Shown one piece after another: positions 1 through 64,000 of a stretch of DNA of 64,000 bases; positions within the stretch are counted from its first letter, which is position 1, and every line of letters starts with the position of its first letter. Below the pieces are notes generated by a model, which did not search any database, was not told the origin of the DNA, and worked only from the letters and a program-made list of their open reading frames with translations. The DNA lies in contig JAFURZ010000006.1 of NCBI GenBank assembly GCA_017480785.1, positions 1 through 64,000 of the forward strand, in the 5' to 3' direction. A program made the translations under genes and the position numbers. This DNA is from Bacteroidales bacterium (lineage in GTDB: Bacteria > Bacteroidota > Bacteroidia > Bacteroidales > P3).

Positions 1-302
1 GTCGGTGTGAATAGCGCGGTTGTAGATAGGTCGTGCGCGATGTAATTAAGGTTTTTTAGCATTTGAGGCGTCCTGCGACGGGGTGGCGGCGCGGGGCGAT
101 GCCGGAAGGAGGCGAAAAACGGATGTGGTTGATTTCCAGCGAAGACTGGCTTTGGGCTGTCTCAAATGCGGTTTAAAAACGTGTTATCAACGTGTTAGGT
201 CCGACTGCAGTCGGACCATCCTCGGAGTTGTGTCGGAGTTGAGTCGGAGTTGTTACGGAGGGGAGGCGGGGGTGCCCGGCGGTTAGGTCGTGCGCGACCT
301 AA
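1..302 (+). repeat. Left arm of a 302-bp inverted repeat; copy 1 of the 11-mer element
   Basis: This non-coding block reappears inverted at 9175-9476 with equal length and only scattered substitutions. It carries a 16-base near-palindrome, AGGTCGTGCGCGACCT, at its right end and a related AGGTCGTGCGCGATGT near its left end (30-45). Inside are a perfect 20-base palindrome (198-217) and three tandem 11-base units of the form TCGGAGTTGNN (222-254). A 67-codon open frame crosses it, but it runs through the palindrome and tandem units and is unlikely to be a gene. The repeat may extend left of the window. Confidence 0.85.
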
Positions 303-406
303 CCGCCTTGCAAGGGAGGCTGGCGGAAAAAGTGTGCCTGAGGCCGCGGACGGCACAATAAAAAGCGGACGCGGCCGTTAATGGAGGGCAAGAAAGGGTA
401 CCGCCT

Positions 407-1756
407 GTGCAGAAGAAACTACTCTCCGGCCTGTTCTGGGTGTTGCTGGCCAACCTGCTGGTCAAGCCGCTCTGGCTCCTGGGCATCGAGGTCGACGTGC
501 AGAACACCGTCGGCAACGAGGCCTACGGCTTCTACTTCGCCGTCTTCAACCTGAGCTATATCCTCAACATACTCCTCGACCTGGGCATCACCAACTTCAA
601 CACGCGCAATATCGCCCAGCATCCGCAGCTCATCAGCAAGCATCTGAGCGGCATACTGGGCATCAAGCTGTGCCTGCTGGGGCTGTATGTGGTGGTGACG
701 TTCACCGTCGGGGCCCTGCTGGGCTATGGCAGCCAGGAGTTCCGCCTGCTGGCGTGGCTCTGTCTGGCGCAGGCGCTCAACTCGCTGATTCTCTACCTGC
801 GGAGCAATTTCGAGGGGCTGCTCCTCTTCCGGTGGGACAGTCTTTTCTCGGTCCTCGACCGGGTGTTGATGATTGTCATCTGCGGCTGCCTGCTGTGGGG
901 TCCGCGGCTGTCGGTCTTCAGTTTCCGCTTCACGGTGTTCCATTTCGTCTATGCCCAGGTGGCAGCCTACAGCCTGACGGCCCTGCTGGCCCTCGCCGTC
1001 ATCGGGCGCAAGGCCCGCCTGCAGCGCCTGCGCTTCGACCGGCGTTTCCTGCTGGTCATCTTGAAGCAGAGCGCCCCCTTTGCACTGCTGGTGCTGCTGA
1101 TGGCGAGCTACAACCGGCTGGACCCCATCCTGCTGCGGCGTCTGGCATCGGCCGGTGCCGCCGGCGTCTATGCCGGTGCCTTCCGCCTGCTCGACGCCCT
1201 GACCATGGTGTGCTACCTGGTCAGCGTGCCGCTGCTGCCGGTCTTCTCGAAAATCCTTGCCGACCGCGACGCCCTGTCGTCGCGCGCGTCGCTGGTCGAC
1301 GCCTTGCGCCTCGTCTTCTGGCCCATGGTGCTCTATGTCGCCGGCAGCGCGGTGGCCTGCTCGCTGCTGGCCGCCCCCCTGATGCGGCTGCTCTACCACG
1401 ACGGGGCCGCGTCCTACGTGCCTGTGTTCCGGGTGCTTGTCTTCTGCCTCGTCCCCATCGGGCTGACCTATGTCTTCGGCACCCTGCTGACCGCCGGCGG
1501 GCGCCTGCGGCAGCTGAACCTGCTGGCGACCGTCACCCTGGGGCTCAACGTAGCGGCCAACCTGCTGCTCATCCCGCGGATGGGTGCCGTGGGCTCGGCC
1601 TGGGCGGCCCTCACGGCCCAGAGTTTCATGGCTGCGGCCCAGCTGGCCCTCGCCGTGCGCCTCTTCCGCCTGCCGTTTTCTTCCTTCCTGCCGCTCCCGC
1701 CACGCAATATTTTTCACACAATAGCGTTAATGTTCAAATCAAACCCTAAAGAATAG
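407..1756 (+). CDS. Oligosaccharide flippase family membrane protein (MATE/Wzx-like)
   Basis: This 449-residue, very hydrophobic protein has about 12 predicted membrane helices and resembles the polysaccharide biosynthesis / oligosaccharide flippase family of the MOP superfamily. Members flip lipid-linked glycans across the inner membrane. The N-terminal region (residues 1-60), with a GNEAYGFYFAVFNLSYI stretch, is typical of the Bacteroidota branch. The chosen start is GTG, preceded by the purine-rich AGAAAGGG; no in-frame ATG lies nearby. The gene ends 4 bases before fabD, so the two are probably cotranscribed. The glycan substrate cannot be inferred because no glycosyltransferases are adjacent. 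Confidence 0.85.
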   Translation: MQKKLLSGLFWVLLANLLVKPLWLLGIEVDVQNTVGNEAYGFYFAVFNLSYILNILLDLGITNFNTRNIAQHPQLISKHLSGILGIKLCLLGLYVVVTFTVGALLGYGSQEFRLLAWLCLAQALNSLILYLRSNFEGLLLFRWDSLFSVLDRVLMIVICGCLLWGPRLSVFSFRFTVFHFVYAQVAAYSLTALLALAVIGRKARLQRLRFDRRFLLVILKQSAPFALLVLLMASYNRLDPILLRRLASAGAAGVYAGAFRLLDALTMVCYLVSVPLLPVFSKILADRDALSSRASLVDALRLVFWPMVLYVAGSAVACSLLAAPLMRLLYHDGAASYVPVFRVLVFCLVPIGLTYVFGTLLTAGGRLRQLNLLATVTLGLNVAANLLLIPRMGAVGSAWAALTAQSFMAAAQLALAVRLFRLPFSSFLPLPPRNIFHTIALMFKSNPKE

Positions 1757-1760
1757 ACAC

Positions 1761-2639
1761 ATGAAAGCATACGTATTCCCCGGCCAGGGGGCCCAGTTTG
1801 TGGGCATGGGCAAGAACCTCTACGACGGCAACGCCGAGTGCCGCGCCATGTTCGAGAAAGCCAACGACATTATCGGTTTCCGCATCACCGACCTCATGTT
1901 TGCCGGCACGCCGGAGGACCTGAAGCAGACCCGCGTGACGCAGCCTGCCATCTTCCTCCACTCGGTCATCCTGGCCAAGTACCTGGGCGGGCAGTTCCAG
2001 CCCGACATGGTGGGAGGCCACTCGCTGGGCGAGTTCTCGGCCTTGGTGGCCGCCGGTGCCATGGACTTCGAGGACGGCCTGCGGCTGGTCATCGCCCGCG
2101 CCAACGCCATGCAGAAGTGCTGCGAGAAGACCCCGTCGACCATGGCCGCCGTGCTGAAGCTCGACGACAAGACGGTCGAGGACATCTGCGCCTCGGTGAG
2201 CGGAGAAGTCGTGGTGCCGGCCAACTACAACTGCCCGGGCCAGCTGGTCATCAGCGGCACGAACGAGGGCGTGGCCCGTGCCTGCGAGAAGGTGAAAGAG
2301 GCCAAGGGAAAGGCCCTGCCGCTGGCGGTGGGAGGCGCGTTCCACAGCCCCCTGATGGAGCCCGCCCGCGTGGAGCTGGCCGAGGCCATCGAGAAGACCG
2401 CCTTCCACGCCCCTGTATGCCCCTGCTACCAGAACGTGGACGCCCTGCCCCACAGCGACCCCGTCGAGATAAAGAAGAACCTGCTGATGCAGCTCACCTC
2501 GCCCGTGCGCTGGACGGCTACGGTGCAGCACATGATGGCCGACGGCGCCACCGAGTTTATCGAGGTGGGTCCCGGCACGGCCCTGCAAGGCATGGTGAAG
2601 CGCGTCGACGCCAACGCCAACGCCCATTCGGCCGAATGA
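1761..2639 (+). CDS. fabD: Malonyl-CoA:ACP transacylase
   Basis: FabD moves malonyl from CoA to acyl carrier protein, supplying the extender unit for type II fatty acid synthesis in the cytosol. The 292-residue length is normal. The nucleophile elbow GHSLGEFSAL lies near residue 90 and the catalytic histidine lies in GGAFHSPLM near residue 197. The N-terminus AYVFPGQGAQFVGMGKN is the classic acyltransferase opening. It starts 4 bases after the flippase stop and is followed by a strong bidirectional terminator. Confidence 0.97.
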   Translation: MKAYVFPGQGAQFVGMGKNLYDGNAECRAMFEKANDIIGFRITDLMFAGTPEDLKQTRVTQPAIFLHSVILAKYLGGQFQPDMVGGHSLGEFSALVAAGAMDFEDGLRLVIARANAMQKCCEKTPSTMAAVLKLDDKTVEDICASVSGEVVVPANYNCPGQLVISGTNEGVARACEKVKEAKGKALPLAVGGAFHSPLMEPARVELAEAIEKTAFHAPVCPCYQNVDALPHSDPVEIKKNLLMQLTSPVRWTATVQHMMADGATEFIEVGPGTALQGMVKRVDANANAHSAE

Positions 2640-2657
2640 TTTAATTAGTATCAAAGA

Positions 2658-2693
2658 AACCGAAGGGATGCGGAGTGCCGCATCCCTTCGGTT
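2658..2693. terminator. Bidirectional intrinsic terminator between fabD and manA
   Basis: A perfect 16-bp stem (2658-2673 with 2678-2693) closes a 4-base AGTG loop, with A-rich sequence on the left and T-rich sequence on the right. It can end the rightward fabD transcript and the leftward manA transcript, whose stop codon is next to it. Confidence 0.85.
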
Positions 2694-2694
2694 T

Positions 2695-3747
2695 TTATGC
2701 TTCCGCTCCCACGAAGCGGGCCAGCCAGTCGCCTTCGTCGCGGGGGGCGTCGGTCCAGCCAGAGGTGTCGATGGTGACCTCCAGCAGCTTGGCCGGTCCC
2801 TCGCAGAAGAGCTCGACGCTGTCGGCCACGGCCGGCACCAGCACGCATTCGCCCGTGTGCATCGGCACGATGGTCTCCAGGCCCTTCACGGCGGCGAGCC
2901 CGTCGACGCAGAGGTAGAGCACGAAGGTGTCAACCTCCTCAAGGTTCTTGCGCATGGGGGTGTCGAAGTCGATGAGGCGGGTGGTGAAGTAGGGGCAGTC
3001 GGCCAGGGTGACGGTCTGGTTGCGCCGGGGCTGGTAGCGGGTGGCGGCATGAGGGCCGACGGCGCTGAAGTCGATGGCATCCATGGCCTCGGCGGTATGC
3101 AGCTGACGCTTGCGACCGTCCTTGTCGAGGCGGTCATAGTCGTAGATGCGGTAGGTGCAGTCGGAGGTCTGCTGTATCTCGGCCACCATGAGCCCTTTGC
3201 CGAGGGCGTGCACACGGCCGGCGGGGATGAAGTAGACGTCGCCCGGGGCGGGTCGCTCGGCATGGAGCAGGTCGGTGAGGTGGCCGCTCTGCAGGGCGGC
3301 GGTGTATTCCTCGGGGGTGGTGTCGCGTCGGAAGCCACTGATGAGCTGCGCCTCCGGGTCGGCCTGCATGACATACCACATCTCGGTCTTGCCCCGCGGC
3401 ATGCCGCGCCGCTGCGCCAGCGTGTCGTCGGGGTGCACCTGTATGCTCAGGTCGCGGGCGGCGTCAATGAGCTTCACCAGCAGGGGGAACTCGGCGCCAT
3501 AGCGGTTGTAGACCTTGTCGCCCACCAGGTCACCCATATAGATTTCGACCACCTCGTTGAGGGTGTTCTCGGCCAGGAAGCCGTTGGCCACCACGCTCTC
3601 GTGCCCTTCGACCGACGAGAGCGCCCACAGCTCGCCGCAGTTGGGCAGCGGGTCGTAGTTGAAGCCGTAGTCCTTCAGCCGGTTGCCTCCCCAGATGACA
3701 TTCTTGTAGAGGGGGAGGAACTTGAGCGGATAGAGAGCCGACTGCAT
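2695..3747 (-). CDS. manA: Mannose-6-phosphate isomerase, class I
   Basis: This zinc enzyme interconverts mannose 6-phosphate and fructose 6-phosphate, linking mannose use and GDP-mannose synthesis to glycolysis. The 350-residue protein is a short class I form. Zinc ligands are visible in SIQVHPDD, GKTEMWYV and PAGRVHALG, and the QQTSDCTYRIYDYDR segment is typical of cupin-type isomerases. Its ATG overlaps the stop of the upstream small lipoprotein gene by one base (TGATG), so translation may be coupled. Confidence 0.95.
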   Translation of the reverse strand: MQSALYPLKFLPLYKNVIWGGNRLKDYGFNYDPLPNCGELWALSSVEGHESVVANGFLAENTLNEVVEIYMGDLVGDKVYNRYGAEFPLLVKLIDAARDLSIQVHPDDTLAQRRGMPRGKTEMWYVMQADPEAQLISGFRRDTTPEEYTAALQSGHLTDLLHAERPAPGDVYFIPAGRVHALGKGLMVAEIQQTSDCTYRIYDYDRLDKDGRKRQLHTAEAMDAIDFSAVGPHAATRYQPRRNQTVTLADCPYFTTRLIDFDTPMRKNLEEVDTFVLYLCVDGLAAVKGLETIVPMHTGECVLVPAVADSVELFCEGPAKLLEVTIDTSGWTDAPRDEGDWLARFVGAEA

Positions 3748-3971
3748 CAGTAGGTGCGGGTTGTGTGACCGTTGTTGCGGTTGTTGCCGCGTACCTTGAT
3801 ATTCGACTTCACCTTTGTGCCGCGGTTCGACTGCTGGCGCTCATACATGGTGCCGTCGCCCCGCTTGGTGCCGAGCTGCCGGTCGCCACTGCACGACGTG
3901 ACGGCGGCGCCCATGGCCAGCACGGCCAACAGGAGCAGGACGGGGGTGCTTTTCTTCAATAGATTCTTCAT
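3747..3971 (-). CDS. Small putative lipoprotein
   Basis: This 74-residue protein has a hydrophobic signal segment (residues 9-26) ending in AVTSCSG, which fits a lipobox with lipidated Cys27. The mature part is short, basic and rich in Asn, Arg and Thr, with no recognisable domain. Its stop overlaps the manA start, so the two are probably one unit. Function is unknown. The signal peptide and tight junction support a real gene. Confidence 0.7.
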   Translation of the reverse strand: MKNLLKKSTPVLLLLAVLAMGAAVTSCSGDRQLGTKRGDGTMYERQQSNRGTKVKSNIKVRGNNRNNGHTTRTY

Positions 3972-3986
3972 ATTCGGTATGTTTTA

Positions 3987-6110
3987 TCATTTATCAATCA
4001 ATGTCATCTCGTCGACCAGATGGCGTGCTCCGGCATACTTGTCGATGATGAAGAGGCAGTAGCGGATGTCGAGCGAGATGTTGCGGCAGTAGGCGGGGTC
4101 GAAGAGCAGGTCGCTCATGGTGCCCTCCCAGCAGCGGTCGAAGTTGATGCCCACCAGCTGCCCGTCGGCGTTGAGCACGGGCGAACCGCTGTTGCCGCCG
4201 GTGGTGTGGTTGGTGGCGATAAAGGCCACCGGGAGTTCACCCTTGGAATTGGCATACTGGCCGTAGTCCTTCTTCTGCCACAGCTCCTTCAGGCGGGGCT
4301 CCACGCGGTAGTCGTACACGTCGGGGTTCTCCTTCTCCATGATGCCGTCGATGGTGCTGTAGGCGGTGTAGTAGGTGGCGTCCTTGGGGCGGAAGCCCTC
4401 CACGTGCCCGTAGGCCACACGCAGCGTCAGGTTGGCGTCGGGGAAGAAGTTCGAGTCGGGGTACTGCTCCATCATGCCCTTGATGTAGGTGCGCATCAGG
4501 CGCTGGATGTTGTCGTTGGCACGGTTGTACTGCTGGCGCTTGTCGCCCCCATAGCAGTAGTTGTAGGCCTGGTTGAAGAGGTCGACGGCGGGGTCGGTGC
4601 CGATGGCGTGGAGCATCTTCTCGCGCTTCATGTTGAGGAGCTTCTCCAGCTTCTGCGGATTGTTGAGGACCGACTTGGCATAGATGCGCCGCAGCGTGGC
4701 CTCCACCTCGGAGGCGGTGCTGTGCTTGAGGTTCATGTAGGGGGCATAGCCGCGTTCCCACATGTAGAGGAAGGTCTCGGTGAAGATGGCCTCGTCGACG
4801 GGCGAGTGCAGGTCGAAGTCCTCGAAGTATTTCTCGCTGTCGGCCTTCATGCCCTCCACCAGCGATGCGTCGCCGTTGCGCTGGATGCGGAAGAGGCGGT
4901 AGGCGCGCTGCATGAAGTCGCTGGCCATGACGGCCTCGTTGAAGTAGGTCCACTCCAGCTCCACCTCGCGCAGACGGTCGTAGTTCTGCTCCAGGCTGTC
5001 AAGCACCCCGCGGTACTGTGGCTTGTCCCATGCCCAGCGGCGGAACTGCTCCTCCTGCTCCATCTTCTGCTCCACACCGTGCAGGCGCTCAATGCCGAGG
5101 CTCTCGCCCTGCCATTTCTTCCACCCGTTGGCGATGTTGGCCACCCGCGAGGCGTACTTCAGGCGCTGGGCAGCACTCTTGGCCATGGCGGCGTTGTAGT
5201 GGTCGAGGCGAATGGTGCGCAACGCAATGCGCACGGGGTTCTCCTGGTTGGCGGCGAGGTCCACGTAGTCGTGGGTCACATAGCGGCGCGTGGTGCCGGG
5301 GTAGCCGAAAACGAAAGTGAAGTCGCCCTCGTCGACACCCTTGAGGCTAATCTCCAGGTGCTTCATCGGGGTGTAGGGCACGTTGTCCTTGCTGTATGGG
5401 GCCGGTTTGTTGTCCTTGCCCACATAGACGCGGAACATGCTGAAGTCGCCCGTGTGGCGGGGCCACATCCAGTTGTCGGTGTCGCCGCCGAACTTGCCGA
5501 TGTTGCTCGGCGGAGCCCCCACCAGACGCACATCGGTGAACACCTCGTTGACATACATGAAATACTGGTTGCCGTAGTAGAACGGCTTCACGATGGCCTG
5601 GTAGTGGGTACCCTCCACGGCCTTGGCGCAGATGTCCTTGATATTGTTGGCCACGATGGTCTCGCGGTCCTGCTCGGAGGTCTCGTCGCCGACGCCCTCA
5701 AGCACCTGGGCGGTGACGTCCTCCATGCGGACGAGGCGGGTGACGGAGAGGCCCGGGCAGGCTATCTCCTCGTCGCGGTTCATGGCCCAGAAGCCGTTGG
5801 TCAGGTAGTCGTGCTCCACGGTCGAGTGGCGCACGATGTAACTGTAGCCGCAGTGGTGGTTGGTCAGCACGAGGCCCTCGTGGCTGACGAACTCGCCCGT
5901 GCAGCCGCTGCCGAAGAGCAGCACGGCGTCCTTGAGCGAGGCGTTGTTGACGTCGTAGATGTCCTGTGCCGTGATGTGCATGCCGGCCTTCTGCATGGCA
6001 GCCTGGTTGCGGCCCAGCAGCATCGGTATCCACATGCCCTCGTCGGCCTTGGCGGCCATGGGCAGAAGCAGCAGGCCCGCGGCGATGATTGTAAGCAGTT
6101 TCTTTCTCAT
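3987..6110 (-). CDS. dpp11: S46 dipeptidyl-peptidase, DPP11 type (Asp/Glu-specific)
   Basis: This periplasmic serine exopeptidase removes dipeptides from peptide N-termini and serves amino-acid catabolism in Bacteroidota. The product has 707 residues, with a signal peptide ending near AAKADEGMW. The S46 family is shown by TNHHCGY (catalytic His) and TGGNSGSPVLN (nucleophile Ser641). An Arg, in INFDR, lies exactly 18 residues after that serine. In characterised enzymes Arg at this place (Arg673 of Porphyromonas gingivalis DPP11) marks acidic P1 specificity, while DPP7 has Gly. The start at 6110 has AGGAGA just upstream; a longer in-frame start would add 42 residues before the signal peptide and cross the promoter. 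Confidence 0.93.
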   Translation of the reverse strand: MRKKLLTIIAAGLLLLPMAAKADEGMWIPMLLGRNQAAMQKAGMHITAQDIYDVNNASLKDAVLLFGSGCTGEFVSHEGLVLTNHHCGYSYIVRHSTVEHDYLTNGFWAMNRDEEIACPGLSVTRLVRMEDVTAQVLEGVGDETSEQDRETIVANNIKDICAKAVEGTHYQAIVKPFYYGNQYFMYVNEVFTDVRLVGAPPSNIGKFGGDTDNWMWPRHTGDFSMFRVYVGKDNKPAPYSKDNVPYTPMKHLEISLKGVDEGDFTFVFGYPGTTRRYVTHDYVDLAANQENPVRIALRTIRLDHYNAAMAKSAAQRLKYASRVANIANGWKKWQGESLGIERLHGVEQKMEQEEQFRRWAWDKPQYRGVLDSLEQNYDRLREVELEWTYFNEAVMASDFMQRAYRLFRIQRNGDASLVEGMKADSEKYFEDFDLHSPVDEAIFTETFLYMWERGYAPYMNLKHSTASEVEATLRRIYAKSVLNNPQKLEKLLNMKREKMLHAIGTDPAVDLFNQAYNYCYGGDKRQQYNRANDNIQRLMRTYIKGMMEQYPDSNFFPDANLTLRVAYGHVEGFRPKDATYYTAYSTIDGIMEKENPDVYDYRVEPRLKELWQKKDYGQYANSKGELPVAFIATNHTTGGNSGSPVLNADGQLVGINFDRCWEGTMSDLLFDPAYCRNISLDIRYCLFIIDKYAGARHLVDEMTLIDK

Positions 6111-6133
6111 TTTCTCCTTGTCTATTTGCGGTG

Positions 6134-6165
6134 CAAAGTTACGAATAATATCCGACATGGCAAAA
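6134..6165 (-). promoter_or_regulatory. Bacteroidota-type promoter for dpp11
   Basis: On the minus strand TTTTG (6161-6165) is followed after 19 bases by TAACTTTG (6134-6141), matching the TTTG / TAnnTTTG consensus of the primary sigma factor in this phylum. It lies just upstream of the dpp11 ribosome-binding site, and the -33 end abuts the stop of the CNNM gene. Confidence 0.75.
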
Positions 6166-7230
6166 TCAAACTTTCTCCTCGGGCAGTTTAATCTCCTTGA
6201 AGCGGCGCTGGCGCTGCTGCCACCGCTCGCGGGCATACTGCTGCATGTCAGTCACCTCGTCGCTCTCGTCGATAATCTCCAGACCGAAGATGGTCTCGAT
6301 GATATCCTCCAGGGTGATGATGCCCTGGAACGAGCCGTACTCGTCGATGATGCCGCCGATTTGCTCCTTGTGCTTCAGCAGGCTGTCCCAGATGTCGGCC
6401 ACCGACATCTCCTCGTTGAAGAGGGGGATGGTGCGCTTGATGTCGCCCAGGGTCTTGCTGAAGTGGTCCTCGGCCAACTCCTCGAGGGCCTCGCTGCGCA
6501 GCACGTAGCCCGTGATGAAGTCCTCCTCCTCGGCATAGACGGGTATGCGCGAGAAGTGGCTGTACTCGTCCGAGCGGTAGAACTGCTTCAGCGTCATGCC
6601 CTCCGGCGCCGTCGCCGCCACCACGCGCGGCGTCATCACGTCGTAGGCCTTGATGTCGTTCAGCTTGATGACGTTCTGGATAATCTTGTTCTCGTCCTCG
6701 TCGATGACCCCCTCGTCCTCACCCATGTCGGCCATGGCGGCCACCTCCTCGCGGCTGACGGTGGCCTCCTCCTCGTCCTTCTTGGCGATGAGCTTGGTGA
6801 ACCACTGGATGACCACCACGATGGGGTACAGGACGACGATGAGGGCGCGGATGGTGTAGGCCGTGAAGCCCATCAGACGGCGCCACTGGTTGGTGCCGAT
6901 GGTCTTGGGGATGATTTCGGAGAAGAAAAGGATGAGGATGGTGGTGACCGCCGAGACGAGGCCGAACCACTGGTTGCCGAAAGCGGCCTCCACCTGATGG
7001 CCCACGCCGGCGGCGCCTACCGTGTTGGCGATGGTGTTGAGCGAGAGGATGGCGGCGATGGCGCGCGCATTGTCCTGCTTGTAGCGGCGGAACAACTTGG
7101 CGGCGCGGTACCCCTCGTCCTCGCGCATGGTGATATAGCTCAGCGGCGTGCTCATCAGCACCGACTCGAGCACCGAGCACAGGAACGATACCGACATCGC
7201 CCCGAGGAGGAATACGATTAACAGGGTCAT
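6166..7230 (-). CDS. CNNM-domain / CBS-pair membrane protein (CorC/hemolysin family)
   Basis: The 354-residue protein has an N-terminal DUF21/CNNM transmembrane domain (residues 1-145; FFSEIIPKTIGTNQ is characteristic) followed by two CBS domains (about 200-330). Family members are linked to Mg2+/Co2+ efflux, although the old name is hemolysin. The usual C-terminal CorC/HlyC transporter-associated domain seems absent, as in short family members. It is followed by dpp11, which has its own promoter. An A/T-rich micro-repeat separates it from the upstream carboxyltransferase gene. Confidence 0.88.
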   Translation of the reverse strand: MTLLIVFLLGAMSVSFLCSVLESVLMSTPLSYITMREDEGYRAAKLFRRYKQDNARAIAAILSLNTIANTVGAAGVGHQVEAAFGNQWFGLVSAVTTILILFFSEIIPKTIGTNQWRRLMGFTAYTIRALIVVLYPIVVVIQWFTKLIAKKDEEEATVSREEVAAMADMGEDEGVIDEDENKIIQNVIKLNDIKAYDVMTPRVVAATAPEGMTLKQFYRSDEYSHFSRIPVYAEEEDFITGYVLRSEALEELAEDHFSKTLGDIKRTIPLFNEEMSVADIWDSLLKHKEQIGGIIDEYGSFQGIITLEDIIETIFGLEIIDESDEVTDMQQYARERWQQRQRRFKEIKLPEEKV

Positions 7231-7260
7231 TAAACCTTAAACTTTAAACCATAAACCTTA
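7224..7260. repeat. Intergenic micro-repeat of the TTAAACTTTAAACC type
   Basis: Imperfect 7-base units (TAAACCT, TAAACTT, TAAACCA) fill the gap between two leftward genes. The same unit type fills the gap before rny at 30158-30196. Confidence 0.6.
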
Positions 7261-9030
7261 CTCCACCCATCCGAGGATGTCGCCTTTCTTCACCATCTGG
7301 CCCTGCTTGGCGCAGGTGTCGACCACCTTGCCGCCCTTCAACACCGTGAGGGGCACGACGGCGTAGCTGGCCTCTATCTGGCCCAGCACGGCGCCCTCCT
7401 TCACCTCGGTACCCGGAGCGGGGGCGGTGCTGCGGTCGTCGAAGCGCACCTCCCACAGCATGCGGCCCGTGGCCGTGGCCACAATGGGCGTGGCGTTGGG
7501 GTGCTTCTGCGAAATATAGTTCAGGGCCCCTGTAGACGAGGCGTCAGCCTCGGCCTTGCCGCCGCTCTTCTCGGCACGCAGCTGCGCCACCTCCTTGTTG
7601 AAGCGCTCCTTGGCCACACCGCTCTTGTAGTCGCGGTACTGCCGGTCGTGCATGGCCAGCTCGAACAGCTCCTCGTCGTCCTCGCCGCGGTCCCAGCCGT
7701 TCTCCTCCATCTCCTTGATGTATTCAGGCAGCGCGTCGGGATAGGCGTCCTGCGGCACCCCCTCGTAGAACTCCAGCCCCTGTTCCTTGGCCAGCGCCAC
7801 GATTTCGGGCGCCAGCGCGCCGGGCAACTTGCCCGCACGGCCCAGTATCATGCTCCACGAATCCTTGTCAATCTGGCTGAAGCGCGGCTTGCCCTGCGCC
7901 ATGGCCAGCAGGTTCATCACCGCGATGTTCTTCGTGTACTGGCTGAAGGGCGTCACCAGCGGCGGATAGCCCAGCATGGGCCAGATGTGCTCCACCTCCT
8001 GGAACAGCTGCACCGTCAGCTCCTCGAAGCTCACCTCGGGCTTGTTGTTCTTCTTCAGCGCCATGTTGATGGCCCCGTGCACACCCCGCAGGTCGCTCAT
8101 CATCGAGCCCATCATGCCGCCCGGCAGACCGCAGCCCACCAGCAGCGACGTGCTCACGCGGTTGCCGGGGTTGATGTACAGGCCCAGGAAGTCGTCGATG
8201 AACTCCTGCGTCAACTTGCGCGCCTCCATATAGGCGTCCATATTGATGTCCTTCACCGCGAAGCCCGCGTCCTTCAGCATGGCCTGCACGCTGATGACGT
8301 CGGGGTGCACCATGCCCCACGACAGGGGCTCCATGGCGCAGTCGATGACGTCGGCGCCCGCCTCGGCCACCATCAGGGTGCTGGCCATCGACAGGCCGGG
8401 ACCCGTGTGGCCGTGATACTGCACGGCGATGTGCGGATACTTGGTCTTGATTTCCTTCACCAGGCGCCCCAGCGTCGCCGGACGCCCCACGCCGGCCATG
8501 TCCTTCAGGCATATCTCGTCGGCGCCGAACTCCACCAGCTTGTCCACGATGCCCATGTAGTACTCCACCGTGTGCACCGGCGAGTGGGTGATGCTCAGGG
8601 CAGCTTGGCTGATCATGCCGGCCTCCTTGGCATACTTCACGCTCAGCTCCAGATTGCGCGGGTCGTTCAATCCGCAGAACGAGCGCATGATGTCCACACC
8701 CTGCGCCTTCTTCACCTTGCACATCAGCTGGCGCACGTCGGCAGGCACGCCGTACATGCGCAGTCCGTTCAGCGCGCGCTCCAGCATGTGGGTCTGGATG
8801 CCGGCCTTGTTGAACTCCTTGGTCCAGGCGCGGACGGCCTTGTTGGGGTTCTCGCCGTACATCAGGTTCACCTGCTCGAAGGCGCCGCCGTTGGTCTCCA
8901 CACGGTCGAAGCAACCCATCTCGACAATCACCGGCGCAATGCGCGTCAACTGGTCCACCCGGGGCTGGTATTTGCCGCTCGATTGCCACATGTCGCGGTA
9001 AACCAGACTGAATTTTATCTCTTTCTTCAT
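7258..9030 (-). CDS. Carboxyltransferase of the oxaloacetate decarboxylase alpha / pyruvate carboxylase B family, biotin lysine absent
   Basis: The 590-residue protein has a TIM-barrel carboxyltransferase domain: YRDMWQS near residue 13, ICLKDMAG carrying the expected carbamylated Lys, and YHGHTGPGL with the HxH metal ligands. A conserved PYC/OADA domain and a C-terminal biotinyl-like beta domain follow. In that last domain the usual AMKM biotinylation motif is replaced by EASYAVVPL (about 553-561), so it cannot be biotinylated in the normal way. The family handles oxaloacetate or pyruvate carboxyl transfer; the substrate here is uncertain. The start at 9030 (MKKEIKFSLVYRD) fits the family better than an in-frame start 27 bases upstream. 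Confidence 0.85.
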   Translation of the reverse strand: MKKEIKFSLVYRDMWQSSGKYQPRVDQLTRIAPVIVEMGCFDRVETNGGAFEQVNLMYGENPNKAVRAWTKEFNKAGIQTHMLERALNGLRMYGVPADVRQLMCKVKKAQGVDIMRSFCGLNDPRNLELSVKYAKEAGMISQAALSITHSPVHTVEYYMGIVDKLVEFGADEICLKDMAGVGRPATLGRLVKEIKTKYPHIAVQYHGHTGPGLSMASTLMVAEAGADVIDCAMEPLSWGMVHPDVISVQAMLKDAGFAVKDINMDAYMEARKLTQEFIDDFLGLYINPGNRVSTSLLVGCGLPGGMMGSMMSDLRGVHGAINMALKKNNKPEVSFEELTVQLFQEVEHIWPMLGYPPLVTPFSQYTKNIAVMNLLAMAQGKPRFSQIDKDSWSMILGRAGKLPGALAPEIVALAKEQGLEFYEGVPQDAYPDALPEYIKEMEENGWDRGEDDEELFELAMHDRQYRDYKSGVAKERFNKEVAQLRAEKSGGKAEADASSTGALNYISQKHPNATPIVATATGRMLWEVRFDDRSTAPAPGTEVKEGAVLGQIEASYAVVPLTVLKGGKVVDTCAKQGQMVKKGDILGWVE

Positions 9031-9050
9031 ATTACAACTTACTGATATAA

Positions 9051-9085
9051 AAAACACTACCCCAATTTAACACATAATCGGGGTA
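9051..9085 (-). promoter_or_regulatory. Hairpin with T-run in the leader of the carboxyltransferase gene (possible attenuator)
   Basis: In the transcript, TACCCC (minus strand of 9080-9085) pairs with GGGGTA (9058-9063) across a 16-base loop, and a run of T follows within a few bases. The hairpin lies between the promoter and the start codon, so it could act as a conditional terminator. The stem is only 6-7 bp, so the call is tentative. Confidence 0.4.
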
Positions 9086-9088
9086 ATG

Positions 9089-9123
9089 CAAAGATACAAC
9101 TTTTTATCAATATACGCGAACAA
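9089..9123 (-). promoter_or_regulatory. Putative promoter for the carboxyltransferase gene
   Basis: TATCTTTG (minus strand, 9089-9096) is a good -7 element. The nearest TTTG (9120-9123) lies 23 bases upstream, longer than the 19 seen at other promoters in this window, so the -33 assignment is weak. Confidence 0.5.
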
Positions 9124-9174
9124 ATCTTTTCCCACCCCCGTCGGCCCCGACCGCCGGCCGGCAGGAGCCCCCAT

Positions 9175-9476
9175 TTAGGTCGCGCACGACCTAACCGCCG
9201 GGCACCCCCGCCTCCCCTCCGTAACAACTCCGACTCAACTCCGACACAACTCCGAGGATGGTCCGACTGTAGTCGGACCTAACACGTTGATAACACGTTT
9301 TTAAACCGCATTTGAGACAGCCCAAAGCCAGTCTTCGCTGGAAATCAACCACATCCGTTTTTCGCCCCCATCCGGCGGCGCTCCGCGCCGCCACCCCGGC
9401 ACAGGACGCCGCAAATGCTAAAAAACCTTAATTACATCGCGCACGACCTATCTACAACCGCGCTATTCACACCGAC
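9175..9476 (-). repeat. Right arm of the 302-bp inverted repeat; copy 2 of the 11-mer element
   Basis: This is the reverse complement of 1-302 at equal length, with a handful of substitutions clustered near 9363-9405. It contains the near-palindromic AGGTCGCGCACGACCT at its left end, three CAACTCCGACN-type units (about 9222-9256), and a 20-base hairpin at 9260-9279 with one substitution relative to copy 1. Together with copy 1 it brackets an 8.9-kb segment of housekeeping genes. Confidence 0.85.
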
Positions 9477-9497
9477 CAGACAACATATTGTTTTTTA

Positions 9498-9573
9498 CAC
9501 GAATGGCCGCGAATGTCCAGGAATTGGCATAAATCCATTTTTGAACATTCTCGGCCATTGGCGGCAATTCGTG
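9498..9573. repeat. Imperfect inverted repeat in the 9.48-9.66 kb gap
   Basis: CACGAAT with a following TGGCCGCGAATG segment pairs imperfectly with CATTGGCGGCAATTCGTG near 9573. It looks like a decayed repeat. Apart from this and a short stem-loop at 9625-9659, I see nothing in 9477-9664. Confidence 0.4.
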
Positions 9574-9624
9574 TTTTATGATTCTCCTGCGGTCACGACA
9601 ATACCCCCGATGTAGGGACAGGGC

Positions 9625-9659
9625 GTACCCTATCGGTAGCAACCTATCCTATAGGGTAC
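9625..9659 (-). terminator. Stem-loop after the lipoprotein operon
   Basis: GTACCCTAT (9625-9633) pairs with ATAGGGTAC (9651-9659), placed just beyond the stop of the last leftward lipoprotein gene. No strong T-run follows, so this is a weak terminator call. Confidence 0.4.
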
Positions 9660-9664
9660 TACTA

Positions 9665-10147
9665 TCAACGGTTTAATAATTCATAATGCGGGACAGTATC
9701 CAGACTGAATGCTTTAACAGCAGGCCACCTATAGCCACAGCAGCCTCCATCGTATATTTCTTCTTCTCCCAATGTTCCAATAATATATAGTTTTTGCGCA
9801 CCTTGACGAATAACACTAAACATTGCTCCAGGTATTTCGTCAATACGTAACCAACCGGCACAAGGCCTATCTCCAACAATAAGTCCAAACGAATGGTCCA
9901 ATCCCTCTCCAACAGAATAATACATGTTTGTATCAATTCTATATCCCACAACTGCTAACGTGTCGCCCTGGTGTTCCTCCCGACTCGCACGATAGCAACG
10001 GAAGTTGTCGTTTACCTGTTTGACTGTATTGTAGTCGTTCCAAACAATTTCTTTTTCGGTCGGAGCATAGTCTGCACATTCATGTTTCTTTGCGCATGAA
10101 GCTGCAAGCAAAGCTAATAAAATGAGTAGAATTAAATCTTTTTTCAT
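9665..10147 (-). CDS. Putative lipoprotein, paralogue of the 10823-11314 gene
   Basis: The 160-residue product opens with a signal segment ending in LLAASC, a good lipobox, then KKHECADYAP. The first 60 residues are nearly identical to the product at 10823-11314, and the tails share YIIGTL, GGCCGY and DTVPHYELLNR. The middle (about 65-110) diverges strongly, as expected after duplication and selection on the exposed part. No known domain was recognised. It is the last gene of a leftward lipoprotein operon in AT-richer DNA than its neighbours. Confidence 0.75.
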   Translation of the reverse strand: MKKDLILLILLALLAASCAKKHECADYAPTEKEIVWNDYNTVKQVNDNFRCYRASREEHQGDTLAVVGYRIDTNMYYSVGEGLDHSFGLIVGDRPCAGWLRIDEIPGAMFSVIRQGAQKLYIIGTLGEEEIYDGGCCGYRWPAVKAFSLDTVPHYELLNR

Positions 10148-10150
10148 ATT

Positions 10151-10702
10151 CTACTGTGTTATATTTGTATCGATTTCTATAGCCCTAAGACCAACCGCTC
10201 TATAGCAACATTCTGTAATAGGAGGAATATCCTGATAAACGATTATTCCTGTTATGAAAAGTTGATTCTGAGAAAAAACGGCCAAATGATTACGAAAGTA
10301 AGCGAGTAACGCAGTATCAGCCTCCTGCTCTCCTCCCAATCCTATCAGAATCGTATTTGTGCGCCCTTGGTCATAATAGCTATTGTGGTCACTGTTGGCC
10401 GTTAGTGTGAATCCATAAGAATAATCCAATTCTGACTCGTGCCATATCATGGGATCGACACCAGGCTCTCCATAATACAGCCATCCCTTCACTTTAATGG
10501 TGTCTCCAGCATGTTCTTTTATTGTGGAAGGATGACAGTGGAAATAGTCAAGAAAGGTTCTTACACTATTATAGTCCGTCCATGATATAGAAGCCGTCTC
10601 CGGAGCATAGGGAGTCTCACACGGAGTATCGCACTGCTTCTCCTTGCAGGAAACCATCATAAGTGGCAACAATACAAGCGGAATAATTTGTTTGATTTTC
10701 AT
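10151..10702 (-). CDS. Putative lipoprotein, distant relative of its neighbours
   Basis: The 183-residue protein has a signal segment ending in MMVSCKEK, a lipobox with lipidated Cys19. It shares a layout with the flanking paralogues: YAPETASISWTDYNSVRTF mirrors YAPTEKEIVWNDYNTVKQV, a GDTIKVKGW strand mirrors GDTLAVVGY, and the tail contains ECCYRAVGLRAIEIDT. It is therefore a third, more divergent family member. It stops 3 bases before the next gene begins. Function is unknown; a surface-exposed or periplasmic role is inferred from lipidation only. Confidence 0.72.
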   Translation of the reverse strand: MKIKQIIPLVLLPLMMVSCKEKQCDTPCETPYAPETASISWTDYNSVRTFLDYFHCHPSTIKEHAGDTIKVKGWLYYGEPGVDPMIWHESELDYSYGFTLTANSDHNSYYDQGRTNTILIGLGGEQEADTALLAYFRNHLAVFSQNQLFITGIIVYQDIPPITECCYRAVGLRAIEIDTNITQ

Positions 10703-10710
10703 CTCTTTTT

Positions 10711-10830
10711 TTATTTAACTGCCACAATTGATGCTTCGTATTCTGAAATCTGTCTTTTCTGGGCTGCTAGAGTGTTTCCAACAGTCAGACTGATGGCGAT
10801 ACAAAACAATAGCAGTTTTTTATTATTCAT
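10711..10830 (-). CDS. Very small secreted peptide (39 residues)
   Basis: The open frame begins MNNKKLLLFCIAISLTVG and continues to a likely signal-peptidase I site at TLAAQ, leaving a mature tail of about 16 residues rich in Ser, Ala and Val. Its ATG overlaps the end of the upstream lipoprotein gene by 8 bases, which suggests translational coupling. It then ends just before the next lipoprotein gene. It could instead be the remnant of a larger secreted protein. Support is the start context, signal peptide and operon position only. Confidence 0.45.
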   Translation of the reverse strand: MNNKKLLLFCIAISLTVGNTLAAQKRQISEYEASIVAVK

Positions 10831-11314
10831 TGTCATGTCTATTTAATAATTCATAATGCGGGACTGTGTCAATAGAGAAGACTTCGATAGCGGGCCCCTT
10901 GTAACCACAGCATCCCCCATCATATATCCCTCCTTCAAATAATGTACCAATAACATAATAGTATCTGACAATCCCAGGCTGGACAAGTGCGGAAAAATCT
11001 TCAGGCACGGAAATGAACAATCGACCATTGTGGGATAAGTCTTCGATGTGCATTCCGCAATCGGACTCGTGCACTCCATATTGGCCGAATTGGAAATTGG
11101 TTTCGACATTGTATCCCGCAACAGCCAGCGTGTCACCCAGATGTTCTTCCCGACTCGCACGGTAGCAACGGAAGTTGTCGTTTACCTGTTTGACAGTATT
11201 GTAGTCGTCCCAAACGATTTCTTTTTCGGCCGGAGCGTAGTCTGCACATTCATGTTTCTTTGCGCAAGAAGCTGCAAGCAAAGCCATCAGTGTAATGATA
11301 ATTAATCGCTTCAT
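10823..11314 (-). CDS. Putative lipoprotein, paralogue of the 9665-10147 gene
   Basis: The 163-residue protein has an N-terminal lipobox (LLAASC) and KKHECADYAPAEKEIVWDDY, almost identical to the gene 1.2 kb downstream. Residues 65-110 differ completely between the two, while the C-terminal GGCCGYKGPAIEVFSIDT block is again shared. Conserved ends with a variable middle suggest a recent tandem duplication with diversification or partial gene conversion. No domain was recognised. It lies in a leftward run beginning at 11867. Confidence 0.75.
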   Translation of the reverse strand: MKRLIIITLMALLAASCAKKHECADYAPAEKEIVWDDYNTVKQVNDNFRCYRASREEHLGDTLAVAGYNVETNFQFGQYGVHESDCGMHIEDLSHNGRLFISVPEDFSALVQPGIVRYYYVIGTLFEGGIYDGGCCGYKGPAIEVFSIDTVPHYELLNRHDNE

Positions 11315-11315
11315 A

Positions 11316-11867
11316 TCACCGTTCCTCCTCTACTGCTGTTGTGTCTAGGTATATGCGATATGCATAGTCCCATATCTCGCCGGTTTCAATCAATCGATTG
11401 ATACAGACGGTGTCAACGGTATTGGTGCTTGTACACTCTTTGCAATAATAAGGCACTCCATAATTTTCCTCGCACTCATATAAAGGGAGCGTCCATACCG
11501 CACGGAATGGTTTTTCGACCAAAACATGTTCTTCCCAGTGGTCAAGCCAGTCTTCCGGGATGTTACCGGCATAATAGTCTTCCAACGTAAAATCCATTAT
11601 AACCATATCCCCGTAACCATCATAGGAACTTGTATTGAAATAATACCCGGCAGTTAACGGATAGGTCTTTGTCAGCATTGGCTTGCCGTATCTTAGTCTC
11701 AAATCGTGTTTTGTTGTAAGATAATACTCCGGCAGTACTGCTCCAGGTTTATATTCAAATATCGAACCAGATGGACGAACATCCTGGAGTCCAAAATAAC
11801 GACACCCACACCCTGTCAAGAAACACGAGGCTAATGAAATGACACTGAGTAATACAATCTTTTTCAT
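11316..11867 (-). CDS. Putative lipoprotein
   Basis: The 183-residue product begins with a signal segment ending in CFLTGCGC, a clear lipobox. The mature part is rich in Tyr, Asp and Cys (ECEENYGVPYYCKEC) and may form disulfides in the periplasm or at the surface. It has no recognisable domain and no close similarity to the three downstream lipoproteins, though it appears to head the same operon with a 1-base gap. It starts right after the remnant of a tail-fiber-like gene. Confidence 0.68.
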   Translation of the reverse strand: MKKIVLLSVISLASCFLTGCGCRYFGLQDVRPSGSIFEYKPGAVLPEYYLTTKHDLRLRYGKPMLTKTYPLTAGYYFNTSSYDGYGDMVIMDFTLEDYYAGNIPEDWLDHWEEHVLVEKPFRAVWTLPLYECEENYGVPYYCKECTSTNTVDTVCINRLIETGEIWDYAYRIYLDTTAVEEER

Positions 11868-12121
11868 AATACTGCATTTTTTTGTTCGACTTCAGTTCCT
11901 CAATTTGCTTTTGCAGGTCAATGACGTAGAGGGTGAGTTCCTCGACTTTCTGCAAAAGCAGGCGGTTCTAGGCCGGGTTCGTAGAAATGTTTTTCGTTGC
12001 TGTGCACATGCAATGTACCTTTGGGGGTGCTGATGCCGACGCCGAGGGTGGTGTAGCCCTGCGCCACGACGACGACGCATGCTGCCAGCAGCATGACGGC
12101 TAAGGTGATGGTCTTTTTCAT
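11868..12121 (-). pseudogene. Broken tail-fiber-like secreted protein gene (ends only)
   Basis: The N-terminal part encodes a signal peptide (VMLLAACVVVVAQ) and GYTTLGVGISTPKGTLHVHSN, the usual opening of Bacteroidales secreted proteins with tail-fiber/S74-like ends. The end encodes QKVEELTLYVIDLQKQIEELK, the usual C-terminal coiled coil of the same proteins. The two halves are in different frames and join near 11950-11960, with the long middle domain missing. This points to an internal deletion with frameshift. A short functional peptide is possible but less likely. Confidence 0.6.
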
Positions 12122-12398
12122 TGTGTTGAGTTTTAAATTGATAACGATTATTCTTTGTTTTTATTGCTCCGGCACATAGTATTCCTTTTTCTTCGCCTAT
12201 ATAATACTCACTTTTTTTCCGTTTTTAGCCTGGTATGGGTAAATTTAACATTATTTAATATTTCAGAGTCTCTGGGGCGCTCAAATGATATATATCATTA
12301 GAGCCAATTCCGGGGCTGAATGTAACACAGGCGGGTCGGATTTGATATCATTTAACTTTTCTATGTATCGGAAGCATCACGTCTGTGCAGATAGCAAT

Positions 12399-12408
12399 CC
12401 CCCCCCCC
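12399..12408. repeat. Homopolymer tract of ten C
   Basis: A C10 run lies in an AT-rich 730-base intergenic stretch (12122-12848). Such tracts slip during replication. No start codon or promoter core is clearly coupled to it here. The rest of the stretch holds two small hairpins, a 67-bp repeat and a 95-bp repeat, and no gene that I can support. Confidence 0.6.
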
Positions 12409-12477
12409 TACTATATTATACACGTTTTTTGGTCGATTTCTGACATAGATAGTATAGATTTAACATTATTTAACGTT

Positions 12478-12536
12478 CACCACATTGCGCCTTCGGCTTA
12501 TGTGGTGTTACTGAGAGTTCCACCTCTCCGAGGTGG
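12478..12536. terminator. Two adjacent stem-loops downstream of tatD
   Basis: CACCACAT (12478-12485) pairs with ATGTGGTG (12500-12507), and CCACCTC pairs with GAGGTGG around a short loop (12520-12536). Neither has a clean T-run. They could be folded repeat ends rather than true terminators. Confidence 0.35.
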
Positions 12537-12547
12537 TTCATTCCTAC

Positions 12548-12614
12548 CATTCGAGTAATTCGCCATTCTATCGACCTGCGTAGCCATTCGCGTAATTCGA
12601 GTAATTCGCCGTTT
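12548..12614 (+). repeat. 67-bp repeat, intergenic copy of a block also found inside tatD
   Basis: The block contains two CATTCG...AATTCGCC units around CGACCTGCGTAGCC. Nearly the same sequence lies in opposite orientation inside tatD at 13356-13428. The two copies differ mainly by a 9-base duplication of AGTAATTCG. Confidence 0.7.
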
Positions 12615-12650
12615 AAAAAAAAGATGTTTTTCGCCGTCGTGGAGGGAAGT

Positions 12651-12744
12651 GGGCGGAGTGGGAAAGTTGGGTACTTCTTTGGGCAAGTTGGGTACTTTCG
12701 TGGGTCGATTTTGGAGTTTTCGGCAAAAGGGCCTTATATTGGGG
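12651..12744 (+). repeat. GTACTT repeat family, copy A
   Basis: This block of about 95 bp holds two units around AAGTTGGGTACTT, then GTGGGTCGATTTTGG, and ends in GGCCTTATATTGGG. It matches 43912-44001 (reverse strand, directly before a DUF6266 gene) and 51131-51223. No DUF6266 gene follows this copy, so it may be a relic of a lost gene or an independent element. Confidence 0.7.
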
Positions 12745-12848
12745 GCCGTCCGGTGGCGACATCGGACGAGAGTTCTTACATATTGAGTTGAGAGGAATAC
12801 AGAGCGGCGCCGTTGGATATGCGCCGCCGAAGTAAAAGAAAAAAGGGC

Positions 12849-13712
12849 CTAGAGGGCAAAGAGTGCGCGGGCGGAGGCTGTGGTCACGTCGGCGACTTCG
12901 TCGAGGGTTATGCCACGGAGGTCGGCGATGCGCTGGGCGACGAGCGGCAGGTAGGCAGGCTCGTTGCGCTGGCCGCGGTGGGGCACCGGGCTGAGGTAGG
13001 GGGCGTCGGTCTCGAGGAGGAGGCTCTCCAGGGGCACCGCCTTGACGACGTCGGCCATGGTGGCGTTCTTGAAGGTCACCACGCCGCCGATGCCAAGGAG
13101 GAAACCCATCTCGACGGCGCGCCGGGCTTCCTGCACACTGCCGCTGAAGCAGTGCATCACGCCGCGGTAGCGCGGCCGGTTCAGGTCGCGCAGCAGGCCG
13201 AAGACCTCGTTGTAGGCCTTGCGGATGTGGAGGCACACGGGGAGGTCGAGCTCGCCGGCCCAGCGCATCTGGATGCGCAGGACCTCGCGCTGCTGGGCCT
13301 CATAGGTACGGTCCCAGTAGAGGTCCATACCGATTTCGCCGACGGCGACAAAGGAAAACGGCGAATTAAGCGAATGGCTACGCAGGTCGATTATGGGCGA
13401 ATTACTCGAATGGCTACGCAGGTCGGGGTCGGAAGGATTACCAGGACCAAAGAGGCGGTCGTGGACGTGCTGTAGTTCCAGCTCGAAGTCTTCTTTCACC
13501 GAGGTGGGGTGCAGCCCGGCCATGGGGTGAGTGGAGAGTGGAGAGTGGCGAGCGGAGAGTGTGAGGGCGTCGAGGCGGGGGGTGCTGCTGCTGTCGATGT
13601 CGGGCAGGAGCAGGGTGGTGACGCCGGCATCGAGGGCGCGTTGCAGGGCTTGGTCGCGGTCGGCGTCGAAGGCCTCGTCGTAGAGGTGGCAGTGGGTGTC
13701 GATGAAGGTCAT
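12849..13712 (-). CDS. tatD: TatD-family metal-dependent hydrolase with repeat-derived insertions
   Basis: TatD proteins are TIM-barrel, divalent-metal hydrolases, often with DNase activity. The 287-residue product shows FIDTHCHLYD at the N-terminus, VAVGEIGMDLYWD in the middle, CLHIRKAY, GVMHCFSG and LLLETDAPYL near the C-terminus, so all expected metal-ligand motifs are present. Two segments look foreign: SARHSPLSTHP (about residues 51-61), from a GGAGAGT micro-repeat, and about 30 residues before VAVGEIG containing two DLRSHSxNSP repeats. Both are in frame. The gene is 6 bases from the DUF2520 gene and probably shares its transcript. Confidence 0.9.
   Translation of the reverse strand: MTFIDTHCHLYDEAFDADRDQALQRALDAGVTTLLLPDIDSSSTPRLDALTLSARHSPLSTHPMAGLHPTSVKEDFELELQHVHDRLFGPGNPSDPDLRSHSSNSPIIDLRSHSLNSPFSFVAVGEIGMDLYWDRTYEAQQREVLRIQMRWAGELDLPVCLHIRKAYNEVFGLLRDLNRPRYRGVMHCFSGSVQEARRAVEMGFLLGIGGVVTFKNATMADVVKAVPLESLLLETDAPYLSPVPHRGQRNEPAYLPLVAQRIADLRGITLDEVADVTTASARALFAL
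13356..13428 (-). repeat. Tandem 36-bp repeat inside tatD
   Basis: Two copies of a unit around CGAATGGCTACGCAGGTCG encode two 12-residue repeats (DLRSHSSNSPII and DLRSHSLNSPFS). The sequence matches the intergenic block 12548-12614 on the other strand. Confidence 0.75.
13528..13563. repeat. GTGGAGA micro-repeat inside tatD
   Basis: Imperfect 7-base units (GTGGAGA, GTGGCGA, GCGGAGA) are translated without a stop into a stretch containing SARHSPLSTH between conserved tatD blocks. Confidence 0.65.
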
Positions 13713-13718
13713 GGGGGG

Positions 13719-14519
13719 CTAGTGCTGCTGGATGAGTTCGGTCAGCTGGTCGTAGAGGCGCAGGAGCTCGGGGTGGTCGGCAAGCTGGCGCCGCTGGGCG
13801 TTGAGGGTCTTCTCGTCGCGGCGTATGGCGGGTCCCGTCTGTTGCAGCCATAGGTTGCCGTAGTCCCACTTGTGGAGGGTCTGCTCGGCGAGGGGGCGCA
13901 GCATATCGAAGTCGAGCCCGGCCTGCTGCATGAGGTCCTGGGCGGTGGCGTTGAGGGCGTTGACGAAGTTGCTCACCCACACGGCGGCAAGGTGGGCGCG
14001 GAGGCGCTGGCTGTAGTCGAGCCTGTAGAGGCAGGGTGAGATGAGCGAGGCGAAGCGCTCGAGGTCGTCGGTCACGGCGGGGCTGCTCCCTTCGATGCAG
14101 AGCGGCAGGCGCCGGTAGTCCATCGCTATGTCGCGCACGAAGGTCTGGGGCGACCAGAGCACGCCGTGACGGCGGCTGACGGGCTTGAGGACCGAGAGGG
14201 GTGTGGTGCCGGAGGTGTGGATGACGAGTGCGTCGGGTAGCCGCAGGTCGAGGGCCAGGTCGTAGAGGGCGTCGTCGGATACGGCGAGGAGGTAGACGCC
14301 GGCGTCTTCGTCGAGGCGCTGCCACTGGTTGACGGGCTGCGCGCCGACGCGGCGGGCAAGCATCTGCGCATGCTCGAAGGAGCGCGAGAGCACCTGCCGG
14401 ATGGTGCATCCGGCGGCATGGAGCGCGAGGGCCAGATGGGTGGCCACGTTGCCTGAACCTATGATAGAAACAGTGATTGAGTCCGACGGACTCTGCTGGC
14501 TAGTATTCGTCTTCCTCAA
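13719..14519 (-). CDS. Rossmann-like and DUF2520 domain protein
   Basis: The 266-residue protein has an N-terminal NAD(P)-binding fold (SIIGSGNVATHLALAL, residues 18-33) resembling F420-dependent NADP reductase and ProC-like dehydrogenases. A C-terminal helical DUF2520 domain follows (about 140-260; AAVWVSNFVNALNATAQDLM). The family is conserved in Bacteroidota, but no reaction is firmly established; an oxidoreductase role is inferred. It overlaps the DUF2795 gene by 20 bases and is followed by tatD after 6 bases, giving a three-gene unit. Confidence 0.88.
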   Translation of the reverse strand: MRKTNTSQQSPSDSITVSIIGSGNVATHLALALHAAGCTIRQVLSRSFEHAQMLARRVGAQPVNQWQRLDEDAGVYLLAVSDDALYDLALDLRLPDALVIHTSGTTPLSVLKPVSRRHGVLWSPQTFVRDIAMDYRRLPLCIEGSSPAVTDDLERFASLISPCLYRLDYSQRLRAHLAAVWVSNFVNALNATAQDLMQQAGLDFDMLRPLAEQTLHKWDYGNLWLQQTGPAIRRDEKTLNAQRRQLADHPELLRLYDQLTELIQQH

Positions 14520-14721
14520 AGAAAAAGTCCTCCTTGGTGGGATAGTCGGGCCATATATCCTCTATGCTTTCATACTGGTCGCCTTCGTCCTCTATCTCCT
14601 GCAAGTTCTCCACAACTTCCATAGGGGCACCCGTACGTTGTGCGTAATCAATCAGTTCCTCTTTGGTGGCAGGCCAGGGTGCGTCTTCCAGTTTCGATGC
14701 TAATTCTAATGTCCAATACAT
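14500..14721 (-). CDS. Small acidic DUF2795 protein
   Basis: The 73-residue acidic protein (MYWTLELASKLEDAPWPATK, then ELIDYAQRTGAP) belongs to the DUF2795 family, small cytosolic proteins widespread in Bacteroidota and of unknown function. The C-terminal EDIWPDYPTKEDFFFEEDEY is typical of the Bacteroidales form. It is the first gene of the unit DUF2795-DUF2520-tatD and has a well-formed promoter 24 bases upstream. Confidence 0.88.
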   Translation of the reverse strand: MYWTLELASKLEDAPWPATKEELIDYAQRTGAPMEVVENLQEIEDEGDQYESIEDIWPDYPTKEDFFFEEDEY

Positions 14722-14744
14722 ACTCTATTCGTCAAATTTTTTTG

Positions 14745-14775
14745 CAAAAGTACAACTATTTCCGATACCTGCAAA
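14745..14775 (-). promoter_or_regulatory. Promoter for the DUF2795-DUF2520-tatD unit
   Basis: On the minus strand TTTG (14772-14775), a 19-base spacer and TACTTTTG (14745-14752) fit the Bacteroidota consensus exactly. Confidence 0.75.
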
Positions 14776-14797
14776 TAATTTTTATCAACTTTCACAA

Positions 14798-15343
14798 TCA
14801 GCTGATATACAAATCCTCTTTCCCCCCTTCGGCCACGACGGCATGGCGTGCGAGGACAAAAAGGTAGTCGGAGAGGCGGTTGAGGTAGCGCAGGAGCACG
14901 GCGTCAACCTGCGACTGGCGTGAAAGCGTTACTACACAGCGCTCTGCACGTCGGCAGACGGTGCGGGCCACATGGCATTGGGCACCCGTCATCGTGCCGC
15001 CGGCAATGACGAAGCTGTGCAGCTGGGGCAGCCGGTCGGTGAGCGTGTCTATCTGCCGCTCGAGTATCTCCACCTCGTCCTCGGACAGCTGGGGCAGCCG
15101 GGCATAGAGGGCCGCGTCCTCGGTGGCCAGGAGGGTCTGGATGGTGAAGAGGTTGCGTTGCACGGACTTCAGTTCGTCGCTGTAGCCGTCATGCCGTGAG
15201 CGGAACATCTCGGCCAGGAGCCCTATATGTGAGTTGAGCTCGTCGACGGTGCCATAGGCCTCGACGCGCACGTCGTCTTTGCTGACGCGGCTGCCGCCCA
15301 CGAGCGAGGTGGTGCCGCCGTCGCCTGTCTTGGTGTATATCAT
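14798..15343 (-). CDS. pduO: Cob(I)alamin adenosyltransferase, PduO type
   Basis: This ATP:cob(I)alamin adenosyltransferase makes adenosylcobalamin, the cofactor of methylmalonyl-CoA mutase and similar enzymes. The 181-residue protein begins IYTKTGDGGTTSLVGGSRV, the ATP-binding signature, followed by EAYGTVDELNSHIGLL. The C-terminal LNRLSDYLFVLAR helix is also diagnostic. It overlaps the NifU-like gene by 4 bases and is the last gene of the 19279-14798 operon. Whether it supports de novo synthesis or salvage cannot be judged, as no other cobalamin genes lie here. Confidence 0.94.
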   Translation of the reverse strand: MIYTKTGDGGTTSLVGGSRVSKDDVRVEAYGTVDELNSHIGLLAEMFRSRHDGYSDELKSVQRNLFTIQTLLATEDAALYARLPQLSEDEVEILERQIDTLTDRLPQLHSFVIAGGTMTGAQCHVARTVCRRAERCVVTLSRQSQVDAVLLRYLNRLSDYLFVLARHAVVAEGGKEDLYIS

Positions 15344-15585
15344 ATCTTCTCTACTGATTTCACATCGGGTATCACTCTCTTGAGCGCCTGCTCGATGCCC
15401 TGCTTGAGGGTCTGCATGGCGTGGGGGCAGCTGCCGCAGTGGCCTTTGAGGCGCACGATGACAACCCCTTCGGCGGTCATGTCGACATACTCCACATCGC
15501 CGCCATCCTGCTGCAGGTAGGGGCGTATCTGGGCGAGGGCGTTCTTCACTTTCTGCTCGACGATGGGTTTCTCTTGGTCGGTCAT
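15340..15585 (-). CDS. NifU C-terminal-domain protein (Fe-S scaffold)
   Basis: The 81-residue protein is a stand-alone NifU C-terminal domain. It has the QQDGGDVEYVD opening and the GHCGSCPHA motif whose two cysteines (CxxC) bind a bridging [4Fe-4S] cluster in the dimer. The domain donates clusters to apoproteins. It follows the Mrp-type ATPase gene after 3 bases, a sensible partner since both handle Fe-S clusters, and overlaps the cobalamin adenosyltransferase gene by 4 bases. Confidence 0.92.
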   Translation of the reverse strand: MTDQEKPIVEQKVKNALAQIRPYLQQDGGDVEYVDMTAEGVVIVRLKGHCGSCPHAMQTLKQGIEQALKRVIPDVKSVEKI

Positions 15586-15588
15586 ATT

Positions 15589-16668
15589 CTATTTGAGGTT
15601 AAGTTTGCAAATCTCGGTGATGGTGTTCTGTGCGAGCTGGTCGAAGGCTTCGCGCACGGGGTCGTGGGTGAGGGCGGGGTTGAAGAGGGCGGCGGGCTTG
15701 CCGCTGTCGCCACTCTCGGCGATGCCCTGCACGAGCGGTATCTCGCCCAGCAGGGGGATGCCCATCTCGCCGGCCAGCTTACGGCAGCCGCCCTTGCCGA
15801 AGATGTAGTACTTGTTCTGCGGCAACTCGGCGGGGGTGAACCAGGCCATGTTCTCGACAAATCCCAGCACGGGGATGTTCACGCCCTCGCTGCGGAAGAG
15901 CTCCACGCCGCGCACCACGTCGGCCAGGGCCACCTGCTGCGGGGTGCTGACGATGATGGCGCCGCTGACGGGGATGCTCTGCGCCAGGGTGAGCTGTATG
16001 TCGCCCGTTCCGGGAGGCATGTCGACCACCAGGTAGTCTATCTCGTCCCACCAGGTCTCGCCCAGCAGCTGCTTCAGGGCGCCGCTGGCCATCGGGCCAC
16101 GCCATGCCAGTGCCTTGTTGGGGTCGACGAAGAAGCCGATGCTCATCAGCTTGATGCCGTACTTCTCGATGGGCAGCATGTAGGTCTTGTCGCCCACCTT
16201 GTGACCATATATCTCCTCGCCTTCGACCCCCAGCATGATAGGGATGGAAGGGCCATAGATGTCGGCATCGACCAAGCCCACCTTGGCACCCGTCTTGGCC
16301 AACGAGATGGCCAGGTTGACTGCCACGGTGCTCTTGCCCACACCGCCTTTGCCGGAGGCCACGACGATGGTGTGATGGATGTGGCTGAAGACCTCCTTGA
16401 ACTCCTCCTTCGGGTCGGGCTGCGGACGGCTGGTGAGGTTGATTTCCACCTCGGCTTCGCGGTCCACCAGCTCATGGATGGCGTTGATGCAGTCGTCGCT
16501 CATCCGCTTCTTCATCGGACAGGCCGGAGTGGTGAGCACCAGGTCGAACGAGACCTTCTTGCCCTCCACCTTGATGTTCTCTATCATGCCCAGTTCTGTC
16601 AGGCTGCGCCCCAAGTCGGGGTCGTTGACATGCCCCAGGGCCATTTCTATCTGTGTCGTTGTTATCAT
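15589..16668 (-). CDS. mrp: Mrp/NBP35-family ATP-binding Fe-S carrier
   Basis: The 359-residue protein joins an N-terminal MIP18/DUF59 domain (residues 5-85; TTPACPMKKR) to a P-loop ATPase (about 95-350). The deviant Walker A is VASGKGGVGKSTVAVNLA, followed by VGLVDADIYGPSIP and the DYLVVDMPPGTGD block. Mrp/ApbC proteins bind and transfer [4Fe-4S] clusters. The CxxC expected near the C-terminal dimer interface is not clear: I see only a single Cys in GKGGCRKLAG, so cluster binding may differ. It overlaps the TlpA-like gene by 4 bases. Confidence 0.93.
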   Translation of the reverse strand: MITTTQIEMALGHVNDPDLGRSLTELGMIENIKVEGKKVSFDLVLTTPACPMKKRMSDDCINAIHELVDREAEVEINLTSRPQPDPKEEFKEVFSHIHHTIVVASGKGGVGKSTVAVNLAISLAKTGAKVGLVDADIYGPSIPIMLGVEGEEIYGHKVGDKTYMLPIEKYGIKLMSIGFFVDPNKALAWRGPMASGALKQLLGETWWDEIDYLVVDMPPGTGDIQLTLAQSIPVSGAIIVSTPQQVALADVVRGVELFRSEGVNIPVLGFVENMAWFTPAELPQNKYYIFGKGGCRKLAGEMGIPLLGEIPLVQGIAESGDSGKPAALFNPALTHDPVREAFDQLAQNTITEICKLNLK

Positions 16669-17687
16669 TGCTCGAATATCTCTTTGAGTGTTTGTTCCAA
16701 TTGAGGTCCCCGCAAATTACGTGCCAACACCTTGCCGTCACGTCCGACCAGGACCGTGGCCGGTATAGAGCTGATGCCGTAGAGGCGCCCGGCGGCCGAG
16801 TTCCAGCCGCGCAAGTCGCTGACATGGTTGGGCCAAAGCAGGTTGTCCTTCTTTATGGCCTGGAGCCATTTCTCGCGGTTGTCGTCGAGCGAGACGCTGA
16901 ACACCTCGAAGCCCTGGTCATGGTAGCGCTGATACATGCGCACCACGTTGGGGTTCTCCCTCCTGCAGGGGCCGCACCACGAAGCCCAGAAGTCGATGAG
17001 GACCACCTTGCCGTGCAGCTCGCTCAGCCGCCGCACCATGCCGGCCGTGTCGGTCATCACTATCTCGGGGGCTTCCATGCCCACCATCACCACGGTCCGC
17101 AATTTTTGGTCCAGATGGCGCACAAACTCGTTGTCGGCATAGCGGTCTTTCAGGGCGTCGCGCACCTCCTTGTACAGGGGGGCATACTGCTCGAAGGCGC
17201 TCTCGAAATAGGTCACCAGAAAGGCGCTCATCAGATGCTCCTTGTTCTCACGGAGCAGGGCCTCTATACGGTCGGGCAGCGCCATGGGGTCGGTGGCATC
17301 GACCATCATGTTGTTGAAGCGTCCGTAGAGGTCCATGTTCGCCGAGCCCTTGACGTCGGTCACGTGGAACTGTCCCTTTTCCGCCAGGTAGTCGATGGCC
17401 ATCACGACTTTCTCGCGCGGCAGGAGCATGCAGTGCAGCACGCCGCCACGCCCCTGCAACGGGGTGAGTGCCAAGAAGACCGGGTCGCTGCTCTGGCGCG
17501 TCAGCTTGATCGTCCCCTTGGCGTCGAGCACAAGGGTGTCCACCGGTAGCAGCCGGCCCTCCTGCGGTTCGTTGACCACCAAGGAGCTGCCTTTCTCCAT
17601 GCCCGTCACCGTCAGGGTGAGGCTGGTTTTTTGCCCCATCGCCGTCAGCGGAAGCAGGGCCACAAGCATCAATGCATATCGTTTCAT
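16665..17687 (-). CDS. TlpA/ResA-like periplasmic thiol-disulfide protein with DUF4369-like N-terminus
   Basis: The 340-residue protein has a signal peptide (MLVALLPLTAMGQ), an N-terminal beta-rich region (about 20-130) resembling DUF4369, a helical linker, and a C-terminal thioredoxin fold with FWASWCGPCRRENPNV. The cis-proline loop ISSIPATVLV is also present. Such proteins reduce or oxidise periplasmic thiols in Bacteroidota. It overlaps both neighbours, S41 protease upstream and mrp downstream, by 4 bases. Its redox direction and partner are not evident. Confidence 0.92.
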   Translation of the reverse strand: MKRYALMLVALLPLTAMGQKTSLTLTVTGMEKGSSLVVNEPQEGRLLPVDTLVLDAKGTIKLTRQSSDPVFLALTPLQGRGGVLHCMLLPREKVVMAIDYLAEKGQFHVTDVKGSANMDLYGRFNNMMVDATDPMALPDRIEALLRENKEHLMSAFLVTYFESAFEQYAPLYKEVRDALKDRYADNEFVRHLDQKLRTVVMVGMEAPEIVMTDTAGMVRRLSELHGKVVLIDFWASWCGPCRRENPNVVRMYQRYHDQGFEVFSVSLDDNREKWLQAIKKDNLLWPNHVSDLRGWNSAAGRLYGISSIPATVLVGRDGKVLARNLRGPQLEQTLKEIFEQ

Positions 17688-19279
17688 AGTCGTTTTATTT
17701 TCTTGATATCGTCATCTTCCCGCAGGATTATGCGGTAGTACAAGGCGTCGTCGTAGAGGGCCTGGCCGATGAAGGCGGCCATCGTGTTGGCCATCAGCCC
17801 ACGCTGCGCGCGCAGGCTCTTCGGGTCGCGGGCCACCCCCATCCGCTCGCCGCGGCGCACGAGCTCCTCAATCAGCGCGTCGCTCACGCGGAAGCCCTGA
17901 TAGAAACTCTCAGCGTCGGGGTAGCGTTCCAGCAGCTCGCGCCCGTGGGTTCTCACGTAGGCGAACGCCGTCGTCGACAGCAGGCGGCGCGACACGAGCT
18001 GGTTGTAGTAGACAAACGACGTGTCGTGGGGGTAGAGGAACAGGTGGTCGGGGTTGATGCCGCCGCCGCCGTACACCGTGCGGCCACCCACCGTATAGTA
18101 GGGCGTGGTGTCCCTGATTGTGGCCACCGCCGAGTCGGCGTAGGCCTCGTCGATGAGCTGCTGCACATAGTCGCGGTAGTATTCGTCGGTGCCGTCGTCG
18201 TAGGAGCGCTGTATGCAGCGGCCCGAGGGGGTATAGTAGCGGGCCGTGGTGAGGAGTACCGAGCTGCCGTCGTCCAGGTTGAACTCGGTCTGCACCAGTC
18301 CCTTGCCGAACGAGCGACGCCCCACCACCGTGGCGCGGTCGTTGTCCTGCAGGGCGCCGGCCACCACCTCGCTGGCCGAAGCCGAGTTCTCGTCGATAAT
18401 CACCGTAACGCGGCCACGGGTGAACAGGCCACCGCCATGCGACCGCACGTTGTGGCGCCGCGAGTGGACCCCTTGGGTGTACACTATCAAGCTGCCCATC
18501 GGCAGCAACTCGCCGGCGATGCCCACAGCCGTCTGCAGAGAGCCGCCGCTGTTGCCACGCAGGTCGAACACCAGGTGGCGCATGCCCCGGGCCACCAGCG
18601 ACCGCAGCGCCTCGCGAAACTCGTCGTGGCTCGTCGCCGTGAAGGAAGTGAGCAGGATATAACCCGTCGTGTCGTCAATCATGGTGTAGCAAGGCAACGA
18701 CCGCTGGGCCACCACGCCGCGGCGCAGTTTGTAGGTGAGGGACTTCAATTTCGCCATGGAGGCATCATAGCGTTGCACACCCACCACCACACTCGTGTGC
18801 CGTGGACCACGCAGGCGCGCCACCACCGAGTCGGCTGGCAAGCCCACAATGCTGTCGCCATCAATCGTGGCCAGCATATCGCCGGCCTGCAATCCGCTGC
18901 CAGCACTCGGCCCGTCGGGCATCACTTGACCCACATAGCTCGTGTCGCCTTCGCGGTGGATAATCAAACCCACACCGTCGAAATTGCCGCGCATCAGCTC
19001 GGCACTCCGCTGTGCCTCGCGGGCCGAGAGGTAGGTGCTATGGGGGTCCAGTTCGGTGAGCATCACCCGTACCAGGTCCTCGCTCAGCGAATCAACGTCT
19101 ATCCTGTCGACATAATTCTCCTGCACGAGGTCCATCACCTCGCCCATCTTCGAGGGTACGGCCTCCGGCTGACGGCCAAACGTGTTGGCACACATCAGCC
19201 CTATCAGCACCCCCAGCAACATGGCCACGAGCACCAATATGAAACTACCCTTCTGCGTCGACTTGTCTTTTTCTACCAT
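17684..19279 (-). CDS. S41-family C-terminal processing peptidase (CtpA-like)
   Basis: The 531-residue protein is anchored by one N-terminal membrane helix (residues 13-32). Its order is an N-terminal helical region, a PDZ domain (about 95-180; FDGVGLIIHREGDT) and the S41 catalytic core. The nucleophile lies in DENSASASEV and the general-base lysine in RRSFGKGLVQ, the normal Ser/Lys dyad. It acts in the periplasm on C-termini of target proteins. It is the first gene of a run reaching to 14798. Confidence 0.94.
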   Translation of the reverse strand: MVEKDKSTQKGSFILVLVAMLLGVLIGLMCANTFGRQPEAVPSKMGEVMDLVQENYVDRIDVDSLSEDLVRVMLTELDPHSTYLSAREAQRSAELMRGNFDGVGLIIHREGDTSYVGQVMPDGPSAGSGLQAGDMLATIDGDSIVGLPADSVVARLRGPRHTSVVVGVQRYDASMAKLKSLTYKLRRGVVAQRSLPCYTMIDDTTGYILLTSFTATSHDEFREALRSLVARGMRHLVFDLRGNSGGSLQTAVGIAGELLPMGSLIVYTQGVHSRRHNVRSHGGGLFTRGRVTVIIDENSASASEVVAGALQDNDRATVVGRRSFGKGLVQTEFNLDDGSSVLLTTARYYTPSGRCIQRSYDDGTDEYYRDYVQQLIDEAYADSAVATIRDTTPYYTVGGRTVYGGGGINPDHLFLYPHDTSFVYYNQLVSRRLLSTTAFAYVRTHGRELLERYPDAESFYQGFRVSDALIEELVRRGERMGVARDPKSLRAQRGLMANTMAAFIGQALYDDALYYRIILREDDDIKKIKRL

Positions 19280-19311
19280 ATCCTCCTAATAACGCCAACC
19301 TATATTTAATA

Positions 19312-19758
19312 TTATGTGGGAAGAATAAAATTACCGGAAGCTGGGGCTGAGGCGTCGGCGATGATTTGCGCATGGTCGAAGGCCAGGGGCGGCAAGTCGG
19401 CGAGGGACCACCAGCGCACCTCGGCGGCATCGTCGCCGGCGGCAGCATGGGTGCCGGCGGGCACATGCAGGGCATAGGCGGCGGTGACGGTGCGACCCCG
19501 CGGGTCGCGGCCAGGGGTACTGTAGACACCCACCAGACGCAGCTCCGATTCGGCCACGTCCAAGCCGGTCTCTTCCTGTAACTCGCGGACAGCACAGTGC
19601 TCGATGGTCTCGTCCATCTCCATGAAGCCTCCCGGCAGGGCCCAGCAGCCACGGAAAGGCTCGTTGCCACGGCGCACGAGGAGCACCTCACGGCAGGGGT
19701 TGAAGACCACACAGTCGGCGGTCAGCATGGGGCGGGGATAAGGATAGGTATAAGACAT
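19312..19758 (-). CDS. Nudix hydrolase
   Basis: The 148-residue protein contains a complete Nudix box (residues 43-65): GFMEMDE, seven residues, then RELQEETGL, with the three metal-binding glutamates intact. Nudix enzymes hydrolyse nucleoside diphosphate derivatives. The YPYPRPMLTADCVVF opening is typical of ADP-ribose or NADH-type members, but the substrate cannot be assigned. It lies 9 bases downstream of the EamA transporter gene, probably on the same transcript. Confidence 0.9.
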   Translation of the reverse strand: MSYTYPYPRPMLTADCVVFNPCREVLLVRRGNEPFRGCWALPGGFMEMDETIEHCAVRELQEETGLDVAESELRLVGVYSTPGRDPRGRTVTAAYALHVPAGTHAAAGDDAAEVRWWSLADLPPLAFDHAQIIADASAPASGNFILPT

Positions 19759-19767
19759 GGTGAAGCG

Positions 19768-20703
19768 TTAAGGGTTTCTGGATTTCGCCGAAGGCGGGAG
19801 ACTGGCGGCACGGCTGCGGTTGACGACCCAGACGCCGGCAAAGACGAGCAAGGCGGCCAGCACCTTGGTGGGCGTGAGTCGGTCCTGCCCTACCCAGATG
19901 GCCACGGCAATGGCGATGATGGGCTGCAAGTATCCGTACATGCTCACCAGCGTGGGTCGGATGCGCTGCTGGCCGATGGGGATGAGCCAGTAGGCGACGA
20001 AGGTGGAGAAGAAGACCATGAAGGCTATCTCCCACCAGACGGAAGAGGGCACGGCGGCAAACTGGGTGGACGGCAGGTGGGGCAGGCTGAAGGGCAACGA
20101 CACAAGGAAGGAGGCGAGGAACATCCACTTCATGGAGGTGACGGGCGAGTAGCGCGCTATCAGGGGTCGGCAGGTGCCGAGGTAAAGGGCGAAGACGATA
20201 TAGTTGGCAAAGCAGAAAGCCACGCCTATGGGCTCGGTCTGCGAGGCGCCGCTGCCGCCGAAGGTGCTCTGGAGAATAAGCCACAGGATGCCCCCGAAGC
20301 TGAGAGCCACGCCGAGGGCCTTCTTCCAGGTGATGGGCTCGCGGAGGAAGATGGCGGCGACGAACATGGTGAAGATGGGGGTGGTGGTGCTCATCACCGA
20401 GAGGTCGACGGGGGTGGTGTGGCCGCTGGCGTGGAGGAAAGTGAGCTGCGGGAGCAGGAGGCCCAGCATGCCGGCACCGGCGAGGCGCAACAGGTCGCGC
20501 GGCGGCACCTTCTCCTTCGGACCGAAAAGCGAGACGAGCCAGAACAAGGCTCCAGCCACCAGTGCCCGCATGGAGAAGAGGACGATGGGAGAGATGCTGC
20601 CGTCGACGGCTATGTCGCGGCAGACGACCACATTGATGCCGAAGATGATGTAGGCCGCCGCACTGGCCAAGTGGCCGATTGTTACTTGTTTATTCGTTGC
20701 CAT
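19768..20703 (-). CDS. EamA/DMT-family transporter
   Basis: The 311-residue protein has ten predicted membrane helices as two EamA repeats (about residues 8-150 and 165-295), the plan of drug/metabolite transporters. The second repeat has the usual ending PIIAIAVAIWVGQDRLTPTK. Substrates vary widely and cannot be inferred. The start at 20703 (MATNKQVTIGH) is preferred because the longer frame upstream crosses the divergent promoter. Confidence 0.9.
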   Translation of the reverse strand: MATNKQVTIGHLASAAAYIIFGINVVVCRDIAVDGSISPIVLFSMRALVAGALFWLVSLFGPKEKVPPRDLLRLAGAGMLGLLLPQLTFLHASGHTTPVDLSVMSTTTPIFTMFVAAIFLREPITWKKALGVALSFGGILWLILQSTFGGSGASQTEPIGVAFCFANYIVFALYLGTCRPLIARYSPVTSMKWMFLASFLVSLPFSLPHLPSTQFAAVPSSVWWEIAFMVFFSTFVAYWLIPIGQQRIRPTLVSMYGYLQPIIAIAVAIWVGQDRLTPTKVLAALLVFAGVWVVNRSRAASLPPSAKSRNP

Positions 20704-20721
20704 GTGTCTCGTTTGCGAATG

Positions 20722-20788
20722 CAAAAGTACGAAAGATAAGCGGATTGGCAAAATAATTTTGCCAAATGGAATTAATGTCGTACTTTTG
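20722..20788. promoter_or_regulatory. Divergent promoter pair for the EamA gene and purD
   Basis: Leftward: TTTTG (20749-20753), 19 bases, TACTTTTG (20722-20729). Rightward: TTTTG (20757-20761), 19 bases, TACTTTTG (20781-20788). The two -33 elements lie back to back in a near-perfect palindrome, TTGGCAAAATAATTTTGCC, so polymerases at the two promoters may compete. Confidence 0.75.
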
Positions 20789-20819
20789 CATTTTGAAACA
20801 GCTTGTAACAAAAAGACAG

Positions 20820-22115
20820 ATGAACATTCTCTTACTGGGTTCGGGCGGTCGCGAGCACGCCATCGCCTTCAAGATTGCGCAGAGCGAGCTCTGCGGCCGA
20901 CTATTTGTGGCCCCCGGCAACGCGGGCACGGCCACCGTGGGCGAGAACGTGGCCCTTGACAGCAACGACTTCGAGGCTGTGGGACGCTTTGTGACAGAGC
21001 GTCATGTGGAGATGGTCGTGGTAGGCCCCGAGGCTCCCTTGGTGGCAGGCATCGCCGACTACTTTGCCGAGACCCCGGCGCTGAGCCACGTGATGGTGAT
21101 TGGGCCGCGCAAACAGGGTGCCCTGCTCGAGGGCAGCAAGGACTATGCCAAAGCCTTCATGGTGCGCCACAACATACCAACGGCCCGCTACCAGACTTTC
21201 ACGCGCGACACCTTGGCCGAGGCCGAGGCCTTCCTTGACACCCTCCCGGCGCCCTACGTGCTCAAGGCCGACGGGCTGGCGGCCGGCAAAGGGGTGCTCA
21301 TCGAACCCGACCTGGCCACCGCCAAGGCCCACCTGCGCGAGATGCTGGACGGCAAGTTCGGCCCGGCCAGCGCCAGCGTGGTCATCGAGGAGTACCTCAG
21401 CGGCATCGAGCTCAGCGTCTTCGTGCTCACCGACGGACAACACTATATCCTCCTGCCGAGCGCCAAAGACTACAAGCGCATCGGCGAGGGCGACACCGGC
21501 CTCAATACCGGCGGCATGGGCTCCATCAGCCCCGTGCCTTTCGCCAACAAGGAATTCATGAAGAAAGTGGAGGACCGCATCGTGAAGCCCACCGTGCGCG
21601 GCTTGCGTGAGGAGAAGATAGACTACCGCGGCTTCATATTCGTAGGCCTGATGAACTGTGGCGGCGACCCCTATGTGATAGAGTACAACGTGCGCATGGG
21701 AGACCCCGAGACCGAAAGCGTCTTCCCTCGCATCAAGAGCGATGTGGTGGAGCTCTTCGAGCATACCGCCCACGGCACCTTGGACCGCGCCAGCCTCACC
21801 GTCGACCAGCGCACCGCCGCCTGCGTCATGATGGTGGCCGGCGGCTACCCCGAGCACTACGAGAAGGGCAAGGTCATCACCCTGGGCGACGAGGCACCGG
21901 ACGTGATGGTGTTCCACTGCGGCACCAAGGCAGGCCCCAAAGGCCAGCTGCTGACCAACGGCGGCCGCGTGCTCTGCACCACAGCCCTGGCCCCCACGCT
22001 GCCCGAAGCCATTCTCAAAAGCTACAACCGCTCCCAGACCATCGCGTGGGAGGGGAAATACAATCGCCGAGACATCGGCCAAGACCTGCTCAAACTGATG
22101 CAGATGGAATCTTAG
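20820..22115 (+). CDS. purD: Phosphoribosylamine-glycine ligase
   Basis: PurD joins glycine to 5-phosphoribosylamine with ATP in purine synthesis. The 431-residue protein begins with NILLLGSGGREHAIAFKIAQ, the canonical GARS start. It then shows an ATP-grasp fold with YVLKADGLAAGKGV, the DYKRIGEGDTGLNTGGMG loop and EYNVRMGDPETE metal and phosphate site. The start is set by the family N-terminus. It overlaps the convergent thiN gene by 26 bases and has its own promoter. Confidence 0.97.
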   Translation: MNILLLGSGGREHAIAFKIAQSELCGRLFVAPGNAGTATVGENVALDSNDFEAVGRFVTERHVEMVVVGPEAPLVAGIADYFAETPALSHVMVIGPRKQGALLEGSKDYAKAFMVRHNIPTARYQTFTRDTLAEAEAFLDTLPAPYVLKADGLAAGKGVLIEPDLATAKAHLREMLDGKFGPASASVVIEEYLSGIELSVFVLTDGQHYILLPSAKDYKRIGEGDTGLNTGGMGSISPVPFANKEFMKKVEDRIVKPTVRGLREEKIDYRGFIFVGLMNCGGDPYVIEYNVRMGDPETESVFPRIKSDVVELFEHTAHGTLDRASLTVDQRTAACVMMVAGGYPEHYEKGKVITLGDEAPDVMVFHCGTKAGPKGQLLTNGGRVLCTTALAPTLPEAILKSYNRSQTIAWEGKYNRRDIGQDLLKLMQMES

Positions 22116-22770
22116 GATTATAGGTCTGAAAGACGACCAGCCAGCCCTCGGTACGGAGAGAGAACTCTGTGCCGAGGGCTTCGTTTAATGTGGCCTGCCA
22201 CCAGCGGCGGGCACGGAAGCCGTCGAGGGGCCACTTCAGCCCTTCGGCACTGAACGGCAGGTCGGGGGTCATCGACACTATCGACACCTGCTGGTACGGG
22301 AAACTGGCATAGGTGCGGCTACCGGTCATGGCACGGAGGCGGCCGTAGTCGGTGAGCATCTCGATGTCGGCGCCGGGGTGCTCCTCGGCGAAGGTGACGA
22401 GGTAGGAGATGTTGCCCAGCGTATGGTCCTCGCGCCGGCCGGTGGCGCCGAGAATTGTGAATTGTGAATTGTGAACTGTGAACTGTGAGGTGGCGTAGGC
22501 CATGGCCTTGTGCAGGTCGTTGTAGTCCTGCTCGTCGACCTGGAGCCACCGTGCGCCAAGGGAGACCTTGTCGCTTTCCGACAGCGAATCGCCGTCGCCG
22601 ATGACGACGAACGGCTTCTCCTCTTTCCTCTTTCCACTTTCCACTTTCCACTCGCCGTAGGCACTGTCGCAGCAGACCACGAAGTCGGCCTCGCGCAAGG
22701 CACGCAGGGGCTCCTCGTGGGTCGGGAAGTCGCCCGCCGCCAGAATGACTATATGCTGAGTTTTTTCCAT
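22090..22770 (-). CDS. thiN: Thiamine diphosphokinase with two repeat-derived insertions
   Basis: This enzyme makes thiamine diphosphate from thiamine and ATP. The 226-residue protein shows VVCCDSAYG near residue 30, VIGDGDSL (the DGDS substrate motif) and GATGRREDHTLGN, all typical of the family. The segments WKVESGKRKEE and SQFTVHNSQFTI look like translated micro-repeats (22619-22653 and 22450-22489) placed in loops next to conserved motifs. It is the last gene of the TonB receptor-pnuT-thiN operon under a TPP riboswitch, and overlaps pnuT by 22 bases. Confidence 0.92.
   Translation of the reverse strand: MEKTQHIVILAAGDFPTHEEPLRALREADFVVCCDSAYGEWKVESGKRKEEKPFVVIGDGDSLSESDKVSLGARWLQVDEQDYNDLHKAMAYATSQFTVHNSQFTILGATGRREDHTLGNISYLVTFAEEHPGADIEMLTDYGRLRAMTGSRTYASFPYQQVSIVSMTPDLPFSAEGLKWPLDGFRARRWWQATLNEALGTEFSLRTEGWLVVFQTYNPKIPSASV
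22450..22489. repeat. GTGAATT/GTGAACT micro-repeat inside thiN
   Basis: Five or so 7-base units, read on the other strand, encode SQFTVHNSQFTI in frame. It lies directly before the conserved GATGRREDH motif. Confidence 0.7.
22619..22653. repeat. TTTCCAC micro-repeat inside thiN
   Basis: Imperfect 7-base units (TTTCCAC, TTTCCTC) encode WKVESGKRKEE in frame between VVCCDSAYG and the VIGDGDS motif. The same unit type occurs in cysS. Confidence 0.7.
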
Positions 22771-23321
22771 CGGATGATTCCCATTACGACAAAGACTTCA
22801 TAGACGGCATACATGGCCGCCGAGGCGTAGAGCCCCGAAGCGAGGCAGAGCCCTATCATCAGGGGCTCCACGATGAGCCACGTGAACCACTGCTGCCAGT
22901 ATTTCTGCGAGAGCATCCACATACCCACGATGTTCAGCGCCGACGAGAGGCCGTCGACCAACGGCAGCGTGCTCTCGCCCAGCAGACCGAGCAGCCACCG
23001 GAACACCAGCGTCAGCACCACCGTGACGGCCACAATCCACGGCCAATAGCGGGCCGGGCACGAACCGATAGGCCGCTCTCCGTCCTCCACTCTCCGTTCC
23101 CCGGTCTTGATAATCCCGTGCCACACCATCAGGCCGTAGACCGACATAACGAAGTTGTAGCAGCAGATGCCGAAGTTGGCGTAGCAGGCGGCGCGGAAGT
23201 AGATGACGGCATAGAACCCCGACATCAGGAGGCTCAACGGCCAGAACCACCGGCCCGCCCTGTATTCGCTCACGATATAGGCCAGGCCGATGGTGGCGCC
23301 GATGATGTCCAAAGTATTCAT
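22749..23321 (-). CDS. pnuT: PnuC-family transporter, probably thiamine-specific (PnuT)
   Basis: The 190-residue membrane protein has about seven helices and PnuC-family motifs (YRAGRWFWPLSLLMSGFYAV and QKYWQQWFTWLIVEP). PnuT members carry thiamine across the inner membrane, where phosphorylation by ThiN traps it. The specificity is inferred from the operon: TonB receptor upstream, thiN downstream and a TPP riboswitch at the head. A loop (KTGERRVEDGERPIGS, about residues 72-87) coincides with a CTCTCCG micro-repeat at 23075-23101. Confidence 0.9.
   Translation of the reverse strand: MNTLDIIGATIGLAYIVSEYRAGRWFWPLSLLMSGFYAVIYFRAACYANFGICCYNFVMSVYGLMVWHGIIKTGERRVEDGERPIGSCPARYWPWIVAVTVVLTLVFRWLLGLLGESTLPLVDGLSSALNIVGMWMLSQKYWQQWFTWLIVEPLMIGLCLASGLYASAAMYAVYEVFVVMGIIRWKKLSI
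23075..23101. repeat. CTCTCCG micro-repeat inside pnuT
   Basis: Imperfect units (CTCTCCG, TCCTCCA, CTCTCCG) code in frame for a hydrophilic loop between two predicted membrane helices. Confidence 0.5.
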
Positions 23322-25625
23322 TTAGAAGCGATAGACGAGACGACCCATGAAGTTGATGCCGGGCTGCTGCAGCCAGGCGCGGTCGTGGTAGTTGTAGTAG
23401 ACCGACGGATTGTCGTCATCGTCGGCATAATTCCAGTCGCCCACCCAGGCACTGAGGCGGTACTGGTGGTTGAGCACATTGTTCACCACCAGCTGGGCCT
23501 CAATCTCGTTGGTGCCCTTCAGGTGCCAGGTGTAGGAGGCCTTCAGGTTGAGCAGGAAGTAGGGGTCGATGGCATACACCTCGCGGCCCGTGTTGTCGGC
23601 ATACTGCTTGCCCACATACTTGCCGATAACCTGCACCTTGGCGTTCTTGCACGGGGTGAAGGTGGCGATGGCGGCACCTATGACGGAGGGAGAGAGCGCC
23701 AACGGGGTGTTGCGGGTCACGTTGAGGCTGGTCCACGTGGTGTCGACCGTACCGTCGGGGTTGGCGGTGATGATGCGGTTGATGGAATCGCCGTCGGCGA
23801 AATCGGAGAAGGTGTAGTCCACCGTCCTGTTCCGGCTCAGGGTCAGGTTGGCATCCATGCGGAACCAGTCGGTGACCTTGACGCCGGCCTGCAGCTCAAT
23901 GCCGAGGCGGTAGCTCTTCTCCACGTTCTCCATCAGGGCGTAGCCGCTGCTGCTCACGTCGCCGTTGGGCGTCATCTGGTCCTTGTACAGCATGGCGTAG
24001 AGGTTGGCGCTGGCATTCCAACGGCTTTGTGCCACCTGGTAGCCCAGCTCGACGTCGAGCATCGTCTCGGGACGTATGGTGTCGCCGCGGCCGATGGCGT
24101 CCTTGATGTCGCTACGGCGGGGCTCGCGATTGCTGATGCCGGCCACCAGATAGGTGCGCTGGTGGTCGTCCAGACGCCAGTTGACGCCGGCCTTGGGGTT
24201 GAAGAAGAGGTAGTTCTCCTCGAAGTCCATGTCAAACATGTCGTCGGCCCAGCCGTAGACCTTGTAGTTCACAAGGCGCAGCTGCAGGTCGGCGTAGGCG
24301 TTCAGGTTGTCGCTGAAGTCGTAGTTAGCCTTGGCATACACCGTGTTGTCTATCTTGTCGCCATAGTTGCGGTACCACTCGTAGGGGGTATCCACATGCA
24401 CCGCCGTGTCGCGGAACCAGATGATGTTGCCGTAGTGCTCGCCGTCGTAGTAGAGGAAGTTCTCGCCGAACGAGAGGCCGAGCCGCTCGCCGCTGTATCG
24501 GGCCGAGAGGTTGGCGGTGTAGGCGTTGTTGTACATCAGCTTGCGGGTGACGAAGTTGTGCTTGTTGCCGTCCTCATAGGCGGTCAGGCCGTAGTCCTTG
24601 TATTTCTTGCGTTTCATCTGCTCGTAGTAGCCGTCGCCGTGGGTGAAGTCGAGGGCGGCGTTGAGGCTCCAGCGGTCGCTCAGCAGGTGGCTGACGTAGA
24701 GCTGGTAGTGGCGCTGCCAGTAGTTGTCGGTCTCGTTGGGGTAGTACATGGTCTGGCCGCCCATGTCGTACTCGCCCGAGGGGTTGTAGGTGGGGTCGTC
24801 GTCCAGCTGGTAGTCGTAGGCGCCGTCCCAGGTGATGCCGGTGGTCTGGCTGCCGATGATGGTGAGGAGCTTGATGAGGGTGCGCTCGCCGTACCAGCTG
24901 GCGCTGGCGAAGAGGCTCTGCTGGTCGGTGCCCCAGGAGCGGATGTAGCCGTCGCTGGTCAGGCCGCTGTAGGCAAGGTCGAACGACAGGCCGCTCTTCA
25001 GGATGCCCGTACCGGCGCTGATGCTGTACTGCTTGGTGTTCCAGCTGCCGTAGCCCAGGTCGGCCACGCCGTAGGGGCTACTCTGCGCATTGAGGGTCTG
25101 CATGTTGATGGCGGCGCCGAAGGCAGGCGAGCCACCGTTCGAGGCACCCACGCCGCGCTGTATCTGCATGCTCTGCGCCATGCCGCCCAGGTTGGGGATG
25201 TTGTACCAGAACACCTCCTGGCTCTCCGGGTCGTTCAGGGTGATGCCGTTGATGTTCACATTGATGCGGCTGCCGTCGACGCCACGGATGCGCAGCGCCG
25301 TGGCACCCACGCCGCCGTTCTCGCCGCTGGCCACCACCGAGGGCTGCGTCTCCAGCATGAAAGGCAGGCTCACGCTTCCGCGCGCCTCGTCCAGCTCCTC
25401 GCGACCCACCGTGGTGGTGGTCAGCGGAGCCTTGTTGCTGACGCGTACATCCTGTATCAGCACCTCGTCCAGCGTGCGCACCGTGTCCTTGCTCTGGGCG
25501 TTGGACGACAACTGAAAACCGAAACTGAAAACTAAAACTGCCCAGCAGGCTATCATCTGCCGGCGGCTCATCCTGGTGGCCTTGAAAAAGCGATAGCGGC
25601 CACAGCTATTGTTGTGTTTTACCAT
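23322..25625 (-). CDS. TonB-dependent outer-membrane receptor for thiamine
   Basis: The product of about 767 residues has a signal peptide (ending near LSSNAQ), a plug domain (about 45-170; SLPFMLETQPSVVASGENGG, TALRIRGVDGSRINVNINGI) and a 22-strand barrel ending in GRLVYRF, the usual C-terminal aromatic. No TonB carboxypeptidase-like repeat precedes the plug. The TPP riboswitch in its leader and the pnuT-thiN genes 0-22 bases downstream point to thiamine or a precursor as ligand. ATG 25625 is preferred over ATG 25631 because AAGGAA lies at proper distance. A micro-repeat (25507-25540) codes the hydrophobic core of the signal peptide. Confidence 0.92.
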   Translation of the reverse strand: MVKHNNSCGRYRFFKATRMSRRQMIACWAVLVFSFGFQLSSNAQSKDTVRTLDEVLIQDVRVSNKAPLTTTTVGREELDEARGSVSLPFMLETQPSVVASGENGGVGATALRIRGVDGSRINVNINGITLNDPESQEVFWYNIPNLGGMAQSMQIQRGVGASNGGSPAFGAAINMQTLNAQSSPYGVADLGYGSWNTKQYSISAGTGILKSGLSFDLAYSGLTSDGYIRSWGTDQQSLFASASWYGERTLIKLLTIIGSQTTGITWDGAYDYQLDDDPTYNPSGEYDMGGQTMYYPNETDNYWQRHYQLYVSHLLSDRWSLNAALDFTHGDGYYEQMKRKKYKDYGLTAYEDGNKHNFVTRKLMYNNAYTANLSARYSGERLGLSFGENFLYYDGEHYGNIIWFRDTAVHVDTPYEWYRNYGDKIDNTVYAKANYDFSDNLNAYADLQLRLVNYKVYGWADDMFDMDFEENYLFFNPKAGVNWRLDDHQRTYLVAGISNREPRRSDIKDAIGRGDTIRPETMLDVELGYQVAQSRWNASANLYAMLYKDQMTPNGDVSSSGYALMENVEKSYRLGIELQAGVKVTDWFRMDANLTLSRNRTVDYTFSDFADGDSINRIITANPDGTVDTTWTSLNVTRNTPLALSPSVIGAAIATFTPCKNAKVQVIGKYVGKQYADNTGREVYAIDPYFLLNLKASYTWHLKGTNEIEAQLVVNNVLNHQYRLSAWVGDWNYADDDDNPSVYYNYHDRAWLQQPGINFMGRLVYRF
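25507..25540. repeat. AACTGAAAAC micro-repeat in the TonB receptor signal peptide
   Basis: Units of the form GAAACTGAAAACTAAAACTG encode the VLVFSFGFQLSS part of the signal peptide. Confidence 0.45.
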
Positions 25626-25630
25626 ATTCA

Positions 25631-25711
25631 TTCCTTACGCGGGCATTATCCCGATCAAGTTCTTTGGGTGTAATCTCAGCTGATTATGCACGGCACAATC
25701 GCACCCCTTTC
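25631..25711 (-). promoter_or_regulatory. TPP (THI-box) riboswitch
   Basis: On the minus strand the leader carries AGGGGTGC near 25710, then GCTGAGATTACACCC, GAACTTGATC, GGATAATGCC and GCGTAAGGAA, the ordered conserved blocks of the thiamine pyrophosphate aptamer. Its last bases overlap the AAGGAA that precedes the TonB receptor start. Ligand binding could therefore hide the ribosome-binding site, so control of translation is likely. Confidence 0.95.
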
Positions 25712-25757
25712 GTGGCTTTCCACGATAATATTGTAATTGCTCTCCGCGAGCACGCGG

Positions 25758-25831
25758 TGACCCTGCTGCGACTCGAACGCAGGACCTAGAGTTTAGAAGA
25801 CTCTCGCTCTATCCAGCTGAGCTACAGGGCC
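25758..25831 (-). tRNA. tRNA-Arg (anticodon UCU)
   Basis: A 74-nt cloverleaf: acceptor GGCCCTG pairs with CAGGGTC (one G-U), D-arm GCTCAGCTGGATAGAGC, anticodon stem AGAGT/ACTCT with loop CTTCTAA, T-arm with GTTCGAGTC. No CCA is encoded. It reads AGA codons. Confidence 0.95.
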
Positions 25832-25866
25832 GTCACTCTCATTCCTCACTCTCTCCATCCGTTCCG

Positions 25867-25941
25867 TCGGGACACCCAGATTCGAACTGGGGATCTCCTG
25901 CTCCCAAAGCAGGCGCGATAACCGGACTTCGCTATATCCCG
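25867..25941 (-). tRNA. tRNA-Pro (anticodon UGG)
   Basis: A 75-nt cloverleaf: acceptor CGGGATA pairs with TGTCCCG, anticodon stem CCTGC/GCAGG with loop TTTGGGA, T-arm with GTTCGAATC. It lies between the Ser and Arg tRNAs. Confidence 0.95.
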
Positions 25942-25969
25942 TGACTCTCCCTCAACACATTCCCGCATT

Positions 25970-25993
25970 AAAAAAGACGCCTTGCGGGGCGTC
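25970..25993 (-). terminator. Intrinsic terminator between tRNA-Ser and tRNA-Pro
   Basis: On the minus strand GACGCC (complement of 25988-25993) pairs with GGCGTC (25976-25981) and is followed by six T (25970-25975). It may end part of the transcripts after tRNA-Ser. Confidence 0.7.
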
Positions 25994-26000
25994 TCTTTGG

Positions 26001-26088
26001 CGGAGAAGGGGGGATTCGAACCCCCGGTACCCTAATCGAGTACGACAGTTTAGCAAACTGTTGGTTTCAGCCACTCACCCACCTCTCC
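26001..26088 (-). tRNA. tRNA-Ser (anticodon GCU)
   Basis: An 88-nt class II cloverleaf with a long variable arm: acceptor GGAGAGG pairs with CTTCTCC, anticodon stem ACAGT/ACTGT with loop TTGCTAA, T-arm with GTTCGAATC. CCA is encoded at 25998-26000. It is the first gene of the tRNA cluster. Confidence 0.95.
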
Positions 26089-26142
26089 GTGTGTTTCGAT
26101 TGGACTAAAAAAGCACAGCTTTTTCTCTCTCGAAAAGCGGTG

Positions 26143-26174
26143 CAAAATTACAAACATTTTCCAAACTGACAAAA
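26143..26174 (-). promoter_or_regulatory. Promoter of the tRNA cluster
   Basis: On the minus strand TTTTG (26170-26174), 19 bases and TAATTTTG (26143-26150). The spacer contains GGAAAATGTTTG, also seen in the promoters at 32619 and 63567. Confidence 0.75.
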
Positions 26175-26364
26175 TTTATTTTCTTTTTTTGTTCCACCAG
26201 ACCGGCATGCCGGGCACCTATACACTGATTTACACCCCCTTGCGCACCTCTCCCCAACCCCACCAATCGCGTCGCCACCCCCTGCCGCAGCCCGCCAAAA
26301 AGGCTCCCGGCACCCCTCCTTCGCTCCGTTTTCACCCTCCGACGGCCGGCCGTCCACACCGCAT

Positions 26365-26454
26365 CAACTCCGACTCAACTCCGACACAACTCCGACAGTT
26401 TTACGCTTTTTGTCGGACCATTGTCGGAGTTGTGTCGGAGTTGAGTCGGAGTTG
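26365..26454. repeat. 11-mer element, copy 3 (33-bp perfect hairpin)
   Basis: Three CAACTCCGACN units (26365-26397) are mirrored perfectly over 33 bp by three TCGGAGTTGNN units (26422-26454), with a 24-base loop containing GTTTTACGCTTTTTGTCGGA. The gap between the tRNAs and the next gene (26089-26555) holds only this, a promoter and a terminator. Confidence 0.9.
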
Positions 26455-26486
26455 TCCCGGACCAATCGTGCACAATCCTACCCGAC

Positions 26487-26532
26487 GCAAAAGCCCCGCA
26501 GGGGCGACATCTCCGTCGCCCCTACGGGGCTT
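26487..26532 (-). terminator. Strong intrinsic terminator after the 26556 gene
   Basis: AAGCCCCG plus AGGGGCGAC pair with GTCGCCCCT plus CGGGGCTT, giving about 17 bp. On the minus strand the stem is followed by TTTTG. It ends the leftward fimbrillin-like unit. Confidence 0.8.
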
Positions 26533-26555
26533 GCTTGTGTTGGGGGGTCTGGTGA

Positions 26556-26738
26556 CTAGCCCCAGAAGCTGCCGCTGCTGCCCCAGTCGTCGTGTTCGCT
26601 GTAGGCTTCCACCTGCTGGGCGTCGGCGAGTTGCCAGAAGAGCAGGGCGTTGAGAGAGCTGGCGGCATAGCCGCGCTCAGTGCGGAAGGTGACCACCGTC
26701 AGCTGCGGGGCCTCGTATTGTTTCTTTTCTTCTTTCAT
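26556..26738 (-). CDS. Small protein of unknown function
   Basis: This 60-residue protein begins KKQYEAPQLTVVTFRTERGY and ends in a Gly/Ser/Trp-rich tail (HDDWGSSGSFWG). Short proteins with a K-x-Y-x-x-P-x-(L/I) opening near the N-terminus are frequent in Bacteroidales, often beside surface protein genes, but have no established function. It lies 13 bases downstream of the fimbrillin-like lipoprotein gene and before a strong terminator, so the two are probably one unit. Confidence 0.6.
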   Translation of the reverse strand: MKEEKKQYEAPQLTVVTFRTERGYAASSLNALLFWQLADAQQVEAYSEHDDWGSSGSFWG

Positions 26739-26751
26739 ATTGCTTATTATT

Positions 26752-28416
26752 TTATTCAGTTACTGATACTCCATTTTTCATCACCGTAAAGTTGGTGGTG
26801 GCGTCGATTTCGCTGAGAGGGTAATTGTAGCTCGTGCCGTCGTTGCGGTAGCCTATGACTGTGTAGGCACGTAAATATGTACTCTGACTGTGCCCGGTAT
26901 AGACAGTGTTGACGGTGCCGCGCACCGTGCAGCCGCTGAAGTTGAGCGTATGGCCGCTCACGGCATGGTAGCCCATGGCTCCGCCGAAGTACAGGTAGTT
27001 ATAGTCGGAGGTTTGGGTGAAGGTGGCGTTGCCGAAGTCAATGCTGACGCGCGTGGCATTGAGGGTGCTGCTGCTGTTGTAGCCGCTGGCGATGCCGCCG
27101 ACAAACATCGAGCTGCTCCCCGACAGGTTCATGCCCGTGGCAAAGGCGAGGCTGCAGTCGGTGAGGTCGACGGTGCCTTGCTTGAGCGAGCAGAAGCCGC
27201 CCAGATAGAGGGTGCTGATTGCAGCGTCGCCGGGGTTTACGGTGAGGCCGGCGATGGTGAGGTTCTTCACCTGCAGGCCGTTGGGTTGCGTGAACAGGCC
27301 GAGTTCGTTAGGGTAATTATAGCAGGCACGCACGGTCAGGTTGCTGAGGGTCTTGTTGTTGCCATCGAAGATGCCGCGCATACCTCTTAAAGTGTGCATC
27401 TCCACGCCGGACATATCGATGCTGCCGCTCAGGCGGTAGTTGGCATAGGAGTAATACTGGCCGTTGTAAGAGCTTGTCGTTTTAACCATTGTGTCAAGCA
27501 CCTGCAAGTCGCGGGCCGACTGGATGAGGTAGTAGTCCACGCCGTCGTCGGTCACCACGTCGAAGCGGGGACCGGAGGTGGTGTGGGAGCCATCCGACAG
27601 CATGTTGGCAGCCGCGTAGGCCAGCTTGGCACGGCCCAGCACGCCACGAGAGCTTTGCTGCCGCGTGAAGACATAGCGGGTGCCGGCGGAGTGGCCTTCG
27701 ACGGTGATGCTGTAGTAGGTGTTATTCTGCGAGGTGGGGACGGGAATCTGAATCGTCTTGCTCACATTATAATCTAACCTAAAAGTTTCCTCGTCGAAGC
27801 GCATGGTCACCGAATGGTTCGGGGCCGTCATGGCATTGGGCACCCCGGTGTAGCCGTCGATGTCGGAGAGGTCGATGCTGAACGTGCCGCTCATCTGGTA
27901 TCGTTCGGCATCGGTACTGCTGACGCTCTCGACGGTGATGCGGTCCAGATAGAATGCACCCGTCGGTGAAGTCACCGTGACGTTCATGGCGCCGGTGAGG
28001 TGCTTCAGCGTGGCCTTGCCGCCCGCGGCGCTGCCGTAGTAGGCCATCGGGGCGTCGACCACCTGATGGCCCGCGCCGTCGGTGCGGTACTGGTAGGTGT
28101 CGGGGAGGTTGACGGTGACGGTGCTGCCGGCGCTGCTCTGGTAGATGCTGGCGGGAAAGACCATCATGTAGGTGTCGTCGCTGAAGGTGCCGGCCACGGT
28201 GGCCGACGAGCCGCCGGCGGTGACGCTGTAGGCCGTGCCGTTGATGTTCACCTCGTCGCCCGTCATCCAGTAGGAGTTCAGGCCGTCGACATACATTTTG
28301 CTGTTGTTGCCACCCATGCCTTCGGCCGAGAGTTGCAGGCCTGCGGTGGCTTCTTTCTGGCAACCGGTTGCCAGCAGCGCGCTAACGATCAGCGCACACC
28401 CCGCCAAGCGTCGCAC
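26752..28416 (-). CDS. Fimbrillin-like lipoprotein with a slippable N-terminus
   Basis: The 554-residue protein has a signal segment ending in LLATGCQK (lipobox) and a beta-rich N-terminal half resembling the fimbrillin/Mfa-like families (YWMTGDEVNI, YMMVFPASIY, LKHLTGAMNVTVTS). The C-terminal half (about 320-540) has short repeats like GIFDGNNKTLSNLTV of a beta-helix type. A surface role is inferred. The start used is GTG 28416. An ATG at 28456 would add 13-14 residues (MYKTKILPPVAPS) if the C7 tract between them lost one base, so the true start depends on tract length. Confidence 0.8.
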   Translation of the reverse strand: MRRLAGCALIVSALLATGCQKEATAGLQLSAEGMGGNNSKMYVDGLNSYWMTGDEVNINGTAYSVTAGGSSATVAGTFSDDTYMMVFPASIYQSSAGSTVTVNLPDTYQYRTDGAGHQVVDAPMAYYGSAAGGKATLKHLTGAMNVTVTSPTGAFYLDRITVESVSSTDAERYQMSGTFSIDLSDIDGYTGVPNAMTAPNHSVTMRFDEETFRLDYNVSKTIQIPVPTSQNNTYYSITVEGHSAGTRYVFTRQQSSRGVLGRAKLAYAAANMLSDGSHTTSGPRFDVVTDDGVDYYLIQSARDLQVLDTMVKTTSSYNGQYYSYANYRLSGSIDMSGVEMHTLRGMRGIFDGNNKTLSNLTVRACYNYPNELGLFTQPNGLQVKNLTIAGLTVNPGDAAISTLYLGGFCSLKQGTVDLTDCSLAFATGMNLSGSSSMFVGGIASGYNSSSTLNATRVSIDFGNATFTQTSDYNYLYFGGAMGYHAVSGHTLNFSGCTVRGTVNTVYTGHSQSTYLRAYTVIGYRNDGTSYNYPLSEIDATTNFTVMKNGVSVTE

Positions 28417-28428
28417 TGATGGCGCGAC

Positions 28429-28435
28429 GGGGGGG
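28429..28435 (-). repeat. C7 homopolymer between alternative starts of the fimbrillin-like gene
   Basis: On the coding (minus) strand seven C lie between ATG 28456 and GTG 28416. With six C the ATG frame enters the gene; with seven it ends at a stop within 25 codons. This is the layout of a slipped-strand switch. Confidence 0.6.
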
Positions 28436-28481
28436 TAGAATTTTGGTTTTGTACATATAAATTGTTTTTAAATGGATGTTG

Positions 28482-29228
28482 TCATTTCTTCTTGGCCTGG
28501 TTGGCCACGCTCTGCATCTTGGCGGCGATGACGTCGGGGTCGCCGAGGAAGCGGTCGCTGACGAGGTTCATGCGGTCGTCGAAGGAGAAGACGTAGGGCA
28601 CCGCCGTGGGCAGGTTGAACTTGATGATCTCCTCGTTGGTCATGCCTTTGAGCTCCTTGACGATGCCGCGGAGGGAGTTGCCGTGGGCCACGACGAGGAG
28701 GGTGTTGCGGTTGTCGAAGGCGGGCATGATGGTGCCGCGGTAGTAGGGCATGAGGCGCTCGATGGTGTCCTTGAGGCTCTCGGTGAGGGGGATGAGGTTG
28801 TCCGGGATTTCGTTGTAGCGGGGGTCGCGGCGGGGGCTGCGCTCGTCGTGCAGGTCGAGGGCCGGGGGCTGCACGTCGAAGGAGCGGCGCCAGAGGAGCA
28901 CCTGCTCGTCGCCGTACTTGGCGGCGGTGTCGGCCTTGTTGAGGCCCTGGATGGCGCCGTAGCTTTTCTCGTTGAGGCGCCAGCTTTTCTGCACGGGCAG
29001 CCAGTCCATGTCCATGGCGTCGAGCATCTGGTTGAGGGTCTTGACGGCGCGCTTCAGATAGGAGGTGAAGCAGAGCTCGGGGCGGTAGCCTTCGGCCACT
29101 AGCAGCTTGCCGGCCTCCCAGGCCTCGGCCATGCCGGCCTCGGTGAGGTCCACGTCGGTCCAGCCGGTGAAAAGATTGAGTTTATTCCACGCGCTCTCGC
29201 CGTGGCGTACTAAAATAAGTGTCTTCAT
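28482..29228 (-). CDS. gpmA: 2,3-bisphosphoglycerate-dependent phosphoglycerate mutase
   Basis: GpmA interconverts 3- and 2-phosphoglycerate in glycolysis and gluconeogenesis. The 248-residue length is normal. The phospho-acceptor histidine lies in LVRHGESAWNKLNLFTGW and the second catalytic histidine in LVVAHGNSLRGIVK. The start is set by the conserved MKTLILVRHGES; longer frames run into lgt. It overlaps lgt by 4 bases and is probably cotranscribed with it. Confidence 0.97.
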   Translation of the reverse strand: MKTLILVRHGESAWNKLNLFTGWTDVDLTEAGMAEAWEAGKLLVAEGYRPELCFTSYLKRAVKTLNQMLDAMDMDWLPVQKSWRLNEKSYGAIQGLNKADTAAKYGDEQVLLWRRSFDVQPPALDLHDERSPRRDPRYNEIPDNLIPLTESLKDTIERLMPYYRGTIMPAFDNRNTLLVVAHGNSLRGIVKELKGMTNEEIIKFNLPTAVPYVFSFDDRMNLVSDRFLGDPDVIAAKMQSVANQAKKK

Positions 29229-30157
29229 TGTTTCTTCTTTTTCTGTTCGTTCTTGAGTCTTTCCTTCTCGGCCTTCTCGTCCCACTTGCGGGTGATTTCC
29301 TTCACCTCGCCCTGCGGGAAGGGGCCCTGCGGGAACTTCTCCCTGTGTCCGAGCCATGCGATGACGAGGCCGCCCACGATGAGCGGCAGGCTGAGAAGCT
29401 GCCCCATCAGCAGGGGGCTGCCGGCCACCACTCCGTTGGTCTTGACGAACTCGATGAGGAACCGCGCTCCGAAGAGGGCCACGAGCCACCAGCCGAAGAG
29501 GGTGCCGGTGCGGAACTGCCCCTTCCTGCGACGGTAGAAGCAGTAGCTGACGATAAAGATAAGCAGGTAGGCCAGGGCCTCGTAGAGGCCGGTGGGGTGC
29601 TTGGGCACCGTCTCGCCCTCGCGCAGGAACACAAAGCCCCAGGGCAGGGAGGTCTCGGTGCCGTATATCTCGCTGTTGAAGAGGTTGCCGATGCGGATGA
29701 ACATGCCGCCCAGGGCCACCACGATGGCCAGCCGGTCGAGCAGCCACCAGGCGTTGAGGCGGTACTTCTTCCAGTAGAGCCACAGGGCCAGGAAGATGCC
29801 GATGGCGGCGCCATGGCTGGCCAGGCCGCTGAAGCCGGTGAAATGGCCGTTGCGGAAGGGCCAGAAGACCTCCACCACATGACTCCGACCTGCGGGATTG
29901 TTGGACGTGAAGAAGTAGTCGTAGTCGTAGAAGATGCAGTGTCCCAGGCGGGCTCCCACGAGGATGGCCAGGAACATGTACAGCAGAAGGGTCTCAAGGT
30001 ACTCCGAGCGCACCTTCTCGCGCTTGAAGATGGAGGAGAGGATGTAGTAACCCAGCAGGAAGGCGAGGAGGAAACCCATGGAGTACCACCGCACCCCGAA
30101 GGAGCCGATGTGGAATATCACGGGGTCCACATTCCATTGTATGGCCAAATCCAGCAT
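29225..30157 (-). CDS. lgt: Prolipoprotein diacylglyceryl transferase
   Basis: Lgt attaches diacylglycerol to the lipobox cysteine, the first step of lipoprotein maturation in the inner membrane. The 310-residue protein has seven predicted helices. Family motifs are GARLGHCIFYD, the Lgt signature GGMFIRIGNLFNSEIYG and HPTGLYEALAY. A charged, Lys/Glu-rich tail (residues 275-310) extends beyond the usual end. The many lipoprotein genes in the window are its likely substrates. Confidence 0.96.
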   Translation of the reverse strand: MLDLAIQWNVDPVIFHIGSFGVRWYSMGFLLAFLLGYYILSSIFKREKVRSEYLETLLLYMFLAILVGARLGHCIFYDYDYFFTSNNPAGRSHVVEVFWPFRNGHFTGFSGLASHGAAIGIFLALWLYWKKYRLNAWWLLDRLAIVVALGGMFIRIGNLFNSEIYGTETSLPWGFVFLREGETVPKHPTGLYEALAYLLIFIVSYCFYRRRKGQFRTGTLFGWWLVALFGARFLIEFVKTNGVVAGSPLLMGQLLSLPLIVGGLVIAWLGHREKFPQGPFPQGEVKEITRKWDEKAEKERLKNEQKKKKQ

Positions 30158-30196
30158 ACCTTATTATACTTTTTAAACTTTAAACCTTAAACCTTA
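30158..30196. repeat. Intergenic TTTAAACCTTAAACC micro-repeat
   Basis: Units of TTTAAAC/CTTAAAC fill the gap between rny and lgt and reach into the rny stop region, as at 7224-7260. Confidence 0.6.
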
Positions 30197-31735
30197 CTTC
30201 GCATAATTGACGGCGCGGGTCTCGCGGATGACGGTCACCTTGATTTGGCCCGGGTAGGTCATCTCGTTCTGTATCTGGCGCGAGAGGTCGTAGCTGAGCT
30301 TGTTGGCCTCCACGTCGCTCACCTTGTCGGCGCCGACGATGACACGCAGCTCGCGGCCGGCCTGGATGGCGTAGGTCTTCACCACTCCGGGATAGGTCAT
30401 GGCCATCTGCTCCAGCTTGTTCAGGCGGTTGATGTAGGCCTCGACCACCTCACGACGGGCACCGGGACGGGCGCCGCTGATGGCGTCGGCCACCTGGATG
30501 ATGGGGCTGATGAGGTTGGTCATCTCCACCTCGTCGTGGTGGGCGCCGATGGCGTTGCAGATGTCGGGGTGCTCCTTGTACTTCTCGGCCAGCTTCATGC
30601 CGAAGATGGCGTGCGGTATCTCGGGGTCGGTCTCGGGCACCTTGCCGATGTCGTGCAGCAGGCCGGCGCGCTTGGCCAGCTTGGGGTTGAGGCCCAGCTC
30701 GGCAGCCATGGTGGCAGCCAGGTTGGCCACCTCGCGGCTGTGCTGCAGCAGGTTCTGCCCGTAGCTGGAGCGGTACTTCATGCGGCCCACCATGCGCATC
30801 AGCTCGTGGTTCATGTTGAGGATGCCCAGGTCGATACAGGTGCGCTTGCCCACCTCGTTGATGTCCTGCTCAATCTGGCGGCGCGTCTTGGCCACCACCT
30901 CCTCGATGCGGGCGGGATGGATGCGGCCGTCGGTGACCAGCTTGTGGAGCGACAGGCGCGCTATCTCGCGGCGCACGGGGTCGAAGCCGCTGATGATGAT
31001 GGCGTCGGGCGAGTCGTCGATGATGATTTCCACGCCGGTGAGGCTCTCCAGGGTGCGTATGTTGCGGCCCTCGCGGCCGATGATGCGGCCCTTCACCTCC
31101 TCGTTCTCCAGGTTGAACACCGAGACGGTGTTCTCCACGGCGGTCTCGGTGGCGGTGCGCTGAATGCTCTGTATGACCACCTTCTTGGCCTGCTCGGCGG
31201 CGGTAATCTTGGCCTCCTCGACGATATCCATGATGGTGGTCGAAGCCTCGGCGCGGGCCTCCTCGGTGAGGCTCTCCACCAGCTGCTGCTTGGCCTCCTC
31301 GGCGCTCATGCCGGCGATGTGCTCCAGCTTCTCAATGCTCTCGCGATACACCTTCTCCACCTCGGCCTGACGGGCATGCAGGGCGTCAATCTGCTTGTTC
31401 AGGTTCTCGCTGGCACCCTTCAGCTCGGCGCTCTTCTTCTGCAGCTCCTCCACCTTCTGGTTGAGGGTCTGCTCACGCTGCTTGAGCTTGTTCTCGGCGT
31501 CGCGCACCTTGTTGTTCTGCTCGTTGACGCGCTTGTCGTGCTCGCTCTTGAGCTGCAGGAACTTCTCGCGGGCCTGCAGTTCCTTCTCTTTCTTGATCAC
31601 TTCTCCTTTTTCCTCGGCATCCTTGAGCACCTGCTGGCTCTTGGCGAGAAGGCGGTTGCGCAGCACGGTGCTCGTGAGCCACACGCCCACGCCGCCGCCG
31701 GCAACCAGTCCGATGATAATCCAAAGTATCTCCAT
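30194..31735 (-). CDS. rny: Ribonuclease Y
   Basis: RNase Y is a membrane-anchored endonuclease that starts mRNA decay. The 513-residue protein has an N-terminal helix ([18 protein letters not shown]), a long coiled coil (about 30-200), a KH domain ([20 protein letters not shown]) and an HD domain ([22 protein letters not shown]). ATG 31735 is chosen because the membrane helix follows at once; a longer frame would add 12 residues in the leader. The 6S-like RNA ends 62 bases upstream. Confidence 0.96.
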
Positions 31736-31796
31736 TGTTTGTGTTTGTTGCGGGGGAACGCGCTGGTCCAAAACGGGGGTGCGAGCAAGAAAAAAA

Positions 31797-32003
31797 ACTG
31801 CATCCGAAAGCCCTCCTGGAGTATTGGTAAACTCTGAAACTGTAGGATTTGAGCGCCGGGCGTATCAGCCATACAACCTACCCGCCCCTGAGCCGACTCG
31901 GTTTGTAAATGGTGTTGAGTTTACAAACTGTTTTGGGTCGGAACAGTCGCCGAGCAACTACCTGGGTGGTTGCGAGGCAACTGTACCGTTGGTCGGATGC
32001 AGT
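31797..32003 (-). ncRNA. ssrS: 6S-like RNA (SsrS) candidate
   Basis: The 207-nt segment begins ACTGCATCCGA and ends TCGGATGCAGT, an 11-bp perfect closing stem, followed at once by eight T. Inside, GTTTGTAAA pairs perfectly with TTTACAAAC around a 10-base loop, flanked by CCGAC/GTCGG, leaving large open central regions. A long rod with a central bubble beside zapA is what 6S RNA looks like in many bacteria (zapA-ssrS). The 5' end overlaps the last 46 bases of zapA. Identification is from structure and synteny only. Confidence 0.65.
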
Positions 32004-32284
32004 ATCTCCTCTAGTATGCCGTCTATCGATTGCAGGCGCTCCGCCAGGTCGGTGTCCTTATAGCGCAGCGAGTCCTGCATCTTCGTCAGTTGAGTGATTT
32101 GAGTCAGCGCCACCATCGCCAGCAAGTCCTGATGGTCGTTGTAGGCATACATGGAGCCATACTGCTTCGCCTGCGTCTCAATGTTCTGCGCTGCCCGGCG
32201 CAGAGCCGCCTCGTCGCTCGCCGCCACGCGCAGCCGGTATGTACGTCCCAGTATGTTCACCGATGCCGATACAGTTTCCATCAC
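31958..32284 (-). CDS. zapA: Cell division protein ZapA
   Basis: ZapA crosslinks FtsZ filaments at the division ring. The 108-residue protein (or 107 from the second Met) has the NILGRTYRLRVAASDEAALRRAA opening that forms the globular head in family members. A C-terminal helix (TQITQLTKMQDSL, ERLQSIDGILEEI) suited to coiled-coil tetramers follows. It sits 4 bases after a coiled-coil gene, the usual Bacteroidota pair, and ahead of the 6S-like RNA and rny. Confidence 0.9.
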   Translation of the reverse strand: MMETVSASVNILGRTYRLRVAASDEAALRRAAQNIETQAKQYGSMYAYNDHQDLLAMVALTQITQLTKMQDSLRYKDTDLAERLQSIDGILEEILHPTNGTVASQPPR

Positions 32285-32288
32285 TTCT

Positions 32289-32582
32289 TCACTTTTCTGC
32301 CTTCAACAAATCCAGACTCTTGTCGATGGCGCGTATCATCTGATTTATCTTTAGCTTCAGTTCAGCACTATCGTTTTCTTCCGTCAGCCTGTTCCCTAAT
32401 TTGATTAATTTGTTCTCTTCTTTTAAATTGTTTATTGTTATTTCCTTGTTTTTTAATGCTTCCTCCAGCTCCCGGACGCGCTCGTCGCGCTCCGAAACCA
32501 CCCCGCGAAGCCGTTGCACCTCGTCAGCCAACTGCCTCACCTTGAACTCTATACCGCTCACGGTTGTCTCGAAGTCGAACAT
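32289..32582 (-). CDS. Small coiled-coil protein upstream of zapA
   Basis: This 97-residue, highly charged protein is predicted as one continuous coiled coil (FKVRQLADEVQRLRGVV to LKEENKLIK). A gene of this kind directly upstream of zapA is common in Bacteroidota; ZapB-like or FtsZ-ring bundling roles are plausible but unproved. It is the first gene of the zapA unit and has a well-formed promoter. Confidence 0.8.
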   Translation of the reverse strand: MFDFETTVSGIEFKVRQLADEVQRLRGVVSERDERVRELEEALKNKEITINNLKEENKLIKLGNRLTEENDSAELKLKINQMIRAIDKSLDLLKAEK

Positions 32583-32618
32583 CGTTTCCTTGCGTCTGTT
32601 ACACTATAAAAAGCGGTG

Positions 32619-32651
32619 CAAAAATACGAATATTTTCCGAACTGGGCAAAA
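32619..32651 (-). promoter_or_regulatory. Promoter of the coiled-coil/zapA unit
   Basis: TTTTG (32647-32651 complement), 20 bases and TATTTTTG (32619-32626). The spacer holds GTTCGGAAAATATTCG, nearly the same as at rnfA and the tRNA cluster. Confidence 0.75.
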
Positions 32652-32703
32652 ATTTTTTTTCTCTTTCGCCACAGGCGGCGGGCGGGAGGGAAAGAAACGG
32701 CAA

Positions 32704-33012
32704 TTAGGTCGCGCACGATGTAATCCGATACAACCCCACGGCAACGCCGACTATTCTCCGACTGCGGTCGGACTATACTCGGAGTTGAGTCGGAGTTGTA
32801 TCGGAGTTGTGTCGGAGAAGAGCCTATGGCACAGGCGGTTAGTGTGGGCGGAATGCCGACATGCCCCTATAACATGGCTGTTTTTCAGTGAGTTATGCCG
32901 CAAACAGGGGGTTCGGTTGCCGGGCGGGGGAACTGGCGCGGAGGGGGTGCCGGGCGGGCGGCGAGGGGGCAAAGAGGGGGCTAAAAATGGAAGTTAGGTC
33001 GCGCACGATGTA
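32704..33012 (+). repeat. 11-mer element, copy 4 (full length, diverged)
   Basis: The unit is bounded on both sides by TTAGGTCGCGCACGATGTA (32704 and 32994), the same near-palindromic end motif as the 302-bp inverted repeat. Inside are the hairpin TCCGACTGCGGTCGGA and four TCGGAGTTGNN units (about 32778-32818). It explains most of the 505-base gap 32583-33088; no gene is supported there. Confidence 0.75.
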
Positions 33013-33038
33013 TTTTTTTGGCTCCGACGGAAAGTTAA

Positions 33039-33070
33039 TTTTGTCCTTTTATAAAAAGGTCGTATCTTTG
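33039..33070 (+). promoter_or_regulatory. Promoter of pth
   Basis: TTTTG (33039-33043), 19 bases and TATCTTTG (33063-33070), 18 bases before the pth start codon. Confidence 0.78.
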
Positions 33071-33088
33071 CAGCCAAATTGCAAAACG

Positions 33089-33745
33089 ATGAAATGGCCA
33101 AAATGGCTCGTAAACCTCTGCAAAAAAAGGAGCTACGAAAACAACGATATTGACGCGGTGAGCAAATATCTGATAGTGGGACTGGGCAATGTGGGTGCCG
33201 AATACGAGGGCACGCGCCACAACGCGGGTTTCATGGTGGTCGACGCGCTGGCCAAGGCCGGCGAGGCGCGGTGGAGCCTGGAGCGGCACGCCTACCGCAC
33301 GGAGGTGCGCCACAAGGGGCGCACGCTGGTGCTCATCAAGCCGACGACCTACATGAACCTCAGCGGCAAGGCGGTGAAGTACTGGCTGCAGGCCGAGCGG
33401 GTGGAGCTGGCGAACCTGCTGGTGGTGGTGGACGACCTGGCGCTGGACCCGGGCGTGATACGCATCAAGAAGCAGGGCGCCTCGGGCGGCCACAACGGGC
33501 TGAAGGACATCGAGGCGGCGCTGGACACGCAGGCCTACAACCGGCTGCGGCTGGGTGTGGGTGCGAGTTTCAGCCGCGGCCATCAAATCGACTATGTGCT
33601 GAGCGGCTTCGACGACGACGACGCGGCGGCCATGGAACAGGCCGTGGCCACGGCCGTCGAGGCGGTGCGCTGCTTCGCGACGCAGGGCATCGACCGGACG
33701 ATGAACCTCTACAACAGCAAGGGGAACGCGCATGGGAAGGTGTAG
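33089..33745 (+). CDS. pth: Peptidyl-tRNA hydrolase
   Basis: Pth recycles peptidyl-tRNA released from stalled ribosomes. The 218-residue protein has a basic N-terminal extension of about 26 residues (MKWPKWLVNLCKKRSYENND) before the conserved LIVGLGNVGAEYEGTRHNAG, which includes the catalytic His. Asn in TTYMNLSG, Asp in VVVDDLALDPG and GASGGHNGLKDIE complete the active-site signature. ATG 33089 lies just after a promoter, so longer upstream frames can be excluded. Confidence 0.95.
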   Translation: MKWPKWLVNLCKKRSYENNDIDAVSKYLIVGLGNVGAEYEGTRHNAGFMVVDALAKAGEARWSLERHAYRTEVRHKGRTLVLIKPTTYMNLSGKAVKYWLQAERVELANLLVVVDDLALDPGVIRIKKQGASGGHNGLKDIEAALDTQAYNRLRLGVGASFSRGHQIDYVLSGFDDDDAAAMEQAVATAVEAVRCFATQGIDRTMNLYNSKGNAHGKV

Positions 33746-33752
33746 GGGTAAT

Positions 33753-33798
33753 GGTTTACTGTTTACCGTTTACGGTTTACTGTTTACGGTTTTAAGGT
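33753..33798. repeat. GTTTACTGTTTACG micro-repeat between pth and coaX
   Basis: Six imperfect 7-base units (GTTTACT, GTTTACC, GTTTACG) fill most of the gap between two rightward genes. Confidence 0.65.
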
Positions 33799-33816
33799 TA
33801 TAGGTTATAGACTGTT

Positions 33817-34494
33817 ATGAATTTAACGATTGACATAGGGAATACGGCTGTGAAGTGGGCCACGTTCGAGGACGAGCGGCTGGTGGCGCACGGCGTGGGC
33901 CTGCCCGAAGGCGTTGCGGTTGCCGGGCAGGTGCTGGTGTGCGCCAGCGGCGAGGTGCCCGCGGGCCTGGCGGCGCTGCCGCGGCTGACGGCCGACACGG
34001 CGCTGCCCCTGCGGCTGGACTACAAGACACCGCAGACGCTGGGTGCCGACCGCGTGGCGGCGGCCTGCGGCGCCTGGGCGCTGCACCCGGGCGAGGACTG
34101 CCTGGTCATCGACGCGGGGACCTGCATCACGGTCGACTTTGTGGACCGCAAGGGGGTGTACCACGGCGGGGCCATCCTGCCGGGGCTGGAGATGAATTTA
34201 CGGTCGCTGCATACTTTTACGGCGAAATTGCCGTTAATAAGCCTCGAGGGGGTGAGCCGTGCGCCGGTGCTGGGCCGGTCGACGGAGGAGAGCATCCTGG
34301 CCGGGACGCTGGGCGCCACGATGTTGGCGCTGGCGGGCTTCGTGGCCCTCTACCGCCAGAAGAGCGAGGCGCTGCGGGTGCTGCTGACCGGCGGCGACGC
34401 CGGCCGCCTGACGGCGGCGGGCACGTCGGGCTGGGAGGTGCAGCCGCTGCTGACCTTGATTGGACTTAACAAGATACTGATGACATGCAAATGA
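33817..34494 (+). CDS. coaX: Type III pantothenate kinase
   Basis: CoaX phosphorylates pantothenate in the first step of CoA synthesis. At 225 residues it is shorter than typical members (about 250). The ASKHA fold shows as LTIDIGNTAVKWATF, a QTLGADRVAAACGA stretch, DAGTCITVDFVD and GGAILPGLEMNLRSLHTFTA. Its stop overlaps the next start (ATGA), so it is coupled to the outer-membrane protein gene, an order seen in other Bacteroidales. Confidence 0.92.
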   Translation: MNLTIDIGNTAVKWATFEDERLVAHGVGLPEGVAVAGQVLVCASGEVPAGLAALPRLTADTALPLRLDYKTPQTLGADRVAAACGAWALHPGEDCLVIDAGTCITVDFVDRKGVYHGGAILPGLEMNLRSLHTFTAKLPLISLEGVSRAPVLGRSTEESILAGTLGATMLALAGFVALYRQKSEALRVLLTGGDAGRLTAAGTSGWEVQPLLTLIGLNKILMTCK

Positions 34495-35819
34495 GAAAAA
34501 AACTATTGATACTGGGCCTGGCCGTGCCGCTGGGCCTGACGGCCGAGGCACAGAACGGCTTCAACGTGCCGTTCTCGCAATTCGGCATCGGCAGCAGCGA
34601 GCTGCCCTTCAACCTGCCGATGGTGACCCGCATGGGCGGGACGCTGTACACGATGGCAGGCAGCAATTATGTGAACCCCTTCAACCCCGCCTCCTACGGC
34701 GCCATCGAGCCGGAGAGTTTCGTGTTCGACATGGGCGTGGGGGTGCAGCTGAGCACCCTGCGCGACAACACGGAGCGCCTGTTCGACGCCGACGGCAACC
34801 TGGGCTACCTGCTGATGGGCATGCCGCTGACCCGATGGTGGAAGCTGTCGGCCGGCCTGATGCCCTACAGCACGGTGGACTACGAGTCGGTGGTGCTGCA
34901 GAACGACCCGACCTACAGCGGACAGGTGAAGACCGTCTACAGCGGCACGGGCGGCGTGAACGAGGTGTTCCTCGGCATGGGCTTCAACGTGCTGCGCGGA
35001 AAGGGGATGCGCCCGAACGTGCAGGTGGGTTTCAACATGAACTACCTGACCGGCAGGATAGAGCGCTCGATAGCCTACACCTTCCTGGGCAACGACACCA
35101 CCTACTACCTGAACAGCAGCCGCTACAAGAAGACGACGGTGAGCAACCTGACTTTCGACGTGGGCCTGCAGGTGAGGCAGCCGCTGGGCGAGGCGTCGGC
35201 GCTGACGCTGGGCGTGGTCTACAAGCCCTACCTCGACATGCATGTGCGCGACCTGGCGATGATATACACCTACCTGGGCAGCACGCTGCTCGACACGGTG
35301 TTTCCCGCCGCTGGGGCCGACCCCGAGTTCAGCAGCCGCCTGGAGCGGCCGCAGACGCTGGGCGTGGGCCTCGACCTGGAGCTCGGCAAGCAGTGGCACG
35401 TGGCCCTGGACGCCACTTTTGCGGCGTGGGAGGGCATGAAATACACCGAAGGGCAGCAGCCCTCCATCATGGGCGACAACGCGCGCCGCTACACGTCGTG
35501 CAGCCGCTACGCCGTGGGGCTGGAGCGCTCGGGGAGCATGGATGCCTCGAGCTACTGGGGCCGCATCAGCTGGAGCCTCGGCGCCCACCTGACGCAGGGG
35601 GCCCTGGTGCTGGACCTCGGCGGGAGCCTGCATGAGCTGGGCGAGTACGGCTTCGGCGCCGGCGCCACCCTGCCGATGCGCAAGGGCAAATCGCTGCTGA
35701 CCCTCAGCGTGGGCTACAACAGTCTGGGGTCGAGCGACGTGCTGCAGCGCAACACGCTGACTTTCGGCATCGGCGTGAGCAGCTGCGAGCGGTGGTTCTT
35801 CAAAAGGAAATACAATTAA
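34491..35819 (+). CDS. Putative outer-membrane beta-barrel protein
   Basis: The 442-residue product has a signal peptide (LILGLAVPLGLTAEA) and a Gly/aromatic pattern of amphipathic strands typical of a beta barrel. The early mature sequence, with YVNPFNPASYGAI, resembles the FadL/PorV-like outer-membrane proteins of Bacteroidota. No ligand can be assigned. It lies between coaX and a TPR gene and upstream of lptC. The ATG overlapping the coaX stop is preferred over one 6 bases upstream. Confidence 0.75.
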   Translation: MRKKLLILGLAVPLGLTAEAQNGFNVPFSQFGIGSSELPFNLPMVTRMGGTLYTMAGSNYVNPFNPASYGAIEPESFVFDMGVGVQLSTLRDNTERLFDADGNLGYLLMGMPLTRWWKLSAGLMPYSTVDYESVVLQNDPTYSGQVKTVYSGTGGVNEVFLGMGFNVLRGKGMRPNVQVGFNMNYLTGRIERSIAYTFLGNDTTYYLNSSRYKKTTVSNLTFDVGLQVRQPLGEASALTLGVVYKPYLDMHVRDLAMIYTYLGSTLLDTVFPAAGADPEFSSRLERPQTLGVGLDLELGKQWHVALDATFAAWEGMKYTEGQQPSIMGDNARRYTSCSRYAVGLERSGSMDASSYWGRISWSLGAHLTQGALVLDLGGSLHELGEYGFGAGATLPMRKGKSLLTLSVGYNSLGSSDVLQRNTLTFGIGVSSCERWFFKRKYN

Positions 35820-35882
35820 GCAAGAAAACAGCCCTTCGGGGTACTAAAACGATAGAGACAAACTAAAAAAACAAGTATAACA

Positions 35883-37226
35883 ATGAAGACAATCAAGAAA
35901 CTGACGATTGGGATGCTGCTGAGCGCAGCCTTGGTGCCCGCCTCGGCACAACACATCAAGGGATGCCCCGAGGAGCTGCAGGAAGCCATGCGCGAACCCG
36001 TGGCCCTCTACCAGGACAACTGGAAACAATATGTGGCCTCGAACGACGAGCGCTACCTGCTCGAAGCCTACCCCTACTGGAAGACCTTCGTGGAGAAGTG
36101 CCCCTCGAACGGGAAGAACATCTACACCCGCGGCGTGAACATCATGGAAGTGAAGATAAAGAACGCCAAGACCGAGGAGGAGAAGGCCGGGTATATCGAG
36201 GAGCTCATGGCCCTCTACGACACGCGCATCGCCACCTTCGGCGAGGCCGGCAAGGTGACGGCCATGAAGGCCATGGAGCTGGAGAACCTGCTGGGTGCCG
36301 CCGGGCTGGAGCGCTACTACAAGCTCTACAGTGACGCCGTCAACATGGAAGGCGGCCTGGAGGCCGGCTACCTGGTGAAGTACATGGAAGCCACCATCAA
36401 CTATGTGCGTGCCGGCTATGCCGAGCCCACCCTGGTGGTCGACAACTACGACATAGCCAGCGACATGCTGGAGGACGAGCTGCAGAAGAACATAGCCGAC
36501 AGCGCCAAGGCCGCCGAGATACGCGGCTACATCGCCGGCGTCGAGGCCGCCTTCTCGCCCTACGCCAGCTGCGAGCAACTGGTCGATATCTACGGCAAGA
36601 AGTTCGAGGCCGACCCCGAGAACGTGGACCTGCTGAAGAAGATTACCGGCATTATGACCCGCAAACGCTGCACCAAGGAAGAGCTCTTCTTCCGCGCCAC
36701 CGAGAACCTCTACCGCCTCGAGCCCACACCCTCCACCGCCATGCGCATGGGCATGATGTGCCTGGAGAAGGAGCAGTACTCCGACGCCATCAAGTACCTG
36801 GGCGATGCCACCAAGGGCGTTGAAGGCAAGGACAAATACACGGCCTACCTCTACCTGGGCCACGCCTATGCCGGCCAGAAGAGCTACAGCGCCGCCCGCA
36901 CGGCCTACAACAACGCCGCTGCCGCCGACGCCACCAAGGGCGAGCCCTACATGCGCATAGCCATCCTCTATGGCCAAAGCACCGGCTCGGCATCGGAGGA
37001 CAACGTGAACGGCCGCAGCGCCTACTGGGCCGCCGTCGACGCCCTGAACAAGGCCAAGAGCGTGGAGCCTACCGACGAGAACATCGAACAGTGCAACAAG
37101 CTCATCAGCACCTACGCCGCCCACTTCCCCAAACAGACCGACGCCTTCATGGCCGGCCTGCAACCCGGCGCCCGCTTCACGGTGCCCGGATGGATTGGGG
37201 TGAGCACCACCGTCAGAACGCGTTAA
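35883..37226 (+). CDS. Secreted TPR-repeat protein
   Basis: The 447-residue protein has a signal peptide (MLLSAALVPASAQ) and a mostly alpha-helical mature part. TPR-like units are clear in the C-terminal half (AMRMGMMCLEKEQYSDAIKY, YLYLGHAYAGQKSYSAARTA). Such proteins mediate protein contacts in the periplasm. The order coaX, outer-membrane protein, TPR protein, lptC recurs in Bacteroidales, but its role is unknown. Its TAA overlaps the lptC ATG by one base (TAATG). Confidence 0.82.
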   Translation: MKTIKKLTIGMLLSAALVPASAQHIKGCPEELQEAMREPVALYQDNWKQYVASNDERYLLEAYPYWKTFVEKCPSNGKNIYTRGVNIMEVKIKNAKTEEEKAGYIEELMALYDTRIATFGEAGKVTAMKAMELENLLGAAGLERYYKLYSDAVNMEGGLEAGYLVKYMEATINYVRAGYAEPTLVVDNYDIASDMLEDELQKNIADSAKAAEIRGYIAGVEAAFSPYASCEQLVDIYGKKFEADPENVDLLKKITGIMTRKRCTKEELFFRATENLYRLEPTPSTAMRMGMMCLEKEQYSDAIKYLGDATKGVEGKDKYTAYLYLGHAYAGQKSYSAARTAYNNAAAADATKGEPYMRIAILYGQSTGSASEDNVNGRSAYWAAVDALNKAKSVEPTDENIEQCNKLISTYAAHFPKQTDAFMAGLQPGARFTVPGWIGVSTTVRTR

Positions 37227-37816
37227 TGAGACCAAGAGACAAAAGGGTAATAGGTTCTAGAGGTTCAAGAAGGTCCCACACCGTCTTGACCTCTATAACC
37301 TTTTTATTCTTCTTGACCCTCGCCGCATGCAGCGGCGACATGAAGGACATCGAGCGCTTCAGCCGTCAGAACCCGCCCGACCAGGAGATTAAGGTGGCCC
37401 GCATCCACCGCAGCGAGCAAGGTCGGTTACAGGTGGAAATCGACGCCCCTCGCATCACGCGCCACAGCCAGCCCTCGGCACGCACCGTCTATCCGCAGGG
37501 GGTCGACCTGCGCTTCTACGACGAAGGCCGGCGCCTGAAGACCTCCATCTACGCCCGCCAGGCCGTCTCCTACGACGACCGCAACATTATGAAGGCCAAC
37601 GACAGCGTGGTGGTGATTGACTACAACACGGGCGACACCATCTATCTGGAAGACATCATCTGGCGCGACGACGAGGACATCATCTTCTCCAACCACCCCG
37701 TCCGGTCGGTCAACGGCAGGCGCATCACCTATGGCGACGGCTTTGCCAGTGACGAGCAGCTCACCAACCTGCACATCACACGCCAACGCGGCATAATTGA
37801 GTTTAACGACGAATAA
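37226..37816 (+). CDS. lptC: LPS export periplasmic protein LptC, lipoprotein form
   Basis: LptC passes LPS from the LptBFG transporter to LptA. The 196-residue product has an N-terminal hydrophobic segment ending in LTLAACSG, suggesting a lipoprotein rather than the single-helix anchor of E. coli. The beta-jellyroll follows (PRITRHSQPSARTVYPQGVDLRFYD, ARQAVSYDDRNIMKAN). Residues 8-24 (VIGSRGSRRSHTVLTSI) derive from a TCTAGAGGTTC-type micro-repeat with an inverted partner. The start is fixed by the TAATG overlap. Confidence 0.85.
   Translation: MRPRDKRVIGSRGSRRSHTVLTSITFLFFLTLAACSGDMKDIERFSRQNPPDQEIKVARIHRSEQGRLQVEIDAPRITRHSQPSARTVYPQGVDLRFYDEGRRLKTSIYARQAVSYDDRNIMKANDSVVVIDYNTGDTIYLEDIIWRDDEDIIFSNHPVRSVNGRRITYGDGFASDEQLTNLHITRQRGIIEFNDE
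37250..37300. repeat. AGGTTCTAGAGGTTC micro-repeat with inverted partner inside lptC
   Basis: AGAGGTTCAAGA and TCTTGACCTCT form an imperfect hairpin within the codons for the n-region of the LptC signal peptide. A related TCTAGAGGTTCTAGA occurs in the DUF2723 gene. Confidence 0.5.
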
Positions 37817-37822
37817 CAGACA

Positions 37823-38839
37823 ATGCAATACACAGCCAAAGAACTGGCCCGACTGGTGCGCGGCACCGTTGAGGGCGACGAGAACACACGTGTGTGGAAA
37901 CCCTGCAAGATAGAAGAAGGTTGCGAGGGCGGTATCACCTTCCTGGGCAACCCCAAGTACACCCACTACATCTACGAGCAGCAGGCCTCCATCGTCATCG
38001 TGCGGCGCGACTTCAAGCCCGAGCATCCCGTCGGTTCCACCCTCATCCGGGTAGACAACCCCTACCTGGCCGTCGCTGCCCTGCTGCATGCCTTCAACGA
38101 GCGCAGCAAGCCTCCCAAAGGGCGTTCCTGCCGCAGCCATGTGGGGCGTGGCAGCAAGGTGGGCAAGCGCGTCTACATGGGTCCCTACGCTGTCGTGGGC
38201 CGTCACTGCCGCATCGGCGACGACGTGAAGATATACCCCAACGTCACCATCGGCGACAACGTCACCATCGGCGACGGTACCATCCTCTACGCCGGCGTGA
38301 AAATATACGAGGGCGTCGAGATTGGGCGCCACTGCACCCTTCATGCCGGCGCAGTCATCGGCAGCGACGGCTTCGGCTTCGCCCCCGCCGACGACGGCAC
38401 CTGGAACAAGATTGACCAGATTGGCAACGTCATTCTGGAGGATAACGTCGAGGTGGGCGCCAATACCACCATCGACCGCGCCTCCATCGGAAGCACCATC
38501 CTGCATCAGGGCGTCAAGGTCGACAACCTCTGCCAGGTGGCCCACAACGTCGTCATCGGCCGCAACACCGCCATGGCTTCGCAGGTGGGCATCGCCGGCA
38601 GCTGCCATGTCGGCGAGCAGTGCATCATTGCAGGCCAGGCAGGCCTTGTGGGCCACATCACCGTGGGCGACCACGTCACCATCGGGGCCCAGAGCGGCGT
38701 GACCCACTCCGTACCCTCCAACCAGAGCATCTTCGGCAGCCCCGCCATGGAAGCCTCCAAACGCCGCAAGGTGGAGGTGCTGGTGCGCAACATCGAACGG
38801 CTGGCGGCACGCATAGAGAAACTGGAGAAAGGCCAATGA
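37823..38839 (+). CDS. lpxD: UDP-3-O-(3-hydroxyacyl)glucosamine N-acyltransferase
   Basis: LpxD adds the N-linked 3-hydroxyacyl chain in lipid A synthesis. The 338-residue protein has the N-terminal uridine-binding domain (about 1-100) and a left-handed beta helix of hexapeptide repeats. The conserved GSDGFGFAPADDG and catalytic His in QVAHNVVIG are present. LpxD is usually near lpxC/fabZ/lpxA; here it follows lptC by 6 bases, tying lipid A synthesis to LPS export genes. It overlaps the next gene by 4 bases. Confidence 0.96.
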   Translation: MQYTAKELARLVRGTVEGDENTRVWKPCKIEEGCEGGITFLGNPKYTHYIYEQQASIVIVRRDFKPEHPVGSTLIRVDNPYLAVAALLHAFNERSKPPKGRSCRSHVGRGSKVGKRVYMGPYAVVGRHCRIGDDVKIYPNVTIGDNVTIGDGTILYAGVKIYEGVEIGRHCTLHAGAVIGSDGFGFAPADDGTWNKIDQIGNVILEDNVEVGANTTIDRASIGSTILHQGVKVDNLCQVAHNVVIGRNTAMASQVGIAGSCHVGEQCIIAGQAGLVGHITVGDHVTIGAQSGVTHSVPSNQSIFGSPAMEASKRRKVEVLVRNIERLAARIEKLEKGQ

Positions 38840-40248
38840 AACCGGGCCGTATCTTGCTCTTCATCGCCTGCGTCATTGCAGCGCTGGCTTCCGTGGGAGC
38901 CATATTCCCCGACGACGGTGTCGAGGTGGCAGGCCATCACCTCGGCTTCGCCTCCCTGCATTCCCTTGTGGCACGGGACGAGAAGGTGGAGATTGAGACC
39001 ACCCCCGCCGAGCCACCCGAGATGCTGCAGCTGCGCGACTCGCTGGACTACTACCGCTCGCTTGTCGGCAGCGGCGACCTGCGCTTCTGGCTTCCCAACA
39101 GCCACTACCTCGACGCCTTCTGGCGCAACGCCGAACGCGCCCGCCACACCGGCCGCACCGTCCGCGTGCTCCACTACGGCGACTCGCAGATAGAGATGGA
39201 CCACATCACCTCGCGTCTGCGCAGCCACCTGCAGCAGTGCTTCGGTGGCGGTGGTCCCGGCATGGTACCTTTCCACACCATCACCCCCTCGCTGACCATC
39301 CGCCAAGGCACCACCGGCGAACTGCAGCACCTCTCCTCCTTCGGCGACAGCACCGTGGTGCGGAGCCGTGGCGACTATGGCCCCATGATGCAGAGCTTCC
39401 GTCTTGCCGGCGGCAGCGCCGTCACCACCCTGCGGGCCTCCCAGAGCAGCACCGTCGACGACCGTGCCAAGCGTTTCTCCAGCGTCACCCTGCTCTTCAA
39501 CGACCGCAACGGCAACCTCAGCGCCGAACTCACCGACCGCCAGCATCGTGCCTCCCTCCGCCAACACCATGCCGACCGCGGCATCGGCAGCCTCGTGTGG
39601 CTCCTCGACTCGGCCTCCAACAGCCTGCGCCTCTCCGTCAGCGGCAGCGCCGACCTCTACGGCGTGCTCCTCGACGACGGAGCCGGCATCGCTGTCGACA
39701 ACATACCCATGCGCGGCTGCTCAGGCCAGCAGTTCACCCTCGTCCCCGAGGAGAAGCTCACCGCCGCCTACGACCAGATGGACGTGGGGCTCATCATCCT
39801 CCAGTTCGGCGGCAACTCCGTCCCCTACCTCAAGACCTCGGACCAAATCAGCACCTACTGCCAGAGCCTGGGGCGCCAGCTTGACCATCTGCGCCTCTGC
39901 TGCCCGTCGGCCAAGCTGCTCTTCATCGGCCCCTCCGACATGAGTACCCGCATCCGTGGCCAGCTGCAGACCTACCCCATCCTGCCCGAACTCATCGACA
40001 GCCTCGCCGCCACCGCCGTCAGCCACGGCGCCGCCTACTGGAGCATCTACCACGCCATGGGCGGCCGCAACTCCATGCCCGAATGGAGCCGCCAGGGCTA
40101 TGCCGGACAGGACTACATCCACTTCTCGCAACACGGGGCCGACCTCATGGGCGACCGCCTCGCCCAGGCCCTCGACAACAGCTACCGCCTCTTCCGCCTC
40201 GAACAACGACTCAAAAAGGAGAAAGCAAAACGAAAGAATGAAAAGTAG
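38836..40248 (+). CDS. SGNH/GDSL-family envelope protein A
   Basis: The 470-residue protein has an N-terminal signal or anchor helix (LLFIACVIAALASVGAIF) and an SGNH hydrolase fold. The GDS block is VLHYGDSQIEMDHI, an oxyanion Asn lies in ILQFGGNSVPY, and the C-terminal Asp/His pair is in DYIHFSQHGADLMG. A beta-rich insert separates the blocks. With the second SGNH gene and the MBOAT gene downstream it fits an envelope acylation system in which SGNH partners transfer or remove acetyl groups outside the membrane. The target is unknown. Confidence 0.82.
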   Translation: MKPGRILLFIACVIAALASVGAIFPDDGVEVAGHHLGFASLHSLVARDEKVEIETTPAEPPEMLQLRDSLDYYRSLVGSGDLRFWLPNSHYLDAFWRNAERARHTGRTVRVLHYGDSQIEMDHITSRLRSHLQQCFGGGGPGMVPFHTITPSLTIRQGTTGELQHLSSFGDSTVVRSRGDYGPMMQSFRLAGGSAVTTLRASQSSTVDDRAKRFSSVTLLFNDRNGNLSAELTDRQHRASLRQHHADRGIGSLVWLLDSASNSLRLSVSGSADLYGVLLDDGAGIAVDNIPMRGCSGQQFTLVPEEKLTAAYDQMDVGLIILQFGGNSVPYLKTSDQISTYCQSLGRQLDHLRLCCPSAKLLFIGPSDMSTRIRGQLQTYPILPELIDSLAATAVSHGAAYWSIYHAMGGRNSMPEWSRQGYAGQDYIHFSQHGADLMGDRLAQALDNSYRLFRLEQRLKKEKAKRKNEK

Positions 40249-41461
40249 AACCCTCATAGTCCTCCTGCTGCTGGCAGTCACGGCACCCGCCCGGGGGCAG
40301 GAGTACGACTTTATCCGCTACGACTCCAACCTGCTGCGCTACGACAGCAACGCCGCCCCGATGCAGGCCTTCTTCAGCCGGTGGGAGCGCATGACGACCT
40401 CCGGCACCGGCAACATCAACATCGTCCACATCGGCGGCTCGCACGTGCAGGCGGGCACCCTGCCCAACACCATCCGCCGCCGCCTCACCGGCGCCTACCC
40501 CGACCGCATAGGCCCCCGCGGCATGCTCTTCCCCTACTCCGCCGCCGCCCGCTGCAACAACCCGCCCGACTACCGCATCCACTGCTTCGAGAAGATGCTC
40601 CTCAACCGCTGCGTGGCCAAGGAGCACCCCATCCCCCTGGGCCTCTGTGGCATCGCCGTCACCGCCACCGACAGCCTCGCCGAGGTACAGGTGGTGCTGG
40701 CCGACACCGGTATCGACTATGCCACCAACCGCATCGTCGTCCTCGGCCACTCCGACCAGCAGGTGGTGCCACAGCTCCGCGTCGGCGACCGCGACCTGCC
40801 ACCCTCCTACATCGACCCCCGCACCGACCGCTACGTCTTTAATCTCACCACGCCCGTCGACTCCTTCGCCGTCCTGCTGCCATGCCTCGAAGGGCAGCAG
40901 TTCACCCTCACCGGCATCTACCTCGGCAACCGGCGCGCCGGCGTCTCCTACACCTCCATCGGCGTCAACGGCGCCGCCGTGCCCGACTACCTCCGCTGCC
41001 GACACTTCGTGCGCGACCTGCGCCTCCTGCGACCCGACCTCGTCGTCTTCGGCATCGGCATCAACGACGCCTCGGGACCCAACTTCGACACCGCCGTCTT
41101 CCGGCACAACTACCTGCAACTCATCGACTCCATCCGCTCCGTCAACCCCGACTGCGCCTTTGTCTTCGTCACCAACAACGACTCCTATCGCAAGACGGGC
41201 CGCCGGCGCTACAGCGTCAACACCAACGGGCCGCTGGCCCGCGAGGTCTTCTACCGGCTGGCTGCCGAAACCGGCGGCGCCGTATGGGACCAGTTTGAAA
41301 TCATGGGCGGCCTCAAGTCGATGGACCGCTGGCGGCTGGCCCGGCTGGCGCAAACCGACCGCGTACACTTCACCGCCACCGGCTACCGCCTCGTGGGCAA
41401 CCTCTTTGCCGACGCCCTCCTGCAGGAACTGGACAAAACCCGGAAACCACACACCCCCTGA
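40238..41461 (+). CDS. SGNH/GDSL-family envelope protein B
   Basis: The 407-residue protein has a signal peptide (TLIVLLLLAVTAPARG) and an SGNH-like fold in which the first block is VHIGGSHVQAGTLPN, with GGS in place of GDS. VVFGIGINDASGP carries block III and DRVHFTATGYRLVGN the Asp/His pair. The N-terminal IRYDSNLLRYDSN region is characteristic of this Bacteroidota group. It overlaps SGNH gene A by 11 bases and precedes the MBOAT gene by 31, so the three form one module. Confidence 0.82.
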   Translation: MKSRTLIVLLLLAVTAPARGQEYDFIRYDSNLLRYDSNAAPMQAFFSRWERMTTSGTGNINIVHIGGSHVQAGTLPNTIRRRLTGAYPDRIGPRGMLFPYSAAARCNNPPDYRIHCFEKMLLNRCVAKEHPIPLGLCGIAVTATDSLAEVQVVLADTGIDYATNRIVVLGHSDQQVVPQLRVGDRDLPPSYIDPRTDRYVFNLTTPVDSFAVLLPCLEGQQFTLTGIYLGNRRAGVSYTSIGVNGAAVPDYLRCRHFVRDLRLLRPDLVVFGIGINDASGPNFDTAVFRHNYLQLIDSIRSVNPDCAFVFVTNNDSYRKTGRRRYSVNTNGPLAREVFYRLAAETGGAVWDQFEIMGGLKSMDRWRLARLAQTDRVHFTATGYRLVGNLFADALLQELDKTRKPHTP

Positions 41462-41492
41462 AACCCTTTAGAACCCCCTGACCATTCCCCAC

Positions 41493-43298
41493 GTGTCCGA
41501 CCTCCTGACATACCTCCGTCAGCTCCTCAGCTTCGACAGCTCACACCCGCTGCTCTTCACCCAAATCCACTTCTGGGTCTTCTTCCTCTTGGTCTACGCC
41601 GGCTTCACCCTCATCGTCACCCGCCGCTGGCGCCTCACCGCGCGCAATGCCTACCTCTTCCTCGTCAGCCTCTTCTTCTACTACAAGACCTCCGGCCCCT
41701 TCGTCCTGCTGCTCGTCTTCTCCACCCTCCTCGGATGGCTCCTCGGCATCGGCATGGATAAACAGCCGGCGGCGAACGGAAGACGGAAAGCACTGATGAC
41801 CATCGGCGTGACCGTCAACCTGCTCACCCTCGGCTTCTTCAAGTACGCCTACTTCTTCACCGACCTCTTCAACTCCACCTTCGGCACCGAATACAGCATC
41901 GGCATCAAGATACTCCTGCCCGTCGGCATCTCCTTCTTCACCTTCCAGAACATCAGCTACATCGTCGACGTCTACAAGCGCCGCATCGCCCACGTGGCCA
42001 ACATCCTCGACTTCGGCTTCTACACCGCCTTCTTCCCCCAGCTCGTGGCCGGTCCCATCCTGCGGGCCGACCAGTTCGTGCCCCAGCTCTACCGCCCCTT
42101 CCACCTCTCACGCCGCCAGTTCGGCATAGCCCTCTTCTGGATTCTCAACGGGCTCGTGAAGAAGCTCGTGCTGAGCGACTACCTGGCCGTCAACTTCGTC
42201 GACCGTGTCTTCGACAACCCCGCCCTCTACACCCCCTTCGAGAACTTCTCCGCCCTGATGCTCTACTCGCTGCAGGTCTATGCCGACTTCTCGGGCTACA
42301 CCGACATCGCCATCGGCGTGGCCATGCTCATGGGCTTCTACCTGCCGCTCAACTTCAACTCGCCCTACAAGGCGAAGAACCCCACCGACTTCTGGCGCCG
42401 CTGGCACATCTCCCTCTCCCACTGGCTGCGCGACTACCTCTACATCCCCCTCGGCGGCAACCGGCGCGCCGGCTTCCTCTCCTACTTCCTGCTGGCGCTG
42501 ATGATGGCCATCGCCGCCTTCCGCCTGCGCAGCACCCTCTTCACCGTCGCCCTCCTCGTCGTCGCCGCCGCCATCGCCCTGCGCTGGCTCCTCGACCGGC
42601 GCCACCGCCACGACCTGGGCACCAACGTCAACAACATGGACACCATGCTCCTCGGCGGCCTCTGGCACGGGGCCTCGTTCAACTTCATCACCTGGGGCGG
42701 ACTGAACGGCCTCGGCATCCTGGTCTACAAGTGGTGGCGCCGCCAGGGGTGGATTACCCACATCCTCGTCCTCGCCCTCGCCACGGGCCTCCTCGCCCTC
42801 CTCAAGCCGCTCCTCCACTCGCCGCTGGTCAACATGCTCCACTTCGCCGTCCTCGTGTGCCTCGTGGGCTACACCGTGCTGCACCTCCTGCCCCAGACCG
42901 CCCGCGCCACCCGCGGCGCCTGGACCGTGTGGTGCACCGGCCTCACCTTCGTCTTCATCTCCTTCACGCGCCTCTTCTTCCGCTCCGGCTCCAACCTCGA
43001 CCCCGCCGAGGCCAACGAGGTGGCCTGGCGCACCGCCAGCCAGATGGTCGCCCAGATAGGGTCCCACTGGAACCTCGCCCAGGTGCCCGAAATCATTGGC
43101 CACTACTGGATGCCCTTCCTCCTCTTCCTCATAGGCATGGTCATCCACTGGCTCCCCGCCCGCCTGAAGCGCCGCTACCGCCTGGCCTTCGCCAGCCAGC
43201 CCCTCTGGCTCCTGGCCCTGGTCTGCGTTGCCACGGTCTTCGTCGTCTACCAGTTCATCACGGCCGACCTCCAGCCCTTCATCTACTTCCAGTTCTAG
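41493..43298 (+). CDS. MBOAT-family O-acyltransferase (AlgI/DltB/PatA-like)
   Basis: This 601-residue polytopic protein belongs to the membrane-bound O-acyltransferases that pass acyl groups across the membrane to polysaccharide or peptidoglycan. Diagnostic blocks are DFWRRWHISLSHWLRDY with IPLGGNR, and the catalytic His in LLGGLWHGASFNFITWGG. It starts with GTG. With two SGNH partners upstream it matches the AlgI plus AlgJ/X arrangement. The position after lptC-lpxD hints at LPS or another surface glycan as target, but that is inference. Confidence 0.93.
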   Translation: MSDLLTYLRQLLSFDSSHPLLFTQIHFWVFFLLVYAGFTLIVTRRWRLTARNAYLFLVSLFFYYKTSGPFVLLLVFSTLLGWLLGIGMDKQPAANGRRKALMTIGVTVNLLTLGFFKYAYFFTDLFNSTFGTEYSIGIKILLPVGISFFTFQNISYIVDVYKRRIAHVANILDFGFYTAFFPQLVAGPILRADQFVPQLYRPFHLSRRQFGIALFWILNGLVKKLVLSDYLAVNFVDRVFDNPALYTPFENFSALMLYSLQVYADFSGYTDIAIGVAMLMGFYLPLNFNSPYKAKNPTDFWRRWHISLSHWLRDYLYIPLGGNRRAGFLSYFLLALMMAIAAFRLRSTLFTVALLVVAAAIALRWLLDRRHRHDLGTNVNNMDTMLLGGLWHGASFNFITWGGLNGLGILVYKWWRRQGWITHILVLALATGLLALLKPLLHSPLVNMLHFAVLVCLVGYTVLHLLPQTARATRGAWTVWCTGLTFVFISFTRLFFRSGSNLDPAEANEVAWRTASQMVAQIGSHWNLAQVPEIIGHYWMPFLLFLIGMVIHWLPARLKRRYRLAFASQPLWLLALVCVATVFVVYQFITADLQPFIYFQF

Positions 43299-43892
43299 CT
43301 GCCCCAGCCACACGCTCGGCGACGCCTCCTCCTCGCGGTCCCACGCGAAGCCGTAGAGATGCACCCCCTCCCCGCCCCACTGCGGCGGCAACAGCAACGC
43401 CACACGCCCCTCGAAGCGCTGCGCCGGCGTCGAGAGCACCCCCTCGCCACGGCGCGGCGCATAGGCGAAGAGGTACACATAGTCGGTACCGCCGGCTCCT
43501 GGTGCGAAATCCACCTCCAGCCTCCACCCCGTCCGCCTCACCTCGCCGAAGCCGACCCCCTCCAACTCGCCCGCGGCCACCTGCAGACGGCTGTAGTCCA
43601 CCCCCTCGGGACCGCAGCAGGCGCGGTTGAGGCTGATGAAGAGGTTGCGGGCGCTCATCCCCGCCCGGCCGGCCGCTCCGGCCAGCCCCACAGCCAGGGC
43701 CGCCCGCATGCCGCGGGCCAGCCGCGACGCGGCGCCGAACACCGCACGTCCCGCCTGCTGCGCCGCCGTGCGCGGATTGCGTATGATGGCGGGCGCGCTC
43801 CGCAGGATGAACCGCCCCTGACTCACATAGCCCACCACCGGACCCACACGCCCGCTGACGGCTCCCAGAATTCCTTGTGCTATCTTTCCCAT
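42108..43892 (-). pseudogene. DUF6266 family gene that has lost its natural stop and reads into the MBOAT gene
   Basis: The first 200 residues form a clean DUF6266 protein: MGKIAQGILGAVSGRVGPVV, then PAIIRNPRTAAQQAGRAVFG, and a C-terminal WLGQLELEV that should be near its end. No stop follows. The frame continues antisense through the MBOAT gene for almost 1.2 kb as acidic, Gly/Val-rich sequence of antisense character. The likely explanation is a deletion that removed the stop and joined the gene to the MBOAT 3' end, where the reverse of its TAG reads as Leu. An ancestral GTACTT repeat lies just upstream. The domain proper spans about 43291-43892. Confidence 0.65.
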
Positions 43893-43911
43893 CGTCGTAG
43901 AGTTTTTTTGG

Positions 43912-44001
43912 CTCCCAATATAAGGCCAAAACCGGAAAAAGGCCAAAATCGACCCGCAATAGTACCCAAATTTCCCACAAAAGTACCCAACTTTCCCACT
44001 C
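43912..44001 (-). repeat. GTACTT repeat family, copy B (upstream of DUF6266)
   Basis: Read on the minus strand it has GGGAAAGTTGGGTACTTTTG, a second GTACTATTG unit, GCGGGTCGATTTTGG and GGCCTTATATTGGGAG. The DUF6266 start codon follows 20 bases later. It may be the regulatory leader of this gene family. Confidence 0.7.
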
Positions 44002-44035
44002 CCGCCCCGGTGGGACATCCGCCCCAAAAACGCAA

Positions 44036-44104
44036 AAACTCCGAGGACGGCCCGGCCGCCGTCGGACCATCCTCGGAGTTGCATCGGAGTTGTGTCGGAG
44101 GAAC
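44036..44104 (+). repeat. 11-mer element, copy 5 (degenerate)
   Basis: It contains GGCCGCCGTCGGACCATCC, then TCGGAGTTGCA, TCGGAGTTGTG and TCGGAGGAAC, with a single reversed unit before the hairpin. It lies in the gap 43893-44286, which otherwise holds copy B of the GTACTT family and a lipoprotein gene remnant. Confidence 0.7.
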
Positions 44105-44138
44105 TACGGAGTTTCCCGCCACGAGACGTCAAGTAGCG

Positions 44139-44192
44139 TCACTGCTGCCTGGCGAGCGTGAAGGTCGCGCCCTTCCCCAGGGTGATTTGCAT
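44139..44192 (-). pseudogene. C-terminal remnant of a lipoprotein gene like those at 44844 and 45596
   Basis: The minus strand reads MQITLGKGATFTLARQQ and a stop, resembling the ends MQFTFDGHTYTMTKGQ and ITMDFLGQTYTLTKQ of the two lipoproteins 0.7-1.4 kb away. The frame upstream is quickly closed, so only the last strand remains. This rests on a short match. Confidence 0.35.
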
Positions 44193-44244
44193 TTGAAAAG
44201 GTTAATTATTAACGCGGTCAAGGTTGACCGATTCGCCGGCGGGC

Positions 44245-44262
44245 ATAAATCAGCGGGTTATG
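44245..44262 (+). repeat. 18-bp direct repeat, copy 1
   Basis: ATAAATCAGCGGGTTATG recurs exactly at 46234-46251 in the same orientation. The two bracket a 2-kb segment with hicBA and two lipoprotein genes. Each lies just beyond the stop of a toxin gene. Confidence 0.6.
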
Positions 44263-44286
44263 TACATTGCGATGAAGCATATCAAA

Positions 44287-44484
44287 TCAATTGAACTTCA
44301 CAGGCGGAATGCCAAGCTGCTTGCAGATGGCTCGAGCGGTGGGTTCGGCTATGTCATTGTGCAGCGGCACCACGGTCTTTTTACCGTTCGTCTGGTTCTG
44401 GTACTGCGCATGGCTGCCTTTTTGCTGACCTGTGGGGAAGCACTGGTTGTCGCGCAGGAAACGGAGGAACTTCTCTTTCTTCAT
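44287..44484 (-). CDS. hicA: HicA-family toxin
   Basis: HicA is a small double-stranded-RNA-binding mRNA interferase. The 65-residue protein has the catalytic His in KGSHAQYQN and the following KTVVPLHNDIA and ICKQLGI helix typical of the family. It lies downstream of hicB with a 4-base overlap, the reverse of the classical hicA-hicB order but frequent in Bacteroidota. Confidence 0.9.
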   Translation of the reverse strand: MKKEKFLRFLRDNQCFPTGQQKGSHAQYQNQTNGKKTVVPLHNDIAEPTARAICKQLGIPPVKFN

Positions 44485-44705
44485 GCGTTTACGGCTATGC
44501 TGCGACGGGTGAAAGAACGTCCCGAATAAAGGCGCTTGATGTTCTCGGCGCGGTCCTCGAGGACAAGTTCAATGGCCTCGCGGATGTTGGTCATCAGTTC
44601 GTCCTCGGTGCTGCCCTGCGAGATAGCCTCAGGCAGCTGCTGGCACTGGCCGCAGTAAAGCCCCGTTGCAGGGTCAAACTCAACTATAACGGTATATTCC
44701 GACAT
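44481..44705 (-). CDS. hicB: HicB-family antitoxin
   Basis: The 74-residue protein is the partially degraded RNase-H-like HicB fold: YTVIVEFDPATGLYCGQCQQ, then LPEAISQGSTEDELMTNIREAIELVLED. There is no added DNA-binding domain at its C-terminus, so autoregulation may rest on another factor. ATG 44705 is chosen from the family N-terminus; the frame could extend by 38 residues of unrelated sequence. It overlaps hicA by 4 bases. Confidence 0.9.
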   Translation of the reverse strand: MSEYTVIVEFDPATGLYCGQCQQLPEAISQGSTEDELMTNIREAIELVLEDRAENIKRLYSGRSFTRRSIAVNA

Positions 44706-44843
44706 GGCGATCCGTTTTGATATTTCCGGTATTATAACGCCCACGCCCAGCAAATATTGCCCTCGCGTAAAACATTTTTCTGTTTTTCGATTGAACCAAA
44801 AAGCAAGTCGCAACGGCATCCCCGTTGCGACTTGCCGCGTTTC

Positions 44844-45569
44844 TTATTGTTTCGTCAGCGTGTAGGTCTGGCCGAGGAAGTCCATCGTAATGGTGTTGCC
44901 ATTGACGGTGAAGGTGGCGGTGCCTACTTGGTGCGTCATGCTCTCATTCATGAAGTCGATGCTGCCGCTGTGGTTGGCATAGGTGTAGGTGCCGAAGTAG
45001 TTGGTGGTCTCGTCGTCCTCGGAAGTGCGGACGGCAATGCTGAAATAGCAAGCAGCCGTGGAATTGAAGGAAAGCAGGTATGTGGTGTGGTCGCCGTCAG
45101 GGTTGCCGACTATCTGCATCCAGGCACCCAGGAGCGACATGGGGTCGTCACCGGGTTCTTCTCCACCGCCACCGGGGTTGTCGCCACCACCGGGGTTGTC
45201 GCCGGGGTCGCTGTAGGCAATCTTGTCCATCACGTACTGCTCGCTGTCCTGCGAGACGGTCATCTTGTCGCCCTTCACGGTGAAGGTGACACTCATCATC
45301 GAGCCGGCCACGTCGAAGGTCATCGTGCCGCTGCCGTTCTGGCTGTCGTAGGTGTAGGTGCCGTTCCAGTTGAAATGCTCGCCGAGCGATTCCTGGTGGA
45401 ACTTCACGTGGCTGCCGTCGGTGAGCCAAATGGTAACGTTAGGCTCGTCGCAGTGCCACGCCGTCTGGGCCAGCGACTGGGGAATGTCCTTGTCGCCGTC
45501 CTTCTCGCCGCAGGCGACCATAGCCATCATCGCCGCAGCCATCATCAGGAGTGAAAATACTTTCTTCAT
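44844..45569 (-). CDS. Putative lipoprotein with two lipocalin-like repeats
   Basis: The 241-residue protein has a signal segment ending in MMAMVACGEK (lipobox) and two similar halves of about 95 residues joined by a linker rich in Gly, Pro and Asp (NPGGGDNPGGGGEEPGDD). Each half has a TYTYxxxxGS strand pair, a VTFTVxGxxM or ATFTVNGNT strand, and a D/E-rich tail, resembling small lipocalin-like domains of Bacteroidales. It is related to the 45596 gene product. Binding partner unknown. Confidence 0.72.
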   Translation of the reverse strand: MKKVFSLLMMAAAMMAMVACGEKDGDKDIPQSLAQTAWHCDEPNVTIWLTDGSHVKFHQESLGEHFNWNGTYTYDSQNGSGTMTFDVAGSMMSVTFTVKGDKMTVSQDSEQYVMDKIAYSDPGDNPGGGDNPGGGGEEPGDDPMSLLGAWMQIVGNPDGDHTTYLLSFNSTAACYFSIAVRTSEDDETTNYFGTYTYANHSGSIDFMNESMTHQVGTATFTVNGNTITMDFLGQTYTLTKQ

Positions 45570-45595
45570 GGTGATTTGTGTTTTAACGTTGTTTC

Positions 45596-46063
45596 TTATT
45601 GGCCTTTTGTCATGGTGTAAGTGTGTCCGTCGAAGGTGAATTGCATTTCATTGCCGTTCACGGTGAAGGTGGCGGTGCCCATGGACTGGTCGTTGTCTTG
45701 GTTCTTCAAGGTGGCGGTACCACTACCCGTAGCCTCATCGTAAGTGTACGTGCCGTAGCCGGAAGTATAAACGGCAGGCTCGCTCAGGTGGTTGTTGTCC
45801 CAATAGAAGCAATAGTGGTCCTTGCGGCAGTCAAAAGAGACGGACCTGTAGGGGTCAATCATCAGTTCATCTCCTTCCAGATACTTCCAGTAGGTGTCAG
45901 ACAGCGCGTCGGTCTGCTCGGTGCCGGGGTTGTTGCCGCCACCGTTGCCGCCGCCGTTGTTGGAGCCACCGTTGTTGGAGCCACTGTTGTTGTTCTCGTC
46001 GCCGCAGGCGACCATCGCTGTCATCGCAAATGCGACCAACAGAATTGAAAATACTTTTTTCAT
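45596..46063 (-). CDS. Putative lipoprotein with one lipocalin-like repeat
   Basis: The 155-residue protein begins with a signal segment ending in MTAMVACGDE and a linker of Asn, Gly and Ser repeats (SGSNNGGSNNGGGNGGGN), then a single domain with GTYTYDEATGSGTATLK and MGTATFTVNGNEMQFTFDG. It is a one-domain paralogue of the gene at 44844, whose signal peptide is almost the same. The Asn/Gly codon tract is a likely site of length variation. Confidence 0.72.
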   Translation of the reverse strand: MKKVFSILLVAFAMTAMVACGDENNNSGSNNGGSNNGGGNGGGNNPGTEQTDALSDTYWKYLEGDELMIDPYRSVSFDCRKDHYCFYWDNNHLSEPAVYTSGYGTYTYDEATGSGTATLKNQDNDQSMGTATFTVNGNEMQFTFDGHTYTMTKGQ

Positions 46064-46087
46064 CTTGATAAATAATTTAAATGATAA

Positions 46088-46168
46088 ACAAAAAGCCCCG
46101 GACGGATGCCGTGCTGTTCCGAACGCGACCGTAGTGGAGCGAACGGAACAACTCGGAATCGTCCGAGG
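46088..46168 (-). terminator. Intrinsic terminator downstream of the RelE-like gene
   Basis: CCTCGGACG pairs with CGTCCGGGG (minus strand), with an inner stem TGTTCCG/CGGAACA, followed by GCTTTTTG. It separates the toxin pair from the lipoprotein gene. Confidence 0.7.
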
Positions 46169-46233
46169 CCGTGAATTCTTCGGTAAGTAAGTGTCTCTCC
46201 CGCCCGCTACATCTTGCAGTTGGTGGGGGGGGT

Positions 46234-46251
46234 ATAAATCAGCGGGTTATG
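46234..46251 (+). repeat. 18-bp direct repeat, copy 2
   Basis: Exact second copy of ATAAATCAGCGGGTTATG (first at 44245). It is preceded by a G8 run (46224-46231), which could be a slipping tract. Confidence 0.6.
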
Positions 46252-46262
46252 AGCAGGTTTGG

Positions 46263-46571
46263 TCATTTAGCAATCACCATTGAGGGACGGATGCGGTCGA
46301 CGATGACGGTGTCCTCCTCGACGTGGAATATGAACACCCAGCGACGGTTGTGGCTCACCATGCGGCGGGCCTTGGGATGGTACTGCCGTATGTCCGCCAT
46401 CAAGCTAGGCCGGTACAGGTCGGCATAGACCGAGAGCGACATGACCTCATTGCGCATGTTCGTGACATAGCGGTGGGCCCCCTCGCGCGACATGACGGTA
46501 CGCAGCCAGTCTCTCAACTCCGCAAGGTCGCGGAGCGCAGAGGCTCGCATCTCAACCTTGTACACTGTCAT
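46263..46571 (-). CDS. RelE/ParE-family toxin
   Basis: The 102-residue protein matches the RelE/ParE fold: VYKVEMRASALRDLAELRDWL helices, YRPSLMADIRQYHPKARRMV strands and an ending HNRRWVFIFHVEEDTVIVDRI with the usual Arg-rich, aromatic C-terminal strand. Members cut ribosome-bound mRNA or poison gyrase; which applies is unclear. It overlaps the small upstream gene by 20 bases, as in a type II toxin-antitoxin pair. ATG 46571 is preferred over GTG/ATG starts upstream. Confidence 0.85.
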   Translation of the reverse strand: MTVYKVEMRASALRDLAELRDWLRTVMSREGAHRYVTNMRNEVMSLSVYADLYRPSLMADIRQYHPKARRMVSHNRRWVFIFHVEEDTVIVDRIRPSMVIAK

Positions 46572-46749
46572 AATACTCATCGACCATCTTGTGTAAAATG
46601 TCGAAATATTCATCCACCGACATCAGTTCGCTTTCGGGTGTTTTCTCGACAGTCAACGTGGTTGACACAGGTTTTCTGCCACGTGCCACACGCGTTGAAT
46701 GCGCTGTCTTGGGGCTTTCCTTTGTTGCTACTGATTCCATAACATTCAT
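46552..46749 (-). CDS. Putative antitoxin of the RelE-like pair
   Basis: The 65-residue protein has a basic, probably disordered first half (ESPKTAHSTRVARGRKPVST) and an acidic C-terminal helix (LMSVDEYFDILHKMVDEYY), which would bind the toxin. It overlaps the toxin gene by 20 bases. No standard DNA-binding motif is seen, so the family cannot be named. Another Met three residues later (46740) is an equally possible start. Confidence 0.65.
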   Translation of the reverse strand: MNVMESVATKESPKTAHSTRVARGRKPVSTTLTVEKTPESELMSVDEYFDILHKMVDEYYDSVQG

Positions 46750-46780
46750 ATATGTTCCGCTCGTTTTATGTGCCGGGGGG

Positions 46781-48541
46781 TTATTTCTCGCGGATGACGT
46801 CGCCGTGGTCGCGGACAATCATGCGGTACCACTCCTGACGGTACTCGGGCTGCTTGGGCATGACAGCCATGCCAGTGGCGGTGCGCTCGAAGCGGCCGTC
46901 TTTCTCTTTCTTGATGTTGCCGTCCATGTACTTGACGAGCAGGTAGCGGTCCAGGTCGTTCCACTCTTTCATCATGCGGGCGGCGGCGCGGCCGCTGAAG
47001 TCGTTCAGCTGGCGCTCAAGGGCCTCGCCGGTGCTCTCCTTGGCACGCTGGTCGAGCTTGGCCACGTCGTGGATATAGCTCTCCTCGAGGCGGTTCTGCA
47101 CTTTCTGGAGGTCGACAATCATGTCGCTGTAGCGGCTGTAGACGAAGTTGGTGACGCGGTTGAAGAGCCAGAAGGCGGAGGTCTCGCTGTAGGTCAGCAT
47201 GTCGCCGTTGCCCTGGCGGAAGCAGAGGGGTATCTCGGTGATGCCGCAGTACATGGGGGTGTAGACGGTGGAGTAGGTGTCGTCGACGCCGAACCAGAGG
47301 ATGCCGCCGACCTTGGCGGGGAGCCAGCCGCGGCACTGGGCCACGAACGAGAAGCCGGTCTGCTGGGTGCTGGTGGCGCGCTCGTGGACATAGGTGTGGC
47401 CGTCGAGCTCGAAGCCCATGGGACGCCAGCGGTAGGGGCAGTTGAAGGGGCCGCCGCCGAGGTCCTTGCTCATGTCCATGGAGGTGCCTTCGTAGTGGTC
47501 GCGCATGAGGTTCATCACCTCGTGGAGGTCGACCTTATGGTCGGGCTTGATCCAGAGGGGCATGCGCTCGGCGGTGGCGTCGCCCATGGCGTATTTCTCG
47601 TAGCGTTGCATGCCGGCGGCCACGCGGTTGAACATGGCGTAGACGCGGGCCTCGCAGCCACGCATGCCGCTGAAGGTGAGGGGGGCGTAGGTGTCGCAGA
47701 AGGAGAAGTCGGCGTCCTTGCCGTCGAACCAGCCGCAGGCGCGGGCATAGGTGACGACGTCGGCACTGTAGACGCATTCCACCTCGGGCTCATAGACATA
47801 GTCCATGTGGGCGCTGCTGATGACCTTGTGGAGGCCTTTGCCCTTGGCCTTGCTGAACTTGCCTTCCTGGGGGAACTGGGTGATGCGGGCCTGGTTGGCG
47901 TGGCCGCTAACCATGCCGTCGGGGATGCGGCGGGCTACCCAGACGGCACCGTCCTGGTATTTGTATTTCAGCTTCTTGGCGAGGTCGGCCTTGACGGGGG
48001 CGGCGCGCTTGCCAATCATCTCGAGTATCCACACCTCGTCGGGGTCGGCGATGGAGAAGCTCTCGCCCTCGGAGCAGTAGCCGTAGTCGGAAACGAGCTT
48101 GGCCATCCAGTAGATGGCTTCGCGGGCGTTCTTGGCGCGCTGGAGGGTGACGTAGATGAGCGAGCCGTAGTCGATGCCCTTGACGGGGTCTTTCCAGCAG
48201 TCCTCACGGCCGCCGTAGGTGGTCTCGCCGATGGCGAGCTGGTGCTCGTTCATGTTGCCCACGACGCTGTAGGTGTGGGCCACCTGGGGAATCTCGAAGA
48301 GAGGCTTGCCGGTGTCCCACTCGACGAGCATGAACATGGTGCCGGCGGGATAGTCGGCAGCCTTGCGGTAATAGAGCTCACCGTAGAGCGTGTGGCTGTC
48401 GGCGGCATAGGTAATCATGGTGCTGCCGTCCTTGGTGGCACCCTTGGTGAAAAGGAAATTGGTGCAGGCATCGGCGGCCGAGCTGAAGAGCATGGCGGCA
48501 CCGAGGAGGCCTGCGGCAATGATACGGTTGAATTTGCGCAT
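46781..48541 (-). CDS. C69-family dipeptidase (N-terminal nucleophile type)
   Basis: The 586-residue protein has a signal peptide ending in SSAADAC; the exposed Cys that begins CTNFLFTKGATKDGSTMIT would be the catalytic N-terminal nucleophile of the PepD/C69 family. Other family blocks are VVGNMNEHQLAIGETT, DYGSLIYVTLQRAKNAREAI and YCSEGESFSIADPDEVW. It probably cleaves dipeptides in the periplasm, complementing DPP11, which releases them. It has its own promoter (TAATTTTG, minus strand 48586-48593). Confidence 0.93.
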   Translation of the reverse strand: MRKFNRIIAAGLLGAAMLFSSAADACTNFLFTKGATKDGSTMITYAADSHTLYGELYYRKAADYPAGTMFMLVEWDTGKPLFEIPQVAHTYSVVGNMNEHQLAIGETTYGGREDCWKDPVKGIDYGSLIYVTLQRAKNAREAIYWMAKLVSDYGYCSEGESFSIADPDEVWILEMIGKRAAPVKADLAKKLKYKYQDGAVWVARRIPDGMVSGHANQARITQFPQEGKFSKAKGKGLHKVISSAHMDYVYEPEVECVYSADVVTYARACGWFDGKDADFSFCDTYAPLTFSGMRGCEARVYAMFNRVAAGMQRYEKYAMGDATAERMPLWIKPDHKVDLHEVMNLMRDHYEGTSMDMSKDLGGGPFNCPYRWRPMGFELDGHTYVHERATSTQQTGFSFVAQCRGWLPAKVGGILWFGVDDTYSTVYTPMYCGITEIPLCFRQGNGDMLTYSETSAFWLFNRVTNFVYSRYSDMIVDLQKVQNRLEESYIHDVAKLDQRAKESTGEALERQLNDFSGRAAARMMKEWNDLDRYLLVKYMDGNIKKEKDGRFERTATGMAVMPKQPEYRQEWYRMIVRDHGDVIREK

Positions 48542-48585
48542 AATAAAGTATGTTTGTTTGTTTCTTACGAATACTTATTCGGGTG

Positions 48586-48653
48586 CAAAATTACGAAAAA
48601 TAAATGAAATGGCGACTATTTTTTTGCCGTATGTGGAAAAATTCGTATTTTTG
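48586..48653. promoter_or_regulatory. Divergent promoters for the C69 dipeptidase and the ORF6N gene
   Basis: Rightward: TTTG (48623-48626), 19 bases, TATTTTTG (48646-48653). Leftward: TAATTTTG (complement of 48586-48593) with a weak -33. Confidence 0.65.
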
Positions 48654-48682
48654 CAAATTGAAATCAGATGCGCTGAATTACA

Positions 48683-49654
48683 ATGGCGAAAAGAAATGGT
48701 GCTGAAATAAAGATTGATGCCAAAGACAGGAAAGAGGCTGTTTCAAGGTGCGATAACCCACCTGTCGTTGCCGACATAGAGCGAATGATATTCACCATTC
48801 GTGGTGTGCAGGTGATGTTCGACCGTGATTTGGCTCACCTCTATGGTGTGGAGACGCGCGTTCTTAATCAGGCTGTTAAGCGCAATATAGACCGCTTCCC
48901 CGACGACTTCATGTTTCAACTTACACAAGATGAGGTCAATGGTTCAAGATCACAAATTGTGACCTTGAACAAACTAACAACCGAATCAAAATCACAAAAT
49001 GTGATTTTGAACACTAGTCGTGGCCATAATATCAAATATTTACCATATGCCTTTACCGAGAATGGCGTTGCAATGCTTAGCAGTGTCTTACGCTCACCCT
49101 CGGCTGTCGAGGTGAATATACAGATAATGCGTGCTTTTGTTGCCATGCGACACTTCCTTGTATCCAACGCAGGCATCTTCCAACGCCTTGACTCAATAGA
49201 ACAGCATCAAATAGCCGCCGACCAACGCATTGACCGTGTGTTCCAACTGCTCGAAACAGGCCAGCAGCCAACCCAGGGCATCTTCTTCGACGGTCAGGTC
49301 TTCGACGCATATCGCTTCGCCAGCGAACTCATCCGTTCCGCCAAGAAACACATTGTCCTATTTGATAACTACGTAGACGATACAGTGCTGAGCCTCCTCG
49401 ACAAACGCAAGAAAACCGTAGAGGCTGAGATATACACCAAAAGTATATCCCAGCAATTGTCGCTTGACATTGCCCGTCACAACGCACAGTACCGCCCCAT
49501 CACCGTGATGCTCTTCGACCGTACTCACGACCGCTTCCTCTGCATCGACAACAGCGTCTATCATATCGGTGCCTCTCTGAAAGACCTGGGCAAACGCTGG
49601 TTTGCCTTTTCCAAGATGGAAATGTCTGCCAGCGAACTCATAAACAGATTATAA
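48683..49654 (+). CDS. ORF6N-domain protein with a phospholipase-D-like C-terminal region
   Basis: The 323-residue protein has the ORF6N DNA-binding domain (residues 25-130: IRGVQVMFDRDLAHLYGVET, KRNIDRFPDDFMFQL, YLPYAFTENGVAMLSSVL). The C-terminal region (about 205-320) contains HIVLFDNYVDDTVLSLL and FDRTHDRFLCID plus a YHIGASLKDLGK strand resembling a PLD-like fold. ORF6N proteins are often carried on mobile or accessory DNA. The segment SRSQIVTLN...SKSQNVILN is a short internal duplication in the domain. Base composition is more AT-rich than its neighbours. Confidence 0.88.
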   Translation: MAKRNGAEIKIDAKDRKEAVSRCDNPPVVADIERMIFTIRGVQVMFDRDLAHLYGVETRVLNQAVKRNIDRFPDDFMFQLTQDEVNGSRSQIVTLNKLTTESKSQNVILNTSRGHNIKYLPYAFTENGVAMLSSVLRSPSAVEVNIQIMRAFVAMRHFLVSNAGIFQRLDSIEQHQIAADQRIDRVFQLLETGQQPTQGIFFDGQVFDAYRFASELIRSAKKHIVLFDNYVDDTVLSLLDKRKKTVEAEIYTKSISQQLSLDIARHNAQYRPITVMLFDRTHDRFLCIDNSVYHIGASLKDLGKRWFAFSKMEMSASELINRL

Positions 49655-49725
49655 AATCGAAAATAAAAGTAATGTCATAAATATAACAAAATATTAACAC
49701 ATATTGAGCTGACGCTCTTGTTCTC

Positions 49726-49845
49726 CTGTAGAAATAGTCTGGTAAACTAAAAGTGGTGAGAATAAGCATGCGGATAGTTCACGTCAGGGGCGTGAATTTT
49801 CGTAGTACTTATTGACCACAGGGATATACCAGACATCCTCTACAG
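49726..49845 (+). ncRNA. Nested-hairpin element, candidate structured RNA
   Basis: Three nested stems fit one 120-nt rod: CTGTAGA and GTCTGGTA with TACCAGAC and TCTACAG (49726-49744 with 49827-49845); GTGGT and AATAAG with CTTATT and ACCAC (49753-49766 with 49808-49819); TTCACG with CGTGAA around TCAGGGG (49778-49796). A second pairing, CAGTTTT with AAAACTG, may link 49855 and 49938. No open frame fits. The gap 49655-49976 otherwise holds nothing I recognise. Strand is a guess from the flanking genes. Confidence 0.5.
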
Positions 49846-49976
49846 AAATAAGGCAGTTTTGACGAAAGAATCACGCCTTTCTTCATGCTCCTTTGTTAGC
49901 AACGGTCTCCAGCTCATTAGATATAGCGGGGATGCCGAAAACTGCGTAATAGAGTAGGCTATTAAAAAATACAAAT

Positions 49977-51056
49977 ATGAAGAAAAGTATCTACATCATT
50001 ATCGCTGTCGTCTTGAGTGCAATGTTGTCCTCATGTGCAAGTACGTATCAATACTGCCAGGTGTACGAGACTAAACCGGTGCATCAAAATGGACAACTCA
50101 AGAAAGGGAATGGAGTAATAAGCTATGAGAACCCGCAATGCATCATCGACTATTGCTTTTGGTCGAATGGAGGTACAGCAGATTTCAGCTTTTACAACAA
50201 GACTGACGAAATTGTCTACATTAACCTCTCAAAGTCATTCTATGTGATGAACGGGAAAGCTTACGACTTGTATCGGGGACGTGAATGGAGCCACAGTTCA
50301 TCGGTAGGAGTTACATCATCGATGGACTACGGATATGGAGAATCTCAATCAGAGGAACTGTCCGTGGGCCGTGTAATGCCGAGCCTTACAACGGATGGTG
50401 TTGTCGCGGCACGAGCCTCAAAGTCTGCAAGCAGGTTTGCAAGCATTGCCGCAAGGGATGCCGGTGTAATGTCTACGTCAAATACAGTGACTATTAAAGA
50501 AATGGAGATTGTTGCCGTACCACCTCACAGCAAGAAGTATATCACGACATATAATATCAAAACCTCTCCTATGTTATCCTGTGATTTACAACGTTATCCA
50601 TCGCATAGCGCACGACTTGATTTCACAGCGGAGAATTCTCCATTCTGTTTTTCGGACATCATTTCTTACTCCGTCGGAGAGGGCGCACAAACCACAATCG
50701 TTAGAAATGATTTTTATGTATCGTCGGTTACAAACTATGCGGAACCAGAGTTAGTGACCATGGAGAAAAGGGAAGAACCTTGTGAAAATATGAGAGATCC
50801 AGACTATGTTGAACCATCGCACGAACTATATGATAAAGTAGTGAAAGCTAATTTATGTGAACCAGCCAGTTCTTTCTATAATACATACGAAGTGACTACA
50901 CGAAAGAAACTGTATGAAAGAGATAAAACATATTTTTACAATCCGCAATATCAAGCCTATGTAATGTCAAATGCACAAGGAAAAGGAATAGTTGGTCTCG
51001 TTGGAATACTTGGATTTGTGGCATTGGGTTCCCTCTTAATTGCAAATGGATTATAA
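49977..51056 (+). CDS. Putative lipoprotein with a C-terminal membrane helix
   Basis: The 359-residue protein begins with a signal segment ending in SAMLSSCAS (lipobox, Cys20) and ends in a hydrophobic helix (GIVGLVGILGFVALGSLLIANG), an unusual combination that would anchor both ends. The middle is beta-rich with no known domain. It is AT-rich and has an ordinary intrinsic terminator after it. The only close gene upstream is the ORF6N protein, with the nested-hairpin element between them. Confidence 0.7.
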   Translation: MKKSIYIIIAVVLSAMLSSCASTYQYCQVYETKPVHQNGQLKKGNGVISYENPQCIIDYCFWSNGGTADFSFYNKTDEIVYINLSKSFYVMNGKAYDLYRGREWSHSSSVGVTSSMDYGYGESQSEELSVGRVMPSLTTDGVVAARASKSASRFASIAARDAGVMSTSNTVTIKEMEIVAVPPHSKKYITTYNIKTSPMLSCDLQRYPSHSARLDFTAENSPFCFSDIISYSVGEGAQTTIVRNDFYVSSVTNYAEPELVTMEKREEPCENMRDPDYVEPSHELYDKVVKANLCEPASSFYNTYEVTTRKKLYERDKTYFYNPQYQAYVMSNAQGKGIVGLVGILGFVALGSLLIANGL

Positions 51057-51063
51057 TCAAAGT

Positions 51064-51101
51064 GAGCGTGTCTTCCCAAATGGAGGATACGCTCGCTTTT
51101 A
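51064..51101 (+). terminator. Intrinsic terminator after the 49977 lipoprotein gene
   Basis: GAGCGTGTCTTCC pairs with GGAGGATACGCTC (51083-51095), followed by GCTTTT. Confidence 0.75.
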
Positions 51102-51130
51102 AAATGCCTGTTTATGTCGTTGGAGGTCTA

Positions 51131-51223
51131 GTGGGCGGAAGTGGAAAGTTGGGTACTTTCGTGGGACATTCGGGTACTATTGTGGGTCGATTTTGAGCAT
51201 TTTCCGAAAAAGGCCTTATATTG
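51131..51223 (+). repeat. GTACTT repeat family, copy C
   Basis: It contains GGAAAGTTGGGTACTTTCG, then GGGTACTATTGTGGGTCGA and GGCCTTATATTG, as in copies A and B. No DUF6266 gene follows. A nested stem-loop (51228-51281) is next. Confidence 0.7.
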
Positions 51224-51227
51224 TCGG

Positions 51228-51281
51228 CTCAGGAGAACACCCCGCCGCACTGGTGGTGGCGGGGTTAGAATAGCTCCTGAG
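51228..51281. terminator. Nested stem-loop after the 51326 gene
   Basis: CTCAGGAG pairs with CTCCTGAG (51274-51281) and CCCCGCC with GGCGGGG (51258-51264). It lies 45 bases beyond the outer-membrane protein stop and has no T-run, so it may be a terminator or a repeat end. Confidence 0.4.
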
Positions 51282-51325
51282 TGTTCATTGACATATTAGA
51301 AAGGAGACAAGCCGATGCATCGGCC

Positions 51326-52615
51326 TCAGAAGGAGTAGACCATGCTGAGGGAGAGGCGCAGGTTGCCGACGATGCCGTCGGGGTCGTGAAGGTAGAGGCG
51401 GTCGGGGCCCACCACAGTCTCGCGTCCATAGGCGGCGCAGGTGTATTCGACTTCGGCGGTGAAGTCGAGGCCGGTGAGGGTCTTGTAGGTGAGGCGGGGC
51501 TGGAGGCGCCAGAGATACTCGATATCGAATCCGCGCCCCAGCGCATAGTCGGTGGTGGTGCCGGCGCCGATGGAGAGCGGGGTGCCGAAGTCGCGGTTGC
51601 GGCCGTAGCCGAGGAAGAGGCCCGGGCGCCAGTGGCCGCGGTTGCGCTCGAGGTCGAGCCAATAGGTGTCGAAGTGCCAGTCGCGGGCGGCATACTGGTA
51701 GGGGACGCCGTCGACGGTGCGCAGCAGGTAGCCTCCCATGGAGCAGCCCTCATAGAGGCTGTTGTTCAGCAGGGCTTGGGCCTTGACGGTGACGCCGCCG
51801 AAGCGGTAGCGGCCGAAGAGGCTCCACGTGAAGGAGGTGTGCGGGTTGGGCTCGAGGGCGAGGCCGGTGGTATTCACCATGGGCTGTATGGTCTTGAGGT
51901 TGACGGCGGCACCGACGAAGAGGTGCTCCGTGAGGTAGCGCAGCTGGGCATTGAGTTCGGGCACCAGGCTGTGGCGGGCGAACTGGGTGCTGGAGGTGGG
52001 GAGACCGTTGAGGAGACCCTGGCTCATGTTGTCGAGTTGCCAGCAGGCGGCAGCGACCACCTCGAATCCGTGGGAGATGAACTCGTAGCGCACCTGCGGC
52101 TGGCGGGCGTAACAGTGGAAGGGGGCTCCCATGTTCAGCGGGTTGGTCATGGGCATTATTTCGTGGATGACCATGGGGTACCAGTACTGGCCAACCTTCA
52201 AGGTATGCTTGAGCGACCGGAACTCACCTTGGTTATCATACCAGTCCATCGTGATGTAGGCGTGGCGGAGGCGCAGGTCGTTGATGGTGGCGTTGGTGGA
52301 GCCGGTGAAGTCGCCCTCAATGAAGGCGCTGGTCTTGGCGCCCAGCATGTCGGGGCCGCTGACGCGGAGATTCAGGCGGGCGGTGATGGCCAGCATGTCG
52401 GCCTGCCAGCCGTCGTTGATGTCACGGCCCAAACTGTCTCGGAGGATGGGCTTGGGGTAGAAGAGCATCATGTCCTCGCGCCCGCCGACCACGCTGCGGC
52501 TGTCGGCATAGTAGTGGGGGTTGACAAAGCCGTGCCAGTCGAAGTTGAAGGGCGTCTGGGCCTCCAGCTGAGCCAGCTGGACCAACAATACCAGTAATAC
52601 CAGCGTCCGCTTCAT
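51326..52615 (-). CDS. Putative outer-membrane beta-barrel (porin-like) protein
   Basis: The 429-residue protein has a signal peptide (LVLLVLLVQLAQLEAQ) and a barrel-like pattern of alternating polar and aromatic residues ending in LRLSLSMVYSF, with the C-terminal Phe used for barrel assembly. The opening FNFDWHGFVNPHYYADSRSV resembles phosphate-selective porin-like or DcaP-like barrels, but I cannot assign a substrate. It overlaps the upstream membrane protein gene by 4 bases. Its signal peptide codons contain an ACTGGTATT micro-repeat (52576-52606). Confidence 0.8.
   Translation of the reverse strand: MKRTLVLLVLLVQLAQLEAQTPFNFDWHGFVNPHYYADSRSVVGGREDMMLFYPKPILRDSLGRDINDGWQADMLAITARLNLRVSGPDMLGAKTSAFIEGDFTGSTNATINDLRLRHAYITMDWYDNQGEFRSLKHTLKVGQYWYPMVIHEIMPMTNPLNMGAPFHCYARQPQVRYEFISHGFEVVAAACWQLDNMSQGLLNGLPTSSTQFARHSLVPELNAQLRYLTEHLFVGAAVNLKTIQPMVNTTGLALEPNPHTSFTWSLFGRYRFGGVTVKAQALLNNSLYEGCSMGGYLLRTVDGVPYQYAARDWHFDTYWLDLERNRGHWRPGLFLGYGRNRDFGTPLSIGAGTTTDYALGRGFDIEYLWRLQPRLTYKTLTGLDFTAEVEYTCAAYGRETVVGPDRLYLHDPDGIVGNLRLSLSMVYSF
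52576..52606. repeat. AATACCAG micro-repeat in the signal peptide of the 51326 gene
   Basis: Units of ACCAACAATACCAGTAATACC code the LVLLVLLVQL part of the signal peptide. Confidence 0.45.
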
Positions 52616-53298
52616 TTCTTGATGGCAAGGATGAGTCCGAGGGCGACGCCGAGCAGGGCGGCGAAGAGCACCTGCAGGTTGGCGGGCAGGATGAAGGTGA
52701 TGGTGTGGGCCGGGAACCAGAAGAGGGGGATGGTCTTCTTGATGACGAAGTTCCACTGCATGTCCCAATTCACCTTATGGGCGAATATCTCGCGCATCTT
52801 CATCGGCTTGAGCAAGCCTGCCACGGTGCCACCGTTATCGGTGATGTGTATGTCGGTGCACTTGTGGAAGGTCATCATCACCGGGGCGAAGATGGAGTTC
52901 ATCAGGACCGAGACGGCGAAGGACACACCCAGCTTGCCCCACGTGAGCTCAGGGGCGGCGAACACCGCAGCGGCACCCTTCCATCCGAGCGAGCCGAGGA
53001 AGGCCGGCACGCCGGTCTTGAAGATGACCATGGCCATGGCGATGCACATGCCGAGGAAGCCCCACACCATCATGCGGGGAAGGACACCGAAGCCCTTCTT
53101 GTTGTAGACGCCTTCGCGGATGCGGAGGGCCAGCATCTCGCCCAGGGTGGCAAGGATGGCGAACTTGAAGAAGGCCATGATGTAGGGGTGGTGGGCCGTG
53201 GCCCAGTTGAAGCCCGCGGCACAGTGGGTCTGCGGGATGGCGAAGAGCGCCGCCACCACGGCGACACACGCGATGAGTATCCAGTCTGCTTTTTTCAT
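52612..53298 (-). CDS. Inner-membrane protein of unknown function (Mpv17-like pattern)
   Basis: The 228-residue protein has about five predicted helices. The second half (FHKCTDIHITDN, WDMQWNFVIKKTIPLFWFPA) has a WxxQWNFxxKKTIPLFWxPxHTxTF pattern resembling the Mpv17/PMP22 family but too weak for a firm name. It is the upstream partner of the outer-membrane protein gene (4-base overlap), so the two may act together in transport across both membranes. Confidence 0.65.
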   Translation of the reverse strand: MKKADWILIACVAVVAALFAIPQTHCAAGFNWATAHHPYIMAFFKFAILATLGEMLALRIREGVYNKKGFGVLPRMMVWGFLGMCIAMAMVIFKTGVPAFLGSLGWKGAAAVFAAPELTWGKLGVSFAVSVLMNSIFAPVMMTFHKCTDIHITDNGGTVAGLLKPMKMREIFAHKVNWDMQWNFVIKKTIPLFWFPAHTITFILPANLQVLFAALLGVALGLILAIKK

Positions 53299-53421
53299 CT
53301 TATGGGTATATTTACATACCCATAACGCAGAATGCTATAGGATATTGTGCGCGACCCGCGAGTTTTTCAATTATAGACGCCAATCTTTTCTCTGTACCGC
53401 TATAAAACAACTAGAAGAATG

Positions 53422-53459
53422 AAGAAGGTGTCCCATAAGTTTTGGGCATCTTCTTTTTT
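53422..53459 (+). terminator. Hairpin with T7 upstream of the WG-repeat gene
   Basis: AGAAGGTGTCCCA pairs with TGGGCATCTTCT, followed by seven T. No rightward gene precedes it within 2 kb, so it may end a small or antisense transcript from the 53299-53420 gap. Confidence 0.5.
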
Positions 53460-53481
53460 TGCAAAAAAAACACCGAAATAC

Positions 53482-53512
53482 TTTGCCATATCAGATATTT
53501 CTCGTATCTTTG
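53482..53512 (+). promoter_or_regulatory. Promoter of the WG-repeat gene
   Basis: TTTG (53482-53485), 19 bases and TATCTTTG (53505-53512), 55 bases before the start codon. Confidence 0.75.
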
Positions 53513-53566
53513 CATTGAGGACTCATCCTGTGGTAATGACAAAGTATTAATATATAATATTATACG

Positions 53567-55333
53567 ATGAAAACAAATTGGGAAGAATGGAGAAAAAGAA
53601 ACATTGAAAATCAACTCAGTGTGATGCGGGAAAGATTGAGACCGGGGCAGGTGGTTAAGGTAACAGAGGAGGTAGAAGGACTGACCGGTGTAATGACTCG
53701 AGATGGAGCCGGTTACCAGAATAATAAAGGCGAATTGGTAATTCCTTGTATCTATGAGGATGTGAAGTGCTTTTCGGAAGGCTTGGCATCCGTCATGAAC
53801 CGGGAGTTCAAGGAAGGCTTTATCAATACAAAAGGTGAAGTGGTGATTCCGTTTGAATGGGCGGAATGTACTAATTTTAAGGAAGGTCGTGCCGTGGTAT
53901 CCAGTTTTGAGGGATTATCTGGTTACATAGACCGGGAAGGGAAAATGGTGAGTCCGTGCAAATGGAAAGACGCGCAAGCCTTCAGTGAGGGTTATGCCAT
54001 GGTGAAAGGTGATAACGGGCTGTTCGGTTTTATTGACCTTAAGGGGAAACAGGTTGTCCCCTGTCGTTTTAAAGATGTAATGCCGTTTGATGACGGTTTG
54101 GCTTGTGTGCTTGACAGCGGTTGTTGTGGTCGTTGGGGAATGATTGACAAGACCGGGAAATTTGTGATAAAGCCGCAGTGGCATTTTATACATCCATTCT
54201 GTGAAGGATTGGCCTGTGTAAGCTGGGGGAAGAAAAAAGGTTTTATCGATATGACGGAGAAGGAGGTGATTCCTCTAATCTATGACGATGCAAATTCTTT
54301 CTCCGGAGGAGTGGCACCTGTAAAATATAAAAAGAAGTGGGGTTTTATCAACAAGGAAGGTGAACTTGTGATTCCGTTTGTATGGGACGATGTATGCGCT
54401 TGGGAAGGAGTTGACCATAAACCTAAATATTTTCTGGATGGGACAATATGGGTGACAGATTATTACAAAAACAGATTCCGCATTGATAAAGAGGGGAATA
54501 TACTCGAAAAAAAGAACGGACCATTTTCGAGGAAAGACATTAATAGCTACACAATTAATGTCTCTGATAAAAAGATGCCGATGAAAATGCCGAGGAATAT
54601 GCCAAAGGAGTTGCCTGAGAATAAAGAAGTAAGTTCGTTGATTGCAGAGATATCCCCTAAATATTACGACAGGGATTATTTGGAGAGGTTATTCAAACTG
54701 ATGTTTTTTGATGGTTTTTACATCAAGAAAAGTAGTCCTCAGCGTCATCTATTCGAAGATAGTGGACTTTATGGATTTGTGAATGAATACGGTCAACCCG
54801 TATTGCCAGCCCAATGGAAATGGGCATACGGATTCGACGAAGGTTTGGCTGTTGTTATGGATGACAGCGAGAAGAAGGGCTACATAAACACTAAAGGAGA
54901 GATAGTATTACCTCTCCAGTGGAAACTTGCTTCGTGGTTCAAATATGGTGTGGCTTTAGTGCAGAATGACGAAGAACTATGGGCACTGATTGACCGTTGG
55001 GGGAACTTCATAGTGCCGTTCCAGAAAGACAAGTATCCGGCTATTAATTATGTGCAATGGTCCGTATGGCTCATAGAGGAGACAGACGGGCATGTGGTGA
55101 AGAGAACAGACATTACTGACTACGTGAGTCAATGTGTTGATCCAGAGAAGGCATTGGAGCAAGATTGGTTTGTTCCGCAGCCTATAGAAGATACCGATAT
55201 TGTAATACCAAAGTCGGTACATCCTTACTATGCAAGAATGTGCTGGTATGGCTATCGTATGGAAGAATTGGTAGAGCTAACAAGACAAGTAGCCAAGGCA
55301 GGTTATTGTATAACGAGAGTGAGGTGGGATTAG
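53567..55333 (+). CDS. WG-repeat protein
   Basis: The 588-residue protein is built from about ten repeats of 35-40 residues with the WG/KWG-type pattern: GxIDxxGKxVxPxxWxDAxxFSEGLAxV (for example WGMIDKTGKFVIKPQWH, then PFCEGLACVSWGKKKGFID). The first block ends near residue 290. A helical, basic linker (320-390) follows, and two more repeats lie at 400-480. There is no signal peptide. WG proteins are thought to form beta-propeller-like interaction scaffolds; function here is unknown. The AT-rich composition suggests recent acquisition. Confidence 0.85.
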   Translation: MKTNWEEWRKRNIENQLSVMRERLRPGQVVKVTEEVEGLTGVMTRDGAGYQNNKGELVIPCIYEDVKCFSEGLASVMNREFKEGFINTKGEVVIPFEWAECTNFKEGRAVVSSFEGLSGYIDREGKMVSPCKWKDAQAFSEGYAMVKGDNGLFGFIDLKGKQVVPCRFKDVMPFDDGLACVLDSGCCGRWGMIDKTGKFVIKPQWHFIHPFCEGLACVSWGKKKGFIDMTEKEVIPLIYDDANSFSGGVAPVKYKKKWGFINKEGELVIPFVWDDVCAWEGVDHKPKYFLDGTIWVTDYYKNRFRIDKEGNILEKKNGPFSRKDINSYTINVSDKKMPMKMPRNMPKELPENKEVSSLIAEISPKYYDRDYLERLFKLMFFDGFYIKKSSPQRHLFEDSGLYGFVNEYGQPVLPAQWKWAYGFDEGLAVVMDDSEKKGYINTKGEIVLPLQWKLASWFKYGVALVQNDEELWALIDRWGNFIVPFQKDKYPAINYVQWSVWLIEETDGHVVKRTDITDYVSQCVDPEKALEQDWFVPQPIEDTDIVIPKSVHPYYARMCWYGYRMEELVELTRQVAKAGYCITRVRWD

Positions 55334-55359
55334 TATATCATGTATCCTTGTACCTATAC

Positions 55360-56856
55360 TCAATATGAGTAGGTTGCACCGTCCTTGCCGTCTTTGACGG
55401 TGACACCGGCCTCCTTGAGGGCGTCGCGGATACGGTCGCTGGTGGCCCAGTCCTTGTTGGCCTTGGCGGTGGCGCGGATGTCAAGGATGATGTGCATCAG
55501 ACTGTCGATAAGGGCGGTGTTGTCGCCGGTGGACTCGTCCTTCATGCCGAGGATGTCGAAGAGGAAGGTGTCGAAGATGCCGCGCAGTTCGTCGATGTCG
55601 GCCTGCGCGAGCTGCAGGTGGCCGTCGGCGGCACTATTGACGATACGGGCGGCCTCGAAGAGGTGGCTGATGACCGTCGGGGTGGCGAAGTCGTCGTTCA
55701 TGGCGTCGTAGCAGTTGCTTCGCAGAGTGGAAAGTTGAGAGTGCAAAGTGGAAAGTTGTTCGGGTGCGGCAGCGCTTTCCACTTTAATCTTTCCACTTTC
55801 CACTTTCTTGTAGGCCTCCAGCAGCTTGGCGTAGCCCTTCTCGGCGGCCTGGAGGGCCTCGTTGCTGAAGTCGACGGTGCTGCGGTAGTGGGCCTGGAGG
55901 ATGAAGAAGCGGATGGTCATGGGCGAGTAGGCCTGGGCGAGCAGCTTATGGCTGCCGGTGAAGAACTCGTCGAGGGTGATGAAGTTGCCCAGCGACTTGC
56001 CCATCTTCTGGCCATTGATGGTAATCATATTGTTGTGCATCCAGTAGCGGCAGGGGGCGTGGCCGGTGGAGGCTACGCACTGTGCTATCTCGCTCTCGTG
56101 GTGGGGGAAGACGAGGTCCATGCCGCCGCCATGGATGTCGAACGGAGACCCTAAATACTTGGCACCCATAGCAGTGCACTCGGCATGCCAGCCAGGGAAG
56201 CCGTCGCTCCAGGGCGAGGGCCAGCGCATGATATGCTCCGGCGAGGCCTTCTTCCACAGGGCGAAGTCGCCGCTGAAGCGCTTCTCCTCCTGCCCATCCA
56301 GCTCACGGGTAGTGGCCAGCATCTCGTCGATAACTCGACCGGATAGCTGGCCATATTTGTGTGTATCCTCCTGATACTTGCGCACGTCAAAATAGACCGA
56401 GCCGTTGCTCACATAGGCCAGGCCAGCGTCGAGGATGCTCTGCACGAGGGCTATCTGCTCCATGATGTGACCCGAGGCGTGGGGTTCGATGCTGGGGGGC
56501 AACACGTTGAGGCGCTCCATGGCGGCATGGTAGCGGTTGGTGTAGTACTGCGCCACCTCCATGGGTTCCAACTGCTCCAGCCGCGCCTTCTTGGCTATCT
56601 TGTCCTCACCCTCGTCGGCGTCGTGCTCCAGGTGGCCCACGTCGGTGATGTTGCGCACATAGCGCACCTTGTAACCGATGTGCCGCAGGTAGCGGAAGAC
56701 CACATCGAAGGTGATGGCGGGGCGGGCGTGGCCCAGATGGCCGTCGCCGTAAACCGTCGGGCCGCAGACATACATGCCCACGTGGCCCTCGTTGATGGGC
56801 CGGAAGAGCTCCTTCTGCCGGCTCAAAGTATTATAAATCAAGAGTTGTTGTTCCAT
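55360..56856 (-). CDS. cysS: Cysteinyl-tRNA synthetase with a repeat-derived insertion
   Basis: CysS charges tRNA-Cys. The 498-residue class I enzyme shows [18 protein letters not shown] (zinc Cys and HIGH-like motif), the zinc ligands in [12 protein letters not shown] with HHESEIAQC, and [12 protein letters not shown] (KMSKS-like). Between the DALR-type helices a stretch of about 35 residues ([18 protein letters not shown] onwards) is translated from GTGGAAAG micro-repeats (55723-55807), without disturbing the frame. The start is set by [14 protein letters not shown]; a longer frame crosses the promoter. Confidence 0.95.
55723..55807. repeat. GTGGAAAG micro-repeats (inverted pair) inside cysS
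   Basis: GAGTGGAAAGTTG and GTGCAAAGTGGAAAG units face CTTTCCAC units at 55776-55805, forming an imperfect inverted pair, all in frame within cysS. Confidence 0.7.
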
Positions 56857-56947
56857 TATATATAGTATATTGATTTGCAAAGATACAAAAATTATCCGAT
56901 ATCGGGGCGGAAAAAATGCCGGGAAGGGGGTGGTTTCCGGAGGGGAC

Positions 56948-57037
56948 AACTCCGACTCATCTCCGACTCAACTCCGACACAACTCCGAGGATGGTCCGAT
57001 AAAAAGCGTAAAACGGTCGGAGTTGACTCGGAGTTGT
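56948..57037. repeat. 11-mer element, copy 6
   Basis: Four CAACTCCGACN-type units precede GGATGGTCCGATAAAAAGCG (shared with copies 3 and 7) and two reversed units. It fills the cysS-DUF2723 gap 56857-57071. Confidence 0.85.
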
Positions 57038-57071
57038 TACGGACAATCAGCGGTCGAAAGGGAGGAAAGGG

Positions 57072-58757
57072 TCAGCGGCGGGGGACGGGGTGACCGGTGT
57101 TCTGCTGCCAGATGTCGAGGAAACGCCGGCTGACGGGGTCGACATACTCGCCGCGGGTGATGTGCCACTCGACGGGGAGGGCGGGCGGCGGGGTGAGGTC
57201 GGCACCGCCGACGGGCATCAGTTGCCAGCAGAAGCCACAGCAGCGTAGCCGGCCGGGGTAGAGGTAGGCGAAGCGCTGGTAGAAGTAGTGGGTGAAGTAG
57301 ACGGGCCGGTCGGCGGCGGTATTGACGAGGCGGAACACCTCTGGCCAGCCGGTGAGGCCGACGTTGTAGACGTCGACGTCGGTGCGGCGGCCCTCGACCT
57401 GCTGGAGGTACCAGAGGGGGAAGGTGTCGTTGTCGCCGAGGGTGATGAGTATGGCGTCGGGGTCGCACACGTCGAGGTGGGCGGCGGCGATGTCGTGCAC
57501 CGAGTGGCAGCGGCTGCGGTCGTGGTCGCTCCAGTTGCCCACGGCCAGGGTGAGGGGGGCCAAGAGGGCCAAGAGACGGAGCCAGCGGCGCGGCAGGGCG
57601 TCGGCTCCGATGCCTATCCAGAGGGCGAAGGCATAGAAGGAGAGCACGTAGACATAGTCGCGCGAGCGGGGCTCATAGCAGGGATGGTTGAGGTAGAGGT
57701 TGAGGATGATGCCGCCAAAGAGGAAAAGGAGCATGACAATCCAGAAGTCCAGCCGGCTGCGCTTGCGGTGCCGCCAGAGGCCCCACAGCCCGAGGAGGAA
57801 GGGGAGCACAAAGGGGACGATGCAGTGCCAGCGGAAGTTCTCGCGTCCGATGAAGTTGTACATCAGGTAGCGGCAGTACATGTAGCCCATCTGGTAGCCG
57901 ACACAGTAGACCACGTTGCCCACCACCCCGCGGGTGCCGAGGGTCCACTCGGCCCAGTTGGCGCTGTCGCGCTCGCGCCACATGCGGGGGTAGAGGGGCG
58001 CCTTGTCGTACTGCTCGCGGCGGAGGTAGGAGCCGAAGCTGTCGCCCAGCTCGTTGACGGGCGGGTCGGCGGCGGCGCGGAGGGGGATGATGGCATAGGG
58101 CGTGAGCCCCAGGAGGAAGAAGAGGAGCGAGAAAAGGACGACTCTAGACAGTCTGGATAATCTAGAGGTTCTAGAAATACTAGGAAAGACTGTCAGGGCC
58201 AGCGCCGGCAGGACGAGGAGGGTCATCAGGTGCACCCCCACCCCCAGGCCCAGAATCAGGGCCAGGAGCAGAAGCAGGCGGGGGTTGCCCGAGCGGCGGA
58301 AGCGGAGGGCCAGCCACACGTCGAGCGAGCAGCAGAGCATGGCCGGGGCATAGACCTCGCTCTCGACGGCCGAGAACCAGGCTGTGTCGCAGAAGAGGTA
58401 GCAGAGGGCGCCGATGGCAGCCCCGAAGGGGCGGCACCCGAACTCGCGCAGCGTCAGGTAGAGCACCCCCACCGTCACGCCGCCGCAGAGGGCGGAGAAG
58501 GCGTTGCTCAGAGGGGCTACCCACAGGGGATTGCCGAACGAGAGGAGCATGAAGAGGTGCGAGAGGAGCTGGTAGACGGGGGCGCCGGGGGGATGGCCCA
58601 CCCCGAGGGTCCAGCCAGTGGCGATGAACTCGCCGCAGTCCCACCACGAGGCCGAGCGGTCAATGGTGAGGAGGTAGACCAGCGTGGCGAAGGTCCCGAG
58701 GACGAGGCCGCCACGGGCTACCAGTTGACGACCGACTTGTTGAAGACGTCCTCGCAT
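57072..58757 (-). CDS. DUF2723 (GT117-like) membrane protein, short form
   Basis: The 561-residue membrane protein opens with the DUF2723 signature: SASWWDCGEFIATGWTLGVG, then HPPGAPVYQLLSHLF, and later WFSAVESEVYAPAML and NHPCYEPRSRDYVYVLSFYA. The family resembles protein O-mannosyltransferases and is proposed to glycosylate envelope proteins. Other Bacteroidota members are often about twice this length with extra C-terminal regions absent here. A TCTAGAGG micro-repeat (58142-58182) codes SISRTSRLSRLSR between helices. It overlaps lptE by 40 bases, so the true start may be downstream. Confidence 0.88.
   Translation of the reverse strand: MRGRLQQVGRQLVARGGLVLGTFATLVYLLTIDRSASWWDCGEFIATGWTLGVGHPPGAPVYQLLSHLFMLLSFGNPLWVAPLSNAFSALCGGVTVGVLYLTLREFGCRPFGAAIGALCYLFCDTAWFSAVESEVYAPAMLCCSLDVWLALRFRRSGNPRLLLLLALILGLGVGVHLMTLLVLPALALTVFPSISRTSRLSRLSRVVLFSLLFFLLGLTPYAIIPLRAAADPPVNELGDSFGSYLRREQYDKAPLYPRMWRERDSANWAEWTLGTRGVVGNVVYCVGYQMGYMYCRYLMYNFIGRENFRWHCIVPFVLPFLLGLWGLWRHRKRSRLDFWIVMLLFLFGGIILNLYLNHPCYEPRSRDYVYVLSFYAFALWIGIGADALPRRWLRLLALLAPLTLAVGNWSDHDRSRCHSVHDIAAAHLDVCDPDAILITLGDNDTFPLWYLQQVEGRRTDVDVYNVGLTGWPEVFRLVNTAADRPVYFTHYFYQRFAYLYPGRLRCCGFCWQLMPVGGADLTPPPALPVEWHITRGEYVDPVSRRFLDIWQQNTGHPVPRR
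58142..58182. repeat. TCTAGA micro-repeat inside the DUF2723 gene
   Basis: Units of TCTAGACAGTC, TCTAGAGG and TCTAGAAA encode a basic loop in frame between predicted membrane helices. Confidence 0.5.
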
Positions 58758-59224
58758 AGTTCGGAGACTATCTCGTTGACCAGTCCGCTTTCGACGGCGG
58801 AAAAATCCTGCGAGGCAGCATAGTCGCGGTAGCGCGAGAACGACTGCTCGAAGTCGGCGTCAGGATCGACGGTGTTGACAAAGCGCACCTTGATGGTGAT
58901 GGTGAGGCGGTTCATGCTGACCTCGTCGGACGAGGAGAGGGCCGAGGCGCGGGTGTCGTAGCCCACTATCTCGCCGCTCACCTGCAAGTCGCCCTCGTCG
59001 GTGGTCACGGTGAGGGGGGTCTGGCTGGCGAACATCTGGCGCAGGTCGTCGCTGAGCTTTTGGCTGAGCTGGGGGTTGACGGTGGAGGCATAGTTCGGGA
59101 AGTCGGCCACCGAGATAGTCTTGGCGCCGGGCGGGATGGAGGCACCGGTGAACGAGTAGCCCCCCGAGCAGCCCGCCACCAGCAGGCAGGCCAGCAGGCT
59201 AATAATCGCGCGAGTCTTCATCAA
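58718..59224 (-). CDS. lptE: LPS-assembly lipoprotein LptE, Bacteroidota type
   Basis: LptE plugs the LptD barrel and helps insert LPS in the outer membrane. The 168-residue protein has a signal segment ending in LLVAGCSGG (lipobox), then YSFTGASIPPGAKTISVADF, the family opening (Y-x-F-x-G). Two strands and a C-terminal helix (VNEIVSELCEDVFNKSV) follow. ATG 59224 is used; the next codon is also Met. It overlaps the small gene upstream by 26 bases and the DUF2723 gene downstream by 40. Confidence 0.9.
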   Translation of the reverse strand: MMKTRAIISLLACLLVAGCSGGYSFTGASIPPGAKTISVADFPNYASTVNPQLSQKLSDDLRQMFASQTPLTVTTDEGDLQVSGEIVGYDTRASALSSSDEVSMNRLTITIKVRFVNTVDPDADFEQSFSRYRDYAASQDFSAVESGLVNEIVSELCEDVFNKSVVNW

Positions 59225-59369
59225 TACGCTGTTCGTCTTCGAGCTGCCAGAGGAGGAAGCCCGACTCCTGTTGAATGTAGTTCAGCACGGCCACCTTGGT
59301 CATCAGGTCGGGCACGGCGGCCACTTCGCTGATGAGGCTGTCTATCTTTTCCTTGAAGGCTAAATCCAT
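59199..59369 (-). CDS. Small conserved-looking protein upstream of lptE
   Basis: This 56-residue acidic protein (MDLAFKEKIDSLISEVAAVP) has a helical first half and the tail QLEDEQRIDEDSRDY. It overlaps lptE by 26 bases on the same strand and lies 24 bases after the arginase-fold gene, so it is very likely translated with lptE. I do not recognise a family. Support is the tight overlap and good codon use. Confidence 0.6.
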   Translation of the reverse strand: MDLAFKEKIDSLISEVAAVPDLMTKVAVLNYIQQESGFLLWQLEDEQRIDEDSRDY

Positions 59370-59393
59370 AGTGTTGTCTGTATTGTGTGTGTG

Positions 59394-60575
59394 TTATCCG
59401 TTCAATCGGTTATAATAATGCCACCACAGTGGCGGTATCTCGTTCTCCTCCATGGCGTGGAGGTAGTCGGCATAGCTGCACGGCACGAGGGTGTGGGTGA
59501 GGTAGCGCTCGCGACGCTCGGCGTCCTCGCAGGGCACCTCCATCCACCAGCGGTCGCTCTTGAGGCTCTTGTGGAAGACTATCTCCATGCCGCTGTCGCC
59601 CAGCTGGACCGAGAAGTGCTTGAAGGCCTGCGGGTCGCGCGAGGGGAAGTCGCCCAAACGGTAGCAGAAGCCCTCGAGGAAGAACCACAGCGCCTGGGCC
59701 AGCATGTGGGCCGTCTGCTCGTCGCGGTCGCGGGCAGGCACCATCTCGAAGAGGCCGAAGCAGGTGGTCTTGTCGCTCATGCCGGCGAAACGGGCCAGCT
59801 GGCACAGCTGCTCGCCATAGAAGCCGTGGGGCGACGGGCAGGCCGCGGCGGGGGCGTCGCTCTGCCGCACGGCACTCACGTCGACCGCCACCACATCGCT
59901 GTAGCGCACCATGGGCTCGGCCAGCTCCAGGTTGGGCTGCAACTCGCCCAGACGGCGGGTGCTGAACTTCAGCTCCTCCATCAGCTGTATCATCTCACTC
60001 CCGACAAAGTAGGTCTGGTAGCCCAGATTGACATAGTCGAAAAGGTAGTTCGGCTGCTGCAGGATGATGTGCTGCAGGTAGTTGGCGCTGTTGATAGTGT
60101 CGCCCCCCTCGAGGTTGAAGCGGGGGTCGACCGAAGCGATGTTGATGACACGTCCCAGCACCTCGTAGGCCTTGTATATAGGGAAGACCAGGTCGTCGCT
60201 TCCGCCGAGGACGATGACCGTGCGGCCGTCCTCCAGCAGCTGCTGGAGCACCTCGATGACGGCGAAATAAGTATCTCTCACCTCCACGCCGGCGGCGATG
60301 TTGCCGAGGTCGACCAGTTTGAGGTCGGCATGGGGTTGGGCCAGTCGGTACAGCCTGCGGCGGATGAAGTCGGGGGCCGGGGCCGACCCGTGGCCGTCGA
60401 CCGAAGCGCGGTCCTCCTTCACGCCCAGCAGCACCAGCGGTGCCTGCCGCCAGTCGGGGAACGCCCCTCCGGCGGTATAGGCGTGGATGCTGTCGCCCAG
60501 CATGGGGCGGAACTCCTCGCTGCGGTAGTCCACCACGGCCGAATCTATCGGCTCAAAGTAGTTGCTCAGTTCCAT
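59394..60575 (-). CDS. Arginase/formimidoylglutamase-fold protein with altered metal site
   Basis: The 393-residue protein follows the arginase fold (APLVLLGVKEDRASVDGHGS at residues 46-65 and VIVLGGSDDLVFP). The usual metal ligands are changed: GGDHS is GGSDD, DxHxD is DPRFN, and the SxDxD site is AVDVSAV. Known Bacteroidota formimidoylglutamases have similar length. Loss of the His ligands suggests a different metal use or a non-hydrolytic role. The start at 60575 excludes a long antisense frame that overlaps PrsW. Confidence 0.75.
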   Translation of the reverse strand: MELSNYFEPIDSAVVDYRSEEFRPMLGDSIHAYTAGGAFPDWRQAPLVLLGVKEDRASVDGHGSAPAPDFIRRRLYRLAQPHADLKLVDLGNIAAGVEVRDTYFAVIEVLQQLLEDGRTVIVLGGSDDLVFPIYKAYEVLGRVINIASVDPRFNLEGGDTINSANYLQHIILQQPNYLFDYVNLGYQTYFVGSEMIQLMEELKFSTRRLGELQPNLELAEPMVRYSDVVAVDVSAVRQSDAPAAACPSPHGFYGEQLCQLARFAGMSDKTTCFGLFEMVPARDRDEQTAHMLAQALWFFLEGFCYRLGDFPSRDPQAFKHFSVQLGDSGMEIVFHKSLKSDRWWMEVPCEDAERRERYLTHTLVPCSYADYLHAMEENEIPPLWWHYYNRLNG

Positions 60576-60634
60576 AATATCCCTATAACGACAAAGCGCC
60601 CCTTTTATTGTGCCAAGGTTGTCAAAAAGCGTCT

Positions 60635-61399
60635 TTAAACGTTCCAGATGAAGCCGTCGAAGGGGCGGAGGCTGTCGAAGTCGTCCTCGCGGGAGCGTTC
60701 CTGCAGGCGCTTGATGCGTTTCAGGCCCCAACGCCACATCTTCACGTCGAACACCACGAAGACGATGAAAAGCACCGCCGTGACGCCGGTCGAGAGGAGA
60801 CTGTCGCTCCCGCTCAGGTTGCTGCTGACCATCAGCAGCGCGTCGTAGGTGCCGTGCAGGAGGACGGGATAGAGCAACGCCTTCCAGAGGTGGCCCCGTC
60901 GTCCGGCGGGGTCGAACTTGGCCAGCGAGACGTAGTAGCCCATAGTGACGGCAAAGAGGAAGTGGGCCGGCACTGCCAGCAGACCCCGCATCAGGGCCGT
61001 GGTCATCACGTCGCCGCCACCCATCACATAGCCTATATTCTCCACACAGGCGAAGCCCAGCGAGAGGAAGGCGGCATAGACGATGCCGTCGAAGTACTCG
61101 TCGAAGTGGGGGCTGCGCCAGATGACCCACAGCAGCAGCAAGAGCTTGCAGAGCTCCTCGCTCAGGCCCGCCACCACATAGCCGGTGAACACCCCATTGA
61201 GCACCGGCGCCGTCTCGGCCGACGGCCCCAGCGGCATAATCAACCCCTCCATCAGGCTCGCCGGTATCACGCTCAGGCAGCCGACGAAGAACGTCAGCAG
61301 CAGCTTGCCCAGCGGCTCGGGGTTCAGCCGGTCCTTCCGGTAGATGAAGTACAGCAGCAACACGACCGGCAATACAGCCGAAATAAATGCAATATTCAT
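60635..61399 (-). CDS. PrsW-family intramembrane protease-like protein
   Basis: The 254-residue membrane protein has about eight helices and the PrsW/CPBP-like motifs SEELCKLLLL (Glu-Glu), FACVENIGYV, AHFLFAVTMGYYV and LLHGTYDALL, which together form the proposed active site. PrsW in Bacillus cleaves an anti-sigma factor. The target here is unknown. ATG 61399 is chosen because upstream sequence holds a divergent promoter. Its C-terminal tail is basic, then acidic. Confidence 0.88.
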   Translation of the reverse strand: MNIAFISAVLPVVLLLYFIYRKDRLNPEPLGKLLLTFFVGCLSVIPASLMEGLIMPLGPSAETAPVLNGVFTGYVVAGLSEELCKLLLLLWVIWRSPHFDEYFDGIVYAAFLSLGFACVENIGYVMGGGDVMTTALMRGLLAVPAHFLFAVTMGYYVSLAKFDPAGRRGHLWKALLYPVLLHGTYDALLMVSSNLSGSDSLLSTGVTAVLFIVFVVFDVKMWRWGLKRIKRLQERSREDDFDSLRPFDGFIWNV

Positions 61400-61426
61400 G
61401 TCTTTGTCAATTAACCTATTCGGACT

Positions 61427-61475
61427 GCAAAGATACGACTTTTTTCCAATACACGGAAAAAAGTCGTATCTTTGC
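61427..61475. promoter_or_regulatory. Palindromic divergent promoter for PrsW-like gene and trpS
   Basis: Two 21-base arms (61427-61447 and 61455-61475) are perfect inverted repeats around a 7-base AATACAC centre. Each arm ends in TATCTTTGC, facing outward, so each is a -7 element; each T6 run lies where the other promoter needs its -33. Confidence 0.75.
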
Positions 61476-61498
61476 ACCTACGAAAACCAAAGACAATT

Positions 61499-62497
<999 letters not shown>

Positions 62498-62523
62498 GCG
62501 GCACACAAGCGCCTACAAACAGA

Positions 62524-62556
62524 GAGCGCCAGCCCTTGCGGGCCGGCGCTCCTTTT
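62524..62556. terminator. Intrinsic terminator after trpS
   Basis: GAGCGCCAGCCC pairs with GGGCCGGCGCTC around TTGC, then CTTTTC. It can also serve the convergent lipoprotein gene. Confidence 0.85.
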
Positions 62557-62576
62557 CTTGTCTGTCGGTCTTGACC

Positions 62577-62777
62577 TTATTCGGCGATAACGGCCTCGAC
62601 GGCACCTTCGACGATCTCCTCGACGGCGTTCTCGATGGTGGTGCTGTCAGCAACCTCCTCGACGGCGCACTCCACGGGAGCGGTGGTGTCGGCAACCTCT
62701 TCAGCGGCTTTGTTGTTGTTGCAAGCCACGAAACCGAACATACCGGCGATAGCCAGAGCGAATAAAACTTTCTTCAT
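62577..62777 (-). CDS. Small acidic lipoprotein
   Basis: This 66-residue protein has a signal segment ending in MFGFVACNNN (lipobox) and a very acidic mature part rich in Ala, Glu and Val (KAAEEVADTTAPVECAVEEV). Short lipoproteins of this type are abundant in Bacteroidales; function is unknown. The gap 62778-62951 upstream is AT-rich and shows no other gene. Confidence 0.8.
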   Translation of the reverse strand: MKKVLFALAIAGMFGFVACNNNKAAEEVADTTAPVECAVEEVADSTTIENAVEEIVEGAVEAVIAE

Positions 62778-62951
62778 TTCTTTGTTGTTTTAGGTTGTTA
62801 ATACTTTCTTAATTGTCTCTTTTTCAATGCGGTTTGTCGTGTCTGTCCGACCGAAAACCGAGTGCAAAAATACAACACTCCTTCAATACTGAAGGAAAAA
62901 TAATTATGAAATAATGTTAAAATCGGTATAAACTACTGATTGGCAGCAGCC

Positions 62952-63539
62952 TTACGGCAGCGGAACCAGACCATTGAAGCCCATGAAAGCCATGGCCAGG
63001 ATGCCGGCCGTCACCAGCGCGATGGGCACCCCTTTCATGCCGCGCGGCGTGCCGGTGAGGTCCAGCTGCTCGCGGATGCCGGCAAAGAGTATCAGCGCCA
63101 GCGCGAAACCCACGGCGATGGAGGCCGAGTAGACCACGCTCTCGAGGAAATTCATGTGCTTCTGTATCACCAGAATGGCCACACCCAGCACGGCGCAGTT
63201 GGTCGTAATCAGCGGAAGGAACACACCCAGTGCCTGATAGAGCGACGGGGCAATCTTCTTCAGCACTATCTCGACCATCTGCACCAGTCCGGCGATGACG
63301 AGGATGTAGGCTATCGTCTGGAGGTATTCAAGGTGCAAGGGTTCAAGCACATAGGTCATAATGAGCCAGGTCACCATCGTGGCCAGCAGCATGACAAACA
63401 GCACGGCGCCGCTCATGCCCACGCTCGACTTCACATCCTTGCTCACTCCCAGGAACGGGCAGATGCCAAGGAACTGAGCCAGAACGACATTGTTGACCAG
63501 AATGGCCCCTATGATGAGGGCGGGTATTGTGATTCCCAT
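62952..63539 (-). CDS. rnfA: Electron transport complex subunit RnfA
   Basis: RnfA is a six-helix subunit of the Rnf complex, which couples ferredoxin and NAD to ion pumping. The 195-residue product has NNVVLAQFLGICPFLGVSKD in the first helix pair and LITTNCAVLGVAIL in the second, each with the Cys typical of RnfA/RnfE. The LGICPFLGVS wording favours RnfA over NqrE. No other rnf gene lies within this window. It has its own promoter, whereas it is usually the last gene of the rnf operon. Confidence 0.9.
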   Translation of the reverse strand: MGITIPALIIGAILVNNVVLAQFLGICPFLGVSKDVKSSVGMSGAVLFVMLLATMVTWLIMTYVLEPLHLEYLQTIAYILVIAGLVQMVEIVLKKIAPSLYQALGVFLPLITTNCAVLGVAILVIQKHMNFLESVVYSASIAVGFALALILFAGIREQLDLTGTPRGMKGVPIALVTAGILAMAFMGFNGLVPLP

Positions 63540-63566
63540 AGTGATTTTTGTTTACAATTCGGACTG

Positions 63567-63598
63567 CAAAAGTACGAACATTTTCCGAACCGGCAAAA
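63567..63598 (-). promoter_or_regulatory. Promoter of rnfA
   Basis: TTTTG (complement of 63594-63598), 19 bases and TACTTTTG (complement of 63567-63574). The spacer contains GTTCGGAAAATGTTCG, nearly the same as upstream of the tRNA cluster and the zapA unit. Confidence 0.78.
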
Positions 63599-63643
63599 TT
63601 TTTTTTCGTCAGCACCCCGAAAAAAGGTGCCGTCACCCCCGCA

Positions 63644-63742
63644 TCAACTCCGACACAACTCCGACACAACTCCGACAATAGTCCGACAAAAAGCGTAAAA
63701 CTGTCGGAGTTGTGTCGGAGTTGTATCGGAGTTGTGTCGGAC
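63644..63742. repeat. 11-mer element, copy 7
   Basis: Three CAACTCCGACN units, the loop GTCCGACAAAAAGCGTAAAA, and three reversed TCGGAGTTGNN units form an almost perfect hairpin between rnfA and the nitroreductase gene. Confidence 0.88.
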
Positions 63743-63754
63743 TTTTGGGGGAGG

Positions 63755-64000
63755 CTACCAGCGGTTGTAGTGCACCCGCGAGGGGTCCCACTTGTCCTTG
63801 GGCTGGTTCTCGGTGGCGGGGTATCCGATGGGCACCACGGCATAGGGCACCACCGTCGGGGGCAGCTGGAGGGCTTTCTTGATGGGGTCCATGCGGTCCG
63901 GGTAGGGGTAGCAGGCCGTCCAGCAAGCGCCGAGGCCGTAGGCCTCGACGGCCAGCAGCAGGTTCTCGGTGGCGGCACCCATGTCGTCGCGCCACAGGTG
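63755..64000 (-). CDS. Nitroreductase family protein, partial
   Basis: The C-terminal part (about 80 residues) of a nitroreductase-fold FMN protein is in the window: HLWRDDMGAATENLLLAVEA, then GLGACWTACYPYPDRM and VVPIGYPATENQPKDKWD, typical of the family end. The N-terminal part lies beyond the window edge. The role (nitro compound, flavin or dehalogenase-like) cannot be given from this piece. Confidence 0.85.
   Translation of the reverse strand, partial: HLWRDDMGAATENLLLAVEAYGLGACWTACYPYPDRMDPIKKALQLPPTVVPYAVVPIGYPATENQPKDKWDPSRVHYNRW

What the first reader, a model, noticed from the sequence alone, without database searches (positions are those of the whole stretch)
1..63742. Dispersed intergenic element built from 11-base units around a hairpin, seven copies in 64 kb
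Copies lie at about 198-254, 9222-9279, 26365-26454, 32740-32820, 44036-44104, 56948-57037 and 63644-63742, all outside genes. Each holds tandem TCGGAGTTGNN units (or their reverse). Two loop types recur: TCCGACTGCAGTCGGA (copies 1, 2, 4, degenerate 5) and TCCGAYAAAAAGCGTAAAAC (copies 3, 6, 7). Copy 3 makes a perfect 33-bp stem. Three copies have matching end motifs AGGTCGYGCRCGAYSTA, giving a unit of about 300 bp with no coding capacity. This could be a MITE-like element, a REP-like nucleoid or transcript-end element, or a binding array for a repeat-specific protein.
Basis: seen in the sequence. Interest (0 to 1): 0.78.

Follow-up and report, generated by a model that had tools for sequence, protein, structure and literature searches.

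The report
Dispersed operator-flanked 11-bp hairpin elements
Short non-coding DNA cassettes scattered between genes of a gut-type bacterium carry a stack of 11-base repeats, likely DNA-bending sites and, at both ends of many copies, what looks like the switch site of the cell's own peroxide-stress regulator, spaced in near-whole turns of the double helix.

Summary
The seven copies are real; the genome has 31 such arrays, and none of 29 inspected lies inside a called gene. 23 of those 29 sit in a discrete 261-344 bp non-coding element bounded on both sides by a near-palindrome, TANRTCGYGCRCGAYNTA (three of the seven window copies). New findings: (1) palindrome-like sites, usually a pair 77-79 bp apart, are conserved at the ferritin/glutathione peroxidase/OhrR-like locus of relatives, including genomes with no dispersed copies. 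(2) Elements are enriched for the IHF consensus (20 exact hits, 0.8 expected). (3) Palindromes, repeat units and IHF-like sites share an 11-bp lattice although the non-repetitive arms are mostly unalignable. Best reading: a MITE/BIME-like dispersed element working as a helically phased nucleoprotein platform, with an OhrR-type repressor at its ends and IHF/HU bends inside. Binding is inferred, not shown. How it spreads is unknown: no target duplication was shown, DDE_3 transposase is absent in 6 of 6 genomes, and Y1 transposase does not track the arrays. 15 of 21 array-bearing genomes lack the exact palindrome, so the operator-flanked form is a subset. New variant of a known kind.

The parts
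27..301 (+). Element copy 1 (type A), palindrome to palindrome, 275 bp; the contig begins 26 bp upstream
27..44 (.). End palindrome TAGGTCGTGCGCGATGTA
185..197 (+). Exact IHF consensus TATCAACGTGTTA
198..254 (+). Central hairpin TCCGACTGCAGTCGGA plus 11-bp units
284..301 (.). End palindrome TAGGTCGTGCGCGACCTA (the inverted repeat extends to about 30 bp, GGCGGT...ACCGCC, imperfect at its centre)
9176..9450 (-). Element copy 2 (type A), inverted relative to copy 1, 97% identical over 302 bp
9222..9279 (-). 11-bp array and hairpin of copy 2
9280..9292 (-). Exact IHF consensus of copy 2
26365..26454 (.). Copy 3: mirrored 11-bp arrays around the TTTTACGCTTTTTG loop, 33-bp Watson-Crick stem; only a degenerate end palindrome (26462-26479, 5 mismatches)
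32705..33012 (+). Element copy 4, palindrome to palindrome, 308 bp
32740..32820 (+). 11-bp array of copy 4
32883..32895 (+). IHF-like site, one mismatch, 69 bp after the last unit
44036..44104 (+). Copy 5, degenerate array; no end palindromes; exact IHF consensus at 44248, about 144 bp downstream
56947..57037 (-). Copy 6, array with the AAAAAGCGTAAAAC loop; no end palindromes
63644..63742 (+). Copy 7, mirrored arrays with the AAAAAGCGTAAAAC loop; no end palindromes and no IHF-like site found nearby

Best explanation
The copies belong to a family of dispersed, non-coding, MITE/BIME-like elements. A complete element is a cassette of about 260-405 bp: operator-like palindrome, 11-bp repeat array around a hairpin, one or two IHF-type bend sites, operator-like palindrome. 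Shown by sequence: discrete boundaries, intergenic location, a matching palindrome pair at the OhrR-like locus, IHF-consensus enrichment, and a common 11-bp lattice. Inferred: dimers of the host OhrR-type (MarR-family) peroxide repressor bind both ends, an IHF/HU-family protein bends the DNA between them, and the array presents one contact per helical turn on the same face, so that the cassette folds into a looped nucleoprotein complex that would open when peroxide oxidises the repressor. Units would expand by slippage and arms be mirrored by template switching at palindromes (inferred). Dispersal is by an unidentified activity acting in trans.
For: Unit: the longest BLAST alignments between type-A copies at unrelated loci stop at the palindromes (about -196 to +80), apart from three copies that also share ~150 bp of an adjacent repeat; 23 of 29 arrays have palindromes on both sides, 1 is cut by a contig start, 5 have none. 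Operator: exact palindrome in 12 of 120 genomes of the genus, reversed control 0 in all 120; it co-occurs with array pairs in 6 genomes (21 have arrays; Fisher p = 0.007). An OhrR-like homologue was found in 15 of 18 genomes asked; 13 of those 15 loci have a pair of palindrome-like sites (up to 3 mismatches each), 12 at 77-79 bp and one at 100 bp; in G054 an element lies between the two sites, and in G051 the pair, 79 bp apart, is at its ferritin-like gene. The protein matches OhrR structures (1z91, E = 1.4e-35) and MarR Pfam models. In G113 the locus site TAGATCGTGCACGATCTA equals 16 of the 17 dispersed sites listed of its 124. Half-sites vary independently in 36, 15 and 9 sites of three genomes, as for a dimer site on double-stranded DNA. 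IHF: 20 exact WATCARNNNNTTR in 46 elements against 0.8 expected, 66 against 16.8 with one mismatch; 9 of the 20 are in related type-A copies. Around 67 arrays of relatives, 22 exact hits in 23.3 kb against 2 in 39.1 kb of flank. Phase: palindrome spacing is 2-4 mod 11 in 40 of 46 elements; best period 11.0, R = 0.785 against 0.603 at 10.5; 23 of 27 IHF-like sites fall at 15/26-27/38 or 56-57/68-69/78-79 bp after the last unit, classes read off afterwards. Only 13 of 378 far-arm pairs show any local similarity. Fitted in vivo looping repeats are 11.08-11.60 bp (PMC1762422, passages).
Against: No binding data. 15 of 21 array-bearing genomes have no exact palindrome, and 6 of 12 palindrome-bearing genomes have no TCGGAGTTG pair, so neither part needs the other. 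G111 has an operator-flanked element but no OhrR homologue was found (76% complete). 5 of 29 own arrays lack end palindromes. Arrays of RGIG8890 and RUG12038 mostly lack exact IHF sites (3 of 30 and 0 of 7), as does window copy 7. 6 of 46 elements are off the lattice, and shared descent through 11-bp unit changes could explain part of it. The genes beside window copies show no common function. No target-site duplication or exact empty site was shown, and no transposase was identified. The regulator scores below NCBIfam's OhrR cut-off (152.5 against 200). The IHF consensus is the enterobacterial one, recalled; its validity in Bacteroidales is untested.
Confidence: 0.42

Rival explanations
1. 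A plain MITE: non-autonomous copies of an insertion sequence whose terminal repeats are the palindromes (TA|GGTCGYGCRCGA...), with no host function; the OhrR operator resemblance is coincidence or a captured end.
For: Discrete bounded unit, similar copies, intergenic, TA at both ends of the consensus.
Against: DDE_3 (IS630-type) transposase absent in 6 of 6 genomes; outer flanks show no consistent duplication; the palindrome pair is conserved at one locus in genomes with no dispersed copies; lattice and IHF phasing are not expected of inert MITEs.
Confidence: 0.27
2. A REP/BIME-type nucleoid element of the RIP kind: a gyrase/IHF-binding supercoiling buffer whose hairpin is a by-product.
For: IHF-type sites, hairpins, intergenic dispersal; HU/IHF-family genes present in 6 of 6 genomes.
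Against: No REP head tetranucleotide was demonstrated, and Y1/RAYT presence does not track the arrays: 10 of 21 array-bearing against 63 of 99 other genomes, Fisher p = 0.22; array-rich G014 and G054 have none.
Confidence: 0.15
3. A transcribed element: a long RNA hairpin that ends or stabilises transcripts, or a small RNA (as the second G113 family with operator, hairpin and T-run suggests).
For: Very stable folds of copies 3 and 7; 10 G113 loci show a conserved CAGGGCAAGG(A/G)TTTTGCCCTGGTTTT-like hairpin and T-run, one with changes in it; 7 of 27 copies between convergent genes against 8 of 66 gaps.
Against: Four of six window copies folded have z only -2.1 to -4.2; gene orientations are mixed; end half-sites do not covary.
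Confidence: 0.1

Closest known systems
Correia element / CREE-NEMIS (Neisseria)
   Same: Small non-coding dispersed repeat; the larger form is almost only intergenic and has an internal IHF site and hairpin-forming transcript (PMC2229807, passages).
   Different: About 105-155 bp with 24-bp terminal repeats, TA ends and target duplication; no 11-bp array, operator-type ends or helical lattice mentioned in the passages seen; different phylum.
BrickBuilt MITE (Porphyromonas gingivalis)
   Same: Bacteroidales; 19 copies in one strain, intergenic; [quoted passage not shown]
   Different: 23-nt unit and IS5-type ends GAGACCTTTGCA; no IHF site or operator palindrome in the passages seen.
REP/BIME/RIP elements and REPINs (enterobacteria, Pseudomonas)
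   Same: Dispersed extragenic palindromic elements that serve as binding sites for proteins (abstract start of PMC2817692; IHF in RIPs recalled).
   Different: 20-40 bp units (abstract start of PMC3733652) with RAYT partners; here Y1 transposase does not track the arrays.
OhrR/MarR operators
   Same: Palindrome next to a peroxide-defence locus with an OhrR-like gene.
   Different: Known operators are local (recalled); here 15-124 sites are spread over four genomes, in pairs around an array or, in G113, also singly in a second element family.

Membership tests
MITE | Short, non-coding, multi-copy, bounded unit | tested here: met
MITE | Terminal inverted repeats | tested here: inconclusive
   Ends are two near-palindromes of one consensus, so direct and inverted orientation cannot be told apart
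MITE | Target-site duplication | tested here: inconclusive
   No consistent duplication outside the palindromes by eye; TA is part of the palindrome; no exact empty site available
MITE | Autonomous relative or transposase with matching ends | tested here: inconclusive
   DDE_3 in 0 of 6 genomes; no longer element with matching ends among the sites listed (capped list); other transposase families not searched except Y1_Tnp
REP/REPIN with RAYT | Y1 (RAYT) transposase tracks the repeats | tested here: not met
   Y1_Tnp in 73 of 120 genomes, 10 of 21 array-bearing ones; array-rich G014 (94% complete) and G054 (83%) have none
Correia-like element | Internal IHF site | tested here: met
   By recalled consensus only, 20 exact against 0.8 expected; 19 of 46 elements have an exact one
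Correia-like element | Sequence homology to Correia ends | not tested
   No comparison run
BrickBuilt | 23-nt unit and IS5-type GAGACC ends | tested here: not met
   Unit 11 bp, ends TANRTCGYGCRCGAYNTA
OhrR/MarR operator | Bound by the cognate repressor | not testable with these tools
   Inferred from conserved location at the locus
Curated RNA family | Match to Rfam | tested here: not met
   Only three tRNAs in the window at gathering thresholds

The most novel reading that the evidence does not exclude
The elements are mobile redox-responsive DNA-folding cassettes: each carries two operators of the cell's own peroxide sensor, phased IHF/HU bends and an 11-bp helical ruler, so that OhrR closes tens of small chromosomal loops under reducing conditions and opens them on peroxide. 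The 11-bp unit would be an evolved ruler matching the in vivo helical repeat.
Probability: 0.22. Interest if true: 0.87.

Novelty: new variant of a known kind. Interest (0 to 1): 0.64.

Why it matters
A dispersed element that appears to carry the host's stress-repressor operator at both ends, with bend sites and repeats on one helical lattice, would give a direct route to ask how small repeats wire regulators into chromosome folding, and would be a natural record of the in vivo helical repeat. It also makes the old question of what BIME/Correia-type elements do testable with a defined repressor and an inducer (peroxide).

Tried and rejected
REP/RAYT: rejected as mobiliser because Y1_Tnp does not track the arrays (10 of 21 array-bearing, 63 of 99 others). 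IS630-type MITE: no DDE_3 in 6 of 6 genomes. Palindromes as paired RNA/DNA hairpins: rejected, half-sites vary independently. Regulon rewiring of neighbours: not supported, 7 of 27 copies lie between convergent genes and the ten window proteins scanned share no theme: polysaccharide synthesis, carboxylase, peptidyl-tRNA hydrolase, MBOAT, CysS, TMEM260-like, Rnf/Nqr, TonB receptor, two without family. Insertion into pre-existing palindromes giving a duplication: the two ends of type-A copies differ in a regular way (far end mostly GATNTA, near end GACCTA). Phage-type attP and invertible-promoter readings were considered from the IHF-plus-iteron layout but not tested. Literature: searches on Bacteroidales repeats/RAYT, 11-bp repeats/MITE, the literal 9-mer, and MITE with MarR operator (listings with abstract starts only) showed no report of this element; that is not proof of absence. 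By my arithmetic (not a call) several exact 18-base matches are expected by chance in the 257-Gb collection; the lone pair in Arthrobacter (L100) is read so.

Dropped rows: two of 48 palindrome pairs (L050 188 bp, residue 1; L160 325 bp, residue 6; each with a 3-mismatch end) before the 46-element analyses. In one search, 42 of the 46 elements gave a usable unit lattice, and 28 had a far arm long enough. One search ended in a script error at copy 7 after printing the rest; the copy 7 scan was done. The 28 arm lengths were copied by hand.
Full report
Observation. The seven arrays are present as described. In the 2.25-Mb, 19-contig genome the pattern TCGGAGTTGNNTCGGAGTTG (up to 2 mismatches) gives 79 hits against 1 for the reversed control, forming 31 arrays by my count; 29 were inspected and none lies inside a gene called by a simple codon-usage caller of my own. 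Copy 3 forms a 33-bp Watson-Crick stem (35 pairs with one G-U).

The unit. Type-A copies at unrelated loci share 74-97% identity, and the longest alignments stop at a near-palindrome TANRTCGYGCRCGAYNTA on each side, apart from three copies that also share about 150 bp of an adjacent repeat. With up to 4 mismatches allowed within 330 bp, 23 of 29 arrays have the palindrome on both sides, one is cut by a contig start and five have none: window copies 3, 5, 6 and 7 and C15:107300. The exact palindrome occurs in 12 of 120 genomes of the genus, with none for the reversed pattern in any: 124 sites in G113, 112 in G054, 36 in the own genome, 15 in G115 and 1-4 in the other eight. It was not searched outside the genus, except in six genomes reached through loci, where only one, with the same places as G115, had it; a further named record, RGIG9971 (L133), also holds an operator-flanked element. 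G113 has no TCGGAGTTG pair but uses other 11-bp units such as TCATCAGGGAG or CTCCTACTCAA; G054 copy L156 uses GGACAACAATG. The period stays 11 while the unit changes.

Distribution. 21 of 190 genomes of the family have array pairs (up to 1 mismatch), all in one of 12 genera; 2 of 393 genomes sampled across the order match: the own genome and one with a single one-mismatch hit. Named records are mostly Bacteroidales metagenome assemblies, many from ruminants; Dysgonamonadaceae and Odoribacter records hold related 11-bp arrays. Arrays and exact palindromes co-occur in 6 genomes; 15 have arrays only and 6 palindromes only (Fisher p = 0.007 for association).

The ends look like operators. The palindrome also occurs singly upstream of a conserved peroxide-defence cluster (glutathione peroxidase, MarR/OhrR-type regulator, radical SAM) in G057 and G077, and at the ferritin-like gene beside it in the own genome and of G051. 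The regulator was found in 15 of 18 genomes asked; not in G111, G014 and G091. Of these 15 loci, 12 carry a pair of palindrome-like sites (up to 3 mismatches) 77-79 bp apart and one a pair 100 bp apart; in G054 the two sites are 286 bp apart with an array element between them; in G051 the pair lies at its ferritin-like gene outside the fetched regulator locus. Stray sites with 3-4 mismatches also turn up elsewhere in these loci (two with 3 in L196), so the constant spacing is the stronger evidence. The regulator's best structural relatives are OhrR proteins; it passes MarR Pfam cut-offs but no NCBIfam cut-off, the OhrR model giving 152.5 bits against 200. In G113 the locus site is identical to 16 of the 17 dispersed sites listed (124 in all). 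In 36, 15 and 9 sites of three genomes the two half-sites vary independently, which fits a dimer bound to double-stranded DNA. Element-like sequence sits near this operator in six of the thirteen genomes examined there: G000 (51 bp away), G054 (between the operators), G113 and G115 (a second palindrome 214 and 201 bp on, degenerate in G115; no clear array in G113), G100 and G090 (11-bp hairpin arrays with other units, 4 and 114 bp away). Whether the operator was the source of the element ends or attracts the element is open.

IHF-type sites. The consensus WATCARNNNNTTR (recalled) is found exactly 20 times in 46 elements, in 19 of them, against 0.8 in dinucleotide shuffles; nine of these are in related type-A copies. 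In five elements two sites with at most one mismatch start 42 bp apart (L033, L041, L109, L167, L177). Around 67 arrays of relatives the exact consensus occurs 22 times in 23.3 kb and 2 times in 39.1 kb of flank; eight sites, seven of them in UBA2939, RUG11699 and RUG156, lie at 28 + 11n bp from the first exact unit pair. Arrays of RGIG8890 (3 of 30) and RUG12038 (0 of 7) mostly lack it. HU/IHF-family genes are present in 6 of 6 genomes searched.

Helical lattice. Palindrome-to-palindrome spacing is 2, 3 or 4 mod 11 in 40 of 46 elements from seven genomes (two weak pairs dropped from 48); ten of the 46 are related type-A copies. The best-fitting period is 11.0 (R 0.785; 0.603 at 10.5); using unique spacings only it is 11.05 (R 0.73; 0.43 at 10.5), against a 99.9% null of 0.56. 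The non-repetitive far arm of 28 elements is also quantised, best at 10.8 (R 0.79; 0.73 at 10.5, 0.77 at 11); on its 18 unique lengths R is 0.71 against a 99.9% null of 0.68. 23 of 27 IHF-like sites after the last unit fall at 15, 26-27, 38, 56-57, 68-69 or 78-79 bp, classes that I read off afterwards. Only 13 of 378 far-arm pairs show any local similarity, so shared descent is a weaker explanation, though not excluded. Fits of in vivo lac looping give 11.08-11.60 bp per turn (PMC1762422, passages).

Mechanism. I favour a helically phased nucleoprotein element: repressor dimers at the ends, IHF/HU bends and the array between. Binding, looping and redox response are inferred. Array growth by slippage and arm mirroring by template switching are inferred from mirrored arms (L107, L109, copy 3, C15:124902) and from end palindromes whose inverted repeat extends to 30-40 bp (window 284-301, C4:23764, L109). 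Mobility is supported by dispersed, similar, bounded copies, but neither a target duplication nor a mobilising enzyme was found: Y1_Tnp is in 73 of 120 genomes, 10 of 21 with arrays, and absent from array-rich G014 and G054; DDE_3 is absent in 6 of 6.

Comparison. It works most like Correia elements (IHF site, hairpin; PMC2229807 passages) and resembles BrickBuilt (minisatellite in a MITE, same order; PMC4596501), but shares neither ends nor unit with BrickBuilt, and its ends were not compared with Correia's. It fails the RAYT test for REPINs. I rate it a new variant of a known kind, with the operator-like ends and the 11-bp lattice as the new features.

Noticed in passing
L142-L154 (G113), e.g. 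L146 from 373: A second element family in G113: AT-rich TTTAAGTAAATTTAGGTTAAAAAAT, a single operator palindrome, about 110 conserved bp, a terminator-like hairpin CAGGGCAAGG(A/G)TTTTGCCCTGGTTTT (changed in L152), then 11-bp units TCATCAGGGAG; seen in 10 of the 14 loci scanned. Could be a repressor-controlled small RNA family.
   Followed up: partly
window 1-26 and contig ends (C15:164561, C12:83, C18:83, C4:350118, C14:108246): Several contigs of the assembly end at or within about 1.1 kb of these elements, so copies may be undercounted.
   Followed up: partly
window 9451-9598 and copies at C14:106085, C4:349910: A different palindromic repeat (ACACGAATnGCCG...GAATGTTC...GACATTCGCGGCCATTCGTGT) directly abuts three type-A elements.
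   Followed up: no
window 12648-12746, 43916-43996, 51130-51228: Another dispersed repeat of about 80-100 bp made of GTGGGAAAGTTGGGTACTTTCGTGGG-like units, three copies.
   Followed up: no
window 6124, 20717, 26133, 32609, 48581, 63557: Recurrent motif around TGCAAAAnTACGAA...GGCAAAATTTTTTT; read on the other strand (TTTGCC...TAnnTTTGCA) it looks like a Bacteroidetes promoter (consensus recalled).
   Followed up: no
L058, L078, L090, L099 (Dysgonamonadaceae); L093, L116, L126 (Odoribacter); L086 (Spirochaetales), L095 (Saccharibacteria), L105 (Akkermansia) labels: Related 11-bp arrays of several units in records labelled as other groups (some perhaps mis-binned), suggesting the array may be older than the operator-flanked form.
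   Followed up: no
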